Of a stretch of DNA of 64,000 bases, positions 1 to 64,000 are shown piece after piece. Location of the stretch: assembly GCF_008297975.1 (NCBI RefSeq), contig NZ_VLNY01000018.1, forward strand, positions 1-64,000, given 5' to 3'. Each line of letters begins with the position of its first letter. Positions within the stretch are counted from its first letter, which is position 1. The translations under genes were made by a program, and so were the position numbers. Origin of the DNA: Antrihabitans cavernicola. Its GTDB lineage: Bacteria; Actinomycetota; Actinomycetes; Mycobacteriales; Mycobacteriaceae. The notes below the pieces were generated by a model, which was not told where the DNA came from, made no database searches, and saw only the letters and a program-made list of their open reading frames with translations.

Positions 1-234
1 GCGGTAGCGCTCGGTGCGAAAGCCGTCATGATCGGCCGTGGCTACCTGTGGGGTCTCGCGGCAAACGGTCAGGCCGGTGTGGAGAACGTCCTCGACATAC
101 TCAGGTCCGGAATCGATTCCGCGCTCCTCGGCACGGGCCACTCGTCGATCGAGGACCTGTCGTCGGCGGACTTGGTGATCCAGCCCGGATTCGGTCGGGC
201 TCTCGGCGTGGCTTCCCACCGTCGAGAATCCTGA
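1..234 (+). CDS. mftD: MftD, pre-mycofactocin synthase (3' end only)
   Basis: The frame is open from base 1 and ends at 234, giving the last 77 residues of an FMN-dependent alpha-hydroxy-acid dehydrogenase family protein. The visible part carries the family's C-terminal FMN-phosphate region (ALGAKAVMIGR) followed by YLWGLAANGQAGVENVLD, which is typical of this family and of its mycofactocin member (formerly LldD1 in mycobacteria). In that system MftD oxidatively deaminates the MftC/MftE-processed Val-Tyr product to make pre-mycofactocin. The assignment to MftD instead of an ordinary lactate dehydrogenase rests on the downstream mftE, mftF and mftG genes. The start and the mftA-C genes lie outside the window on the left. 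Confidence 0.85.
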   Translation, partial: AVALGAKAVMIGRGYLWGLAANGQAGVENVLDILRSGIDSALLGTGHSSIEDLSSADLVIQPGFGRALGVASHRRES

Positions 235-240
235 TCTCGG

Positions 241-2184
241 ATGTCACCGTGGCTGACGGACGCGATGTCCGTCGCCGGGCGTCGCGCTCAGTCGCGCGTG
301 CTGTTCGGGCCGCACGAGACCAATCTGTGCGTCGACCGTTCCTTCGGTGAGCGTTCTGTCGCCTACTACGAGCGCCGGGCCCGTGGTGGCGCAGGCATCA
401 TCGTCACCGAGAACGCGTCGGTGCATCCGAGCGATCACCCGTACGAGCGTGCGCCGCTCGCGACCGCGTGCGCCGAGGGCTGGTCGGCAACCGTGCGTGC
501 TGCTCGCGCGCACGGCACACTTGTCCTCGCAGGCTTGACGCACAACGGATTACAAGGCAGCAGCGCGTTCACGCAAGGGGCGCTCTGGGGTCCGTCACGG
601 GTCGCGGATGTGGCCACGCGCGAGCTGCCGATGGAGATGGAACCGGGCCAGATCGATGCCGTCGTCAACGGATTTCGCTCGGCGGCACGGTTGGCGGCAG
701 ACGCCGACATGGACGGTGTGGAAATCGATATCGGCCCGACAAGCCTGCTCCGCCAGTTCCATTCGCGACTGACCAACAACCGCGATGATGCATACGGCGA
801 AGATCCGACGCTACTCACCCGCCGCGTGCTTGCGGCGGTTCGAAACGAGTTGGGTCGCAACAGAATCCTTGCAGTGCGGCTGTGTTGCGACGAATTGGCG
901 CCGTGGGCGGGCATCACGCCGAAGCTGGCGGCATTCGATGCGCGTGCGATAGCCACCATGCTCGACCTGCTCGTCGTGGTCCGCGGCGGCCCGTACTCGA
1001 CTGCGGCCTACCGGCCGGATGCGCACACAGAACCGGCCTTCAATGTCGATCTCTGCCGGGAGATACGCGCGACGATCGCCGACGCCGTCCCAGTGGCCTT
1101 GCAGGGCAGCGTGATCGACATCGACACCGCCCAGTGGGTGCTCGACACGGGTGTCGCCGACGTGGTCGAGATGACTCGAGCGCAGATCGCCGAACCGGAT
1201 CTGGTTGCGAAGGCTCGACTCGGACGATCGCCGCGTCCGTGCCTGTTGTGCAATCAGGCTTGCCTGGTGCGGGACAACCGAAACCCGATCGTCAGTTGCG
1301 TGGTGAACCCCACCGCAGGGCACGAGACTGTGGATCTCATCGAAGGCGATGCGGACGGTTCCGGTCCTGCTCTGGTCGTCGGTGGCGGTGTTGCGGGACT
1401 GGAAGCGGCGCGGGTGCTTGCGGGCCGCGGGTTCGCCGTGACGGTCGTCGAACGCTCGCCGGACACAGGCGGAATGCTTCGGCATTGTGCGGTCGGCCCA
1501 GGCCGGACGCGGTTGCGCCAGCTACCGAGGTGGCTTGCCGCGGAATGCGCCCGACTCGGCGTGAGTGTCCGGCGTGGGGAGACAGCGGACGCGGACGAGG
1601 TGGCCGCTGCTCGGCTCGGCGGCGCCGTCGTTGTGATCGCGACGGGAAGCGTTGCCGCGCCACCGGGTATCGCGACGGATGCGTCCGCCACAGTGCTGAC
1701 CCCTCCCGAGGTCTTCGACGGTGCGGAAGTATCCGGACCGGTGCTGGTGTTCGATCCGGTCGGCGGTCCGGTGGGTGTCGGCGTAGCCGAAATGCTGCGA
1801 TCGGACTGCCACGAGGTCGCAATCGTGACGCCCGATCTGGTGGTCGGTAAGCAACTCGACCGCACCGGCGACTTGGCGGCGTCGAACGTTCGGCTCCAAC
1901 AGGCTGGGATCGTGCGGCACCGAGCGTCTGTTGTGCGGTCCGTCATCGACCGGTCGGCTCTGCTGGAGAACACTTTCACGGGCGTGACAACGTCGATACC
2001 GTGTGCTGTGCTGATCGACTGCACGCATCGACTGCCCGACCGGTCCGTCCAGATCCCCGGCGGTGTCCGCGTCGGCGACTGTGTTGCGCCGCGAACCGCT
2101 TTGGAGGCTGTTCGCGAAGGTCGCTCCGCTGCGCTGCACGCCATGATGGAATTGGATTCGGCTACAACAGGATCGAAGGGATAG
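241..2184 (+). CDS. Mycofactocin-system FadH/OYE-family Fe-S flavoenzyme 1
   Basis: 647 residues, starting at the ATG 6 bases after the mftD stop. Domain order is an FMN-binding TIM barrel (about 1-340), a 4Fe-4S site (C334, C337, C341, C353; spacing C-x2-C-x3-C-x11-C as in E. coli FadH), then an FAD/NAD(P)-binding fold with GGGVAGLEAA near residue 381. This is the architecture of 2,4-dienoyl-CoA reductase and trimethylamine dehydrogenase. The residue aligning with the FadH catalytic Tyr is Ser168, within IGPTSLLRQF, so classical dienoyl reductase chemistry is doubtful. The gene is co-oriented with mftD and the next SDR gene, so it is probably an electron carrier or reductase working with mycofactocin-dependent dehydrogenases. 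The substrate is not known from sequence. Confidence 0.85.
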   Translation: MSPWLTDAMSVAGRRAQSRVLFGPHETNLCVDRSFGERSVAYYERRARGGAGIIVTENASVHPSDHPYERAPLATACAEGWSATVRAARAHGTLVLAGLTHNGLQGSSAFTQGALWGPSRVADVATRELPMEMEPGQIDAVVNGFRSAARLAADADMDGVEIDIGPTSLLRQFHSRLTNNRDDAYGEDPTLLTRRVLAAVRNELGRNRILAVRLCCDELAPWAGITPKLAAFDARAIATMLDLLVVVRGGPYSTAAYRPDAHTEPAFNVDLCREIRATIADAVPVALQGSVIDIDTAQWVLDTGVADVVEMTRAQIAEPDLVAKARLGRSPRPCLLCNQACLVRDNRNPIVSCVVNPTAGHETVDLIEGDADGSGPALVVGGGVAGLEAARVLAGRGFAVTVVERSPDTGGMLRHCAVGPGRTRLRQLPRWLAAECARLGVSVRRGETADADEVAAARLGGAVVVIATGSVAAPPGIATDASATVLTPPEVFDGAEVSGPVLVFDPVGGPVGVGVAEMLRSDCHEVAIVTPDLVVGKQLDRTGDLAASNVRLQQAGIVRHRASVVRSVIDRSALLENTFTGVTTSIPCAVLIDCTHRLPDRSVQIPGGVRVGDCVAPRTALEAVREGRSAALHAMMELDSATTGSKG

Positions 2185-2189
2185 ACGAC

Positions 2190-3002
2190 ATGGGGCAGTT
2201 CGACGGCAAAGTCGCGTTCATCACGGGCGTTGCGCGCAGCCAAGGTCGCAACCATGCGATACGTCTTGCGCGAGAAGGCGCGAACATCATCGGTGTCGAC
2301 ATCTGTGCTCGGGTGTCGGAGGACAGCGGATATGTGCATGCAACGCCCGAAGATCTGGTTGTGACCCGCGAACTGATCGAGGCAGAGGGCGGCAAAGCAC
2401 TTCTCGAAGTGGCCGATGTGCGCGACAGCGCGGCCCTTGCGGATGTGGTGCAGCGCGGCGTGGCCCAATTCGGGCGCCTCGACATCGTGATCGCCAACGC
2501 CGGCATCTGCAACTGGAACCGATTCTGGGAGATGTCCGACGATCAGTGGAGCACGCTGATCGATGTCAACTTGACCGGCGCGTGGAAGACGCTGAAGGCG
2601 GCGGTGCCCACGATGATCGAAGCGAACAACGGCGGCTCGATCATCGTGGTGAGCTCGGTCGCCGGGATCAAATCGCTTCCGGGGCAAGCACATTATTCAG
2701 CGGCCAAGCATGGCCTCGTCGGGCTGACCAAGAGTGCGGCCATCGAACTGGGTGAGTTCAAGATCAGGGTGAACTCGATCCACCCGTACGGGGTCAACAC
2801 CCCCATGGGTCTCGACAACGACGCGTTGGCGATGTTCCAGAAGCATCCGCGCTACCTCGCCAGCTTCGGATCGATCCTGACCGACAGTCCGATCGCCGCC
2901 GAAGACGACATCACCGAAGCCATCCTGTATCTGGCAGGCGACGGCGCTCGCATGGTGACCGGCACCCAACTCAGCATCGACATGGGTGCGACGAAAGTGT
3001 GA
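2190..3002 (+). CDS. Mycofactocin-coupled SDR family oxidoreductase
   Basis: 270 residues. The frame is open further upstream, but the ATG at 2190 follows a good ribosome site (GAAGGG, 2175-2180) and begins right at the Rossmann strand. The cofactor motif is TGVARSQGRNHA, a variant of the TGAARGQGRSHA form seen in mycofactocin-coupled short-chain dehydrogenases. NAGI and the catalytic Ser (VVSSVAG) and Tyr-x3-Lys (YSAAK) are present. Family members hold their NAD tightly and pass electrons to mycofactocin, not to free NAD. The gene sits 5 bases after the preceding flavoenzyme and overlaps the next one by GTGA, so the three are probably translated together. The natural alcohol substrate cannot be read from the sequence. 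Confidence 0.88.
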   Translation: MGQFDGKVAFITGVARSQGRNHAIRLAREGANIIGVDICARVSEDSGYVHATPEDLVVTRELIEAEGGKALLEVADVRDSAALADVVQRGVAQFGRLDIVIANAGICNWNRFWEMSDDQWSTLIDVNLTGAWKTLKAAVPTMIEANNGGSIIVVSSVAGIKSLPGQAHYSAAKHGLVGLTKSAAIELGEFKIRVNSIHPYGVNTPMGLDNDALAMFQKHPRYLASFGSILTDSPIAAEDDITEAILYLAGDGARMVTGTQLSIDMGATKV

Positions 3003-4957
3003 CGACGCCGTACCCGCAGCTCTTCGCGCCGATCTCGCTGGGTCCTGTTCGGCTGGCGAATCGGGTGGTCTTCGCGGCGCATCTCACCAACTTCGCCTCC
3101 GACGGCATGCCGACCCCGCAGCACACTGCGTACTATCGGGCGCGCGCCGAAGGTGGCGCAGGCCTGATCATCACCGAGGAGCAGATCACCGCGCCGGGGG
3201 ACAGGCCGTACGAGAAGCTGATTCGCGGATACGACCCTGCGGTTGTCCAGCACTATCGGACCATCACGGATGCGGTGCACCGGTACGGAACGCGGATCTT
3301 CGCACAGCTCAACCACAACGGTGGGCAGTCGTCCGGAATGTACACGCGGGCAGCGATCGTCGCACCGAGTGCGGTGCCCGATCCGTTGTTTCGCGAGGTC
3401 CCGCATGCTGTGGACACGGATGAAATTGCCGATGTGATCGACGGCTTCGCCCTCGTGGCTCGGCATTGTGTCGAGGGCGGGTTCGACGGTGTCGAGCTGC
3501 AATGTTCCCAGTCGTCGATCTTGCGCGGATTTCTCTCCGGCGCAACCAATCGGCGAGTGGATCGCTACGGCGGCGACCTCGCGTGCCGTGCACGGCTGCT
3601 GCTCGAGGTGGTCGCTGCGGTTCGCGCGGCGGTCGGCGACGACATCGCGGTCGGCGTGCGAATCTCCGGTGAGGAGCACGTGGAGAACGGGACCCGACTC
3701 GACGAGGCGGTCGATGTCGCGCGCATGCTCGCGGCCACCCGGCAGGTCGACTACCTCAACACCACAGTCGGCGTCGCGACCGCGACCCTGCACCTGGTTG
3801 AGCCGTCGATGGCGACGCCGCGCGGATACGCGAATCATGTGCCGAGGGCGATCCGGGAGGCTGTGTCGATCCCGGTGATCGGGGTCGGGCGGTTCAAGGA
3901 CCCTGAACAGGCGAATTCGGCTGTGGCAGAAGGAGTATGCGACCTGGTCGGCGTGGTGCGCGGCCAGATCGCCGACCCGGACTTCGTGGCGAAGGCGCGG
4001 GCCGGCTCGGCGGATCGTATCCGGATGTGCCTGTCCTGCAACCAGGAGTGCGTGGGACGGGTGGGGACCGGGCGTTGGCTGGGCTGCGTGGTGAACCCGC
4101 GCGCGGGCAAGGAGTCGATCGCGCTGCAACCGCCACGCAGGCGGGCGTCGATGCATGTCGTCGGAGCGGGACCAGCCGGTCTGCAAGCTGCTTCGACCGC
4201 CGCTCAGCTGGGACATCGGGTGGTGCTCTACGAACGGGCGCGCGAGCTCGGCGGCCAAATCCGCACCGCGGCTAGGGTTCCCGGTCGAGTCGAGTTGCGC
4301 TCACTGGTCGATACCTTGGCCGGTGAGTGCGAACGATACGGCGTCGACGTCCATGCGGGTGTGAACATCGATGCCGACTTCCTGCGCACGCAGTCGCCTG
4401 CGGCGGTGGTGATCGCGACCGGTGCACGACCGGTGCGCCCGGCATGGGCGGGCGGTTCGGCGACCGTGATCGATGTTCGAGACGTGTTGGAGGGGCGCGC
4501 TTGTCCGACCGGTTCGGTGTTGGTATACGACGAGTTGGGCTTTCATCAGGGCACGTCGGTCGCGGAGCATCTCGCGGACAGCGGCTGCGAGGTGACCATC
4601 GCAACCAATGCGATGGTGGTGGGTCAGGACCTCGATTCGACGCTCGACATGGAGGGCTGGCAGCGACGCGCGTACGACAGGCGAATCGTCGAGTTGACGG
4701 ACGTGATTCCGATCGAGCACGTGACCAACACACTCACGCTGCTGCATCACCCCACCGGGATTCGCAGCACGCATCACGTCGACTGGATCGTCTGCTCGCT
4801 GCACCAAGCACCCGAAACCGAACTGTGGAACAAGCTGCGCGGTAGCGACTTCGAGTTGTACCGCATCGGGGACGCGGTCACGCCTCGGCGAGCGAACGCC
4901 GCGATCCTCGAAGGCGACTCCGTCGCCCGTGCGTGTTTTTCAGTGCCCCAGCACTGA
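2999..4957 (+). CDS. Mycofactocin-system FadH/OYE-family Fe-S flavoenzyme 2
   Basis: 652 residues with a GTG start that overlaps the SDR stop (GTGA). The layout matches the first flavoenzyme: FMN barrel (about 1-340), 4Fe-4S cysteines C344, C347, C351 and C363, then a pyridine-nucleotide/FAD domain beginning near VVGAGPAGLQAA. The position of the FadH catalytic Tyr is Ser173, within QSSILRGF. The two flavoenzymes are paralogues but differ widely, so this is not a recent duplication. Rhodococcal and mycobacterial mycofactocin loci often carry such paired FadH-like genes. Their role is inferred to be re-oxidation or reduction of the cofactor or its dehydrogenase partners. Confidence 0.85.
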   Translation: MTTPYPQLFAPISLGPVRLANRVVFAAHLTNFASDGMPTPQHTAYYRARAEGGAGLIITEEQITAPGDRPYEKLIRGYDPAVVQHYRTITDAVHRYGTRIFAQLNHNGGQSSGMYTRAAIVAPSAVPDPLFREVPHAVDTDEIADVIDGFALVARHCVEGGFDGVELQCSQSSILRGFLSGATNRRVDRYGGDLACRARLLLEVVAAVRAAVGDDIAVGVRISGEEHVENGTRLDEAVDVARMLAATRQVDYLNTTVGVATATLHLVEPSMATPRGYANHVPRAIREAVSIPVIGVGRFKDPEQANSAVAEGVCDLVGVVRGQIADPDFVAKARAGSADRIRMCLSCNQECVGRVGTGRWLGCVVNPRAGKESIALQPPRRRASMHVVGAGPAGLQAASTAAQLGHRVVLYERARELGGQIRTAARVPGRVELRSLVDTLAGECERYGVDVHAGVNIDADFLRTQSPAAVVIATGARPVRPAWAGGSATVIDVRDVLEGRACPTGSVLVYDELGFHQGTSVAEHLADSGCEVTIATNAMVVGQDLDSTLDMEGWQRRAYDRRIVELTDVIPIEHVTNTLTLLHHPTGIRSTHHVDWIVCSLHQAPETELWNKLRGSDFELYRIGDAVTPRRANAAILEGDSVARACFSVPQH

Positions 4958-4989
4958 ACTTCACGCACAGTTTTCAGTCGGTCAGTGGT

Positions 4990-5382
4990 CTAGTCGGACA
5001 ACGCGGCCACGGCATCGATCTCGACGAGGAATGCCGGATTGGCCAGGCCCGCAACCACAAGCACCGTGATGGCAGTGGCATGACGTCCCCACACCTTCTG
5101 CGAAGCCGCGAAACCTTCGCGGATATCGGAACCGGCAACGACGTGGATGGTCAACTTGGCAACATCGTCCTGCGTTGCACCGGCAGCATCGAGCACTGCG
5201 AGAACGTTGCGCAAGGCTTGCTCGGTCTGGGGGCCCAACCGGTCGCTGACGACGTTGCCTGTTTTGTCGACGCCGTTCTGGCCGCCGACAAACATGATGC
5301 GCGCTCCTGCGTCTGTGATCGTCGCATGGCTGAACGCAGGATTCGCGGGTAAAGATTCGGGATCGACATGCTGGATGCTCAC
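4990..5382 (-). CDS. RidA/YjgF/UK114-family protein
   Basis: 130 residues from a GTG at 5382, reading leftwards. The fold signature includes MFVGGQNGVD near residue 30 and the trailing IEIDAVAAL-type strand (here VEIDAVAALSD). The family's substrate-binding Arg normally sits in a C(I/V)R or ARxxV segment near residue 105. That segment is not obvious here, so this may be one of the RidA subfamilies without 2-aminoacrylate deaminase activity. No leader lies upstream: a -10-like TATAAC ends 7 bases before the GTG, so the transcript may be leaderless. It is divergent from the CGNR gene and shares a palindromic control region with it. It is the only gene in the mycofactocin block that runs backwards. 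Confidence 0.8.
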   Translation of the reverse strand: MSIQHVDPESLPANPAFSHATITDAGARIMFVGGQNGVDKTGNVVSDRLGPQTEQALRNVLAVLDAAGATQDDVAKLTIHVVAGSDIREGFAASQKVWGRHATAITVLVVAGLANPAFLVEIDAVAALSD

Positions 5383-5403
5383 GTAACCAGTTATAGTGGT
5401 TAC
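5383..5403. promoter_or_regulatory. Palindromic operator inside a two-way leaderless promoter
   Basis: The 21 bases between the two divergent start codons read GTAACCA-GTTATAG-TGGTTAC, a perfect 7-bp inverted repeat with a 7-bp spacer. The plus strand has TATAGT at 5392-5397, 6 bases before the ATG at 5404. The minus strand has TATAAC (complement of 5390-5395), 7 bases before the GTG at 5382. Both genes can therefore be transcribed from within the palindrome with no leader. The likely binder is the adjacent CGNR protein; this is inference. Confidence 0.7.
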
Positions 5404-6009
5404 ATGAGTGCGCGGTCAACGGTCCCGATGGTTTCCCGGGAGGGAACGCGCTTTTCGGTTGCGACCGGTGCGGTCTGCCTGCAGTTGATCTATACAGGTG
5501 GGGCCGGGTTGCGATCCAAATGGGAGACGTTGCACAACCCTGCGGACTTTGCGGATTGGGTGATCGCGGCAGGACTGGTCGAGGCCAAAAAGGGTCTTGT
5601 GGTGACCGATGCAGAATTCGAGTCGGTGTGGATACTGCGAGAAGCGTTGTGGGAGAGCGCGAATTCGTGCATCGATGGGGTGCCATTGGCTCGTTCGGCT
5701 GTCGGCACCCTCAATCGATTGGCTGCCCAGCCGGACGTTGCCCCACGGTTGAGTCGAAACGGGTCGGTGTCCGTGCACGGACCGGTGGCCGGTAGTCAAG
5801 TGCTCTCTACCATCGCTCGCGACGCGATTGCATTGTTCGGGGGTCCGCTGGCGGATCGGCTGAAGCGTTGTGCCGCAGACGATTGCGCGATCTTGTTCGT
5901 CGACACCTCCAGGCCCGGCGGGCGGCGGTGGTGCGCGATGTCCAGATGTGGAAACCGAGACAAGGTCAGGAACCGACGACGATTGGAGAAAGCTGATGCC
6001 GGTAGGTAA
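5404..6009 (+). CDS. ABATE-domain / CGNR zinc-finger protein, probable regulator
   Basis: 201 residues. The open frame extends upstream, but the ATG at 5404 is chosen because a -10 hexamer TATAGT ends 6 bases before it, a leaderless arrangement. The N-terminal two thirds match the all-helical stress-associated ABATE-type domain. The C-terminus has RCAADDC, then WCAMSRCGNRDKVRNRRR, the four-cysteine CGNR zinc finger with a basic tail expected to touch DNA. Such proteins are presumed transcription factors, with no known ligand. It probably controls itself and the divergent RidA gene through the palindrome between them. Its 3' end overlaps the next gene by 14 bases. Confidence 0.8.
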   Translation: MSARSTVPMVSREGTRFSVATGAVCLQLIYTGGAGLRSKWETLHNPADFADWVIAAGLVEAKKGLVVTDAEFESVWILREALWESANSCIDGVPLARSAVGTLNRLAAQPDVAPRLSRNGSVSVHGPVAGSQVLSTIARDAIALFGGPLADRLKRCAADDCAILFVDTSRPGGRRWCAMSRCGNRDKVRNRRRLEKADAGR

Positions 6010-6400
6010 GACCAGAGATGCCGGATGGGAGATCGGTGTTTCGAAGACGCTGCCGTATCCGATCGATGCGGTGTGGAACATCCTGGTAGCTCGACCGTCG
6101 GTGTGGCTAGGACCCGATGTGTCGGTGCCCACCGAAAAGGGTGAGCAATGGCAATCCAGCGACGGCGCGGTGGGTGAACTTCGTAGCAGACGTGATCGTG
6201 ATCGAATCCGCCTGACGTGGAAGCCTTCCGGCTGGGATCACGACACAACGGTTCAGGTCGCGGTGGGGCGCGGGCCGAACGGCACACTGGTGAGGTTCCA
6301 TCAGGAGCGGCTTGCCGACGCGGCCGAGCGTGAGTTGCAGCGCGAACATTGGCAGTCGGTGATGGACGCGTTGGAATCTGCGCTCGCAGCGACGACGTGA
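5996..6400 (+). CDS. SRPBCC (AHSA1-like) domain protein
   Basis: 134 residues. The frame is open upstream, but the ATG at 5996 follows a clear ribosome site (GGAGAAAG, 5985-5992) and gives a normal-length START/Bet v1-type domain. It begins with VSKTLPYPIDAVWNILV and ends in the long C-terminal helix REHWQSVMDALESAL typical of the AHSA1 subfamily. The fold forms a hydrophobic cavity for small lipophilic ligands. It overlaps the CGNR gene and is likely translated with it. A CGNR or ArsR-type regulator paired with an SRPBCC protein is common in actinobacteria, but the ligand is not known. Confidence 0.78.
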   Translation: MPVGKTRDAGWEIGVSKTLPYPIDAVWNILVARPSVWLGPDVSVPTEKGEQWQSSDGAVGELRSRRDRDRIRLTWKPSGWDHDTTVQVAVGRGPNGTLVRFHQERLADAAERELQREHWQSVMDALESALAATT

Positions 6401-6416
6401 CGGATACGGTCCGATC

Positions 6417-7106
6417 ATGACTGCGCCGAGATGGCTGAGCGAACAGACGTGGCCGGATGTGGACGCGGACGCAACCGTTGCCGTTCCCGTCGGTTCGCTC
6501 GAGCAGCACGGGCCGCATCTGCCACTCGACACCGACACTGCCATCGCGACGGCAGTCGCCGTGCAGCTGCCGAATGTGCTGGTAGCGCCCCCGATTGCGT
6601 ACGGAGCGAGTGGCGAACATCAGAGCTTCGCGGGCACGGTGTCGATCGGACTGGAGGCACTGGAGGTGCTGCTGCTCGAGTACGGACGCTCCGTGTGCAC
6701 GTGGACAGGGCGAGCGGTGTTCGTCAACGGGCACGGCGGAAATGCCGGGGCACTGGTAAAAGCCGTGCAGCGATTGCGTTTCGAGGGCCGCGATGTGGTG
6801 TGGTTGCCATGCGTCGTACCGAATTCCGATGCGCATGCGGGCCGAACCGAGACGTCGCTGCTGCTGCACCTCGCGCCCGATCGTGTTCGACTCGATCGTG
6901 CCGTGGTCGGCGCAACCGAACCGATCGGCGACCTGATGCCGAGGCTGCGCGAGCGCGGCGTTGCCGGTGTCTCCGCGAGCGGTGTTCTCGGTGATCCGAC
7001 AGGCGCAACCCCAGCCGAGGGCCGGCAGTTGTACGACGCGCTTGTGACTCGATCGGCCGCGGCCGTGAACCGATGGAGCCCCGACACGAACGGTATGTTG
7101 CGCTGA
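6417..7106 (+). CDS. mftE: MftE, mycofactocin precursor peptidase (creatininase family)
   Basis: 229 residues, about the usual family length. Creatininase-family metal ligands are visible: E29 and H31 in [16 protein letters not shown]40, the NGHGGN loop near residue 105 and a later Glu (RTETSLLL). In mycofactocin biosynthesis MftE cleaves the MftC-modified MftA precursor to release the Val-Tyr-derived dipeptide that becomes the cofactor. It starts 16 bases after the SRPBCC gene. That gene, the CGNR gene and RidA separate it from the upstream flavoenzyme/SDR block. Confidence 0.9.
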
Positions 7107-7107
7107 A

Positions 7108-7124
7108 ACGCCGGTTTACGGCGT
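7108..7124 (+). promoter_or_regulatory. Hairpin in the mftE-mftF gap
   Basis: ACGCCG-GTTTA-CGGCGT forms a 6-bp stem with a 5-base loop, starting 2 bases after the mftE stop. No T-run follows at once, so it is not a standard intrinsic terminator. It may protect the 3' end, attenuate transcription, or be incidental. The 7125-7207 stretch after it is the only T-rich part of the locus and holds no recognised gene. Confidence 0.4.
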
Positions 7125-7207
7125 GTCGTTCGATGAATTTTCAGTATCGAAGCCCTTTTTTTCCAGCACTGTGTACCCGAAGCCGAAAGTCCGAATACCA
7201 TCGCCTG

Positions 7208-8605
7208 ATGCGCCAAGGCCGACTCCCCGACGGATTTGGGGTGCGGATAGATCCAAGCGTCCGCGCCTATTCCGGTGGACGAGTCCTCATCGGTGGTTCA
7301 CCGACTCGGATGCTCAAGCTCGCCCCGTCTGCTGCCGCCATGATCGGCGACGGATTTCTCGAGGTCACCGACCCGCACACCGCGGTGGTTGCGCGGCGAC
7401 TGCTCGACTCCGGTGTTGCGAACCCACGGCCGATGCTGCTGCCCTCCACCGACGACGTGACTGTGATCGTCCCGCTGCGCAACAACGCCGGCGGCCTCCA
7501 GCGTTTGCTCGCCGCGCTCCGTGGGCACCATGTGATCGTCGTCGACGATGGATCCGATATTCCGGTCGAGGTGCCCGCTGGCTACGGGGGTCAGTGCAAC
7601 GTCACGGTGCTGCGCCACGATGCATCGCGCGGCCCCGCAGCGGCGCGCAACTCCGGATTGCGTTCGGCAACAACGGAGTTCGTTGCATTCCTCGACTCGG
7701 ACGTAGTTCCGCGCAACGGCTGGTTGGAAGTGATGCTCGGTCACTTCAGCGATCCCGCCGTTGCGTTGGTTGCCCCACGCATCGTCGCGCTCGACTCGGA
7801 TTCCAATCAGCTTGCGCGCTACGAACACAGCAGGTCGTCGCTGGATCTCGGCCGCCGCGAAGCCGCGGTTCGCGCGCACGGTCCGGTGTCCTACGTTCCG
7901 AGTGCTGCGATGCTGGTGCGCCGCCGGGTGCTCTTGGACGAAGGCGGATTCGACGAGACCATGCACGTGGGAGAAGACGTCGACGTGTGCTGGCGCCTCG
8001 AGCAGGCTGGGTGGCGGCTACGCTACGAGCCCGCCGCTCAGGTGGCCCACGATCACCGCGTCTCGTTCGGTGAGTGGTTCCAACGCAAAATGTTCTATGG
8101 CACCGGCGCAGCGCCGCTGGCGGCTCGGCACGAAGGAAAGGTTGCACCGCTCGCTATCTCGCCGTGGACGGTCGCAGCTGTTGTCCTGATGGCTACTCTC
8201 ACTCGGCTCGGGTTGCTCGGCGCGATCGCGGCGATGTCGATCACGATGCTGAAGCTGCGCAAGATCTTCACCGAACTCGATCAGCCGACGCGGGTGGCGG
8301 CAATCTATGTCGCCCAAGGATTCATGGCAGGTCTGTGGCAACTTGCGTCGGCCATGTGCCGACATTATTGGCCGATAACGGTGCTGGCCATGATCTTCTC
8401 CAGTCGAATCAGACAGATCGCGATTGCCATGGCCTTGGCCGAAGGTGTCGCAGATTGGTTGAAGCACAAGGAGACCGGTGGGCTCGGTCCGGTGACCTAC
8501 ACGGCCTACAAGCGCATCGACGACGTCGCATACGGCGCGGGTCTGTGGCAGGGGGCAGTGCGTGCGCGCAGTGTCGAGGCATTGAAACCCACGCTCGGAC
8601 GCTGA
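7208..8605 (+). CDS. mftF: MftF, mycofactocin glycosyltransferase (GT2)
   Basis: 465 residues from the ATG at 7208. The frame is open back to 7073, but the earlier stretch has unusual composition and overlaps mftE, while [15 protein letters not shown] right after 7208 matches a typical MftF N-terminus. The GT-A core shows VVDDGS near residue 112, [10 protein letters not shown] near 164 and [20 protein letters not shown] near 255. Two hydrophobic segments (about 320-345 and 375-400) suggest membrane association. MftF adds the oligoglucose chain to mycofactocin. No strong ribosome site is visible before 7208, so the start is the least certain point. Confidence 0.88.
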
Positions 8606-8608
8606 CAC

Positions 8609-10051
8609 GTGGGCCGGACGGCCGAGGTGCTGATCGTCGGCGGTGGCACCTGCGGGTGCGTGTTGGCCGCACGGCTGAGCGAGCAATCCGACCGTACGGT
8701 CCTGCTCGTCGAAGCCGGACCTGGCTTCGACGAGACGCCTGACTCGTTGCGTGATCCGACCGCGATGGCTGTCGGCCCCGAGAGCGTCTGGGCCCGTCGG
8801 TATCCGGCCGCGCTGACGGCAACGCGTTCGGGTGTCGCGGTCCGCGGGCGCGTCCTGGGCGGGTCGTCTGCGGTCAACGGCGGCTACTTCGTGCGCGGCA
8901 CTGCTGCGGACTTCGACGGCTGGGGAGGAGCGTGGTCGTACGACAAGGTGTTGCCGTACTTTCGGAAATCCGAACACGATCTCGACTTCGATGGCGAATA
9001 TCACGGTGGCGCAGGGCCGATTCGCGTTCGACGCGACCGTGCGGACGAATTCGTCCCGCTGAGTGCGGAATTCGCGCAGGTATGTGTGTCGGCGGGTTTC
9101 GCGCGTTGCGCCGACCTGAACGCTCCCGGGTTCGACGGAGTGGGGTCGGTTCCCATGAACATCGACAGGGGCGCTCGGATCACTACCGCAGCGGCCTACC
9201 TTGCTCCCGCCTTGGTCAGATCGAACCTGAGGGTCGAGACGAAAACCGTTGTCCAGCAACTTGTTATCGAATCCGGTCGCGCTGTGGGCATCGTTGTCGA
9301 GCGAGGCGGAGTCGTCGATCGGTACTACGCCGATCGAATTGTGTTGTGCGCTGGTGCAATAGAGTCCGCTGCGCTGTTGATGCGGTCGGGTATCGGCGAT
9401 CCGGAGCGGCTGCGGGCTGCGGGCGTGTCCACTCGTTACGCACTGCCTGCGGTCGGTGCGGCTTTCGCCGATCATCCCGAAGTCGCCGTGCCGTATCGGC
9501 TTCTCGCGTCGAGCGAATCGAAAGCCGTTGCAGCACTGCAGGTAATACTCGGCAATGGTGGCGTCGAGCTCCGCCCGTACACTGCCGCAATGGATTTGCT
9601 GGTTCCGGGTAGCGGCATGGACGTCCCGTATCTCGGCGTCGCCCTGATGCAGTCGGAATCTCGAGGCGTCGTTACGGTCCGCTCCGATGATCCAGCGGTG
9701 CCGCCGGATATCGAATACCGCTATCTCTCAGCGGCCGCCGATCGCACACGACTGCGGGAAGGTGTGCAGTTGGCGCAGGAACTGCTCGCAGCTCTGGCAT
9801 CGCGTGGTGTGCTGACGTTCGATCACATCGATCCGACCGACGACTGGATGTCGGCCAATCTCGGCACCTCGCAGCACATGATGGGTACGTGTCCGATGGG
9901 TGCGGACGGCGTTGTCGACGAGAACTGCGCGGTGCATGGGGTGGACGCTCTGTACGTCGTCGATACTTCGGTGATTCCGAACAATCTGAGCCGCGGACCC
10001 AACGCCACCGCGGTGATGATTGCCGAGCGAGCTGCCGCGTTGTTGAGGTAG
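8609..10051 (+). CDS. mftG: MftG, mycofactocin-associated GMC oxidoreductase
   Basis: 480 residues from a GTG 3 bases after mftF. Visible GMC-family features are the FAD-binding VGGGTCGCVLAARLS at the N-terminus with EAGPG about 20 residues on, GRVLGGSSAVNGG as the first GMC signature, and the catalytic His in SQHMMGTCPMG near residue 428. The last conserved segment is VVDTSVIPNNLSRGPNATAVMIAE. MftG is known as the enzyme that re-oxidises reduced mycofactocin and links it to the respiratory chain, which suits growth on alcohols. It is probably cotranscribed with mftF. Confidence 0.9.
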   Translation: MGRTAEVLIVGGGTCGCVLAARLSEQSDRTVLLVEAGPGFDETPDSLRDPTAMAVGPESVWARRYPAALTATRSGVAVRGRVLGGSSAVNGGYFVRGTAADFDGWGGAWSYDKVLPYFRKSEHDLDFDGEYHGGAGPIRVRRDRADEFVPLSAEFAQVCVSAGFARCADLNAPGFDGVGSVPMNIDRGARITTAAAYLAPALVRSNLRVETKTVVQQLVIESGRAVGIVVERGGVVDRYYADRIVLCAGAIESAALLMRSGIGDPERLRAAGVSTRYALPAVGAAFADHPEVAVPYRLLASSESKAVAALQVILGNGGVELRPYTAAMDLLVPGSGMDVPYLGVALMQSESRGVVTVRSDDPAVPPDIEYRYLSAAADRTRLREGVQLAQELLAALASRGVLTFDHIDPTDDWMSANLGTSQHMMGTCPMGADGVVDENCAVHGVDALYVVDTSVIPNNLSRGPNATAVMIAERAAALLR

Positions 10052-10115
10052 CGGCGTTCGTCCCACTACCGTGACCCGCGTTACAGTGGTACGTACGACG
10101 CGAAGGAAAGACGAA

Positions 10116-11405
10116 ATGCCGATGCAGCCGGTGGCGCACGCCAACCCTTGGGTGGCGGTACACCCGGAGGACGACATTGCGCTGCTCGCTCGCAAAGTAT
10201 CGGCAGCGCACCAGGCCTTCGTCGACAGTGCGGATGCAGCAGGCGTGCGGGCCGTTGTGCTCGATTCCTGGCTCCGCAGCCGGAGCAACGGTGTCGATCC
10301 CGACCGGCGCATCGGCGTCTCCGTCTTAGGTGGCGTCGAACTCGAACGCTATCGCTCGGCCCACCCGATGGCACTCATCCTGCCGGTTATTCGAAAACTG
10401 CTGGTAGAGGACGCGGCTGACACCGGTTTGCTGGTAGCGATCAGCGACGCACACGGCAGGCTGTTGTGGGTGGAAGGCGACTCGTCGGCGAAAGATCGTG
10501 CGCTGGATATGAACTTCGCCGAAGGCGTCGACTGGAGCGAGGACACGGCGGGCACCAACGCGCCCGGTACGGCGTTGGCCCTCGATCACAGCGTGCAGAT
10601 CTTCGGAGCCGAGCATTTCAGCCGCGCCGTCCACGACTGGAGCTGTTCGGCGGCACCGGTTCACGATCCGACCAGTGGTCGCATCCTCGGCGCCATCGAC
10701 ATCACCGGTGGCCCTCGTGTCGCAGTCCCCGAGGTCCTGCAGTTGATCAAGGCGACCGTGGTTGCGGCCGAGTCCGAGTTGCGCTTCCACCTGCTCAACG
10801 CACCACACGTGCTGGGCGAGAACGTACCGCGGCTCAAGTTGCTCGGTACGACACATCCGGTGCTGATCCGTGACGGCGAGCGAATTGCGTTGCCCCGCAG
10901 GCATGCCGAGATTCTATTGATGCTGAGCGAGCACCCCGAAGGGCTCAGCGCCGATCAATTGGCGATCTTGCTCGACGAGGGGGAACTGGACGGCGTGACG
11001 ATTCGTGCCGAGCTCTCGCGGTTGCGCCGCGTGTTCGGTGCGACCGGGTTGGCCTCGCGGCCGTACCGACTGACCGACGAACTCCTTACCGACGTCGGCG
11101 ACGTGCGATCCGCGTTGGATCGTGGCGACGTCGCCTTCGCCATGCAGGTCTACACAGGACCGGTGCTCCCTGGATCGGACGCGCCAGGCGTCGGCCGCGT
11201 ACGCGACGAACTCCGAGCACGCGTGCAGGCAGCGCTGCTGCGGGCAGGCGATGCGGCGTTGCTCGCACGGTGGACATCCACCGTCGACGGTCGTGAAGAC
11301 AGTGCTGCGTGGACTGCCTACCTCTCCACCATCGATCGCGGATCGCCACTGTATGCGCAGGTCAAGGCCAGGATCGAACTGATCGACCGGCAATACCGCA
11401 ACTGA
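10116..11405 (+). CDS. GAF-domain transcriptional regulator next to an aldehyde dehydrogenase
   Basis: 429 residues. The ATG at 10116 is preferred over an upstream in-frame GTG because GGAAAG lies 6 bases before it. A -10-like TACAGT at 10082-10087 would give a short leader. The N-terminal half looks like the GAF sensor region of acetoin/AcoR-type activators (VLDSWLRSRSNGVDP near 50, and the LPVIRKLLVEDAADTGLLVAISDAHGR stretch). The AAA+ sigma-54 domain of AcoR is absent. The C-terminal part (about 250-345) instead looks like a winged-helix output domain. Such truncated GAF regulators commonly sit beside rhodococcal aldehyde dehydrogenase genes. It probably controls the next two genes. Confidence 0.72.
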   Translation: MPMQPVAHANPWVAVHPEDDIALLARKVSAAHQAFVDSADAAGVRAVVLDSWLRSRSNGVDPDRRIGVSVLGGVELERYRSAHPMALILPVIRKLLVEDAADTGLLVAISDAHGRLLWVEGDSSAKDRALDMNFAEGVDWSEDTAGTNAPGTALALDHSVQIFGAEHFSRAVHDWSCSAAPVHDPTSGRILGAIDITGGPRVAVPEVLQLIKATVVAAESELRFHLLNAPHVLGENVPRLKLLGTTHPVLIRDGERIALPRRHAEILLMLSEHPEGLSADQLAILLDEGELDGVTIRAELSRLRRVFGATGLASRPYRLTDELLTDVGDVRSALDRGDVAFAMQVYTGPVLPGSDAPGVGRVRDELRARVQAALLRAGDAALLARWTSTVDGREDSAAWTAYLSTIDRGSPLYAQVKARIELIDRQYRN

Positions 11406-11416
11406 TGTTTCTCGAC

Positions 11417-11429
11417 GCAACGTAGTTGC
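11417..11429. promoter_or_regulatory. Short palindrome upstream of the aldehyde dehydrogenase
   Basis: GCAAC-GTA-GTTGC is a perfect 5-bp inverted repeat in the 86-base gap between the GAF regulator and the dehydrogenase gene. A further GTTGCG half-site lies at 11449-11454. It is a candidate binding site for the GAF regulator, based on position and symmetry only. Confidence 0.35.
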
Positions 11430-11491
11430 AACCCTTGCGCTCCTAGTGTTGCGAATCACACCACTTGTGTCGTGACCAAAAGGAGCCGTTG

Positions 11492-13015
11492 ATGTCTGTT
11501 TACACCCGCCCGGGGTCGTCGGACGCCGTCATGTCATTTCAGCCGCGCTACGAGAATTGGATCGGCGGCGAGTGGGTCCCGCCGGTCAAGGGCCAGTATT
11601 TCGAGAACCCGACGCCGGTCACCGGCGAGAACTTCTGTGAGGTCGCCCGCTCCACCGCGGAGGACGTCGAACTCGCACTCGACGCAGCACATGCGGCAGC
11701 GCCCGCATGGGGCAAAACGTCGCCCGCCGCCCGCGCCGTGATCCTCAACAAGATCGCCGATCGGATCGCCGAGAACCTCGAGTCCATCGCGCTCGCCGAG
11801 TCCTGGGACAACGGCAAGCCGATCCGCGAAACGCTCAACGCCGACATTCCGCTCGCAGTCGATCACTTCCGCTACTTCGCGGGAGCCATTCGGGCACAGG
11901 AGGGTTCGCTGTCCGAGATCGACGAGGACACCGTTGCCTATCACTTCCACGAGCCGTTGGGCGTTGTGGGACAGATCATTCCGTGGAACTTCCCGATTCT
12001 GATGGCGACATGGAAGCTTGCACCGGCGTTGGCTGCGGGCAACTGCGTCGTACTCAAGCCGGCCGAGCAGACTCCGGCGTCGATTCTCTACTTGATTTCC
12101 ATCATCGGCGACCTGCTGCCCGCTGGAGTTCTCAACATCGTCAACGGATTCGGCACCGAGGCGGGCAAGCCGCTCGCGTCGAGCCCCCGCATCGCGAAGA
12201 TCGCGTTCACCGGTGAGACCACCACCGGCCGACTGATCATGCAGTACGCGTCGCAGAACTTGATCCCCGTCACCCTCGAGCTCGGTGGCAAGAGCCCCAA
12301 CGTCTTCTTCTCCGACGTCCTCGCCGCAAACGACGACTACCAGGACAAGGCGCTCGAAGGCTTCACGATGTTCGCGCTGAACCAGGGCGAGGTGTGCACC
12401 TGTCCGTCGCGTTCGCTGATTCAGGCCGACATCTACGACGAGTTCCTTGCGATGGCCGCGATTCGCACAAAGGCTGTGCGCCAAGGTGATCCGCTGGACA
12501 CGGAGACGATGATCGGTGCGCAGGCATCCAACGATCAGCTCGAGAAGATCCTGTCCTACATCGAGATCGGCAAGGGCGAGGGTGCGCAGGTCGTGACCGG
12601 TGGCGAACGCGCGCAGCTCGGCGGTGACCTCAACGGCGGCTACTACGTGCAGCCGACGATCTTCACCGGAAACAACAAGATGCGCATCTTCCAGGAGGAG
12701 ATCTTCGGGCCGGTCGTGTCGGTCACGTCGTTCAAGGATTACGACGACGCCATCTCCATCGCCAACGACACCCTGTACGGATTGGGTGCAGGTGTGTGGT
12801 CGCGCGACGGTGGTGTTGCCTACCGTGCGGGTCGCGACATCAAGGCGGGTCGCGTGTGGACCAACACCTACCACCAGTACCCGGCACACGCGGCGTTCGG
12901 CGGCTACAAGCAGTCGGGCATCGGGCGTGAGAACCACAAGATGATGCTGGATCACTACCAGCAGACCAAGAATCTCCTCGTGTCCTACGCCCAGAAGGCT
13001 CAAGGCTTCTTCTGA
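11492..13015 (+). CDS. NAD-dependent aldehyde dehydrogenase
   Basis: 507 residues. The ATG at 11492 has a strong ribosome site (AAAAGGAG, 11478-11485) and is chosen over an in-frame GTG at 11465. Catalytic residues are visible: Glu263 in LELGGKSPN, Cys302 in GEVCTCPSR, and the proton-relay Asn in PWNFP. The CTC doublet is typical of the AldB/ExaC-type acetaldehyde and short-chain aldehyde dehydrogenases. Placed after mycofactocin genes and sharing an overlap with a DUF779 gene, it would take the aldehyde made by mycofactocin-coupled alcohol oxidation to the acid. A role in ethanol or similar alcohol use is likely but inferred. Confidence 0.9.
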
Positions 13016-13539
13016 TGGTCCCGAGGCTCGTAGCAACCGCGGAGGCGATGGATCTACTGCGTCGCCTCCGCGGTAACCACGGCGGACTGATGATGCATCA
13101 GTCCGGCGGCTGTTGCGACGGCTCGTCCCCGATGTGTTATCCCGCAGGCGAATTCATCGTCGGTGATCGAGATGTGCTGCTCGGCGTGCTCGACCAGCGG
13201 CTCGACGTCGGCGTTGTGCCGGACTCGACGCCCGACGGCGACGACGCTGTGCCCGTGTGGATTTCGGGTTCGCAGTTCGAGGCGTGGAAGCACACCCAGC
13301 TGGTTCTCGACGTGGTTCCCGGTCGCGGTGGCGGCTTCAGTTTGGAAACGCCGGAGGGTAAGCGGTTCTTGAGCCGCGGGCGAGCGTTCACCGAGGCGGA
13401 GAACGCTTCGCTCGCAGCGTCACCGCCGTTGGTCGGTGCGGATTGGGAGAACGGATCTCGGCCCGAGCTTCCGACCGAAGCCCAGGTGGTTGCAGAAGCG
13501 TCGGATGCGTGCCCGGTGCCGGGGCAGCGTCTGACCTGA
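13015..13539 (+). CDS. DUF779 domain protein
   Basis: 174 residues. The start overlaps the dehydrogenase stop (TGATG), a sign of translational coupling. The DUF779 signature MMHQSGGCCDGSSPMCYPAGEF lies near residue 25, with the paired Cys, one further Cys and a His that could bind a metal. DUF779 proteins follow aldehyde dehydrogenase genes in many bacteria. Their function is not established; a maturation or accessory role for the dehydrogenase is a guess from this constant pairing. The last 50 residues are low in order and probably not part of the domain. Confidence 0.82.
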   Translation: MVPRLVATAEAMDLLRRLRGNHGGLMMHQSGGCCDGSSPMCYPAGEFIVGDRDVLLGVLDQRLDVGVVPDSTPDGDDAVPVWISGSQFEAWKHTQLVLDVVPGRGGGFSLETPEGKRFLSRGRAFTEAENASLAASPPLVGADWENGSRPELPTEAQVVAEASDACPVPGQRLT

Positions 13540-13543
13540 ACGG

Positions 13544-14251
13544 TCACTTCGTTCGAAACAACAGGCTGACCCCGGCGAGAAGTGACATCCAGAGCACTGC
13601 GCGAGCTAGTGCTGCCGCGGATATCCGGTGAATCATCGCTCGCGCCAAGAAGAATCCGACGAACAACGTGGGAACATAACGCGCCGACTCGGCGAGCGAT
13701 CCGACTGTGGTGACCTGCCGCAGTAGAAGTGCTGCGATCGAGAAGATCGACATGATGAGCACACACAGCGACAGGTTTGTTCGCAGTTCGGCGGCATCCC
13801 GGGGGCGATACACGAGTGCCAACGGGGGGCCGCCGATCCCGGCGATCGAGTTCATGGCACCTGCGCCGAAGCCGGCGCTCGCCATCGTCCACCTTGTCAT
13901 CGGAATCATCGTGCCGCCCAACGCCATGACGGAGAGCACGATGATTCCGACCCCGAGCACAGCGGCGATGACAGGCGCCGGAAACGTCAGCGGAATGAGC
14001 ACGCCGATCGCCGCACCGGGGAGGGATGCAAGCAGTGCTCCACGCAGGATGCGCAGGTCCACAGCATGGCGTTCTCGTATCACCAGCCACAGGACGAGAA
14101 GAGATTCCAGCAACAAGAGGGGCCCTGGGACCAATTCCGGTGCCAGCATCATCAACAGTGGTGCAGCGACCAATGCGTATCCAACCCCGGTCAAGCTCTG
14201 CACCAGAGCCGCAAATGCAAAGACGCTCGAGACCAAGAGCCAATGCGTCAT
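13544..14251 (-). CDS. TauE/SafE-family membrane transporter
   Basis: 235 residues with seven to eight hydrophobic segments. The opening, VFAFAALVQSLTGVGYALVAAPLLMMLAPELVPGP, is the first half of the TauE/SafE repeat, and GAGAMNSIAGIGGPPLALVY is the matching motif of the second half. The family exports sulfite, sulfoacetate or similar organic anions, but the substrate cannot be predicted here. It is the last gene of a minus-strand group after two DUF202 genes (34-base gap) and converges on the DUF779 gene with only 4 bases between stops. Confidence 0.85.
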   Translation of the reverse strand: MTHWLLVSSVFAFAALVQSLTGVGYALVAAPLLMMLAPELVPGPLLLLESLLVLWLVIRERHAVDLRILRGALLASLPGAAIGVLIPLTFPAPVIAAVLGVGIIVLSVMALGGTMIPMTRWTMASAGFGAGAMNSIAGIGGPPLALVYRPRDAAELRTNLSLCVLIMSIFSIAALLLRQVTTVGSLAESARYVPTLFVGFFLARAMIHRISAAALARAVLWMSLLAGVSLLFRTK

Positions 14252-14285
14252 GTGACGTCCAAGTCTGACGACTTCATTCGCCCGG

Positions 14286-14606
14286 TCACCGCACGTCGAT
14301 CATCGAGACAATGACGATCAGGGCGCAGACCACCATCGCGGCGGAGACCGTGCCTATCGATGCGCGGTCGGCGACTGCGTGTCCGTGGTGTAGTTGATGG
14401 CCGCGGCGGAAGCAGACGAATGTCACGACCCCCATCGCCGCGATCGCGACGAGTGGCGCGATCGCGGCGGGTCCCCAGCCTTGTTCGGCGGCGTGGTGCC
14501 CCAGTAGGGCGGCGACAGCTGCCGAGGACAGGGCGGTGCGCCGCCAAGACAGGGTGGTGCGTTCGGGTTGCAGACCCGGGTCGCGAGTCGCGGGTTGGGA
14601 AGTCAT
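14286..14606 (-). CDS. DUF202 small membrane protein
   Basis: 106 residues with three hydrophobic segments. The longer open frame is rejected because the ATG at 14606-14604 overlaps the stop of the upstream DUF202 gene (ATGA) and gives the family's usual length. The N-terminal LQPERTTLSWRRTALS is the DUF202 motif (ERTxLAWxRT). The function of DUF202 proteins is not known. Being paired with a second, divergent DUF202 gene suggests a hetero-oligomer in the cytoplasmic membrane. Confidence 0.82.
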   Translation of the reverse strand: MTSQPATRDPGLQPERTTLSWRRTALSSAAVAALLGHHAAEQGWGPAAIAPLVAIAAMGVVTFVCFRRGHQLHHGHAVADRASIGTVSAAMVVCALIVIVSMIDVR

Positions 14607-14968
14607 CCGATCAGGACGCTGATGGCGGCGATCACGGCGATCAGTCCGACGCTGGCTGCGAGTAGCGGCACCAGCGTGGGGCTGGGTAGTGGTTGGTCTC
14701 GTCGCATCGCCTGTTGCACTGTGCGCCAATGGAAGTAGGCGCCAGTGGCGAGTACTGCGGCCAACGCGACGCAGCCGACGGCGATGACGGTGCGTGCACC
14801 GGCGACGTGGAAGGGTGCGATCAGCTGATGCACGGCCACGCCGCCGGCGAGCAGCCCCAGAGTGGTGCGTATCCAGGCCAGGAAGGTGCGTTCGTTGGCG
14901 AGGGTGAAGCGATAGTCCGGTTCGTGCTCGACGGGGTGCGTGGCGTCGCGTTGGTCGACTTCTGTCAT
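14603..14968 (-). CDS. YidH-like DUF202 membrane protein
   Basis: 121 residues with three hydrophobic segments, preceded by a charged cytoplasmic start. The motif RFTLANERTFLAWIRTTLGLLAGGVAV is the standard YidH/DUF202 signature. It begins 10 bases after the stop of the secreted-protein gene and overlaps the start of the second DUF202 gene by 4 bases. YidH and YidG of E. coli form a similar tandem pair, so the pairing itself is conserved. No enzymatic residues can be recognised. Confidence 0.87.
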   Translation of the reverse strand: MTEVDQRDATHPVEHEPDYRFTLANERTFLAWIRTTLGLLAGGVAVHQLIAPFHVAGARTVIAVGCVALAAVLATGAYFHWRTVQQAMRRDQPLPSPTLVPLLAASVGLIAVIAAISVLIG

Positions 14969-14978
14969 TGCAGTGGTG

Positions 14979-15683
14979 CTACTTCTTCGGAGGCTGCTGG
15001 AGGAGCTGGGCGAATTGGAAGGCCGCCGCGATCAAGACTGGCCCGCCGACGACGATGGAGCCGGCGATGGCGCCGACGGGGGCCAATGTGAGCGCGCCCA
15101 TGGCACAGCCTGCGAGCGGGCCGGCCCCGAGCAGGGCGGCCAAGGGTGCGGTGGCGGCCAAGCCGATGACTGCACCGGCGATGCATCCACCGCCACCGCC
15201 GAGGATGGCGCCGACGATCGCGCCCGCGGCCGTGGCGGCGGTCAGTTCCGGGGCGACTGTGGTGACGGCCGTCGAGAGATCTGCCGGATGGAGCGGCAGG
15301 CTGGCGCGCACTGGAATGCCCTGTGCCGGAGCAGTATTCGGTGTCAGAGTGGCGGTGTTGCCGCTGACTCGTGCTGCGATCGGGAAGGATTTTTCGTCGA
15401 GGATGTATGTCAACGGCACGGTCGAGACCACGGTGCCGCGGGTGTCGCGAATTTCGAGTTGGTTGGCCGACGTCGTCAGAGTGCCGGCGTCCGTGGTGAA
15501 AAGCACCGAGTCTCCTGAGCGGTCCGCGTTGAAGTGGATCACGTGCTGCGTGGCGTCGGCGGAGACACTCGACTGCGGTTCAGCGGCATTGGAATTGACC
15601 GGGTTGGCGTATGCGGCACCGGCGCCGGCGCCCGCCGAGGCAATCACCAGGGCCGACGTCACGGCAAACGTCCTGATCTTCAT
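14979..15683 (-). CDS. Secreted protein with a glycine-zipper C-terminus
   Basis: 234 residues from the ATG at 15683. An upstream in-frame start would spoil the signal peptide. The N-terminus MKIRTFAVTSALVIASAGAG ending in AYA is a good Sec signal. The middle (about 45-145) is beta-rich and polar. The C-terminal 85 residues are Gly/Ala-rich and hydrophobic (GAIVGAILGGGGGCIAGAVIG), with two Cys (GGGCIAG and AGCAMG) and PPKK at the end. That resembles a membrane-inserting glycine-zipper region. Related secreted proteins occur in Nocardia and Rhodococcus without assigned function. It leads the DUF202/TauE operon. Confidence 0.72.
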   Translation of the reverse strand: MKIRTFAVTSALVIASAGAGAGAAYANPVNSNAAEPQSSVSADATQHVIHFNADRSGDSVLFTTDAGTLTTSANQLEIRDTRGTVVSTVPLTYILDEKSFPIAARVSGNTATLTPNTAPAQGIPVRASLPLHPADLSTAVTTVAPELTAATAAGAIVGAILGGGGGCIAGAVIGLAATAPLAALLGAGPLAGCAMGALTLAPVGAIAGSIVVGGPVLIAAAFQFAQLLQQPPKK

Positions 15684-15841
15684 ATGGGTAACCCATTCCT
15701 TGTGATTGGTGACAGCCGATTGCGTGCCGACCGGTACCACAGAGGTCGGCGATCGATGGTCGAACTGTCACGGTCGCGACGGCATTACCGAAGCGGTGAG
15801 GTGAGCCCCGACTGCATCGGCGGGGTGTGATGACGGTAACA

Positions 15842-15863
15842 GTTGACTAAGTTGTCAGTCAAC
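15842..15863. promoter_or_regulatory. TetR operator site 1, upstream of pntAA
   Basis: GTTGACT-N8-AGTCAAC, a perfect 7-bp inverted repeat whose left arm doubles as a -35 box (TTGACT, 15843-15848). A -10-like TAATTT lies at 15867-15872 after an 18-bp spacer. A repressor bound here would cover the -35 and spacer. The same palindrome recurs at 19168-19189 and, with one outer base changed on each arm, at 24861-24882 over the TetR gene's start. Confidence 0.75.
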
Positions 15864-15907
15864 CGCTAATTTCTTGACACACCCTTCGGCGAGCACAAGG
15901 CAGTGTT

Positions 15908-15925
15908 GTCAGCAATTGAGCTGAC
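15908..15925 (+). promoter_or_regulatory. Inverted repeat in the pntAA leader
   Basis: GTCAGC-AATTGA-GCTGAC can form a 6-bp hairpin about 30 bases after the presumed transcription start. The leader to pntAA would be about 210 bases, long for this region. The rest of 15926-16091 shows no riboswitch I recognise. Confidence 0.35.
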
Positions 15926-16091
15926 GCCCTTCGCATCTCAGCGGTGTAAGTGCCGGAATTGGGCCGCGAGACCGCAGATCCCGAGAGTCGCAAGCGATGC
16001 CGGATTTCTGCGTCGCAACGTCACCCGATGGCAGTCGATCGCCAGATGAGAGAGGTCCTACCAAGTGGAGAAAGCAGAGGTGGAAACGACA

Positions 16092-17218
16092 ATGACCAGT
16101 CCCGGCCGGGCGCGCATCGGAGTTGTGCGCGAGTCCAACGACGGCGAACGACGAGTGGCGTTGGTGCCGAAGGCTGTTTCGGCACTTGTGGGGAAGGGCG
16201 TCGAAGTGGTTGTGGAAGCGGGGGCCGGTCTCGGCGCGTTGATTCCGGACGAACTGTTCGCAGACGCCGGCGCAGCCATCGGCGACGCCTGGTCCGCGGA
16301 CGTCGTCGTCAAGGTTGCACCGCCCAGCTGCGCCGAGGTAGCGAAGCTGTCGAGCGGCCAGACGTTGATCGGGTTCCTGGCCCCACGCAGCGCTGACAAC
16401 AAGATCGACGCGCTGAAGTCGGCCGGAGTGCAGGCCTTTGCGGTGGAAGCGATTCCGCGCATCTCGCGCGCCCAAGTGATGGACGCGTTGTCCTCGCAGG
16501 CCAACGCCTCCGGCTACAAGGCCGTCCTGCTCGCCGCGTCCGAGTCGACCCGCTTCTTCCCGATGCTCACCACGGCCGCAGGCACAGTGAAGCCGGCAAC
16601 GGTGCTGATCCTCGGCGTCGGCGTCGCGGGCCTGCAGGCACTCGCGACAGCGAAACGCCTCGGCGGTCGCCCCACCGGATACGACGTGCGTCCCGAGGTT
16701 GCCGATCAGGTGCGTTCCGTCGGCGCGCAGTGGCTCGATCTCGGTATCGACGCCGCCGGTGCAGGTGGCTACGCCGTGAACTCACGGAAGACGAACGCGC
16801 ACAACAGCAACAGGCGCTCGAGAACGCCATCAAAGGCTTCGATGTCGTCATCACCACCGCGCTCGTCCCGGGCCGACCGGCACCGCGTTTGGTGACGGCC
16901 GCCGCGGTCGAGGGTATGAAGCCCGGCAGCGTCATCGTCGACCTGGCGGGGGAGACCGGCGGCAACTGCGAACTGACCGAACCGGGCGAGACCGTCGTCA
17001 AGCACGGCGTCACCATCGCCTCGCCACTGAACCTGCCCGCCAGCATGCCCGAGCATGCGAGCGAGCTGTACGCCAAGAACATCTCCGCACTCGTGGAGTT
17101 GATGCTCGTCGACGGCGGTGCTGATGGGCATTCCGCAGGCTTCACGCCTGTCCTGGCTCCTGATTTCTCCGATCAAGTGCTCGCCGATTCCTGCGTTACC
17201 CGTGAGGTGAATGCCTGA
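16092..17218 (+). pseudogene. pntAA: pntAA, transhydrogenase alpha subunit, broken by a 1-base deletion
   Basis: Two reading frames together encode one NAD(P) transhydrogenase alpha-1 subunit (NAD(H)-binding domain I). The first part runs from RIGVVRESNDGERRVALVP through GVGVAGLQALATAKRLGG to GAGGYA. The second, in a different frame, resumes at RELTEDERAQQQQALENAI and runs to the stop at 17218. The join lies at about 16773-16776, where GCC-GTG reads as if one C had been lost from GCC-CGT. Without the shift the protein would be about 375 residues, a normal length. The start at 16092 fits the family N-terminus; an upstream GTG at 16065 is possible. The break could be real or a base-calling error, since pntAB and pntB downstream are intact. 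Confidence 0.82.
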
Positions 17219-17550
17219 TGTACACCGATTTGTTGGCCAATATCGCGATCCTGGTGCTGTCCGGGTTCGTCGGTTTCGCGGTCATCTCCAAGGTGCCCAA
17301 CACTCTGCACACGCCATTGATGTCCGGCACCAATGCAATTCACGGAATCGTCGTGCTCGGCGCGCTCGTGGTGCTCGGTGAGCTGCCGTCGTCCGCACCG
17401 TGGGGCGTGAAGGTGATCCTCTTCGTCGCGCTGGTGTTCGGAACGCTGAACGTCGTCGGTGGCTTCGTCGTCACCGACCGGATGCTCGGCATGTTCAAGG
17501 CGAAGCCTGCTGCTCCGAAAGCTGCCGTTGAGAAAAAGGACGCTGCCTGA
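17218..17550 (+). CDS. pntAB: PntAB, transhydrogenase alpha-2 membrane subunit
   Basis: 110 residues with three to four membrane helices. VGFAVISKVPNTLHTPLMSGTNAIHGIVVLGAL is the conserved domain II segment that helps form the proton channel, and FGTLNVVGGFVVTDRMLGMF is the final conserved helix. The C-terminal 20 residues are a charged Lys/Ala tail. The start overlaps the pntAA stop (TGATG). The three-subunit form (AA, AB, B) is usual for actinobacteria and alphaproteobacteria. Confidence 0.93.
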   Translation: MYTDLLANIAILVLSGFVGFAVISKVPNTLHTPLMSGTNAIHGIVVLGALVVLGELPSSAPWGVKVILFVALVFGTLNVVGGFVVTDRMLGMFKAKPAAPKAAVEKKDAA

Positions 17551-18968
17551 TGAACAACCTCGTCTCGATCCTCTACATCGTCGCGTTCGCGATGTTCATC
17601 TACGGCTTGATGGGCCTCACCGGTCCCAAGACAGCTGTGCGCGGTAACCAGATCGCTGCCGTCGGCATGGTGATCGCCGTTGTGGCAACACTGATTTCGA
17701 TCCGCGACACCAACAATTGGATTCTGATCGTCGCTGGGCTGGTCGTGGGTGTGGCGCTGGGTATTCCGCCGGCACGCCGCACCAAGATGACGGCGATGCC
17801 CCAGCTGGTCGCGCTGTTCAACGGCGTCGGCGGCGGCACAGTCGCACTGATCGCCTGGGCCGAGTTCGTCGATACCAACGGCTTTTCGCACTTCAATCAC
17901 GGCGAGCAGCCGACCGTGCACATCATCATCGGCTCGCTGTTCGCGGCGATCATCGGCTCGATTTCGTTCTGGGGTTCGCTGATCGCGTTCGGCAAGCTGC
18001 AGGAGATCCTGCCCGGCTCGCCGATCACGCTGGGCAAGCTGCAGCAGCCGGTCAACGCGCTGCTGCTGATCGGTGCAACCGCCGCGTCGGTGGTCATCGG
18101 CATCAGCGCGTCCGGTGACGGTGCGTCGCAGTTGTGGATCATCGGTGTGCTGGTGCTCGCCGGTGTGCTCGGCCTCATGGTGGTGCTGCCGATCGGTGGC
18201 GCCGACATGCCGGTCGTCATTTCGCTGCTCAACGCGTTGACCGGACTCTCCGCTGCCGCAGCAGGTCTCGCGCTGAACAACCAGGCGATGATCGTGGCGG
18301 GCATGATCGTCGGTGCGTCGGGCACCATCCTCACCAACCTCATGGCCAAGGCGATGAACCGGTCGATTCCGGCGATCGTGGCCGGTGGGTTCGGCGGTGC
18401 GGGCGTTGCCGCGGTCGCCGGTGACGGTGAGGCCAAGACCGCGAAATCCACCAATGCCGCTGACGCAGCGATCCAGATGGCCTACGCCAATCAGGTGATC
18501 GTGGTTCCGGGCTACGGCATGGCGGTCGCGCAGGCGCAGCACGCGGTCAAGGAGATGGCGACGATGCTCGAGGGCAAGGGCGTCGAGGTCAAGTACGCGA
18601 TCCACCCGGTCGCCGGTCGCATGCCCGGTCACATGAACGTACTGCTCGCCGAGGCCGAAGTGCCGTACGACGCGCTCAAGGAAATGGACGACATCAACGG
18701 CGAATTCGGCCGCACCGATGTGGTGCTGGTGATCGGCGCCAACGACGTCACCAATCCGGCAGCCCGCAATGATCCGTCCTCTCCGATTCATGGGATGCCG
18801 ATCCTGAACGTGGATCAGGCCAAGTCGGTAATCGTGTTGAAGCGGTCGATGAACTCCGGTTTCGCCGGCATCGACAACCCACTTTTCACCGCCGATCAGA
18901 CCTCGATGCTGTTCGGTGATGCCAAGAAATCCGTCGGTGCAGTCACCGAGGAGTTGAAAGCCCTCTGA
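17550..18968 (+). CDS. pntB: PntB, transhydrogenase beta subunit
   Basis: 472 residues, normal length. The first 270 residues hold about nine membrane helices (domain II). The last 180 form the NADP(H)-binding domain III with VIVVPGYGMAVAQAQHAV, YAIHPVAGRMPGHMNVLLAEAEVPYD and DVVLVIGANDVTNPAA. The complex couples proton inflow to hydride transfer from NADH to NADP+, making NADPH. The start overlaps the pntAB stop (TGATG). The operon ends here, followed by about 200 bases without a gene. Confidence 0.95.
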   Translation: MNNLVSILYIVAFAMFIYGLMGLTGPKTAVRGNQIAAVGMVIAVVATLISIRDTNNWILIVAGLVVGVALGIPPARRTKMTAMPQLVALFNGVGGGTVALIAWAEFVDTNGFSHFNHGEQPTVHIIIGSLFAAIIGSISFWGSLIAFGKLQEILPGSPITLGKLQQPVNALLLIGATAASVVIGISASGDGASQLWIIGVLVLAGVLGLMVVLPIGGADMPVVISLLNALTGLSAAAAGLALNNQAMIVAGMIVGASGTILTNLMAKAMNRSIPAIVAGGFGGAGVAAVAGDGEAKTAKSTNAADAAIQMAYANQVIVVPGYGMAVAQAQHAVKEMATMLEGKGVEVKYAIHPVAGRMPGHMNVLLAEAEVPYDALKEMDDINGEFGRTDVVLVIGANDVTNPAARNDPSSPIHGMPILNVDQAKSVIVLKRSMNSGFAGIDNPLFTADQTSMLFGDAKKSVGAVTEELKAL

Positions 18969-19293
18969 GGCTCGCACGCTGGCTGATTCTCTCAGTTGCA
19001 TTGTGCAGCAACCCATCGCATACATCGCTGGTGCTGCGGCGCGCTCGCCTGTGAGTCCGCCGACAGCTCCTGCGTCGGTGTGCGTACGCGTCGTTCGCCC
19101 GTCGGCGCTGCTGTTTCGGGCTCGTCCGGCATCGCCCTGAAATCCTGAAAACAACTTCCTCAAAGGGGTTGACTAACTTGTCAGTCAACAATTAATCTCT
19201 AGTGGTCTGCATCACATACGAGACCTGCTGAGCTGCCGCCCCCGATTGGCGCGCCGAGCAGTTTCCGACACTCATCAAGGTGGTCCGAAAGCT
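18969..19293. other. Non-coding stretch between pntB and the SDR operon
   Basis: About 325 bases without a convincing gene. The first 190 bases contain no clear terminator. The last part holds TetR operator site 2 (19168-19189), a promoter built over it, and a leader of about 90 bases to the SDR start. Short open frames on either strand here have no family features. Confidence 0.55.
19168..19189. promoter_or_regulatory. TetR operator site 2, upstream of the SDR/BVMO operon
   Basis: GTTGACT-N8-AGTCAAC, differing from site 1 only in one spacer base (AACTTGTC against AAGTTGTC). The left arm is again a -35 box (TTGACT, 19169-19174), with a -10-like TTAATC at 19192-19197 after 17 bp. The shared geometry with site 1 points to the same repressor. 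Confidence 0.78.
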
Positions 19294-20070
19294 ATGAACG
19301 GAATTGAGAATCGCGTCGTCGTCGTCACTGGTGGCGCACGGGGGCAAGGCCGCGTCGAGGCGCAACAGCTTGCCGACGCCGGCGCGAAAGTCGTTGTCGC
19401 CGATGTACTCGAGCCGGAAGGGGCGCTCCCGAACGGTGCCCTCTACCGTCGCCTCGACGTGACCTCGCAAGGCGCCTGGACCGCGCTTGCAGACGAGCTG
19501 GCAGCTGAATTCGGTTCGGTATTCGGACTTGTCAACAACGCGGGGATCGTCGGCGCTCGCGGTCGAGCAGGCCGCCTCGAAGAGATCACTCTCGATGACT
19601 GGAACAAGCTGCTCGAGATCAACACGACGGGGCCATTTCTCGGGATTCAAACCATGTCCCGACTGATGACCGACGGCGGATCGATCGTGAACATCAGCTC
19701 CATCGCCGGCGCCGGCGCGCACCTCGCCGCGGGCTATGGCGTGAGCAAGTGGGCGCTGCGCGGACTCTCACGGATCGCGAGCATGGAACTCGGTCCCCGA
19801 AACATTCGGGTGAACAGCATCCTGCCGGGCTACATCGAGTCACCGATGCAGAACCAGACACCTCAGTCGTTCATCGATGCCTACCTGAGCATCATCCCCC
19901 TCGGCCGAGTGGGGAACGCAACCGACGTCGCATCACTGGTGACATTCCTGATGTCGGATGGTGCCTCGTGGATCAGCGGTGTCGACATCCCCGTCGACGG
20001 CGGCTTGCTCGGTCACGCCGGACTGCGCGTGATCTCCGACGCCATGACGGCAGCGACCGGCGGCGCCTGA
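19294..20070 (+). CDS. SDR family alcohol/hydroxysteroid-type dehydrogenase
   Basis: 258 residues. The ATG at 19294 is chosen because AAGGTGG sits about 10 bases upstream and the Rossmann strand begins at once (VVVVTGGARGQGRVEAQQLADAG). NNAGIVGARG, the Ser in ISSIAGAG and the YGVSK dyad are present, as is LPGYIESPM, typical of classical NAD-preferring SDRs near cyclopentanol and 3-alpha/20-beta-hydroxysteroid dehydrogenases. It heads an operon with a hydrolase, a Baeyer-Villiger monooxygenase and an MFS transporter. The likely role is oxidation of a secondary alcohol to the ketone that the monooxygenase takes. Confidence 0.85.
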   Translation: MNGIENRVVVVTGGARGQGRVEAQQLADAGAKVVVADVLEPEGALPNGALYRRLDVTSQGAWTALADELAAEFGSVFGLVNNAGIVGARGRAGRLEEITLDDWNKLLEINTTGPFLGIQTMSRLMTDGGSIVNISSIAGAGAHLAAGYGVSKWALRGLSRIASMELGPRNIRVNSILPGYIESPMQNQTPQSFIDAYLSIIPLGRVGNATDVASLVTFLMSDGASWISGVDIPVDGGLLGHAGLRVISDAMTAATGGA

Positions 20071-20118
20071 CCGACGGCCCCGAATTCAACGCCACCATCG
20101 ACACTTTCGGAGATTCCC

Positions 20119-21264
20119 ATGTCATCGACCGCACTTCTGACCGTCGACCGCTTTCCATTTCCCGATATGGAGGCACGGGCCGGCGGTGATGCCTCGGTCA
20201 CGAGCGCAGCGCTGCGCCAATTCACACTGCACCGGCTGCTCGCGTACGGGCTGGAGGCAGGTGACGCACTTCGCCTCCTGGAACTGGCCGGCGAGGGGCG
20301 ATCGTGGCAGCGATCGGCGCTGGCGCTGGCAGACCAATTGTCAACCCGCGCTGAGAATTCCGAGTTGCCGCGGACCCGGCGCTCGCAGGCCCGCCTGTAT
20401 GGCCGAGCATCCGCGCTACAACGGATCAGCCAGGCCATGGTGCTCGACAACACCGACGACCGGAAGCGGACCTACGCTGCCGCGGCGGCCAACTTCACTC
20501 GCGCGCGTGCCGACGATTCCAGGTACGAACACGTCGTCATCGACACGGTCGGTGGGCCGATTGCCGCCTGGGTCATCACTCCCGACGATGCCGGACCGCA
20601 CCCGGTCGTGCTGGTCCACGGCGGCGTAGACGGGTGGTCGATGGACTGGGAGGGTCTGGCACTGGCTCTGGTCGACGAGGGTATGTGCGCTGTGGTGATC
20701 GACGGGCCGGGGCAGGGCGAGACGCGGTTCACCCATCAGCACTACCTCACTCCGGACTGGCTGGACGCTTACCTGCAGGTGTGCGGATTCCTCCTCGAAC
20801 GCGCTGCGGGCATGCCGGTCGCCACCGTCGGCAACAGCATGGCTGGCGCACTGGTATTGCTCATCGCGTCGCGGTATCCCGTGTTCTCTGCCGTGTGCAG
20901 CAACGGTCCCGTCGGAAATATGGCGGCGCAGCTCGCCCGCCCCACCTATGCGCGCAAGCTGGCGTCCTTCTGCGGCGACAACCCGACCGACGATCAAGTG
21001 CACGAGGCCTTCGAGTCGATGACGCTCACCGCCGACCGCATTACCTCGACCAGTCCTTTCCTGCTGCTGCAGGGCGACGCGGATCCCATGGTCTCGGTAG
21101 ACGACGGGACGAAAATCCTCGAATCGGTTCCGTCTGCGGACAAGCGCATGGCGCTTTTCGAAGGCGGCGAGCACGTAATAAATCGCTATCCCGGCGACAA
21201 GCACCACCTGATCAGCACTTGGCTGCGAGACCGCATGGATCCCGCAATCGCCGCTGCAAAGTAA
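20119..21264 (+). CDS. FrsA-like alpha/beta hydrolase (probable esterase)
   Basis: 381 residues with a helical N-terminal domain of about 150 residues before the hydrolase core, as in FrsA/DUF1100-type and 2,6-dihydroxypseudooxynicotine-hydrolase-type enzymes. VVLVHGGVDGWSMDWEG carries the oxyanion hole, the nucleophile is Ser240 in GNSMAG, an acid is Asp320 or Asp322 in QGDADPMVS, and the His is His352 in GGEHV. A GGAG ribosome site lies before the ATG. Next to a Baeyer-Villiger monooxygenase it would hydrolyse the ester or lactone product. The cap domain suggests a bulky or aryl substrate; the exact substrate is unknown. Confidence 0.82.
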   Translation: MSSTALLTVDRFPFPDMEARAGGDASVTSAALRQFTLHRLLAYGLEAGDALRLLELAGEGRSWQRSALALADQLSTRAENSELPRTRRSQARLYGRASALQRISQAMVLDNTDDRKRTYAAAAANFTRARADDSRYEHVVIDTVGGPIAAWVITPDDAGPHPVVLVHGGVDGWSMDWEGLALALVDEGMCAVVIDGPGQGETRFTHQHYLTPDWLDAYLQVCGFLLERAAGMPVATVGNSMAGALVLLIASRYPVFSAVCSNGPVGNMAAQLARPTYARKLASFCGDNPTDDQVHEAFESMTLTADRITSTSPFLLLQGDADPMVSVDDGTKILESVPSADKRMALFEGGEHVINRYPGDKHHLISTWLRDRMDPAIAAAK

Positions 21265-21290
21265 CAGCCCCTTCGATCTGGAGAGTATCC

Positions 21291-23225
21291 GTGAATCACA
21301 CATCCAACGACCCCACCCCGACTCATGAGGAGTTGCTCGCCGCGCTGGCAGACGGTGAACTGGCGTCCGAGCTGCTCACGCTGTGCGAGCTCACCGACGA
21401 CGCCACGCTCGCGAAACGGTGGTCCGCATACATCACCGGCGCCTCGCCGTGGGAGCACGAATTCCCGGACGAGATCGCGCACGAGATCCGTGAGCAGCTC
21501 GCGACCGCTATCCTCGCCGAAAGCGTTGCGACGCAACCGTCCTCGGATTTGGTTGATGTCCTCCTCGACCACGCCGTGGGATCGCCGATACCCAAGCCTG
21601 AACACTTGTTCATGCGCAAAGAGATGCGCCTGAACACCGTCGACGAGGTCGACTGGACCGACGGACGTCCGGAGGGCGCCGACTCGTTCTCCGTTCTGAT
21701 CATCGGGTCCGGCCTGTCGGGCATCGCCGCTGCCCGCCGATTGCACCGGCTGGGGATCAACTTCGAGGTCGTCGAGAAGGGCGACGCCAGCGGTGGCACC
21801 TGGCATCACAACACCTACCCGGGTTGTGGTGTGGACATCGCGAGCCACTACTTCTCCTACTCCTTCGCCCCGAATTCACAGTGGAGTCGCTACTACGCGA
21901 AGCAGCCGGAAATCCTTGCGTACCTGCGCAACTGCGTCACCGATGCGGGGATGCAAGACCACTTCACCTTCAACACCGAGGTGCTGTCGGCGAACTGGCA
22001 GGACGACGAGAACCTCTGGCTTGTGACCACCCGCTCGACCGATGGCGAACTTCGCCACATCCGCGCGAACGTCGTCATCAGTGCCGCCGGCCTGCTGGAT
22101 CGACCCAGCACCCCGGATTTCCCCGGGTTGGCGGACTTCGGGGGCGCGGCCTTCCATGCGGCGGAGTGGGATCACTCGGTGGACCTCGCAGGCAAGCGGG
22201 TCGCGTTGGTGGGAACAGGTGCCAGCGCCAACCAGATCGGCCCCAACATTGTGGACGTGGTCGACAAGCTCACAGTCTTCCAGCGCAGCGCGCATTGGAA
22301 CGTCGGCATCAAGAACTACGGACAGAACGTCACGGAGGGTGAAAAGTGGCTCCTCGCGAACGTACCGGCCTACGGTCGCTGGTTCCGGGCACGCACACTG
22401 CTCTCGCAGAACGACGTCATGCGCCCGGCGCAGGAGGTCGATCCCACCTGGAGCAGCGAAGACGGCTCCATCAGTGCGGAGAACGCCCGGATGCGTGAGG
22501 TCCTGACCGACTACATCAAGGACGAGCTCGGCGATCATCAGGATCTGCTGCCCAAGGCATTGCCGGACTACCCGCCGTTCACCAAGCGCATGCTCCGCGA
22601 CAACGGTTGGTACCGCATGATGCGTCGAGACAACGTCGAGGTCGTTCCCGCGCGCGGCCTGCGGTTCGAATCCGACGCGATGATCGACGACGACGGCGTC
22701 CGGCATCCTGTCGACATCGCCGTGTTCGCAACGGGATTCGAGGCTTCGAAGATGCTGGCCTCGTATTCGGTCTACGGGCGTGAGGGTGTATCCATCCGGG
22801 ACATCTGGGGCGACGACGATCCACGGGCATACCTGGGTATGGCCGTGCCGCGCTTCCCCAACTTCTTCGTCATGTACGGACCGAACACGAACATCGGCAC
22901 CGGCGGCAGCATCTTCGGTCAGGCGGAGAACTGGTCTCGCTACATCGTCGACCTTGTCGCCACGATGGTCGAGCAGAACGTCACGGTCACCGAGGTGACG
23001 GACGAGGCGTGCACCGCCTACAACGAGCGTCTGGACAACCGCTTGGCCCAGATGATCTGGTCGGTGTCCGCGGGTGGCACGTGGTACCGCAACAGTTCCG
23101 GCCGCGTCACCACCAACATGCCGTGGACATCGTTCGAGTACTGGGCGATGACCCAGGACGTCGTACTCGACGACTTCGAACTGACCCCGGCATTCGATTC
23201 CCCCGCGTCGGTCTTGACCCGCTGA
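21291..23225 (+). CDS. Baeyer-Villiger monooxygenase, HAPMO-like
   Basis: 644 residues from a GTG with GGAGAG 5 bases upstream. The open frame extends far upstream, but that part overlaps the hydrolase gene. The N-terminal 130 residues are a helical extension like that of 4-hydroxyacetophenone monooxygenase (about 640 residues). GSGLSGIAAARR near residue 139 binds FAD, FGGAAFHAAEW at 283-293 matches the type I fingerprint FxGxxxHxxxW, and GTGASANQIGP near 305 binds NADPH. The enzyme inserts oxygen beside a ketone carbonyl, using O2 and NADPH. Aryl ketones are plausible by analogy only. Confidence 0.88.
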   Translation: MNHTSNDPTPTHEELLAALADGELASELLTLCELTDDATLAKRWSAYITGASPWEHEFPDEIAHEIREQLATAILAESVATQPSSDLVDVLLDHAVGSPIPKPEHLFMRKEMRLNTVDEVDWTDGRPEGADSFSVLIIGSGLSGIAAARRLHRLGINFEVVEKGDASGGTWHHNTYPGCGVDIASHYFSYSFAPNSQWSRYYAKQPEILAYLRNCVTDAGMQDHFTFNTEVLSANWQDDENLWLVTTRSTDGELRHIRANVVISAAGLLDRPSTPDFPGLADFGGAAFHAAEWDHSVDLAGKRVALVGTGASANQIGPNIVDVVDKLTVFQRSAHWNVGIKNYGQNVTEGEKWLLANVPAYGRWFRARTLLSQNDVMRPAQEVDPTWSSEDGSISAENARMREVLTDYIKDELGDHQDLLPKALPDYPPFTKRMLRDNGWYRMMRRDNVEVVPARGLRFESDAMIDDDGVRHPVDIAVFATGFEASKMLASYSVYGREGVSIRDIWGDDDPRAYLGMAVPRFPNFFVMYGPNTNIGTGGSIFGQAENWSRYIVDLVATMVEQNVTVTEVTDEACTAYNERLDNRLAQMIWSVSAGGTWYRNSSGRVTTNMPWTSFEYWAMTQDVVLDDFELTPAFDSPASVLTR

Positions 23226-23442
23226 TCGCGCACGGCCGATGCCGTGAAGGGGGACAACGACGTTCATCCGGATCGGCATCGGCGCCGCGAGCGCAGCGCG
23301 CGGCATGGCTGAACCCTCACCGCTACGACGACATTCCCCACCGAGTGGGGGTGATCGACAGCACCGTCGACCACCACGACCCATTCCTCTCTTGCTGTTC
23401 GAACCCCTAAAATCAACCCCGAACAACCGAACGAGATGGTCA

Positions 23443-24771
23443 ATGATGACTACACAACTTCAACTCTCATCGAACGCCCCGACCGCAACGAGATCCAGTA
23501 CCCGCGCATGGGCAGTCTCCACGATGCTGGTCTTCCTCGCCCTGGTCAACTGGGCAGACAAGGCGATTTTGGGCCTTGTTGCCGTGCCGATGATGAAAGA
23601 TCTCGGCATCGGGCCCGGTGAGTACGGGACTCTTGCCGGCGCGGTGTACTTCCTGTTCGCCGCATCAGCCGTCGCCGCGGGCTTCCTGGCCAACCGGGTA
23701 CCCGTCAAATGGCTCCTCATCGGCATGGTGACCATCTGGTCACTGAGCCAGTTCGCCATCTGGTTGGCCCCGACCTTCGTTTTGATCTTCCTGTGCCGGA
23801 TCGTGCTCGGATTGGGGGAGGGCCCGTCTGCCGGCCTCTCGTTCCATGCCGCCGCAAAATGGTTCCGCAACGAGGAACGTAACCTTCCGGTCGCGCTGCA
23901 GAATGTCGGCTCGTTCGGCGGTATCGCGGTCGCCGCCCCCGGATTGACCTACATCGTCAACCATTGGGGTTGGCACTGGGCCTTCTTCGCGGTCGGCATG
24001 GCGGGCCTGGTCTGGCTCGCAGCCTGGGCGTTCATCGGTAAGGACGGACCCTACGGCGGTCAAACCAAGGGCGATCCCGACGTCGTGGCAGCCGATTCCG
24101 TGTTCGACGGGAGCATCCGGATCCCGTATCGCAAGATCCTTGGCTGCCGTTCGTTCATCGGATGTGTCTGTGTCGGTCTCTCCGCCTACTGGTCCCTCGC
24201 CATCTTGTCGGCGTGGATGCCTGCGTATCTCCGCAACGCGCAGGGATACTCCGCAACCGGTGCGGCCAATGTCGTGATGGCGATTTCTCTGACCGCGATT
24301 GCCTTCCTCATCCTCGAGGCCGTAGCCACGAATTACCTGATGAAACGCGGAGTGAGCAGTCGCGTTGCCCGCGGCATGATGGCCTCTACAAGCACCGCCA
24401 TTGCGGGAGTGTTCGTCGCCCTGGTCACCCTGACGACGCCCGGAGCCGCCCAGATCTTCGTGCTGTGCATCGGGTTCGGCCTCGGACTGGTGGCATTCAC
24501 CACGGGTGCCGTTTCGATCTCCGAGTTCGTCCCGGCGCTTCAACGCGGCGCCGTCCTTGGGATCTACGTGGCGATCCTGACCTCCCCGGGTGTGTACGCC
24601 CCGATGATTTTCGGTTGGATCGTCTCGGCAGCTGGGGCCGGTGACAGGGGGTACACGATCGCCCTCCTCATCTCGGGTGCGTTGGTCTGCGTCGGCGGCA
24701 TCGCCGGCTTGGTCCTGATCGACCCGCGACGTGACGCGTTGAAGATGATGACGTTCGCCGAGCAGGTCTAG
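23443..24771 (+). CDS. MFS transporter, anion:cation-symporter-like
   Basis: 442 residues with twelve predicted membrane segments. The open frame starts earlier, but the ATG at 23443 (or 23446) gives a normal MFS start, with the first helix at STMLVFLALVNWADKAILGLV. The loop 2-3 motif is weak (GFLANRVPVKWLLIG). VLGLGEGPSAGLSFHAAAKWF resembles the ACS family, which carries organic acids. It is the last gene of the ketone-oxidation operon and is followed by a GC-rich terminator-like structure. It probably takes up the pathway's substrate or exports a product acid. Confidence 0.83.
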   Translation: MMTTQLQLSSNAPTATRSSTRAWAVSTMLVFLALVNWADKAILGLVAVPMMKDLGIGPGEYGTLAGAVYFLFAASAVAAGFLANRVPVKWLLIGMVTIWSLSQFAIWLAPTFVLIFLCRIVLGLGEGPSAGLSFHAAAKWFRNEERNLPVALQNVGSFGGIAVAAPGLTYIVNHWGWHWAFFAVGMAGLVWLAAWAFIGKDGPYGGQTKGDPDVVAADSVFDGSIRIPYRKILGCRSFIGCVCVGLSAYWSLAILSAWMPAYLRNAQGYSATGAANVVMAISLTAIAFLILEAVATNYLMKRGVSSRVARGMMASTSTAIAGVFVALVTLTTPGAAQIFVLCIGFGLGLVAFTTGAVSISEFVPALQRGAVLGIYVAILTSPGVYAPMIFGWIVSAAGAGDRGYTIALLISGALVCVGGIAGLVLIDPRRDALKMMTFAEQV

Positions 24772-24787
24772 CGCGCATCTCGGATCG

Positions 24788-24841
24788 GCCCCGGCGCACG
24801 GTTGACTCAGGGCAACGCCCGCAGTCGCAGAGTGCCGGGGC
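24788..24841 (+). terminator. Branched terminator-like hairpin after the MFS gene
   Basis: GCCCCGGC (24788-24795) pairs with GCCGGGGC (24834-24841). Inside, GGGC-AAC-GCCC (24810-24820) forms a second hairpin. The sequence then runs into TGATTTCTT, a weak T-rich tail. It sits 17 bases after the MFS stop and just before the TetR promoter. A TetR half-site (GTTGACTC) lies within the outer loop at 24801-24808. Confidence 0.5.
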
Positions 24842-24860
24842 TGATTTCTTGGCGGATACA

Positions 24861-24882
24861 CTTGACTAATGACTCAGTCAAG
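24861..24882. promoter_or_regulatory. TetR operator site 3, over its own start codon
   Basis: CTTGACT-N8-AGTCAAG, extended to 8-bp arms by the outer A and T (24860-24883). The TetR ATG (24869-24871) lies inside the spacer. A -10-like TACACT at 24857-24862 ends 6 bases before the ATG, so the mRNA is probably leaderless and the repressor would sit on the transcription start. Confidence 0.78.
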
Positions 24883-25414
24883 TAAGAATGCCTCCCAGAC
24901 TGCTTCGAGGCAGAAGCTCATCGAGGCTACGCAGCGACTCTTGTCCCAAAGGCCGCCGAGCGGCATCACGGGTAAGCACATCGCAGCGGAGTCGGGTGTG
25001 CACTACGGACTGATCTACCACTACTTCGAATCCAAGGAAGAACTGTTCCGGGAAGCGATGGAAGCGCTCACATCGAACTACATCGCACACAGGGAAGCGA
25101 CCGTCGATCGGTCGGAACCACTGCCGCCACTGACTGCAGAGGGGCATGAGCTCTGGTGGCGAGCAGCCGCGAACTACTCGGCGGACGGCGGTCAGTCGTA
25201 CGCGTCCTTGGGCTGGCAATATCCGGTCATGAACTACGAGCTCGAAGCGATCCGTCGTCATCACCCCGAGGTGTCGGAGCTCGATGCCAAGCGGCACATC
25301 GTCGAAGAGGTATGCGTGAACTTCGGGTGGGTGCTCTTCCGCGACACGATGAAAGCCAGCTTCAAACTCACCGATGCCGAGATGAGTGAGATCGACCTGT
25401 TCCGCAATCGCTGA
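24869..25414 (+). CDS. TetR family repressor of the pnt and ketone-oxidation operons
   Basis: 181 residues. The N-terminal helix-turn-helix is clear: SRQKLIEATQRLLSQRPPSGITGKHIAAESGVHYGLIYHYFESKEELFREAM. The ligand domain is short and not assignable to a subfamily. The start is fixed by a -10 hexamer ending 6 bases before the ATG, with no ribosome site, as in leaderless actinobacterial genes. The palindrome over its own start recurs at two upstream promoters, which makes self-repression and control of pntAA-AB-B and the SDR/hydrolase/BVMO/MFS operon likely. The effector may be the ketone or its product. Confidence 0.85.
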   Translation: MTQSSKNASQTASRQKLIEATQRLLSQRPPSGITGKHIAAESGVHYGLIYHYFESKEELFREAMEALTSNYIAHREATVDRSEPLPPLTAEGHELWWRAAANYSADGGQSYASLGWQYPVMNYELEAIRRHHPEVSELDAKRHIVEEVCVNFGWVLFRDTMKASFKLTDAEMSEIDLFRNR

Positions 25415-25437
25415 TCTGGCTCCGTACCGTTAGCCGT

Positions 25438-26589
25438 GTGAACAAGTTGGAGGTTGTCGCACCCAACGGCCGCAGGATTGCCGTGACTGCCGCGGCCGGT
25501 TTGGCCGCAGCCATGGGCGTCGGCCGGTTCGTCTTCACGCCGCTGCTGCCGATCATGATCGCGTCGGCGCACATCAGCGCCAACGACGGTGGCGTGATCG
25601 CCACCGCCAACTACGGCGGCTACCTGTTGGGCGCTGTGCTGCTCTCGGTGCGGCCGGAGCTGAGCAGCACCCGGTCGTTTCGCGCCTGGGCGCTGATCTT
25701 GGTGATCAGCGAAGCGGCGATGGCTTTCCTGGATAGCACCGCCGCATTCTCGGTCGCGCGATTCCTCGCCGGTTGGGCGAGTGCGGCGATCTTCGTCGGC
25801 TGCGCGAGCACGGTCACGCGACATCGAGCGGACGGCGCAGCACCGGGGATCGCGTTTGCCGGTGTGGGCGTCGGGATCGCGGTGTCTGGGTTGTTGACAT
25901 TTGTTGCGGGGCAGCATCTGTCGTGGAATGCGTTGTGGCTGTGCTCTGCCGTGATCACCGCGGCGCTGGTTGCTCCGGCACTGAATCTGCAGATCGCGTC
26001 GGAGCCACGGAGTCGTGCGGAGGTCGACGGGTCAGCGGTGACGGCGCGTGTCCGCACGGTGTGGCGGTTGCTGCTGGCATCGTATTTTCTCGAAGGGCTC
26101 GGCTACATCATCGTCGGCACGTTTCTGGTTGCTGCCGTGGGTGGTGAGCGCAGCTCGGCCACCGGCCCGCTGGTGTGGATCCTGGTCGGAGTTTCGGCAG
26201 TACCGGCGACCGTCCTCTGGTCTACGGTGGCGCGTCGAACATGCGTGGAGTGGGCGCTGGTCTCGGCGCTCGTGCTGCAAGCGATCGGTACCGTGTTGCC
26301 TGCGCTGACGTCGAATTCGGCCGTCGCGATGATCTGCGCGATCCTGTTCGGCGGGACCTTCATCGGTATTGTCATGTTGGCGATGGACTTCGGTAGTCGA
26401 TTGCCGATCGGTCGGACCGCGGCGACTCTGACGGCTCTTTACAGTGTCGGTCAGGTACTCGGGCCGTTAGTTGTTGCGCCGGTGATCGGGAGCTCGTACG
26501 CGTCGGCCTTCGCGATTGCGTCGGCGGTGTTGGTCGCTGCGAGTGTTGCGGCCATCGCCGTTGCGGTATTGGCGACAGTGAAGGAGTGA
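25438..26589 (+). CDS. YbfB/YjiJ-type MFS transporter
   Basis: 383 residues with about eleven to twelve hydrophobic segments. AAAMGVGRFVFTPLLPIM near residue 25 and the NYGGYLLGAVL stretch are typical of the YbfB/YjiJ group. A GTG start at 25438 has no ribosome site, but TACCGT at 25425-25430 ends 7 bases before it, consistent with a leaderless message. The substrate of the group is not known. It follows the TetR gene by 23 bases and precedes the pyridoxamine-oxidase-like gene by 4, so it may belong to either unit. Confidence 0.8.
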   Translation: MNKLEVVAPNGRRIAVTAAAGLAAAMGVGRFVFTPLLPIMIASAHISANDGGVIATANYGGYLLGAVLLSVRPELSSTRSFRAWALILVISEAAMAFLDSTAAFSVARFLAGWASAAIFVGCASTVTRHRADGAAPGIAFAGVGVGIAVSGLLTFVAGQHLSWNALWLCSAVITAALVAPALNLQIASEPRSRAEVDGSAVTARVRTVWRLLLASYFLEGLGYIIVGTFLVAAVGGERSSATGPLVWILVGVSAVPATVLWSTVARRTCVEWALVSALVLQAIGTVLPALTSNSAVAMICAILFGGTFIGIVMLAMDFGSRLPIGRTAATLTALYSVGQVLGPLVVAPVIGSSYASAFAIASAVLVAASVAAIAVAVLATVKE

Positions 26590-26593
26590 GTCC

Positions 26594-27256
26594 GTGGTCA
26601 ACAACCACTATCACCATCTCGCGTTCGGACCGCATACCGTTGCGCGCCAACAACGGCGCGGTAGCTACACGGCGTACGGCTCGCAGACCGAGCGACCCGA
26701 CGACGGGCCGATGAGGCTCGATCGGCGTGAGGAGTTGCTGATCGCGTCGCGCGATCAGTTTCAGATTGCGACAGTCACCGAGTCCGGCTGGCCTTACATG
26801 CAATATCGCAGTGGTCCCAAGGGATTTCTGCAAGTGCTCGACGACTCGCGGCTCGGATTCGCCGACTTTCGTGGCAACAATCAGTACGTCACCACATCGA
26901 ACATCGACGCCGACGGCAGGGTGGCGCTCTTCATCGTCGACTACCCGACCAAGCAACGATTGAAGCTCTACGGGCGCGCTCAGGTCATCGATGGTGACGA
27001 TGATCCAGAACTGCTGGATCGCCTGCAGCGCATAGGAGAAACGCGCATCGCCGCGACGTGCGAGCGCAGCATCGTCATCGATGTCGAGGCATTCGACTGG
27101 AATTGCACCCGCAGTATCATCCCGCGCTACGACCGCGAATATCTGAAGGATCTGTCTGATGTCTACCAGCGCAAGGCAGATGAGCGCGAGGCAGAGTTGA
27201 ACAAGCGCATAGCCGCGCTCGAAGCTGAGGTGGAGGGGTTGAAGGCGGCGGAGTAG
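26594..27256 (+). CDS. Pyridoxamine 5'-phosphate oxidase-like flavin/F420-type protein
   Basis: 220 residues from a GTG with AAGGAG upstream. The split-barrel core (about 45-165) shows QFQIATVTESGWPYMQYRSGPKGFLQVLDDSRLGFADFRGNNQY, a layout of PNPOx-like proteins that bind FMN or F420. The last 40 residues (VYQRKADEREAELNKRIAALEAEVEGL) form a probable coiled coil, which would favour dimer or higher assembly. No enzymatic specificity can be given. It is likely cotranscribed with the preceding transporter. Confidence 0.8.
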   Translation: MVNNHYHHLAFGPHTVARQQRRGSYTAYGSQTERPDDGPMRLDRREELLIASRDQFQIATVTESGWPYMQYRSGPKGFLQVLDDSRLGFADFRGNNQYVTTSNIDADGRVALFIVDYPTKQRLKLYGRAQVIDGDDDPELLDRLQRIGETRIAATCERSIVIDVEAFDWNCTRSIIPRYDREYLKDLSDVYQRKADEREAELNKRIAALEAEVEGLKAAE

Positions 27257-27265
27257 GCAGGGGTT

Positions 27266-28666
27266 CTACGGATCGTCATCGCCAGCCGATTCGATTGCCT
27301 GGTCGAGTAGTTCTTCGGGGTGGTGGGCGTGGTTGATTCTCGGTTTCTGTTCTGGATCAATGTGTTTGGGTGGAATCCACAGGGTGCGGCCAGGGTACTT
27401 GCGGTCGTCTCCGGCCTTGATCGTCTTCCATCCGGTTTCGGTTTTGGTGATGAGGGCGTGGCAGCCGTCGCAGGCGAAGGTTTCGTTCTCGATATCTGTT
27501 TTGCCGTCATCAGCCCACTCTTCGGGGTGATGGACCGCGCATAGCGAGGGCGGTTTGTCGCAGCGGGGTTTGGTGCACCCGCGATCGAAGGGGATCAGCA
27601 CAAGTCGTTGTTCACCGCTGGCGAGGCGGCTGGTTCTGCCGAGGTGCAGCGGTCGTCCGGCGTGGTCGAAGATCGCCAACCACGGTCTGGTTTTTTCGGC
27701 CATTTTGAGTGCGTCGGGGACGGGGATACGGCCGCCGGTGGCGGTGGTGGCGACTCCGGCGGCTTCTTCGAGTTGATCGAGGGTCATGGTGATGATCGCG
27801 GTGACGGGGAGTCCGCGGTGGGTGCCGGATTTCCCGGATTCGAGGGCTATTTCGCAGATCCGTTTCAGCGCGTCATGGTTGCGTTGGGCTGCGGTTCGAA
27901 CGTCTTTTGTGGCGGCGTCGGTGGTATCGGTGTTCTCGCTTGTTGGTGATGCCGGGTTGTCGGGGTTGTTCATTCCTGGTCTGGCGTGCTTGGCCAACAA
28001 TGCGTCCATGAGAGCCCGCAGGGTGGGGTCGATGCATCCGGATACCGGTGACATCAGGTCGGCGCCTTGGGGTCCGATCCGAAATGCGCGTCGTCGGGCT
28101 CGGTCGTGGTCGTCGGTGAGTTTCCCGTCCGGGTCGAGATAAGTCAGCAGCCGCTCGCCGGCTTTCTGCACGTCTTCGGGGGTGCCGTCCTGTGCGCACT
28201 GGGCGAGGATTTTCTCCGCGTCGTCACGGAGGGCTCGCGGTAGTGCTGCCGGGACGTCGTGCATGACGGCGGCGATTTTGCGGGCATGCTCGGGGCTGAT
28301 ATCACCGGACTGTTGGGCGGCCGACGTGGCGGGCAAGTCGACGGGAATCGGGTGTCCGCCGATGTCGTGCCAGGTCCCCAACTTTTTTGCTGCGGTGACG
28401 CGGGCGGTCGCATCGGAGCGGGAGAGCCGCAGCACGTCTTGGAGATACGACGCGATCGACGTGCAGCCAGCGTGTCGTGGCATCGACCGTTCGGTGGCCT
28501 GCACGATCAGCCGGGTGGAGACTGCCGCCAACTTCCGGTTCACGCGTTCGACGATCCTCATCGCCTCCGCGATGTCGTCGTCGGTCAGTGGTGTGAAGTC
28601 GCCATCGAGCGCCGCGGACACCGCAGCAGCGAGCGCTGCGACGGGTCCTTCGGTGATCGAATGCAT
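27266..28666 (-). CDS. DUF222/13E12-type protein with HNH endonuclease domain
   Basis: 466 residues from the ATG at 28666. The DUF222 region occupies about residues 30-330 (AVSTRLIVQATERSMPRHAGCTSIASYLQDVLRLSRSDATARV). The C-terminal HNH-type zinc site follows: DRGCTKPRCDKPPSLCAVHH, then ACDGCHALIT. In mycobacteria such 13E12 proteins are multi-copy and linked to repetitive DNA. Their function is not known; a nuclease role is inferred from the HNH fold. A 61-bp inverted repeat lies about 80 bases upstream of its start. Confidence 0.85.
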   Translation of the reverse strand: MHSITEGPVAALAAAVSAALDGDFTPLTDDDIAEAMRIVERVNRKLAAVSTRLIVQATERSMPRHAGCTSIASYLQDVLRLSRSDATARVTAAKKLGTWHDIGGHPIPVDLPATSAAQQSGDISPEHARKIAAVMHDVPAALPRALRDDAEKILAQCAQDGTPEDVQKAGERLLTYLDPDGKLTDDHDRARRRAFRIGPQGADLMSPVSGCIDPTLRALMDALLAKHARPGMNNPDNPASPTSENTDTTDAATKDVRTAAQRNHDALKRICEIALESGKSGTHRGLPVTAIITMTLDQLEEAAGVATTATGGRIPVPDALKMAEKTRPWLAIFDHAGRPLHLGRTSRLASGEQRLVLIPFDRGCTKPRCDKPPSLCAVHHPEEWADDGKTDIENETFACDGCHALITKTETGWKTIKAGDDRKYPGRTLWIPPKHIDPEQKPRINHAHHPEELLDQAIESAGDDDP

Positions 28667-28748
28667 GTGCTAATTCTAGCTGGACCCACTGACAAGAAAT
28701 TCTCTGAAACTGTTGGGGCTCATGGGAATTGCTACGAGCTGCTACTCC

Positions 28749-28809
28749 CGTGATCACGACCGAATGGTGGCAAATTTGCGATTTCGGCGACCATTTACTC
28801 GTGATCACG
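28749..28809. repeat. 61-bp near-perfect inverted repeat
   Basis: The two arms are CGTGATCACG-accg-AATGGTGGC (28749-28771) and GCGACCATT-tact-CGTGATCACG (28787-28809), with 15 bases between them. The outer 10-mer is itself a perfect palindrome present on both sides. The inner arms match at 8 of 9 positions. It lies between the stop of the BkaR-type gene (28819) and the start of the HNH gene. It could be a terminator-like hairpin, a binding site for the HNH/DUF222 protein, or a small repeat element. Confidence 0.75.
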
Positions 28810-28818
28810 GGGGGAGGA

Positions 28819-29409
28819 TTAGCCAAGCGCGGCAACTGCCATCGTTCGAAGAATGTTGCGAGCTTCTGCCGGAGCAGATTGATTGGCGCTGTGTGGCGTC
28901 GAGTTGATCAGGCCGAAGATGGCGTGCGCCTTCACCCGTGCAACTTGCTCGATGAGAGTCGAATCCGTTTGCTGCAGAACACCTACCCACAGCTCGACGT
29001 AGCGACGCTGGGTCTTGCGCACCTGGCGTCGCGCTGCCACCGGGAGGCTTTCGAGATCGCGATCCTGGATGCGGATGAGGTCGGGCTCGCCGAATGCGAA
29101 ATCCAGATGGAACTCGATCAGGGCGGCAAGGGCGCCTTCGGGCGAATCAGCCTGACTCGCAACGGCTGTGCCGCCGTCGAGCAGACGTTGGCTGATGCCG
29201 ACCAAGAGTTCGACCAGCAACGCTTCCTTGTTCGGGAAGTGCCGATAGACAGCGGGGCCGCTGATGCCCGCCGCGGCACCGAGGTCTTCGAGGCGGACAC
29301 CCATGTAGCCGCGCTCGGCGATCAAGCGACCCGCGGCTGCGAGCAACTGCTGGCGGCGGTCTGCCTTCATCTGTTCGCGTTTGGTGAGTGCGACCGTTTC
29401 GGTACTCAC
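28819..29409 (-). CDS. TetR family regulator, BkaR-like
   Basis: 196 residues from the GTG at 29409. An upstream GTG at 29415 is rejected because the ribosome site AAGGAGG sits directly against it and 5 bases before 29409. The DNA-binding domain reads RREQLLAAAGRLIAERGYMGVRLEDLGAAAGISGPAVYRHFPNKEALL with small changes. It is divergent from accD1, as M. tuberculosis Rv2506 (BkaR) is from its branched-chain keto-acid operon. By position it is the repressor of the leucine-degradation operon. The effector is probably a CoA-thioester intermediate. Confidence 0.82.
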   Translation of the reverse strand: MSTETVALTKREQMKADRRQQLLAAAGRLIAERGYMGVRLEDLGAAAGISGPAVYRHFPNKEALLVELLVGISQRLLDGGTAVASQADSPEGALAALIEFHLDFAFGEPDLIRIQDRDLESLPVAARRQVRKTQRRYVELWVGVLQQTDSTLIEQVARVKAHAIFGLINSTPHSANQSAPAEARNILRTMAVAALG

Positions 29410-29473
29410 GGCCACCTCCTTCAGGGCGCTCGCTGGACAACTCGGTTAATGGAGATTATCTTAGATTTCAGTT

Positions 29474-29490
29474 ATTGGCTATTAACCAAT
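29474..29490. promoter_or_regulatory. Candidate BkaR operator
   Basis: ATTGGCTATTAACCAAT is a 17-bp near-palindrome (5-bp perfect outer arms) in the AT-rich gap between the TetR gene and accD1. It lies 17 bases before the accD1 start, and the accD1 ribosome site GAGGA (29495-29499) follows it. A second GGTTAAT half-site occurs near 29440-29446. Confidence 0.6.
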
Positions 29491-29506
29491 CTGCGAGGAT
29501 GGCGGA

Positions 29507-31045
29507 ATGACAGTCGGCGAGGCCACGACCAAGAACCGGACGGCGCACGCTGCCCTGGTGACCGAGCTCCTCGACAAGCTGGCCGTTGCAGCATTGGGCG
29601 GCCCGGAGCGCTCTCGCGAGCGCCACGTCGCCCGCGGCAAGCTCTTGCCGCGCGATCGGGTCAACACTCTCCAGGACTCGGGTAGCCCGTTCCTGGAGCT
29701 GTCCCCGCTGGCCGCGAACGGCCTCTACGACGACGATTCGCCCGGCGCGGGGGTGATCACCGGCATCGGCCGGGTTTCGGGCCGAGAGTGCGTCATCGTT
29801 GCCAATGATGCGACCGTCAAGGGCGGCACCTACTACCCGATGACGGTTAAGAAGCATCTTCGCGCGCAGGAGGTCGCACTCCAGAACCAGCTGCCGTGCA
29901 TCTACCTGGTCGACTCGGGTGGCGCCTTTCTGCCGCGCCAGGACGAGGTCTTCCCGGACCGCGAGCACTTCGGCCGCATCTTCTACAACCAAGCGACCAT
30001 GAGCGCGAAGGGGATCCCACAGATCGCGGCGGTCATGGGCTCGTGCACCGCGGGTGGCGCTTACGTGCCTGCCATGAGCGACGAGGCCATCATCGTCCGC
30101 AATCAGGGCACCATCTTCCTCGGCGGCCCGCCTCTGGTGAAGGCCGCGACCGGTGAAGTCGTGACCGCAGAAGAACTCGGCGGCGGCGATCTGCACTCGA
30201 AGACCTCCGGCGTGACCGATCATCTCGCCGACGACGATCAGGACGCATTGCGCATCGTCCGCCGCATCGTGGCGACGCTCGGCCCGCGCAAGGATCGGCC
30301 ATGGGACGTCGTCCCGACCGTCGAAGCCGTTGCGCCGCAAACGGAGCTGTACGACGTGGTGCCCACCGACCCACGCACGCCCTACGACGTGCACGAGGTG
30401 ATCACCCGAATCGTCGACGGCGGTGAGTTCCAGGAGTTCAAAGCCGAATACGGCAAGACGCTGGTCACCGGCTTCGCACGTATCCACGGTCACCCGGTCG
30501 GCATCATCGGCAACAACGGTGTGCTGTTCAGCGAATCCGCCATGAAGGGCGCACATTTCATCGAACTCTGCGACAAACGCAGTGTCCCGCTGATCTTCCT
30601 GCAGAACCTGTCCGGATTCATGGTCGGCCGCGACTACGAGGCGGGCGGCATCGCCAAGCACGGCGCCAAGATGGTGACCGCCGTCGCCTGCGCCCGGGTG
30701 CCGAAGCTGACGGTGGTGATCGGTGGCTCCTACGGCGCGGGCAACTACTCGATGTGCGGCCGCGCGTATTCGCCTCGCTTCCTGTGGATGTGGCCGAACG
30801 CGCGTATCTCGGTGATGGGCGGCGAGCAGGCCGCGCAGGTCCTCGGCTCGGTCGGCTCCGACAACGATCCCAATGCCATCCGCGCGCAGTACGAGCGCCA
30901 AGGCAACCCCTACTACTCGACCGCGCGACTGTGGGACGACGGGGTCATCGACCCCGCCGATACCAGAACCGTTCTCGGCCTTGCCCTTTCCGTATGCGCC
31001 AACGCGCCGATCGAGCCGGTTTCCTACGGCGTCTTCAGGATGTGA
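29507..31045 (+). CDS. accD1: AccD1, methylcrotonyl-CoA carboxylase beta subunit
   Basis: 512 residues, a full-length carboxyltransferase. Visible are the N-lobe motif [42 protein letters not shown] (oxyanion loop) and, in the C-lobe, [23 protein letters not shown] and [38 protein letters not shown]. These are typical of 3-methylcrotonyl-CoA carboxylases. It transfers the carboxyl group from biotin on AccA1 to 3-methylcrotonyl-CoA in leucine breakdown. It leads an operon in the gene order of M. tuberculosis Rv2502c-Rv2498c. Confidence 0.92.
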
Positions 31046-31050
31046 CAGCT

Positions 31051-33042
31051 ATGACAACGTTCGACACCATCCTGGTTGCCAACCGCGGCGAGATCGCGGT
31101 CCGCGTCATCCGGACCCTGCGCGCCATGGGAATTCGATCGGTCGCCGTCTACAGCGAGGCCGACGCCGACGCACTGCATGTGCATGAGGCCGACACCGCA
31201 GTGCTGCTCGGACCGGCAGCTGCGCGGGAGAGCTACCTCGACATCGCCAAGGTCGTCGCGGCAGCGCAGCGAACCGGCGCTCAAGCCGTACACCCCGGCT
31301 ACGGCTTCCTCTCGGAGAACAAGGATTTCGCTGCCGCCCTGGAGAAGGCGGGCATCGCGTTCCTCGGTCCATCGGCGCGCGCCATCGAGGTGATGGGCGA
31401 CAAGATCACCGCCAAGAACGCGGTGGTGAAGTTCGACGTTCCCGTCGTTCCTGGCATCGCCAAGCCCAACCTGACCGACGCCGACCTCATCGCAGCTGCA
31501 GATGACATCGGCTACCCCGTCCTGGTCAAGCCGTCGGCCGGCGGTGGTGGCAAGGGCATGCGCCTGGTCGAAGATCCTGCCAAGCTTGCCGAAGCGTTGG
31601 CGAGTGCGCGTCGTGAGGCGGCGTCGTCGTTCGGCGACGACACGCTGTTCCTCGAGCGATTCGTGCTGCGGCCCAGGCACATCGAGGTGCAGGTGATGGC
31701 CGACAAACACGGCAACGTCATTCACCTCGGCGAGCGTGAATGCAGCTTGCAACGCAGGCATCAAAAGGTGATCGAGGAAGCGCCGTCACCGTTGCTCGAC
31801 GAAGCAACGCGTGCGCGGATCGGTGAAGCAGCCTGCAACACGGCACGCAGCGTCGACTACACGGGCGCGGGCACCGTCGAATTCATCGTCTCCGCCGACG
31901 CACCCGACGAGTTCTTCTTCATGGAAATGAATACTCGCCTGCAGGTAGAACATCCGGTGACCGAGATGGTGACCGGATACGACCTGGTCGAAATGCAGGT
32001 TCGGGTCGCCGCAGGCGAAAAGCTGACGGTGTCGCAGGACGATGTCACGCTGACCGGCCACGCCATCGAAACCCGTGTCTATGCCGAAGATCCCGGCCGT
32101 GGCTTCCTGCCGACCGGTGGCCGTGTCCTCGCCCTGCACGAGCCGACCGGGCCCGGCGTTCGCGTCGACTCCGGTCTTCGCACAGGCACCGTCGTCGGCA
32201 GCGACTACGACCCGATGCTGTCGAAGGTGATCGCGTACGCCGCCGACCGCCCCGGCGCGCTCCGTGCCCTCGACAAGGCGCTCGCCGACACCGCGGTCCT
32301 CGGCGTCGTCACCAACATCGAGTTCGCGCGTTTCCTCCTCGCGGACCCGGATGTGGTTGCGGGCAAACTGGATACCGGACTGCTGGATCGCCGAGTCGAA
32401 GATTTCACCCCGGCTGCGGCGACCGATGATCACTTCATCGCGGCCGCCGCGCGCAGGTGGCTGCAAGGCTGGGGCAAGGCAGGCACGGACCCGTGGGACA
32501 GCCCGACCGGCTGGCGAGTCGGCGACGCGTATCCGACCAGCATCCGACTCGGTGCGCTCGGTCGTACCGACCACGTGCGCATCACCGGAACTCCGACCAG
32601 CGCGACCGTCACCGTCGAAGGCGGCGAAAGTCGAACGGTCAGTGCGGTTTCGGTGGGGCCGACGCTTGCGGTCACCATCGACGGCGTGCGCACGGAATAC
32701 CTGGTGGCAGACGACGGCGGCCTGATCTGGTTGGCAAGCCGCACGGGAACAACCGTTCTGCGCGAGGTGCAGGAGGTGAGTGTCCGCGAAGGCGACACGC
32801 ACGCCGGGGATGCCGAAATCACCAGTCCGATGCCGGGATCGGTCATCGCTGTTCAGGTCGAGAGCGGTGCCGGTGTCAAGGCAGGCGACGCCATTGTCGT
32901 CGTCGAAGCGATGAAGATGGAGCATTCGTTGACGTCGCCGATCGACGGCACCGTCGAATTGCTCGCCGCCACAGGCGAACAGGTCAAGGTGGATCAAATT
33001 CTCGCCCGCGTAGTACCGAACACGAAGGATGCCGCATCATGA
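31051..33042 (+). CDS. accA1: AccA1, biotin carboxylase/BCCP alpha subunit
   Basis: 663 residues. The long open frame upstream is ignored, because the ATG at 31051 lies 6 bases after accD1 and gives the exact biotin carboxylase start ([22 protein letters not shown]). Further marks are the Gly-rich ATP loop [14 protein letters not shown], the [10 protein letters not shown] segment, and the C-terminal biotinyl domain with EAMKMEH, where Lys622 is the biotin attachment site. Together with AccD1 it forms the acyl-CoA carboxylase. It overlaps the next gene by ATGA. Confidence 0.94.
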
Positions 33043-34202
33043 CCGACTACCTGACCACCGGCCAGCTGCCCGAGGAATACGACCAGCTCGCCAAGACCGT
33101 CCGCGACTTCGCGCAGAGCGTGGTTGCCCCCGTCGCGGCCGAACACGATGCCAACCACACTTTCCCGTACAAGGTTGTCGACGGTATGGCCGACATGGGC
33201 CTGTTCGGTCTGCCGTTCCCCGAGGAGTACGGTGGCATGGGCGGCGACTACTTCGCACTGTGTCTCGCCCTCGAAGAACTGGGCAAGGTCGACCAGAGCG
33301 TCGCCATCACACTGGAGGCGGGCGTTTCGCTCGGCGCCATGCCGGTCTACCGCTTCGGCAACGACGCTCAGAAACAAGAGTGGTTGCCGCAGTTGACGAG
33401 TGGCAAGTCGTTGGCCGCGTTCGGTCTCACCGAGCCGGGCGCTGGCAGCGACGCGGGCGGCACCAAAACGACCGCAAAGCAGGACAGCGGCGAGTGGATC
33501 ATCAACGGCAACAAGCAGTTCATCACCAACTCGGGCACCGATATCACCCGGCTGGTGACAGTCACCGCCGTCACGGGCCAGAACGATGTCGGCAAGAAGG
33601 AAATCTCGACCATTCTGGTGCCGACGTCGACGCCCGGCTTCACCGCCGAGCCCGCCTACAACAAGGTGGGCTGGAACGCCTCCGACACCCACCCGCTGAC
33701 CTTCCAAGACGTTCGCGTCCCCGAAGAGAACCTGCTGGGGGAGCGTGGCCGTGGCTACGCCAACTTCCTGCGCATCCTCGACGAGGGCCGCATCGCGATC
33801 GCCGCGCTGAGTGTCGGTGCGGCACAGGGATGTGTCGACGAAAGCGTGAAGTACGCGAAGGAGCGCGAGGCGTTCGGCAAGACCATCGGCCGCAACCAGG
33901 CCATCGCCTTCAAGATCGCGCGCATGGAGGTGCGTGCACATGTCGCGCGTACCGCCTACTACGACGCAGCCGCACTCATGTTGGCGGGCAAGCCTTTCAA
34001 GAAGCAGGCATCCATCGCCAAGCTCGTCGCGAGCGAGGCGGCGATGGACAACGCGCGCGACGCCACGCAGATCTTCGGCGGCTACGGGTTCATGAACGAG
34101 TACCCCGTCGCTCGGCACTACCGCGACTCGAAAATCTTGGAGATCGGCGAGGGCACCACCGAGGTGCAGTTGATGCTGATCGCGCGGGAGGCGGGACTGT
34201 GA
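33039..34202 (+). CDS. fadE19: FadE19-like acyl-CoA dehydrogenase (isovaleryl/branched-chain type)
   Basis: 387 residues, the normal length. The ATG at 33039 overlaps the accA1 stop (ATGA). Signatures are [18 protein letters not shown] and the FAD-binding [34 protein letters not shown] at the C-terminus. By position it matches Rv2500c in the M. tuberculosis leucine operon and would oxidise isovaleryl-CoA to 3-methylcrotonyl-CoA, the substrate of AccA1/AccD1. The exact chain preference is inferred from context. Confidence 0.9.
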
Positions 34203-34696
34203 CGCGCCACGTCGTCCAACGCGGCCTCTGGTTCGAGGAGTTCGAAACCGATGTCGTCTACAAGCACCGGCCGGGACGAACCATCACCGAGGCCGACAAC
34301 GTCCTGTTCACCACGCTGACCATGAATACCCAAGCGCTGCATCTGGATGCGGCGTTCAGCGAGGCCTTGCCGCCGTTCAACCAGCGGTTGGTGAACTCGA
34401 TGTTCACGCTGTCCACGTTGGTCGGGCTTTCGGTCGCGCAACTGACCCAGGGCACCATCGTCGCGAACCTCGGGTTCTCCGACATCGCCTTCCCGAAGCC
34501 GCTCTTCCACGGCGACACCATGTACGCCGAGACGGTGATCACCGACCTGCGAGAGTCGAAGAGCCGTCCGGGAGAGGGGATCGTGACGTTCGCGCACACC
34601 GCCCTCAATCAGCACGGCGACATCGTGGCCACCGCGACGCGCAAGACCCTCGTTCGAAAGAAGCCGACCGGGGCGACGGAAGCTGGTTCAGCATGA
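34199..34696 (+). CDS. MaoC-family hydratase
   Basis: 165 residues. The GTG start overlaps the fadE19 stop (GTGA) and follows GGAGGCGG. The single hot-dog domain shows FPKPLFHGDTMYAETVI and, near residue 35, the TEADNVLFTTLTMNTQALHLD region typical of MaoC-like hydratases. Its homologue in the same position in M. tuberculosis (Rv2499c) has been linked to itaconyl-CoA/methylglutaconyl-CoA hydration. It would hydrate 3-methylglutaconyl-CoA here. It overlaps the next gene by ATGA. Confidence 0.85.
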   Translation: MTRHVVQRGLWFEEFETDVVYKHRPGRTITEADNVLFTTLTMNTQALHLDAAFSEALPPFNQRLVNSMFTLSTLVGLSVAQLTQGTIVANLGFSDIAFPKPLFHGDTMYAETVITDLRESKSRPGEGIVTFAHTALNQHGDIVATATRKTLVRKKPTGATEAGSA

Positions 34697-35499
34697 CGTG
34701 GGTTGCGCCCGGCCCGGGTTGGCTCTTCTGCCCAGCCGATCGACCGGAGCGGTTCGCAAAAGCAGCGGCGGCGGCGGACGTGGTGATCCTGGACCTCGAG
34801 GACGGTGTCTCGGCAGGCGACAAGGCCGCGGCACGGCAGGCGCTGATCGACACGCCGCTCGATCCGAACAGCACTGTGGTGCGGGTCAATTCGGCCGATA
34901 CCGACGATTTCGCGCTGGACCTGGCGGCCGTGGAACAGACCGCGTACCGCCTGATCATGTTGCCCAAATGCGAGTCACCCGAGCAGGTCGCACTGCTCTC
35001 GCCGCGTGAAGTGATCGTGCTGATCGAGTCGCCACTCGGTGCCCTCACGGTCGTGCAATCGATCCAGGCCGACAACGCGATCGGCGTGATGTGGGGTGCC
35101 GAAGATCTGATTGCCGGGCTCGCCGGAAACGCCAGCCGAGGTGCGGACGGGCTGTACCGCTCCGTTCCGCAGCAGGTTCGCTCGACGACGCTCCTTGCTG
35201 CCAAGGCATACGGCCGGTTCGCCCTCGATTCGGTGTATGTCGACATCAAGGATCTCGGTGGTCTGCGAACCGAGACCGACGACGCGGTCGCGGTCGGCTT
35301 CGACGGCAAGGTAGCGATTCATCCCACGCAGGTGGCGGTGATCAAGGAGGCATACGCGCCGACAGCCGACGAGCTGGCATGGGCGAAACGAGTTCTCGCG
35401 GCTGTCGCAAACGAGCGCGGGGTCTTCGCCTTCGAGGGCAAGATGGTGGACGCTCCCGTTCTGCGCCATGCGGAACGAATCGTTCATCGTGCGACCTGA
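34693..35499 (+). CDS. CitE-like beta-hydroxyacyl-CoA lyase (HpcH/HpaI family)
   Basis: 268 residues. The HpcH/HpaI-CitE fold shows FCPADRPERFAKAAAAADVVILDLEDGVSAGDKAAAR (metal-binding acids), LIESPLG, and GKVAIHPTQVAVI near the C-terminus. Its M. tuberculosis counterpart by position (Rv2498c) was reported as a lyase acting on (R)-HMG-CoA and citramalyl-CoA, joining leucine breakdown with itaconate disposal. It would yield acetyl-CoA and acetoacetate from HMG-CoA. Translation is coupled to the MaoC gene through ATGA. Confidence 0.88.
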   Translation: MTWVAPGPGWLFCPADRPERFAKAAAAADVVILDLEDGVSAGDKAAARQALIDTPLDPNSTVVRVNSADTDDFALDLAAVEQTAYRLIMLPKCESPEQVALLSPREVIVLIESPLGALTVVQSIQADNAIGVMWGAEDLIAGLAGNASRGADGLYRSVPQQVRSTTLLAAKAYGRFALDSVYVDIKDLGGLRTETDDAVAVGFDGKVAIHPTQVAVIKEAYAPTADELAWAKRVLAAVANERGVFAFEGKMVDAPVLRHAERIVHRAT

Positions 35500-35515
35500 C
35501 CTAGGAGAGCCCGAC

Positions 35516-37480
35516 ATGACTGCGGAATCGGCCCAGCCGCAATGGGTGCCGTCGGATACGGACATTCGTAATGCCCGGATCACCGAGTTCGCGACGTTCG
35601 TCGAATCTCGTACCGGAATAGACGTATCCGACTACCACGCGCTCTGGCAGTGGTCGGTCGACGATGTCGACGCGTTCTGGCGATCGGTGTGGGAGTTCTT
35701 CGAGATTCAGTCGACAGTGCCGGACGTCGCCCTCGCTACGACCGACATGCCAGGTGCGGTGTGGTTCCCCGGCACCAGCGTGAACTACGTCGATCAAGTG
35801 CTGCGCAACGTGCGCGACGACCGGCCCGCGTTGGTCTATGCGACCGAAAACGGTGCAGATACTGCGATTTCGTGGACCGAACTGATCCGGCAGACCGGCG
35901 CTTTCGCGGCGACGCTGCGCAAACTGGGCGTGGGAGTGGGCGACCGAGTCGTCGGCTACCTCCCCAACATCCCGGAAACCGTCGTGGCATTTCTCGCCAC
36001 GGCGAGTATCGGTGCTGTCTGGAGCGCGTGTGGCCAAGACTATTCGGCGCGGGCGGCGTTGGATCGGCTGGGCCAACTGGAGCCGACCGTTCTCGTCACG
36101 GCCGACGGCTACCGCTTCGGCGGCAAAGAGCACGACAGGCGTACCGAAATCGAACACATCCGTGCCGGATTGCCGAGTGTGCAACAGACGGTGCTGATCT
36201 CGCGGCTGTCCGACGCAGTGTTTTCGGACGGCGTGGTTTCGGCGGGCGTCACCGATTGGGCCGGTGCCGTCGAGGGCGACTACCCGCTGGAGCCGGTCGC
36301 GGTTCCGTTCGACCATCCGCTGTGGGTGGTGTTCTCGTCCGGCACGACGGGACTGCCGAAGGGCATCGTCCATGGGCACGGCGGAGTACTGCTCGAGCAC
36401 CTGAAAGCTGTTGCTCTGCAATCGAACATCGGTCGCGACGACGTGTTCTTCTGGTACACCAGCCCCAGCTGGATGATGTGGAACTATCAGGTCGCGGGCT
36501 TGCTGACCGGTGCGACAGTCGTCTGTTACGACGGCAGCCCGTCGTACCCCAGCACGGACGCACTGTGGGCCACGGCCGCTCGGCTGCAGGCGACGGTGCT
36601 CGGCACCAGCCCGGGATACGTCCTGGCCTGCGCGAAGGCCGGTTCGGTTCCGAAGACCGACCACGATCTGAGTGCATTGCGCACTGTCGGCATCACCGGC
36701 TCCACCCTGCCGCCGTCGTCGTCGATCTGGTTGCGCGACAACGTCGGCGACACCGTACAGGTGGCGTCGATCAGCGGCGGCACCGACGTGGTGTCGGCCT
36801 TCATCGGCGGTGCGCCGACGGTGCCGGTGTGGCCGGGTGAGCTGTCAGCCCCGTTCCTCGGTGTCGCGCTCGATGCGTACAGCGAAGACGGCAAGCCGGT
36901 CCGTGGGGAGGTGGGCGAGTTGGTGATCACCAAGCCGATGCCGTCGATGCCGGTGCGCTTCTGGAACGACGCCGACGGCCACCGCTATCACGACGCTTAT
37001 TTCGACCACTTTCCCGGCGTGTGGCGCCATGGCGACTGGATCACGATCACCGATCACGGCAGCGTCGTCGTGCACGGCCGATCCGACTCGACGTTGAACC
37101 GCAACGGAATTCGGATGGGCAGTTCCGACATCTACCAGGCGATCGAAGCGCTACCCGAGATCGCCGAGGCGCTGGTGATCGGCGCAGAACAACCGGATGG
37201 TGGTTACTGGATGCCGTTGTTCGTCGTCCTCGCCGACGGTGCCGAACTCGACGACGCTCTGATCGCCCGCATCAAAACCGCGATCCGCGAGGAAGCGTCG
37301 CCGCGCCACGTTCCCGACGAGATCATCGTCGCGCCCGGAATCCCGCACACCCGAACGGGAAAGAAGCTCGAAGTGCCGATCAAGCGGATGTTCCAGGGTG
37401 CCGACGCGGCGCGGATCGTCGACCGCAGTGCCGTCGACGACCCCGAGCTGATCGATTGGTATCTGGCACAGAAGCGGTAG
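35516..37480 (+). CDS. Acetoacetyl-CoA synthetase
   Basis: 654 residues. The ATG at 35516 follows AGGAGAG (35503-35509); a slightly upstream in-frame ATG at 35468 overlaps the lyase gene. An AACS N-terminal domain (ITEFATFVESRTGIDVSDYHALWQWSVDDVDAFWRSVWEFF) is followed by the adenylation P-loop SSGTTGLPKGIVHGHGG and HGRSDSTLNRNGIRMGSSDIYQA. It activates acetoacetate, the end product of leucine breakdown, to acetoacetyl-CoA. A gap of only 16 bases to the lyase gene puts it in the same operon, which is one gene more than in the mycobacterial set. Confidence 0.92.
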   Translation: MTAESAQPQWVPSDTDIRNARITEFATFVESRTGIDVSDYHALWQWSVDDVDAFWRSVWEFFEIQSTVPDVALATTDMPGAVWFPGTSVNYVDQVLRNVRDDRPALVYATENGADTAISWTELIRQTGAFAATLRKLGVGVGDRVVGYLPNIPETVVAFLATASIGAVWSACGQDYSARAALDRLGQLEPTVLVTADGYRFGGKEHDRRTEIEHIRAGLPSVQQTVLISRLSDAVFSDGVVSAGVTDWAGAVEGDYPLEPVAVPFDHPLWVVFSSGTTGLPKGIVHGHGGVLLEHLKAVALQSNIGRDDVFFWYTSPSWMMWNYQVAGLLTGATVVCYDGSPSYPSTDALWATAARLQATVLGTSPGYVLACAKAGSVPKTDHDLSALRTVGITGSTLPPSSSIWLRDNVGDTVQVASISGGTDVVSAFIGGAPTVPVWPGELSAPFLGVALDAYSEDGKPVRGEVGELVITKPMPSMPVRFWNDADGHRYHDAYFDHFPGVWRHGDWITITDHGSVVVHGRSDSTLNRNGIRMGSSDIYQAIEALPEIAEALVIGAEQPDGGYWMPLFVVLADGAELDDALIARIKTAIREEASPRHVPDEIIVAPGIPHTRTGKKLEVPIKRMFQGADAARIVDRSAVDDPELIDWYLAQKR

Positions 37481-37496
37481 TCCATAAGCTGATGCC

Positions 37497-38243
37497 ATGA
37501 CCGTCCACTTCATCGGAGCAGGCCCCGGCGCCGCCGATCTGCTCACGGTGCGTGCTGTCGATCTGCTGCGCACCAGCCAGGTCTGTCTCTACGCGGGAAC
37601 GTATCTCGACGACGCCGTTCTCGCGTACTGCCCAACCGGCGCAACGCTGATCGACACCCAGAAGCTGAATCTGGACCAGATCATCGAGCACCTGGTTGCC
37701 GCGAACGCAGCGGGTCACGACGTGGCACGGCTCTGTTCTGGCGATCCGTCGATCTACTCGGCCCTCGCCGAACAGACGGAACGACTCGACGGCGCGAGCA
37801 TCCCATGGGATGTCACTCCCGGTGTCCCCGCCTATGCCGCCGCGGCCGCCCTGCTGCGTGCAGAGCTGACTGTTCCGGAATTGGTGCAATCGGTGGTGCT
37901 GACCCGCGCCCACGCGCGATCGACCGCGATGCCCGAGTCGGAGGTGCTGACCAATTTCGCGAAGACCCGCGCAACGCTCGTGCTGCATCTGGCGATCACG
38001 CGGATCCGCGACGCCGTGACGGATCTGCTGCCGGACTACGGCCCCGACTGCCCGGTCGCGGTGGTCTACCGCGCGAGCCAGCCACACGAACTGGTACTGC
38101 GCGGCACCCTCACCGACATCGCCGACCAGGTCGACGCCGCCGACCTTCGGCAAGCTGCGGTGATCATCGTCGGTGCCGCCCTGGAGCCGGATCGGATAGC
38201 CCGCTCGCACCTTTACGATCCCTGCCGGAACAGGCCGGTCTAA
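37497..38243 (+). CDS. cobM: CobM, precorrin-4 C11-methyltransferase
   Basis: 248 residues, normal length. The SAM-dependent tetrapyrrole methyltransferase marks are VHFIGAGPGAADLLTVRAVDLL at the start, VARLCSGDPSIYSALAEQ near residue 80 and VTPGVPAYAAAAALL near 105. It acts in the aerobic cobalamin pathway. It starts 16 bases after acetoacetyl-CoA synthetase. Other cob genes, which usually flank it in actinobacteria, are not seen to either side here. Confidence 0.93.
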   Translation: MTVHFIGAGPGAADLLTVRAVDLLRTSQVCLYAGTYLDDAVLAYCPTGATLIDTQKLNLDQIIEHLVAANAAGHDVARLCSGDPSIYSALAEQTERLDGASIPWDVTPGVPAYAAAAALLRAELTVPELVQSVVLTRAHARSTAMPESEVLTNFAKTRATLVLHLAITRIRDAVTDLLPDYGPDCPVAVVYRASQPHELVLRGTLTDIADQVDAADLRQAAVIIVGAALEPDRIARSHLYDPCRNRPV

Positions 38244-38283
38244 AATACGATCGTTCGTACAAACTGTTGAGTGGAAAGATGCC

Positions 38284-38427
38284 GTGCTGGCCGCGGCCAA
38301 TACTGCGATGCGGCTCGGCGACGACCAGGCGGTGAGCAAGGTTCGTCGGATCCTCGGTTCGATCCTCGACGAGAGTTGGATCGCCGGGGGAGCACCGTTG
38401 TGGTCGCCGTCGCTTCGCGAACGGTAG
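38284..38427 (+). CDS. Small open frame or gene remnant before the NRPS
   Basis: 47 residues from a GTG (VLAAANTAMRLGDDQAVSKV then a helix-rich end finishing SPSLRER). The amino-acid use looks like a real actinobacterial protein, helical and charged, but I do not recognise the family. It may be the tail of a decayed gene. TACGA-TCGT-TCGTA, a short inverted repeat, lies just upstream at 38246-38259. Confidence that it is translated is low. Confidence 0.25.
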   Translation: MLAAANTAMRLGDDQAVSKVRRILGSILDESWIAGGAPLWSPSLRER

Positions 38428-38666
38428 ATTGGTCGGATGATCACTGCGTCGATGGACGGGTCCGCGCACGAGTGGGATTCATGGCAGCCGGATCACCTGT
38501 AACAGGATGTGTGCACTCCGTAGATACACGTTATGAACTTTTTGACTTGATTGATATTCGAACTTGTCCCGAATCCTCGCTCGCAGCTGTTGTATAGAAG
38601 GTTGCGGTCGAGCACGAGGGAGTAGTCGTCGGGGAACCTTGGGGCGTTCCGGAAACGAGGTTACGG
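38428..38666. other. Leader region of the giant NRPS gene
   Basis: About 240 bases without a convincing gene. The middle (38515-38565) is clearly AT-richer than the surroundings and holds TTGACT at 38542-38547, a possible -35 box, but no good -10 follows at 17 bp. No iron box or tRNA is visible. A 21-codon frame from 38437 looks like chance. ACGAGG at 38655-38660 is the NRPS ribosome site. Confidence 0.5.
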
Positions 38667-41600
38667 TTGGACCAGGTAGATATTGATGGTGACGGCACAA
38701 CCGTCGACGAGTTCGCCGATGCTTTTCCGCTCTCTCCGGCTCAGCTCGGAATGTGGTACGCGCAGCACCTCGATCCCGAAGTCCCCATCAACATCGCGCA
38801 GTACGTCGACCTCCACGGCGAGCTGGATACCGAGGCCCTGAAGAAGGCAAGTGCGGCGGCAGCCGAGGACGTGGGCTCCGGTTTTCTCCGGATCATCGAA
38901 CGCGACGCCGAGCCCTTGCAGGTGGTCGATCTCTCGCTCGATGCGCCGCTGACCTATGTCGATTTCCGGGATGTCGAAGACCCGATCGCCGCTGCCGCCG
39001 ACTGGATGCGCGCCGAATACAGCAAGCCGATCGACATCGTCGAAGACCGGCTGATCTACGCTGCCGCCCTGCAGTTGGCCGACGACCATTTCTACTGGTA
39101 CTCCCGCGTTCATCACGTCGCGCTCGACGGCTTCGGCGCAATGACGTTCATGGGCCGCGTCGCCGAGCACTACTCGGCGTTGGTCGAGAACCGTGAGCCC
39201 GCGCCGGCAAAGGCCGGCGACCTGCGCGCTCTGTACGACTCCGAGGTCGCCTACCGCGACAGCACCCGATTCCAGACCGACAAGACCTATTGGGCCGAGC
39301 GCGTCGCCGGGCTGGAAGAGGGCACCAGCCTCACCGGCCGCACCGCGCCGCCCGCACCGATCAACGGCATCGCAAGCGCCGAACTGCCCGCGGGTGAGAA
39401 CTCCCTGCTCGAGGCATCGGTTGCCAAACACGACTCGTCGCCCGCCTCGTTGCTCATCGCGTCGTTCGGGGCGTACCTCGCGCAGATCACGGGTAACGAA
39501 GACGTCATCCTCAGCCTTCCGGTCACCGGTCGCACGACGGCAGTGATGCGCCGATCGGGCGGCATGGTGTCCAACGTCGTCCCGGTGCGGCTACGCGTCG
39601 GCAGCGATACGACCGTCGCCGAATTGCTCAAGGACGTCACCGTCGGCGTCTCCGGCGCACTGCGTCACCAGCGGTACCGCCACGAGGACATTCGACGCGA
39701 TACCGCGTCGCAGAACAACAACACCAAGGAGTTCTTCGGACCCTGGGTGAACATCATGCTGTTCCACAGCGAGATCGCGTTCGGCCCGATTCTGGGTCAG
39801 CTCAACGTGCTCTCGACCGGCAGCATCGAAGACCTCGGCGTCAACTTCTATCAGTCGGTTGCCGGCACCAGCGCCCACATCGACTTCGAGACCAACCCCA
39901 ACCTCTATTCCGACGACGAAGCGCGGCTGCATCACTCCCGCTTCATAGATTTCTTCGAGCGTTTCCTCGCCGCCGATGCCGAAGACACGGTGTGGTCCAT
40001 CGACGTCGTCACCGATCAGGAACGCGCTACGTCGGTAGTCGACTGGAACGCCAGCGGCCACGACGTGCCGGACACGACGCTGGTGCGACTGCTCGACGCA
40101 GGGGTCGTTGCAGGCGGCGACGACATTGCGCTCGAATTCGAAGGCGACGCCCTCACCTACGGCGAGTTCGATGCCCGCGTCAACCGCCTTGCCCGTCGCC
40201 TGATCGCCGATGGTGTCGGCCCGGAATCGCTTGTTGCCCTTGGTATGCGGCGATCGCTCGATCTGGTCGTCGGCATGCACGCCGTACTCAAGGCCGGTGG
40301 CGCCTACGTTCCCATCGACCCCGATCACCCTGCCGAGCGCACCGGATACATCCTCGACAGCTCCAAGCCGGTGTGCCTGCTCACCACGTCGCGCGACGAG
40401 ATCGACCTGCCGGACGGCGCGAACGTCCTCGAAATCGACACCGTCGATCTGTCGACGTACGACCCCGCCCCGATCGTGGACGACGAGCGCACGCTGCCAC
40501 TGCAACCGGGCAACACCGCCTACGTCATCTACACGTCGGGTTCGACCGGCCGTCCGAAGGGCGTCGCGGTCACCCACCGCGCCATCGTCAACCAGATGCT
40601 GTGGATGCTCGACGAGTACCGCCTCAATTCGTCGGATGTGGTGCTGCAGAAGACTGCAACAACCTTCGACGTATCGCTGTGGGGCTACTTCCTGCCGCTG
40701 CTGGTCGGCGCCAAGCTGGTCGTGGCCACGCCGGACGGCCACCGCGATCCGGCCTATGTCGCCGCCGCGATCGAACAGCACGGCGTCACGGTGACGGACT
40801 TCGTTCCGTCGATGCTCACCGTCTTCGTCGCGCAGGCCGCCGCAAGTCAATGTTCCACGCTACGACACGTTTTCGTCATCGGCGAGGCCCTCCCGCCGGA
40901 GACTGCCGCCGGTTTCCGCCGGATCAGCACGGCAGGTTTGCACAACCTGTACGGCCCGACGGAGGCCGCGGTCAGCGTCACCTACTGGGAGGCGACGGCC
41001 GCCGACGTCACCACAGTCCCGATCGGTGTGCCCGAGTGGAACGTGGCCGCGTACGTGCTGGACTCGCGACTGCGACCGGCCGCCATCGGAGCGCCCGGCG
41101 AGCTGTACCTGGCCGGTCGGCAGTTGGCGCGCGGCTACCTGGGTCGCCCCGACCTGACGTCCGATCGTTTCGTCGCAAATCCGCTCGACCCCCATGGTTC
41201 TCGCATGTACCGCACCGGCGACCTGGTGCGCTGGCGTGACACGGGCGTCCTGGAATACATCGGACGTACCGACTTTCAGGTGAAGTTCCGCGGCCAGCGC
41301 ATCGAGCTCGGTGAGATCGAGACAGACTTGCTCGCGCACCCGACGGTGAGCCAGACAGTCGTGCTCGTCGCCGACACCGCCACCGGCCAGCAGTTGGTCA
41401 GCTACGTCGTGCCCGCGCCGGGTCACACGGCGGATCCGGTGGAACTCACGCGGTTCGTCTCGCAGTCGCTGCCTACCTACATGGTGCCTGCAGCGATCAT
41501 GGTGATCGATGCGTTCCCGCTCAACACCAGTGGCAAGCTCGACCGAAAAGCGTTGCCGGAACCGGTCTTCAGTGCCGACGCCGCGTCGTACCGCGCGCCG

Positions 41601-44600
41601 CGGACGCAGGCCGAGCAGATCGTGGCGGGGATCTTCGGCGATGTGCTCGGTGTGTCGCGAGTCGGCATCGACGACAACTTCTTCGAGCTCGGCGGCAACT
41701 CACTGGTCGCTACCCAGACGGTGTCGCGCATCGGTGCGGCATTCGGGACGCAGCTGGGTGTACGCGCCCTGTTCGAGACGCCGACCGTTGCAGGCCTCAC
41801 GGCCCGCGCCGCGGCAGGCGCGCCTACCGATTCCACCCGGCCGGCGCTGGTCGCTCGTCCGCGCCCGGACCGGGTGCCGCTTTCGCTTGCGCAGCAACGG
41901 ATGTGGTTCCTCAACCAGTTCGATCCCACGGTTCCGACCTACAACCTGCCGTTCGTCGTACAGCTGAGCGGCAACGTCGACGTCGATGCGCTCCGGGCCG
42001 CGCTGAACGATCTGCTCGAACGTCAGGAGTCGCTGCGCACCGTCTTCCCGGAGTCCGGGGACGGCGGGTTGCAGCGGGTGCTGCCGATGTCGGAGGTCCA
42101 CCTCGACATCGAGCCGGTGCGGGTGACGGAGGCGCAACTGCAGCCGTTGCTCACCGAGTTCGCCTCGACAGGTTTCGACGTCTCGCACGAACTCCCGATC
42201 AGGGTTCGGGTTTTCCAACTGGCAGACGACGATTTCGCTGTCGCATTCGTGGTTCACCACATCGCTGCAGACGGCTTCTCGTTCGGCCCGCTCTCGCGCG
42301 ATGTTCTTGCCGCCTACCTGGCGCGCGCGAACGGAGCGGCACCCGATTGGGCGCCCCTCACCGTGCAGTATCGCGACTACACGCTGTGGCAGCGCGACCT
42401 CCTCGGCTCCGATGACATTCCGGATACCATTGCGGCGCAACAGGTCGACTACTGGCGTACCACGCTTGCCGGCCTACCGGAGCAGCTGGATCTGCCGCTC
42501 GATCACGCGCGGCCCGCGACGCAGAGCTTCCGCGGAGATCGCGTCTCGTTCCAGATCTCCGACGACCTGCATCGGCAGATCGCGGCGCTGGCTCGCGCTC
42601 AGGGCGTCAGCCTGTTCATGGTCGTGCACACCGCGCTCGCGGTGCTGCTGGCCCGGCTCAGCGGCAGCAGTGACGTTGCGGTCGGCACACCGATCGCCGG
42701 TCGCGGTGAGCAGGCGCTCGACGACTTGATCGGCATGTTCGTCAACACCCTGGTGCTGCGGACCGAGATCGAGAGCACGGAGAGTTTCGCCGACCTGCTT
42801 GCCCGCACACGCGACACCGACCTGGCAGCATTTGCCAACTCGGACGTGCCGTTCGAGCGTCTTGTCGAGGTGTTGAACCCGCGCCGATCGCAGGGGCGGC
42901 ATCCGCTGTTCCAGGTGATGCTGTCCTTCGAGCAGCAGTCTCAGCAGAGCATCACACTCGGCGATCTACTGGTGTCCGCTCACGAACTCGAAGTCGACAT
43001 CGCGAAGTTCGATCTCCAATTCACGCTCTCCGAGATCACCGATGGCAACGGCGAACTGGACGGCATTGCCGCCGTGATCATCTACGCCGCAGATCTTTTC
43101 GACGCCGCGCGGATCGAGCAGGTCGGCGAGCAGTTCGTCCGAATCCTGGAATCGGCGGTCGCTGCCCCCGCGAACGCGGTCGGCGACATCGAGGTACTGG
43201 ATCCGGCCGAGCGGGCCGACTTGATCGATCGCACGGGGCCGCCCGCCGAATCGCCGCGTACCCTCCCGGAGTTGCTGGCCGACGCGGCCGCGCTCGACCC
43301 GGATGCGATCGCGTTGTCCTACCGAGACAGCACTCTGACGTACGGCGAACTCGACGAGCGTTCCTCGCAGCTCGCGCGTGTGCTCATCGAGCGCGGCGTC
43401 GGTCCGGATTCGCTTGTTGCACTGGGTGTTCCGCGTTCCCTCGAATCGGTTCTCGCGGTGTGGGCGGTCGCCAAGGCGGGCGGCGCCTTCGTTCCCGTCG
43501 ATCCGAATTATCCGCCGGATCGCATCACGCACATGATCACGGACTCGAAGGCCGTACTGGGCCTGACGGTCGGCGTCGTTCGGCAAGAACTTCCGGACAC
43601 GGTGGAGTGGCTGACGCTCGACGACGAACTGTTCGAGCGTGACTACCTGCGTAGGTCGACCGAACCGGTCACCGACGACGAGCGCGTTGGATCGGTGGCA
43701 CCCGGCAACGCCGCCTACGTGATCTACACGTCCGGTTCGACGGGCGTGCCCAAGGGCGTCACCGTGACGCATGCCGGACTTGCGAACTTTGCTGCCGAGC
43801 AGCGCGAGCGCTACCGCATCACCGCCGACTCGCGAGCCCTGCACTTCGCGTCGCCGAGCTTCGACGCATCGGTGCTCGAACTCCTCATGGCGGTCGGTTC
43901 CGGTGCGCGCCTTGTCATCACACCGCCGTCGATCTACGGCGGTGAAGAACTCGCCGAGCTGATGCGCGCCGAGGGGGTTACCCACACCTTCCTCACGCCG
44001 TCGGTACTGGCGTCGATCGAGCCGACCGATCTGCCGGACCTGCGCGTCGTGGTCGCGGGTGGTGAAGCGGTGCCTGCCGAGTTGGTCGTGCGCTGGGCAC
44101 AGCCGGGCCTGGAATTCTTCAACGGTTACGGACCCACCGAAACCACCATCATGACCAATATCAGCGACCCGTTGTCGCCCGCTGACCTGGTCACGATCGG
44201 TGCCCCGATTCGCGGTATGCGTTCGCTGGTTCTCGACGAGCGCTTGCGGCCGGTACCGATCGGCGTTCCTGGCGAGCTGTACCTGTCCGGGATTCAGCTT
44301 GCCCGCGGCTACCACGATCGACCGGGGCTGACGGCGACTCGCTTTGTCGCCGATCCGTGTGGTGATTCCGGTGAGCGGCTGTATCGCACAGGGGATGTGG
44401 TCCGGTGGGTTTCCGGGGCGAGCGGAGCGACGGGGGATGTTTCAGCCGGAACCGTTGAGTACGTCGGCCGTTCGGACTTTCAGGTCAAGGTTCGCGGCTT
44501 CCGAATCGAACTCGGTGAGATCGACGCAGCTCTGCGCGCGAGTGATGACGTCGACTTCGCTGTCACAATCGGGCACACCGGTGAAACCGGTGCCACCGCA

Positions 44601-47600
44601 CTGGTTTCCTATGTCTTGCCGGGCCCGACCAAGACGATCGACACAGGAGACCTGAGCCGCTTCATCGGCCGCAGCCTGCCTGCGCACATGGTGCCCTCGG
44701 CGATCATCGTGCTCGACGAGATTCCGCTGACTCCGGTCGGCAAGCTCGATCGTGCCGCCTTGCCCGCACTCGTCCACGAGGTTCGCGAATTCCGCGCTCC
44801 CACAACACCGATCGAGCAGATCGTTGCCGATGTCTTCCGTGACGTCCTCGATGTGGATCGGGTCGGCGTCGACGACGACTTCTTCGAGCTGGGCGGCAAC
44901 TCGCTGATCGCGACCCAGGTGGCGTCCCGGCTCGGTACCGCGCTGGATACCCGTGTGCCCGTCCGCGCATTGTTCGAGGCGCCCACGGTCGGTGCACTTG
45001 CGGCGCGCGTCGAATCGCACGTCGGTGCGGGTGGCCGCGCAGCGTTGACCGCTCGCGAACGCCCGGAACGCATTCCGCTCTCGCTCGCACAGCAGCGCAT
45101 GTGGTTCCTCAACCGATTCGACACCGCGTCTGCCGTCAACAACATCCCGATCGCCATCAGGCTGACCGGTCAACTCGACGTTGCGGCGCTGCAGGTCGCC
45201 GTCATCGACGTGATCGATCGGCACGAGTCGTTGCGGACGGTGTTCCCCGAATCTGCCGACGGTCCGGAACAATTGGTGCTCGACGCCGCGCAGATCGTTC
45301 CCGACCTGACACCGGTCACCGTGACCAACGACAATCTCGCCCAGCACTTGGTCGAGCTTGCGTCTGTCGGATTCGACGTCACCGACGAAGTGCCCCTGCA
45401 CGCCAGGCTTTTCGAGGTCAGCGAGACCGAGTACATCCTCGGCATGGTGGTACACCACATTTCGGCCGACGGCTGGTCGATGGGGCCACTCGCGCGCGAC
45501 GTGATGGTCGCCTACGCGGCGCGCACCACGTGGGAGGCACCCTCGTGGTCGGCGCTGCCCGTTCAGTATGCGGATTACGCGCTGTGGCAACGAGAGGTAC
45601 TCGGTTCCGAAGACTCAGCGGATTCGCTGATCTCTCAACAGGTTTCGTTCTGGTCGAAGACCCTGGCAGGGCTCCCGGATCAGCTCGACCTCCCGGCTGA
45701 CCGCCCGCGTCCACTGGTCGCGTCGTATCGCGGCGGAACGTACGAATTCAACGTTCCGCCGCAGACGCAGCAGCGACTGTTCGAGCTGGCGCAGGCGAAC
45801 AACGCATCCGTCTTCATGGTGATGCACGCAGCGTTGGCCGTTCTGCTGTCGCGGATGTCGGGTACCGACGACATCGCCGTCGGTACCCCGGTCGCAGGTC
45901 GCGGTGAAGCTGCGCTGGACGATCTGATCGGCATGTTCGTCAACACGCTGGTGTTGCGCACCGAGATCGACCCGAACCGATCCTTCGCGGATCTGCTTGC
46001 CCGCGCCCGCGAAACCGACCTCGCGGCGTTCGGTCATGCCGATGTGCCGTTCGAGCGGTTGGTCGAGGTCCTCAACCCATCGCGGTCGCAGGCTCGGCAT
46101 CCGCTGTTCCAGGTCATGCTGACGTTCCAGAACACCGGACAGGTCAACCTCGAGCTACCTGGTCTGAGCGTGTCGGGCGTGGAGTTCGACGCCCACATGG
46201 CGAAGTTCGACCTGCAGCTGACCCTGTCCGAGACGAGTGTCAACGGTGCAGGTGCGGCCGGAATCGCCGCCGAACTGTCCTATGCCACTGATCTTTTCGA
46301 AGAATCGACGATGGCGATATTCGCCGAACGGTTCTTGCGGGTGCTCGACGCCGTGTCCGCCGGACCGATTCCCGCAGTCGGGGACATCGAGTTGTTGGAT
46401 GCCGCCGAGCGGCGGTTGGTGCTTCACGGCTTCAACGACACAAATTTCGACGTCGATTCGTCGGCGACGTTGGTGTCGTTGTTCGAGGCGCAGGTGGCTC
46501 GGACGCCGGACGCGGTGGCGGTGTCGTTCGAGGGTGAGTCGTTGACGTATGGCGAGTTCGCTTCTCGGGTGCACAGGTTGGCTCGGTGGTTGATTGCCGA
46601 GGGTGTGGGTCCGGAATCGCTTGTGGCTCTGGGTATGCGCCGCTCGTTGGATTTGGTTGTGGGTATGTATGCGGTGTCGGTGGCCGGTGGCGGGTATGTG
46701 CCGCTGGATCCGGATCATCCGGCGGAGCGCATCGACTACATCCTCGAGACGGCGCGACCGGTGTGTGTGTTGTCCACCAGTGCCGACGAGTTGGCTGTCA
46801 CCGGGCGAACGGTGTTGATCGATGAGCTCGATCTGTCCGGCTTTGCCGATGGCCCGGTCACGGATGCGGAGCGCACCGCGAATCTGTTGCCGTCGGGTAC
46901 GGCGTATGTGATTTTCACGTCGGGGTCGACGGGTCGTCCGAAGGGTGTTGCGGTCTCCCATGGTGCGATCGTGAACCGTTTGGTGTGGATGCAGTCGGCG
47001 TACGCATTGACCGAGTCGGATGTGGTGTTGCAGAAGACGCCGGCGACGTTCGATGTGTCGGTGTGGGAGTTCTTCTGGCCGTTGCAGACCGGTGCCCGGT
47101 TGGTGGTCGCGAGGCCGGATGGTCATCGTGATCCGGCGTATCTGGTCGAGGTCATTCGCGGCATGAACGTGACGACGGCGCATTTCGTGCCGTCGATGTT
47201 GGCGGTGTTCGTTGCTGCCGGGGCGAGCGGAGCGACGGGGGAAGTCAACGACGGTGCGAGGGAGTGCACGTCGTTGCGGCAGGTGTTTGCCTCGGGTGAG
47301 GCGTTGCCCGCTGCTACCGCACAACGGCTTCGGATGTTGACCGGTGCGGATCTGCACAACTTGTATGGCCCGACGGAGGCTGCGGTCGACGTGACGTTCC
47401 ACGAGGTGGTCGATGCGGATATCGCGTCGGTCCCGATCGGTGCGCCGGTGTTCAACACGGAGTTGTTCGTGTTGGACGGTCGGTTGCGTCCGGTGCCGGT
47501 CGGTGTTGCGGGTGAGTTGTATTTGGCGGGTGTCCAGTTGGCGCGCGGGTACGTTGCCAGGCCGGATCTGACGGCTGATCGGTTCGTGGCGAATCCGTAC

Positions 47601-50600
47601 GGTTCGGCTGGGGACCGCATGTATCGCACCGGGGACTTGGTGTCGTGGAACTCGCGGGGCGAGTTGGAGTACATCGGCCGCACCGATTTCCAGGTGAAGT
47701 TGCGTGGTCTGCGGATCGAGTTGGGGGAGATCGAGACCGCGTTGACCGCTGTGGCCGGGGTCGATCAATCCGTTGCACTCGTACGGTCGGATGATCGTCT
47801 GGGCGATCAGCTCGTTGCGTACTTGGTGGCGGCAGCTGACACCTCGGTCGACATCGACGCGGTACGCGAGCACATCAGTCGTGGTCTGCCTGCGTACATG
47901 GTGCCGACGGCGTTCGTGGTGTTGGACAGTCTGCCGCTCAACGCCTCCGGCAAACTCGACCGCAGGGCCCTGCCTGCTCCGGTGTTCGAGGCAAAGGTGT
48001 TTCGGGCACCGAGCACGCCGGTCGAAGAGATCGTGGCATCGACCTTCGCCGATGTGCTCGGTGTCGATCGGGTCGGCGTGGACGACGACTTCTTCGAACT
48101 CGGCGGCAACTCGTTGGTCGCGACCCAGGTGGTTGCTCGCCTCGGTGTCGCGTTGGATACCGAGATCGGTGTTCGGGTGTTGTTCGAGGCTCCGACGGTC
48201 GCAGCACTTGCGGTGCGTGCGGAGCAGCGGGCCGGCGCGGGTGCGAGGGCGCCGTTGGTGCCGCAGCCGCGACCCGAGCGGGTGCCGCTCTCCCTTGCGC
48301 AGCAACGCATGTGGTTCCTCAACCGATTCGACACCGAATCCGCGGTCAACAACATTCCGGTAGCCATTCGGCTGTCGGGACCGCTGAACGTCGGCGCACT
48401 ACAAGCGGCAGTGGCGGACGTCGTCGCTCGCCACGAGGTGCTGCGCACCTACTACCCGGATTCGGCCGCGGGCCCCCATCAACTATTGGTGCAGGCGCAG
48501 GACGCGACCCCGGATCTCGCGCCGGTGCGCGTGACTCCTGCCGAGCAGTTGGCCGATGTCGTTGCCTTCCTGTCTCGCGGCTTCGACGTCACTGCCGACG
48601 TTCCGTTCCGTGCCCGCTTGTTCCAGTCGGACACCACCGAATTCGTGCTCGCCGTTGTGGTGCACCACATCTCGGCGGACGGTTTCTCGGTCGGACCGTT
48701 CACGCGCGATCTGATGACCGCATACGCGGCCCGTTCTCACGACGAACTTCCCGGGTGGCAGCCGCTGGCGGTGCAGTACGCCGATTTCACGCTGTGGCAG
48801 CGGCAGGTACTCGGCGCGGAGACCGATCCGGAATCGCTGATCTCCGATCAGGTGAACTACTGGACAGGCGCCCTGGAGGGGCTGCCGGACCAGATCGAAC
48901 TTCCCTCCGACCGGCCGCGCCCGGCTACCGCGTCCGATCGTGGTGCTGCATATCGGTTCGAAATCGATCAAGAGACTCACCGCGGGCTCAATGCGCTGGC
49001 GCGCGAGCAAAATTCGACTGTGTTCATGGTGGTGCACTCCGCCCTTGCTGCGCTCCTGTCACGGCTCGCCGGAACCGACGACATCGCCATCGGCACTCCC
49101 GTTGCCGGCCGTGGTGAGCGCGCGCTCGACGATCTGATCGGCATGTTCGTCAACACTCTCGTGCTGCGGACCAACGTCGATACCAGCGCACCGTTCACCG
49201 AATTGCTGGCCAATGCCCGCGAGACGGACCTTCAGGCGTTCGCGCATTCGGACCTCCCGTTCGAACGCCTCGTCGAGATCCTGAATCCTGTTCGCTCCCA
49301 GGCTCGACACCCGCTCTTCCAGGTGTTGCTTGCCTTCCAGAACCAGGCGCAGCTGCACCTCGAGCTGGACGGCTTGTCGATTTCCGGGCTGGAGACCGGC
49401 GACGATCAGGCGAAGTTCGATCTGCAGCTGACCATCGTCGACCACCACGACCAGGCAGGCAATCCGGCGGCGGTCGAAGCGACGTTCGCTTACGCCACCG
49501 ACCTTTTCGACGAATCCACGGTTGCGGCATTCGCGCACCGATTCTTGCGGGTACTCGCCGCGGTGGTCGCCGATCCGTCGGTCGTGGTCGGCGACATCGA
49601 CCTGTTGGACAGTACCGAGCAGACGTTGGTGCTCGACACCTGGAATGCCACCGAGCATCGGATCGACGCCGGCGACACCCTGGTGTCCGTGTTCGCCGAG
49701 CAGGTCGAGCGCAGCGGCGCTGCTGTCGCCGTGATCGCCGACGGTGAAACGCTCACATACACGGAGTTCGCCGACCGGGTGCACGCCCTCGCGCGCTATC
49801 TGATCGGCGCCGATGTGGGACCGGATTCTCTTGTCGCCCTTGGTATGCGTCGCTCGCTGGACCTGGTGGTCGCGATGTATGCCGTTCTCGAGGCAGGCGC
49901 AGGATACGTGCCGCTGGACCCGGATCACCCGAGCGAGCGCATCGCCCACATAGTCGACACCGCCCGTGCCGAGTTGGTGCTGACCACTTCGGGAGACGAT
50001 TTCGCGCTGCCGGTCGGTCCGCGTGCCATCGATGTGTCCACGCTGGATCTGAGTGGCTATCCGATCGGCCCGGTTCGCGACGACGAGCGGCTCGGGACGT
50101 TGCATCCCGCCAACACCGCGTACGTGATCTTCACGTCCGGATCGACCGGGCGCCCCAAGGGCGTCGCCGTACCGCATTCCGCAGTGGTCAACCAGATTCG
50201 GTGGATCACCGACCGATTCGCGATGGGCCACGACGACGTGGTGCTGTTCAAGACGCCGCCCACCTTCGACGTGTCGGTGTGGGAGCTCTACGGCGCGTTG
50301 GCCACCGGTGGCTCCATGGTGATCGCGACCCCGGACGGGCACCGCGATCCGGCCTACTTGGCGAATGTCATTGCCGCCGAACAGGTCACGATGACGTCCT
50401 TCGTCCCGTCGATGCTGTCCGTATTCGCGGCATCGATCGCCCCGGGCTCGGTGTCGTCCCTACGCGTGCTGCAGATCGCGGGCGAGGCATTGCCGCGGGA
50501 GGCCGTCGCGGCGGTGCGTCGCGTGTCGGACGCCGCGATACACAACCTCTACGGACCAACCGAATTCACAGTGCACGCCACCGAGTTCGAGCTGCCTGCC

Positions 50601-53600
50601 GAACCCGGTCAGATCGTTCCCATCGGTAACCCGGTCTGGAACGCGCAGGCACTGGTGCTCGACGGCAGGCTTCGTCCGGTTCCGCCCGGCGTTGCGGGTG
50701 AGCTCTATCTGGCGGGCGCACAGGTGGCCCGCGGCTACGCGGGACGACCGGATCTGTCGGCAGACCGCTTCGTCGCGAATCCGTTCGGTGCCGACGGCGT
50801 CCGGATGTACCGCACCGGTGACCTGGTGCGCTGGAACACCGCGGGCAACGTGGAGTACCTGGGCCGCACCGACTTCCAGGTGAAGTTGCGCGGCCTTCGC
50901 ATCGAACTCGGCGAAGTGGAATCCGCGTTGCTCGCCGATCGGACCGTTGCGCGAACGGTTGCGATCGTGCACAGCGATCCACAGACAGGCGAGCAGCTCG
51001 TCGCGTACGTTGTCCCCGCGCGTGGCACGACGGTAGTGGCAGCGGATCTGAAAGCCACTGTTGCAGAACAGCTGCCGTCGTACATGGTGCCGTCGGCGTT
51101 CATCGTTCTCGACGATCTGCCGCTCAACGCATCCGGCAAGTTGGACCGACGCGCACTGCCCGCGCCGGTCTTCGAGACCAAGAAGTACCGCGCACCCGAA
51201 ACTCCTGTCGAGGAGATCGTCGCCGAGGTGTTTGCCGAGGTGCTGGGGATCGGTGACAGCGCAACGCGTATCGGTCGCGACGACGACTTCTTCGAGCTCG
51301 GCGGCAACTCGCTGATCGCCACTCAGGTCGCGTCCCGTATCGGCGCCGCGTTGGACACCCAGGTTCCGGTGCGGGTGCTGTTCGAGGCGTCGACGGTATC
51401 GGCCCTTGCGGCCCGCGCGGAAGCGCATGCGGGCGAGGGGCGCCGTCCCGCGCTGGTGGCACGTGATCGGCCGGAACGGATTCCGCTGTCGCTTGCGCAA
51501 CAGCGCATGTGGTTCCTGAATCGATTCGACACCGACTCGCCTGCGGATAACATCCCGGTGGCGGTGCGCTTGTCAGGCGACGTGGACGTTGCCGCACTCC
51601 GGTCGGCTGTCGCGGATGTGCTGGCGCGGCACGAGTCGCTGCGGACCGTGTACCCCGACGTCGACGGCGACGGCTACCAGGTGATCCTGCCGCTCAACGA
51701 CGTGACGGTCGACCTGCCGGTCGAAGCAGTGCGGCCGGACGAACTCGCGGCGCGCGTCATCGCGCTCGCCTCGCAACGATTCGACGTCACCGAAGAGTTG
51801 TCGTTCCGTGCTCGCTTGCTGCAGCTGGGAACGTCCGAATATGTGATCGTCGTCGTGCTGCATCACATCAGCGCTGACGGTTTCTCGCTCGGCCCGCTCA
51901 TGCGTGACGTGCTGGTTGCCTACGCCGCCCGGGCCCGCGGTGAACAGCCGAGCTGGAAGCCGCTCGATGTGCAGTACGCGGACTACACGCTGTGGCAGCG
52001 GCAGATCCTTGGATCAGAGACTGACCCGTTGTCCGTCGTGTCCGCTCAGATCGCCTACTGGAAGCGCACACTCGCCGATCTGCCCGACCTGCTCGAGCTT
52101 CCCGCCGACCGGGTGCGGCCGGAGGTGACGACCGGTCGAGGTCGTACCCACGAGTTCGCGATCGATGCCGAACTGCACGGCAAGCTGACCGAACTTGCTC
52201 GAAACCAGGGTGCGTCGTTGTTCATGGTCGTTCATTCGGCGCTCGCACTGTGGGCGGCCCGGATGAGTGGGAGCACCGATATCGCGATCGGTACCCCCGT
52301 CGCAGGTCGTGGCGAGCAGGCACTCGACGACGTGATCGGCATGTTCGTCAACACCCTGGTGCTGCGCACGGAGATCGATCCCAGCGACAGCTTTGCCGAA
52401 TTGCTCTCGCAGGCACGGGAATCCGACCTCGCCGCCTTCGGCAACGCCGAGGTTCCCTTCGAGCGTTTGGTAGAGGTTCTCGACCCGATCCGTTCGCAGT
52501 CGCATCACCCACTGGTTCAGGTGATGCTCACGTTCCAGAACGCGCTGGACACCGCGTTCACGATGGACGATCTCGATGCCAGGGTCGTCGAATTCGACAG
52601 CGGCCTTGCGAAATTCGATCTGCAGCTGACCATCGGGGAAGCGGTCACGGAAGCCGGCCCCGCCGGGATTACGGCGCTGTTCACCTACGCCACCGATCTG
52701 TTCGACAAATCGACAGTCGTCATCTTTGCCGACCGACTGGTTCGGCTGCTGCGTGCCGTCGTTGCCGATCCCAATGCAGCCGTCGGCGACATCGACATGC
52801 TCGATTCCGCCGAGCGACGCCAGGTGCTCGAACTGTGGAATTCGGCAGGACGTGGCACGGAGGTCGACAAGACTCTGACGTCGCTGTTCGACGCCGCTGC
52901 AACGAAGAATCCCGGCGGCGTCGCGGTTCGATACGAGGACACGACGCTGACGTACCGCGAGCTCGACGAGCGCGCGAACCAGCTGGCCCGAGTTCTGATC
53001 GCGGCAGGCGTCGGTCCCGAATCCCTTGTTGCCGTGTCGTTGCCGCGCTCCGCCGAGTTGGTTGTCGCGTTGCTCGCGACGGTCAAGGCCGGCGGTGGCT
53101 ACCTCCCTGTCGATCCGACCTACCCGGCGGACCGCATCGAATACATGCTCAGCGATGCGTTGCCGGTCTGCGTGATCACTACATCCGATCGGGAGATTGC
53201 GCTGCCGGATGACTTGCCGATCGTCGAGATCGACACAGTCGACCTCGACGCGCAGGACGCCGCACCGATCACGGACGCGGATCGATTGGGCACTCTGACA
53301 CCATCGAATGTCGCCTACGTGATCTACACGTCGGGCTCGACGGGACGCCCCAAGGGTGTGCAGATCCCGCATCGCAACGTCGCGACGCTGTTTGCGAACA
53401 CCGAGTCGGAGTTCGGCTTCGGCAGCTCCGACGTGTGGACGATGTTCCACTCGTACGCGTTCGACTTCTCGGTGTGGGAACTGTGGGGGCCGCTGCTCTA
53501 CGGCGGCACCGTCGTGGTCGTGGACTACTACACCTCCCGGTCGCCGGAGCAATTCCTCGAATTGCTGCGCCGCGAACGGGTCACGGTGCTCAACCAGACA

Positions 53601-56600
53601 CCGTCGGCGTTCTACCAATTGGCAGAGGCAGACCGCTTCGCGGACGCCGATGCGCCCCCTCTCGCACTGCGTTATGTGGTGTTCGGCGGCGAGGCTCTCG
53701 AGCTGCGCAGGTTGACCGACTGGTACGACAGGCACGGCGATACCGCGCCGCGCCTGGTCAACATGTACGGCATCACCGAGACAACGGTGCACGTGTCGTA
53801 TCGCGAACTCGACAGTGTCACAGCTGCTTCCGCGACCAGCAGCATCGTCGGCCGGGCGATCTCGGGCCTTCGCGTCTTCGTTCTCGACACTCGACTGCGT
53901 CCGGTGCCGGTGGGTGTGCCCGGTGAGATGTACGTCGCCGGTGACCAATTGGCGCGTGGCTACCTGGGGCAGCCCGCGCTGACCGCGGCGCGCTTCGTCG
54001 CCAACGCGTTCGGCACGGGCGGAACGTCGCTCTATCGCACGGGTGACCTTGCGCGCTGGAACCGCGAAGGTGAACTCGAATACCTGGGCCGGGCGGACGA
54101 TCAGGTCAAGATCCGTGGTTTCCGCATCGAGCTCGGCGAGATCGAATCCGCTGTGCTGGCGCAGGAATCGGTCGGCCAGGTTGCCGTGGTCGTTCGCGAG
54201 GACATTCCCGGCGATCAGCGCCTCGTCGCGTACGTGGTGCCCTCACCCGGCGCAGCCGTCGATATCGACGCGGTCCGCAACGGCGCGGGCGATCGGCTCC
54301 CGTCGTACATGGTGCCGTCGGCGCTGGTGGTCCTCGACGCAATACCGCTCACCGCCAACGGCAAACTCGACCGTCGTGCCCTGCCCGCACCGGCGGTGGA
54401 GGCGCGCGATTTCCGCGCACCGACCACACCCGTCGAAGAAGTCGTTGCAGGCGTGTTCGCCGAGGTGCTCGGTGTGGAGCGGGTCGGGCTGGACGACGAC
54501 TTCTTCGCGCTCGGCGGCAACTCGCTGATCGCGACCCGGGTGGTGTCCCGGATCGGTGCTGCCCTCGGCGCGCGCATTCCGGTGCGGACCTTGTTCGAGG
54601 CGTCGACGGTGGAAGCGCTTGCCGCACGGGCAGAATCGCACTCCGGCGGAGATGCCGGGCGGCCGCTGGTCGCGGGTCCGCGACCGGAACTGATTCCGCT
54701 GTCGTTCGCCCAGCAGCGGATGTGGTTCCTCAACAAGTACGACACCCAGTCCGCTGCCTACAACCTGCCGATCGCGATCAAGCTGTCCGGTGACCTCGAT
54801 GTCGACGCCCTCCGCCTCGCTGTCGGCGACGTCGTGCGCAGGCACGAGTCGCTACGCACGCGCTACCCCGAGCACGGCGGAACTCCGTATCAGGAGATCG
54901 TCGGTGCCGAGAGCGCGATTCCGGACTTGGCGCCGGTGTCGGTGGCTCCCGATGCCGTTGTCGGTGCGATCACCGATTTCGTGAGCGCCGGATTCGACGT
55001 GAGCGAGCAGATTCCGTTGCGCGCCCGGTTGTTCCGTGCAACCGATGCCGAGCACGTTCTCGCCGTTGTCGTCCATCACATCAGTGCCGACGGTTTCTCC
55101 ATGGGCCCGCTGACCCGCGATGTCATGGCCGCCTACGCGGCGCGCGTGGAAGGCTCGGCACCTGCCTGGGCACCGTTGGAGGTGCAGTACGCGGACTACA
55201 CCCTGTGGCAGCGCGCCGCATTGGGCACCGAGGACGACGCGACGTCGCTGCTGTCTCAGCAGGTCGACTACTGGCGCACCGCTCTCGCCGGAATCCCGGA
55301 CGAGCTCGACCTGCCTGCCGACCGGCAGCGGCCGTCGATCGCATCCAACCGCGGCCGCACCAGTATCTTCCACATTGGCGAAGATCTGCTCGCCGACCTG
55401 GAACGGGTTGCTCGCGAACAGAACTCGACGCTGTTCATGGTGGTGCACGGCGTCCTTGCCGTCCTGCTCGCGCGACTCAGCGGATCCGACGACGTGGCGA
55501 TCGGAACGCCTGTCGCCGGTCGAGGCGAGGCCGCGTTGGATCCCGTTGTCGGCATGTTCGTCAACACACTGGTGTTGCGCACCGGCATCGAGCCGACCGA
55601 ATCCTTCGGCGACTTCCTCGGCCGGGTGCGTCAGGTGGACCTCGATGCGTTCGGACACGCCGATGTGCCGTTCGAGCGGCTGGTCGAGGTTCTCGACCCC
55701 GAACGCTCGCAGGCACGTCATCCGCTGTTCCAGGTGATGCTGGCGTTCCAGAACCTGGATCAGACCACGCTGGAACTGCCCGGATTGAATGTCGGTGCAC
55801 TCGATCTCGACGAGGACATCGCGCGATTCGACTTGCAACTGACTCTGTCCGAGGACAGCTCGTCGGGGATGACCACCGCGATCACGTACGCGACGGATCT
55901 GTTCGACGAATCGACCATTGCGCTGTTCGCGCAGCGGTGGTTGCGCGTATTGCAGGCGGTTGCGGCGAACCCACAGATCGGTGTCGCCGAGCTCGACATC
56001 CTCGACCGCGCGGAGCGCGCGGACCTGGTGTCGCGCAGAGGGTCCGAGGCGGTCACGCCGCGCCCGCTGCCGGATCTGATGGTCGCTGCAGCGGCTGCCA
56101 ATCCCACGGGTGTCGCCGTGGTGTTCGAGGGCACCGAGCTGACCTATTCCGAGCTCGACGAGCGGTCGAACCGGCTCGCGCGCCTACTGATCGATCGAGG
56201 CGTGGGACCGGAAGACCTTGTGGCGGTCGGCATCCCGCGATCCGCCGACTCGGTGCTTGCATCCTGGGCTGTCAGCAAGGCAGGCGCGGCCTTCGTGCCC
56301 GTCGATCCCAACTATCCCGCGGATCGCATCGCGCACATGGTGTCGGATTCCGGTGCCGTCGTCGGCGTCACCGTGGCATCGGCACGGGACTCGTTGCCGG
56401 ACACCGTGGGGTGGTTGGCACTCGACGACGCCGACGTGCTCGATCGGGCCGATTCGCTTCCGGTCGAGGCGATCACGGATGCCGATCGGGTACGGGATCT
56501 GCTGCCGACGCATCCGGCATACGTCATCTACACCTCGGGTTCGACAGGCATGCCGAAGGGCGTTCTGGTCACCCACGCCGGACTTGCCAACTTCAGCGCC

Positions 56601-59600
56601 GAACAGCGTGAGCGGTACACCATCACCCCGGAATCTCGCGCACTGCACTTCGCGTCGCCGAGCTTCGATGCGTCCGTCCTCGAGTTGCTGCTCGCGATCT
56701 GCACAGGAGCCACCCTTGTGGTCGCGCCGCCGACGATTTACGGCGGCGAGGAACTTTCCGACCTGCTGCGCCGCGAGCGCGTGACGCATGCATTCATCAC
56801 CCCGGCGGCGTTGGCCTCGGTCGATCCGACCGGAATAGACGATCTTCGAGTCGTGGTGGCCGGTGGCGAGGCCTGCCCGCCGGAACTGGTCGCCAAGTGG
56901 GCCGCAACGGATTCCGCGGGCAAGCGAGAATTCTTCAACGGCTACGGGCCCACCGAGACCACCATCATGACCAACATCAGCGATCCGCTGGTGGTCGGTG
57001 AAACCGTCACCATCGGTGCACCGGTACGCGGTATGCAGTCGCTGGTGCTCGACGGTCGACTGCGTCCGGTTCCCGTCGGTGTCGCAGGTGAGCTCTATCT
57101 GTCCGGCATCCAGTTGGCTCGTGGCTACCACGCACGGCGTGGTCTGAGCGCAGAGCGATTCGTGGCGAATCCGTTCGTCGCCGGCCAGCGGATGTACCGC
57201 ACGGGTGACGTGGTGCGGTGGACCACCTCGGGAACTGTCGAGTACGTGGGCCGCAGCGACTTCCAGGTCAAGGTCCGCGGATTCCGCATCGAACTCGGTG
57301 AAATCGACGCCGCGCTCGCAGCGCACGAGAGCGTCGACTTCGCGACGACCATCGGCCACCGCGGCAGCACGGGTGTGGTCTCGCTGGTGTCGTACGTGGT
57401 TGCGGCAGCTCAGCATTCGATCGATGTGGCCGCGCTGACCACGTTCGTCGAAGGGCGCCTGCCGTCCTACATGGTGCCCGCGACGATCATGGTGCTCGAT
57501 CGCATTCCGCTGACACCGGTCGGCAAGTTGGATCGGGCGGCGTTGCCGGAGCCGGTGTACGCGGATGCGGTTGCGTTCACGGCTCCGCGGACGCCGGTGG
57601 AGGAGACCATTGCGGCGGTGTTCGCCGAGGTGTTGGGTGTGGAGCGGGTGGGTGTCGACGATTCGTTCTTCGCGCTCGGCGGCGACAGCATCGTGTCGAT
57701 TCAGTTGGTGTCGCGGGCGAAGGCTCGTGGTGTGGTGTTCTCGCCGCGCAACGTCTTCGAGCAGCGCACGGTAGCGGGGCTGGCCGCGATCGCGGAGATT
57801 GCCGATGCGGAATCGACCGCTCCGATCGTGTTGGCGGAGTTGCCCGGTGGCGGTGTCGGCGACGTGCCGCTCACGCCTGTCGTGCGGTTCATGGCCGAGC
57901 GTCGCGGTAGCTTCGACCGGTTCAACCAGTCGATCACTCTCGAGCTGCCCCTCGGAATCGACCGTGCGGGCGTCGTCGGCGTTCTCACCGCCGTTGTCGA
58001 TCGCCACGACATGTTGCGGTCGATGCTGCGGAAGGTTCGCGGTGAGTGGCAGCTCGACGTGCTGCCGCCCGGCGACGTCGACGTCGACGCACTCGTCGAC
58101 CGCGTGGTGTTCGATCCGGCGCTCGACCCCGCATCGGTAACCGCTGTCGTGACCGATGAATTGAACGCCGCCTTGGGTCGGTTGGATCCAGCCGCCGGAC
58201 GCGTCGTGCAGTTCGTCTGGCTCGATCCCGTCGCAACGATCGGTGGCGGCGCACGCTCCGGACGACTCATCGTCGCCGCGCACCACCTCGCCGTCGACGG
58301 TGTGTCGTGGCGAATCATCGTGCCGGACTTGGTCTCTGCCTGGGCGCAGATTTCCGCTGGGCAGACGCCCACGCTCGCTGCACCGGGTACGTCGATGCGG
58401 CGCTGGTCGACGGCGCTGACGGAGTTGTCCGACGATCGGGCAATCGAACTGCCGATGTGGCAGGAGATCGTCGACGGTCCTGATCCGCTGATCGGACCGC
58501 GCGCGTTGAACCCGAAGGTGGACTTGGCGCCGACCGTGCGCAAGGTGCACGTCGAGATTTCGGCAGAGGACACGAAGGCACTCCTGACGACGGTGCCCGC
58601 GCTCTATCACGGCGCCGTCAACGACGCGCTCCTCACGGCTCTCGCTCTGGCGTTGACGTCATGGCGTAAGCGTCGTGGTGTGAGTGAGGCGTCGTCGCTG
58701 ATTCGTCTCGAGGGGCATGGTCGTGAAGAGGAGGTCGTGCCGGGTGCCGATCTGTCTCGGACGGTGGGGTGGTTCACGGCGATCTTCCCGGTGCGTCTGG
58801 ATCTGGGTGGCATCGATGTCGATGATGCTCTTGCCGGTGGTCCTGCGATGGGGTCGGCGATCAAGGCTGTCAAGGAACAGATACTTGCGTTGCCGGACAA
58901 GGGCATCGGCTACGGCATGCTGCGATACCTCAACGAGAACACTGCAGGCCAGCTACCCAAGCAGCCTGCGGGCCAGGTCAGCTTCAACTACCTCGGGCAG
59001 ATCTCCGCATCCGACATTCCGGAACAGCTGGCAGGCTTCGGCTGGATCCCGGCGAGCGATCTCGGCGACCTGATTGCCGAACCCGATGCCGACATGCCGG
59101 CGATGGCCGCAGTCGATGTGAACGCAATCGTGTTGCAGGGCAAAATGGTTGCGGACTTCGGCTACCCGGAGACACTGCTCGAACGAAGTGACGTCGAAGA
59201 ATTGGCGACGCTGTGGACAAGCGCGTTGGCAGCTGTGGTTCGTCACGCCGCCAACCCCCGATCCGGTGGCCGGACGCCGTCCGATCTATCCCTGGTCACG
59301 GTGGGTCAGCGCGACATCGAGGTGTGGGAGCAACGCTACCCCGCTCTGACCGACGCCTGGCCGCTATCACCGCTGCAGGCCGGGCTGATGTTCCACGCGT
59401 TGCTCGCCGCGGCAACGGTGGACGTCTACACGTCGCAGATCGTGCTGTCGCTCGAAGGCGCGGTCGACAGCACCCGACTGCGGATCGCAGCGGAATCGTT
59501 GCTCTCGCGCTACCCGAACCTGCGGACGGCGTTCGTCACCGACACCGCCGGTGAGGCAGTCCAGGTGGTCCTCGACAACGTCGAAACCCCCTGGGTGGAA

Positions 59601-62600
59601 ATCGATCTCAGCCTGAACACCGAACGTGAGCGCGCTGCCGAGTACGACCGCGTCATCGCAACCGATCGCGCGACGCACTTCGATCTCGCGCGTCCGCCGC
59701 TGATCCGTTTCACGCTCGTGAAGGTCGGCGTCCAGGAATGGCGACTCGTCGTCACCAACCACCACATCCTGCTCGACGGCTGGTCCATGCCGTTGCTGAT
59801 GAAGGATCTGCTGGTGCTCTACGCGGCGCGCGGCGATCGATCCGTGCTGCCTGCCGTTCGGCCCTACCGTTCCTACCTGGAATGGCTTGCCCAGCAGGAT
59901 CGATCGCTGTCCGAAACCGCATGGGCAGCAGCATTGTCCGGCGTCGCGGAACCGACTCTGCTGGCGCCGGCTGAGCCGGGCCGGGTCGTGACGGCGTTGG
60001 CGGGTGAGTTCATTTTCGAGTTGGACGAGGCGCGGACTGCTCGGTTGTCGGTGTTGGCGGCGCGGGTCGGGGTCACGGTGAACACCGTGCTGCAGGCCGG
60101 GTGGGGTGTGTTGTTGTCGCGCCTGGTCGGTGCGGATGATGTGGTGTTCGGTACGACGGTGTCGGGTCGGCCCGCGGGCCTTTCCGGTGTGGAGTCGATG
60201 GTCGGGTTGTTCATCAACACGGTGCCGGTGCGGGTGCGGGTCGATCCGGCGGAGTCGGTCGAGGAGTTGCTGACCCGGGTTCAGGGTGAGCAGGCGGATC
60301 TGTTGGATCACCACTATGTGGGGTTGGCCGATATTCAGGCCGCGGCCGGGGTGTCCGGGTTGTTCGACACGTTGGTGGTGTTCGAGTCGTACCCGGTCGA
60401 TGCGGCGGGTATTGCGTCGCAGGCGGCGTCGATCGATGGGATGTCGATCACGGGTATCGATGCGGCGGATGCGACGCATTATCCGTTGAGTTTGATCGTG
60501 TCGTTGGCGGCCACCCTGTCGGTGCGGGCTGGGTTCTTGCGGGATTTGTTGGATGAAGAGTCGGTGCGGTTGATCGCGGACCGCCTGATTCGGGTGTTGT
60601 CGGCGATGATCGCGGCACCGGATGCGGCGGTGGGTGATATCGAGTTGCTCGATGTTGCCGAGCGGTCGTTGGTGTTGTCCGGTTTCAACGACACCGCACA
60701 GGTGGTGGATTCGTCGGCGACGTTGGTGTCGTTGTTCGAGGCGCAAGCGTCCGCGACGCCTAATGCGGTGGCGGTGTCGTTCGAGGGTGAGCAGCTGACG
60801 TATGGCGAGTTCGCGTCGCGGGTGCATCGCCTTGCTCGGTGGTTGATTGCCGAGGGTGTGGGTCCGGAATCGCTGGTGGCTCTGGGTATGCGCCGCTCGC
60901 TGGATTTGGTCGTAGGCATGTATGCGGTATCGGTGGCCGGTGGCGGGTATGTGCCGCTGGATCCGGATCATCCGGCGGAACGCATCGAGTACATCCTCGA
61001 GACGGCGCGACCGGTGTGTGTGTTGTCGACCAGTGCCGACGAGTTGACTGTCACCGGGCGAACGGTGTTGATCGATGAGCTGGATCTGTCCGGCTTTGCC
61101 GATGGCCCGGTCATGGATGCGGAGCGCACCGCGAATCTGTTGCCGTCGGGTACGGCGTATGTGATTTTCACGTCGGGGTCGACGGGGCGGCCGAAGGGTG
61201 TTGCGGTCAGCCACGGTGCGATCGTGAACCGTTTGGTGTGGATGCAGTCGGCGTACGCATTGACTGCCGATGATGTGGTGTTGCAGAAGACGCCGGCGAC
61301 GTTCGATGTGTCGGTGTGGGAGTTCTTCTGGCCGTTGCAGACCGGTGCCCGGTTGGTGGTGGCGCGCCCGGATGGTCATCGGGATCCGGCGTATCTGGTC
61401 GAGGTCATTCGTAGCGAGAACGTGACGACGGCGCATTTCGTGCCGTCGATGTTGGCGGTGTTCGTTGCTGCCGGGGCGAGCGGAGCGACGGGGGATGTCA
61501 CCGCCGGTGTGAGGGAGTGCACGTCGTTGCGGCAGGTGTTTGCGTCGGGTGAGGCGTTGCCGGGGAAGACGGCGCAGCAGTTGCGTGCCGCGACGGGTGC
61601 TCGACTGCACAATTTGTACGGTCCGACCGAGGCTGCGGTCGACGTGACGTTCCACGAGGTGGTCGATGCCGATATCGCGTCGGTGTCGATCGGTGCGCCG
61701 GTGTTCAACACGGAGTTGTTCGTGTTGGACGGTCGGTTGCGTCCGGTCCCGGTCGGTGTCGCGGGTGAGCTCTACCTTGCGGGTGTCCAGTTGGCGCGCG
61801 GCTATGTCGGGCGCCCGGACCTGACGTCTGATCGGTTCGTGGCGAACCCGTACGGAGAGCCTGGTGCGCGGATGTATCGCACGGGTGATCTGGTGTCGTG
61901 GGACGGCAACGGCGAGTTGAATTACATCGGCCGCACCGATTTCCAGGTGAAGTTGCGTGGCCTGCGGATCGAACTCGGTGAAATCGAAACCGCCCTAACG
62001 GGTCTGGACTCGGTGGGTCAGGCCGTGGTTGTGGTGCGCTCGGATTCGCGTACCGGGGAGCAGTTGGTCGGGTATGTGGTGCCCGCTGTGGGTGCCTCGG
62101 TGGATATCGATGATGTACGTGAGCAGATCGGCCGCGGTCTACCGGGTTATATGGTGCCGTCGGTCTTCGTGGTGTTGGATGTGTTGCCGCTCAACGCGTC
62201 GGGCAAGTTGGATCGTAAGGCGTTGCCTGCTCCGGTGTTCGAGGCGAAGGTCTTCCGGGCACCGACGACACCGGTCGAAGAGATCGTCGCCGCGACCTTT
62301 GCCGACGTGCTCGGCGTCACGCGGGTCGGACTCGACGACGACTTCTTCGAGTTGGGTGGCAACTCGTTGGTCGCAACCCAGGTGGTTGCCCGACTCGGAG
62401 CCGCATTGGACACCGAGATCGGTGTTCGGGTGCTGTTCGAAGCATCGACGGTGGCAGCTCTGGCGGTGCGTGCGGAGCAGCGTGCAGGTGCAGGTGCTCG
62501 CGCAGCGTTGGTGCCGCAGGATCGGCCGGATCGGGTGCCGCTCTCCCTTGCGCAGCAACGCATGTGGTTCCTCAACCGCTTCGATACCGACTCGGCGGTC

Positions 62601-64000
62601 AACAACATTCCCGTCGCGGTGCGGCTGTCCGGCTTGCTCGACCGGCAAGCATTGCAGATCGCCATCGCCGACGTTCTCGCTCGGCACGAGTCGCTGCGCA
62701 CGATGTACCCCGAGGCGGACGGCGCCGGGTATCAGCAGATCGTCCCGACAGCCCGGGTCATTCCGGATCTCACCTCGATAGACGTCACCGAAGACGAATT
62801 GCCGCGCCATATCAGGGATTTGGTGCTCACCGGCTTCGACGTGTCCACCGAGGTGCCGTTCCGTGCGCGGTTGTTCGAGGTAAGCCCGACTGAACACATT
62901 CTCGCGCTCGTGGTCCATCACATTTCGGCCGACGGATTCTCCATGGGCCCGTTGACCCGCGATGTCATGACTGCCTACTCGGCACGCGTGGATGGCGGCG
63001 AGCCGGCATGGACGCCGCTCCCGGTTCAGTACGCGGACTACGCAATCTGGCAGCGGAGCGTTCTCGGTTCCGAGGACGACGCGGCATCGTTGATCGGGCG
63101 CCAGGTCGACTTCTGGAAGACTGCGCTCCACGGCATTCCGGAACAACTCGACCTCCCGGCGGACCGGCCGCGACCCGCGGTCGCATCGGGTCGCGGAGCG
63201 ACGTATCGCTTCGAGATTCCCGCCGAAACCCATCGTGCGCTCGCGGATCTCGCGCGCTCACGCGGCGAAACCATGTTCATGCTGGCGCATTCCGGACTTG
63301 CCGCCCTCTTGGCACGACTGTCTGTTGCCGACGACATCACCATCGGCACCCCCGTTGCCGGTCGCGGCGAGCGCGCGTTGGACGACTTGATCGGCATGTT
63401 CGTCAACACGCTCGTGTTGCGGACGCGCGTCGAGTCCGACACGTCGCTGGCCGCGCTGGCAAGTGGTGTGCGCCAGGCAGATCTGGATGCGTTCAGCAAC
63501 GCTGATGTGCCGTTCGAGCGACTGGTCGAGGTACTCAATCCCGTTCGCTCGCAGGCCCGTCATCCGCTGTTCCAGGTGATGCTGGCGTTCCAGAACATGC
63601 GGCAGACCGCACTCGAGCTGCCGGGTCTGAGCGTCAGCGGTATCGAACTGGCGACCCAGGTTGCCAACTTCGATCTGTACCTGACTCTCACCGAGAACCT
63701 CGATGCGCAGGGCAACCAGGCGGGCATGTCTGCCGAATGGATCTATGCGACAGATCTGTTCGACGAGTCGACCATCGAAACGTTGTCGACGCGCTACGGC
63801 ATGGTGTTGGACGCGTTCGCAGCCAACCCGGCGCTGCCGGTCGGCGATGTCGGCCTGCTGAGCAGTGTCGAGCGCAGACAGGTGCTCACCGACTGGAACG
63901 CAACCGAGCATGCGATACCGGATGTGGTGCTACCGGAGTTGTTGGCAGCGCAGGCATTACGCACGCCGTCGGCCGTTGCGTTGTCTTTCGAGGGTGAGTC
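38667..64000 (+). CDS. Giant non-ribosomal peptide synthetase (incomplete, runs off the right edge)
   Basis: One frame stays open for more than 8,440 codons. The only start between the last in-frame stop (38595) and the first domain is a TTG at 38667, with ACGAGG 6 bases upstream. Order: C1-A1-T1, C2-A2-T2, C3-A3-T3, C4-A4-T4, C5-A5-T5, C6-A6-T6-E, C7-A7-T7, C8-A8(start). All C domains have HHxxxDG, all A domains have the TSGSTGxPKG loop and the final GKLDR Lys, and all T domains have the Ser site. Adenylation codes read X1-X2-Ser-X4-Thr-D-X2-Ser. No loading A domain, thioesterase or MbtH gene lies inside the window. The product is unknown; a capped linear or cyclic peptide of at least eight residues is expected. 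Confidence 0.97.
38700..41835 (+). other. NRPS module 1 (C-A-T)
   Basis: C1 has HHVALDG at 39111-39131 and looks like the EntF/DhbF starter-type C domain ([32 protein letters not shown]), which accepts an aryl or acyl cap. A1 (about 40060-41580) has the ten-residue code DVWDFILVSK. It is close to the Ser code at its ends but has Asp for His and Ile for Ser at two central positions, so I make no prediction. The T1 phosphopantetheine Ser codon is at 41700-41702. Confidence 0.85.
41860..45050 (+). other. NRPS module 2 (C-A-T)
   Basis: C2 has HHIAADG at 42255-42275. A2 (about 43240-44770) has the code DALFVGGIMK, the same as A6. A hydrophobic residue is likely but the exact one is uncertain. The T2 Ser codon is at 44901-44903. 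The A2 loop before [10 protein letters not shown] carries an in-frame GASGATG insert (44413-44440) that A6 lacks. Confidence 0.82.
44413..44440 (+). repeat. 28-bp repeat, copy 1 (in A2)
   Basis: A sequence starting CCGGGGCGAGCGGAGCGACG, read in frame as GASGATGDV. It is identical to the copy at 61471-61498. In A2 it lies in the loop between DVVRW and VEYVGRSD, where the sister domain A6 reads [11 protein letters not shown] with no insert. The insert adds about 12 residues. Confidence 0.8.
45055..48240 (+). other. NRPS module 3 (C-A-T), serine
   Basis: C3 has HHISADG at 45453-45473. A3 (about 46450-47960) has the code DVWHFSLVDK, identical to the Ser-activating domain of EntF, so Ser is expected with good confidence. 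The T3 Ser codon is at 48111-48113. A3 is a near-copy of A7 and shares its unusual codon use and its GASGATG insert (47218-47245). Confidence 0.88.
47218..47245 (+). repeat. 28-bp repeat, copy 2 (in A3)
   Basis: The same unit with one base changed near its 3' end (read GASGATGEV). It lies in the A3 loop between MLAVFVAA and [13 protein letters not shown]. Confidence 0.8.
48280..51440 (+). other. NRPS module 4 (C-A-T)
   Basis: C4 has HHISADG at 48663-48683. A4 (about 49690-51170) has the code DVWSQALVHK, which matches none of the standard codes I know. The VHK end recalls Thr and the DVW start recalls Ser or Arg-type codes. No prediction is made. The T4 Ser codon is at 51309-51311. Confidence 0.82.
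51470..54640 (+). other. NRPS module 5 (C-A-T), threonine
   Basis: C5 has HHISADG at 51861-51881. A5 (about 52900-54390) has the code DFWNVGMVHK, the standard Thr code, so Thr is expected. The T5 Ser codon is at 54522-54524. A5 differs in overall sequence from the other A domains (for example YGITETTVH), so it comes from a separate lineage. Confidence 0.88.
54685..59290 (+). other. NRPS module 6 (C-A-T-E), D-residue
   Basis: C6 has HHISADG at 55074-55094. A6 (about 56090-57550) has the code DALFVGGIMK, as in module 2. T6 has GGDSIVS (Ser codon 57687-57689) where the other T domains read GGNSL; the GGDS form is typical before an epimerase. E (about 57830-59280) has [11 protein letters not shown] at 58281-58313 and [14 protein letters not shown]. 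The residue added here should leave as the D form. Confidence 0.88.
59340..62480 (+). other. NRPS module 7 (C-A-T), serine
   Basis: C7 opens with [14 protein letters not shown] and has HHILLDG at 59760-59780, the form expected of a D-accepting C domain after an E domain. A7 (about 60720-62240) has DVWHFSLVDK, predicting Ser. The T7 Ser codon is at 62364-62366. A7 is a near-copy of A3, including the GASGATG insert (61471-61498). Confidence 0.88.
61471..61498 (+). repeat. 28-bp repeat, copy 3 (in A7)
   Basis: Identical over 28 bases to copy 1 and at the same place in A7 as copy 2 in A3. All three copies are read in the same frame. Confidence 0.8.
62530..64000 (+). other. NRPS module 8 (C, then the first residues of A)
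   Basis: C8 has HHISADG at 62916-62936 and ends near 63880. From about 63930 the frame enters a new A domain ([22 protein letters not shown]) and is cut by the window edge. The substrate code is not visible. Confidence 0.85.

Follow-up and report, generated by a model that had tools for sequence, protein, structure and literature searches.

Here we propose that a giant nonribosomal peptide synthetase (NRPS) of Antrihabitans cavernicola is the first of three subunits of a 19-module assembly line for a long, Ser-rich and probably N-acylated peptide, in which a half adenylation (A) domain at the end of one subunit would be the socket for the next, including in relatives where the later subunits are encoded at remote loci. 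Judged on the sequences compared below, we consider this reading likely. With less assurance, though leaning slightly in its favour, we suggest that degenerate A domains constitute a new class of NRPS docking element, either as a half domain of ~300 aa facing an Arg-rich N-terminus or as a ~100-aa form present on both sides of the junction, that unlinked loci may thereby contribute to one peptide of 18 to 19 residues, with variants where receiving subunits are duplicated, and that the giant genes may have arisen by fusion at such junctions.

The window, that is, the whole stretch of 64,000 nucleotides analysed, comprises bases 1-64000 of contig C10 (64,859 bases) from a 5.66-Mb genome in 41 contigs. 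It contains the 5' part of the giant gene (38667..64000, + strand; 8,444 codons, ~56%) as a frame that is open throughout, with neither a stop nor an N, where the original prediction had warned of a stop or an assembly join. The frame opens at 38598, and its predicted start is a TTG at 38667, which has GAGG directly upstream and is the sole ATG, GTG or TTG ahead of the first condensation (C) domain, the next in-frame ATG (38751) lying inside that domain. Since the protein encoded on contig C10 is 74% identical over 8,690 residues to an orthologue from another assembly (G003), chance is excluded as the origin of the frame.

A domain scan with models built in this analysis returned seven complete modules and part of an eighth, bearing out what had been predicted from the letters: six successive C-A-T units, with an E-type piece behind T6, are followed by C7-A7-T7, by C8 and by the first part of A8. 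The C-A-T repeats carry HHxxxDG and carrier Ser motifs, which mark the protein as a modular NRPS. On the forward strand, C1 (38721..40028) is followed by A1 and T1 (40074..41792; nine-letter code DVWDFILVS) and then by the C-A-T modules 2 (41871..44990; DALFVGGIM), 3 (45069..48203; DVWHFSLVD), 4 (48279..51401; DVWSQALVH), 5 (51477..54614; DFWNVGMVH) and 6 (54693..57776; DALFVGGIM). An E domain of module 6 (57984..59321, borders approximate; TIGR01720 at 132 bits against a cut-off of 74.2, with a PF00668 match) predicts that residue 6 is D. Module 7 (59355..62456; DVWHFSLVD) precedes module 8 (62532..64000), in which C8 is complete and A8 (DVWDFILVS), beginning at 63930, runs past the end of the window and is broken off where the contig stops. 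The codes were read at the positions that we take to define them, and we assign residues to two of them, on the assumption that DVWHFSLVD stands for Ser and DFWNVGMVH for Thr; together with the E domain after module 6 they reproduce the predicted order X1-X2-Ser-X4-Thr-D-X2-Ser.

C1 is a starter-type condensation domain, with 7c1k, 7c1h and 7c1p, ObiF1 and CDA peptide synthetase I as its best solved relatives, and it probably acylates residue 1. Because it is closest in sequence to C domains that presumably initiate chains (those of the 7c1k group, ObiF1 and CDA synthetase I), an acyl cap is likely, and a starter C in module 1, the mark of a lipopeptide NRPS, probably makes the product N-acylated. 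The cap-loading enzyme that had been proposed as a target was not identified among the window genes examined, the adjoining ligase being an acetoacetate--CoA ligase. The ligase gene belongs to a group at 29507-37480 together with genes for acyl-CoA carboxylase beta and alpha, MaoC and HpcH; these genes look catabolic, and each of the other three genomes of the genus has relatives of the carboxylase, MaoC, HpcH and ligase genes close to the locus. The next gene, cobM (37497..38243, + strand), encodes precorrin-4 C11-methyltransferase (TIGR01465, 274.4 bits against a cut-off of 259.65). A cobM homologue lies <1 kb upstream on the same strand in 67 of 80 relatives' loci and farther upstream in five; none was found in six of the 80, and two had too little DNA to judge. 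We regard it as a conserved upstream neighbour that is probably not part of the pathway.

The gene runs on beyond the window, as predicted, although extending the contig to the right yields just 859 bases: contig C10 ends at 64859, inside A8. In G003 the orthologue is encoded by a single frame (14,997 aa) within a contig of 949 kb. A cut frame at the end of contig C41 (- strand, from 190793 to 172598) aligned with the last part of this orthologue at 76% (6,051 residues, 39 gap columns), and the same orthologue places the gap between contigs C10 and C41 inside A8 with a length of ~215 residues. We infer that the window gene resumes on contig C41 after ~215 missing codons, a link that crosses an unsequenced gap, and that its full length is ~15,010 aa (8,731 + 215 + 6,064). 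Contigs C10, C20, C13 and C41 each end inside NRPS sequence, and exact overlaps sought between contig ends gave none. The gene might instead run on into contig C13, which starts with nearly the same T-domain sequence as contig C41. However, contig C41 is collinear with the intact orthologue and contig C13, matching it at 47% over 4,929 residues with 2,311 gap columns, is not; we therefore rejected the latter continuation, which we regard as very improbable.

On contig C41 the 3' part of the giant gene is followed on the same strand by the gene for a 5,546-aa NRPS, the candidate subunit 2, while a 3,019-aa NRPS with a thioesterase at its end, the candidate subunit 3, is encoded on the opposite strand. 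Joined to the giant, these would give three subunits with 19 modules, although we put the partnership of subunit 3 tentatively because of its orientation and because other frames starting with A appear to exist (on contig C20 and, by match position, on contigs C1, C34 and C37). Subunit 1 ends, after 12 complete modules, in domain C13 and a half A domain; subunit 2 begins with an Arg-rich peptide and a complete A-T and ends in domain C17 and a half A domain; and in subunit 3 an Arg-rich peptide and A-T stand at the start and the thioesterase at the end. The description of the line as one polypeptide stands as regards a very large single NRPS, but no release domain follows its last C and two further subunits are predicted. 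Of the accessory functions suggested at the outset, a terminal thioesterase was indeed found, at the end of candidate subunit 3, and MbtH genes do exist in the genome, but on contigs C39 and C2 only.

Two genes for related proteins with GNAT acetyltransferase domains lie between those of subunits 2 and 3 (G000 C41:153089-154387 and 154570-155844, - strand), and the second of these double-GNAT genes overlaps the end of subunit 2. A second large NRPS is split over two contigs (G000 C13:35632-62101 and C20:1-14589); contig C20, with the 5' part, and contig C13, with the 3' part, probably hold one gene, and the chain C13_B is a possible first subunit.

The feature on which our proposal turns is the end of these chains. 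Nine complete chains ending after a C domain were present in the NRPS stretches fetched from four Antrihabitans genomes, and seven of them (two each in G000, G001 and G003 and one in G002) end in a half A domain. This piece extends 297-317 residues past C, begins as an A domain does, lacks the A3 motif and stops before A5, so that both the A3 ATP-binding motif and the C-terminal half of a functional A domain are missing; in the giant's tail, Pfam recognises the N-part of an AMP-binding domain at 81 bits. The other two chains (G002_A and C13_B) carry a shorter A-like piece of 88-102 residues. The giants of G198, G063, G079 and G117 likewise end in C and a half domain, and the tail of G004 gave a weak match (87 bits). 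The subunit that follows a half domain carries its own complete A-T, so that an A domain and a half are present across the two frames.

In a phylogenetic tree, 21 half domains formed one branch with 100/100 support against the N-parts of 71 intact A domains. The tails were chosen with a model of the seven Antrihabitans tails, at a score of at least 150 bits and lying at the stop, which places those below 150 bits (G004 and one of G066) outside the tree, and the intact A domains came from six fetched stretches. The intact A domains nearest to the tails include the first A of downstream subunits (open fork, 93/91). The grouping of the tails into clades seems to reflect where in the line each subunit stands; the G131 tail groups with those of giant subunits with poor support (81/33), yet its partner's first code differs. 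In an order-wide sample of 120 genomes, home family included and with at most 19 candidates scored per genome, nine matched the tail model at E <= 1e-45. Among the 30 of 65 tail-model matches whose ends were read, six loci (five distinct) had a half end, all in the home family, and the four loci from other families had intact A domains.

The receiving side is marked by charge. Over up to 45 residues before the receiving A, the net charge was +4 to +8 in all 11 adjacent pairs, compared with a mean of -4.7 and a maximum of +2 for the same stretch before 181 internal A domains. The tails of these 11 pairs have a net charge of -26 to -39, against a mean of -14.5 and a minimum of -25 in the N-parts of intact A domains (n=181). 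Tails from the remote loci described below (-18 to -21) overlap intact A domains in charge, which makes charge a weak signal. The pair counts exclude G004, whose partner is cut, and G066, whose locus is messy and perhaps frameshifted; the 9,975-aa frame of G066 has an odd end and was left out as well.

Where the line is split earlier, after C7 or C8, we observed a second type of junction, with ~100 residues past the last C and ~100 before the next A in all five cases examined (G002, G131, G136, G159 and G066). The pieces on the two sides share homology (hhalign 99.75%, E 3e-27), and the upstream one is also homologous to the start of the half domain (91%). G047 provides a further adjacent pair of this form, and C13_B with the frame on contig C20 may be one in the A. 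cavernicola genome itself, with weak scores of 18.6 and 11.9 bits. When this form was searched for across the class, 11 of 196 genomes gave matches; the best five (40-86 bits) belong to the home family, and matches in other families, judged by score, reached 32-38 bits. In G008 (C3:246962-281255, - strand), an 11,431-aa NRPS has an A-derived piece of ~100 aa at two places within its chain, each precisely where C passes into A, as would be expected if giants arise by fusion at such junctions.

We additionally examined three Nocardia-group genomes (G198, G063 and G117), whose giants have 12 codes each and behind which no NRPS was found within the 28-31 kb fetched downstream. A remote stretch, lying ~1.66 Mb off in G198 (same contig, if circular), ~1.71 Mb off in G063 and on another contig in G117, supplied 10 NRPS frames in total. 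All 10 start with A and have a basic N-terminus (+3 to +9), four end in a half domain, and none has a starter C. The code DVLLVAGIL, which accounts for seven of 243 readable codes, belonged each time to the first A of a receiving subunit, four of them remote and three adjacent, the latter being the next gene in three Antrihabitans genomes. Of the 247 A domains compared, the three from outside the genus that most resemble the Antrihabitans receiving A were all remote ones (63-65%). The proposed partnership of giant and remote subunits rests on G198, G063 and G117.

G198 and G117 each have two alternative final subunits with TE-like ends. No TE-like motif was flagged in the last subunit of G003 or in the two frames that close the G063 remote locus, so that release is not uniform. 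The two alternative final subunits of the G198 remote locus share a near-identical N-terminal Arg-rich peptide, and the G117 remote locus has two receivers with the code DVLLVAGIL; such duplicated receivers and final subunits in G198 and G117 suggest combinatorial products. Compared by description, the remote locus fits Nocardia cluster #4, which holds two thioesterase domains according to the part of a 2014 survey considered here (PMC4035055).

Architecture, conservation, membership of one clade, the charge pattern and the identity of the codes lead us to read the half domains as docking domains, and from them we infer binding, subunit order in trans and product length. Subunit 1 would make a 12-residue acyl-peptide and contribute domain C13, and the acidic half domain behind it would be the socket for the basic, Arg-rich N-terminus of subunit 2. 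Docking would thus bring a complete A13-T13 to a domain C13 that has none. At the end of subunit 2, domain C17 and its half domain would meet the Arg-rich N-terminus of subunit 3 in the same way, with the thioesterase at the end of the line. With remote receivers, the socket would join the products of two loci into a single assembly line, and two receivers with a similar N-terminal peptide could give rise to more than one product.

The half domains could instead be inert relics of duplicated or broken modules, kept because they are harmless. They do derive from A domains and have diverged (37-76% identity to the first), and their nearest intact relatives, the first A domains of downstream subunits among them, are those that a tandem duplication would give. 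However, they form a single clade across several genera, occupy the same place, all lack A3 and are truncated at a similar point, and a basic partner follows in 11 of 11 pairs. Between G000 and G003 the tail of the giant shows 77% identity, a value that falls in the range of its neighbours (69-92%). In three pairs the dN/dS of the tails was 0.11, 0.34 and 0.42, well below 1, against 0.11-0.13, 0.17-0.19 and 0.32-0.54, in the same order, for the last C and last full A, indicating purifying selection that is weaker than next door only in the second pair, in which the tail evolves ~2x as fast as its neighbours. We therefore regard mere relics as improbable. Equally, the half ends might be frameshifts or assembly artefacts of continuous NRPS genes, as the four contigs of A. 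cavernicola that end inside NRPS sequence and the frameshifted appearance of the G066 locus might suggest. Half ends are seen in many assemblies, among them the one-contig genomes G198, G079, G131, G136 and G159, and the complete A domain of the following frame led us to reject truncation by artefact, an explanation that is hardly credible.

A further alternative concerns the Nocardia genomes, where the giant and the remote subunits starting with A might serve independent pathways, the giant freeing its own peptide. In favour of this reading, which we think unlikely, the two are encoded apart, and in the relevant part of the 2014 survey the Ser-rich and Thr-rich NRPS lines appear as clusters of their own (PMC4035055). 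It would leave giants that end in C and a half domain without a thioesterase, remote stretches in which no starter C was seen, and a receiving A code otherwise found only in the adjacent Antrihabitans subunit. Should remote subunits indeed dock onto the giant, a widespread orphan NRPS system in Nocardia and related bacteria would until now have been seen as fragments: the 12-module enzyme that lacks a release domain and the gene sets that lack a starter would belong to a single machine. The junctions would then represent a docking class that acts inside a module and could be useful for engineering split NRPSs, and they would provide testable rules for subunit order and a predicted product length for mass spectrometry.

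Finally, we compared the giant and its junctions with known systems. The first C region matched at E <= 1e-130 in 111 of 201 family genomes, the present one included, and weaker matches may be paralogues. Among the matches listed at no less than 57% identity, 11 other genomes carry frames of at least 14,500 aa (14,573-17,357 aa). Single-protein lines of this size, described as rare in the original prediction, are accordingly usual in the family. The open frame of G079 (C1:6361895-6413968) encodes 17,357 aa in 15 modules and a C, and measures 52.07 kb from stop to stop. The Kolossin synthetase Kol of Photorhabdus, with 15 modules, is likewise a giant bacterial NRPS from a single gene, and at 49.1 kb kol is called the largest continuous bacterial NRPS in the part of PMC9002308 considered here; it belongs to another bacterium and another product, and the G079 open frame is longer.

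The survey section on Nocardia describes a conserved Ser-rich 12-module orphan NRPS, line #35, common to the strains surveyed, and takes 12-residue peptides as the products of this line (PMC4035055). Compared by description, the Antrihabitans giant is probably the same, having 12 modules and many Ser codes. Unlike line #35 as described in that section, where half domains go unmentioned, the present giant ends in C and a half domain, and the predicted product is for this reason longer than 12 residues. Of the earlier claim of an undescribed product, it holds that no known product was matched, but the kind of locus has probably been reported already. No report on NRPSs of Antrihabitans was found in the open-licence literature. 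The Nocardia family GCF 6 has neighbours for nitropropane dioxygenase, a metallopeptidase, an esterase, an epimerase and an enoyl-CoA enzyme, as far as given in the text of PMC7413640 used here; this set was not recognised in the 20 upstream frames scanned in the window. The rhodococcal peptides first taken as reference concern family-level kin, the host belonging to the genus Antrihabitans. The humimycin NRPS of Rhodococcus (PMC5550956, in the part considered) shares a starter C and the bacterial family, but humimycin has seven residues, given as Tyr-Ser-D-Tyr-Phe-D-Thr-Val-Val in the relevant part of PMC12024397, whereas here Ser codes stand at 3 and 7, Thr at 5 and E at 6 in a line of 19 modules. 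A humimycin-type product was rejected on this mismatch of codes and E position.

No title or abstract describing a truncated, pseudo- or degenerate adenylation docking domain was found in the open-licence literature, and the word "docking" is absent from the parts considered of two genus surveys (PMC11433410 and PMC12153302). A 2021 review names COM, PAX and beta-hairpin domains as NRPS docking types in the section considered (PMC9113145), and these likewise join NRPS subunits in order. COM domains at E/C junctions and PAX domains at T/C junctions are described there as short elements, whereas the pieces reported here are A-like, ~300 or ~100 aa long and placed at a C/A junction inside the module, which sets them apart from all three types. 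In our view the giant NRPS itself belongs to a known kind, and the degenerate-A junctions are the new part, if they dock.
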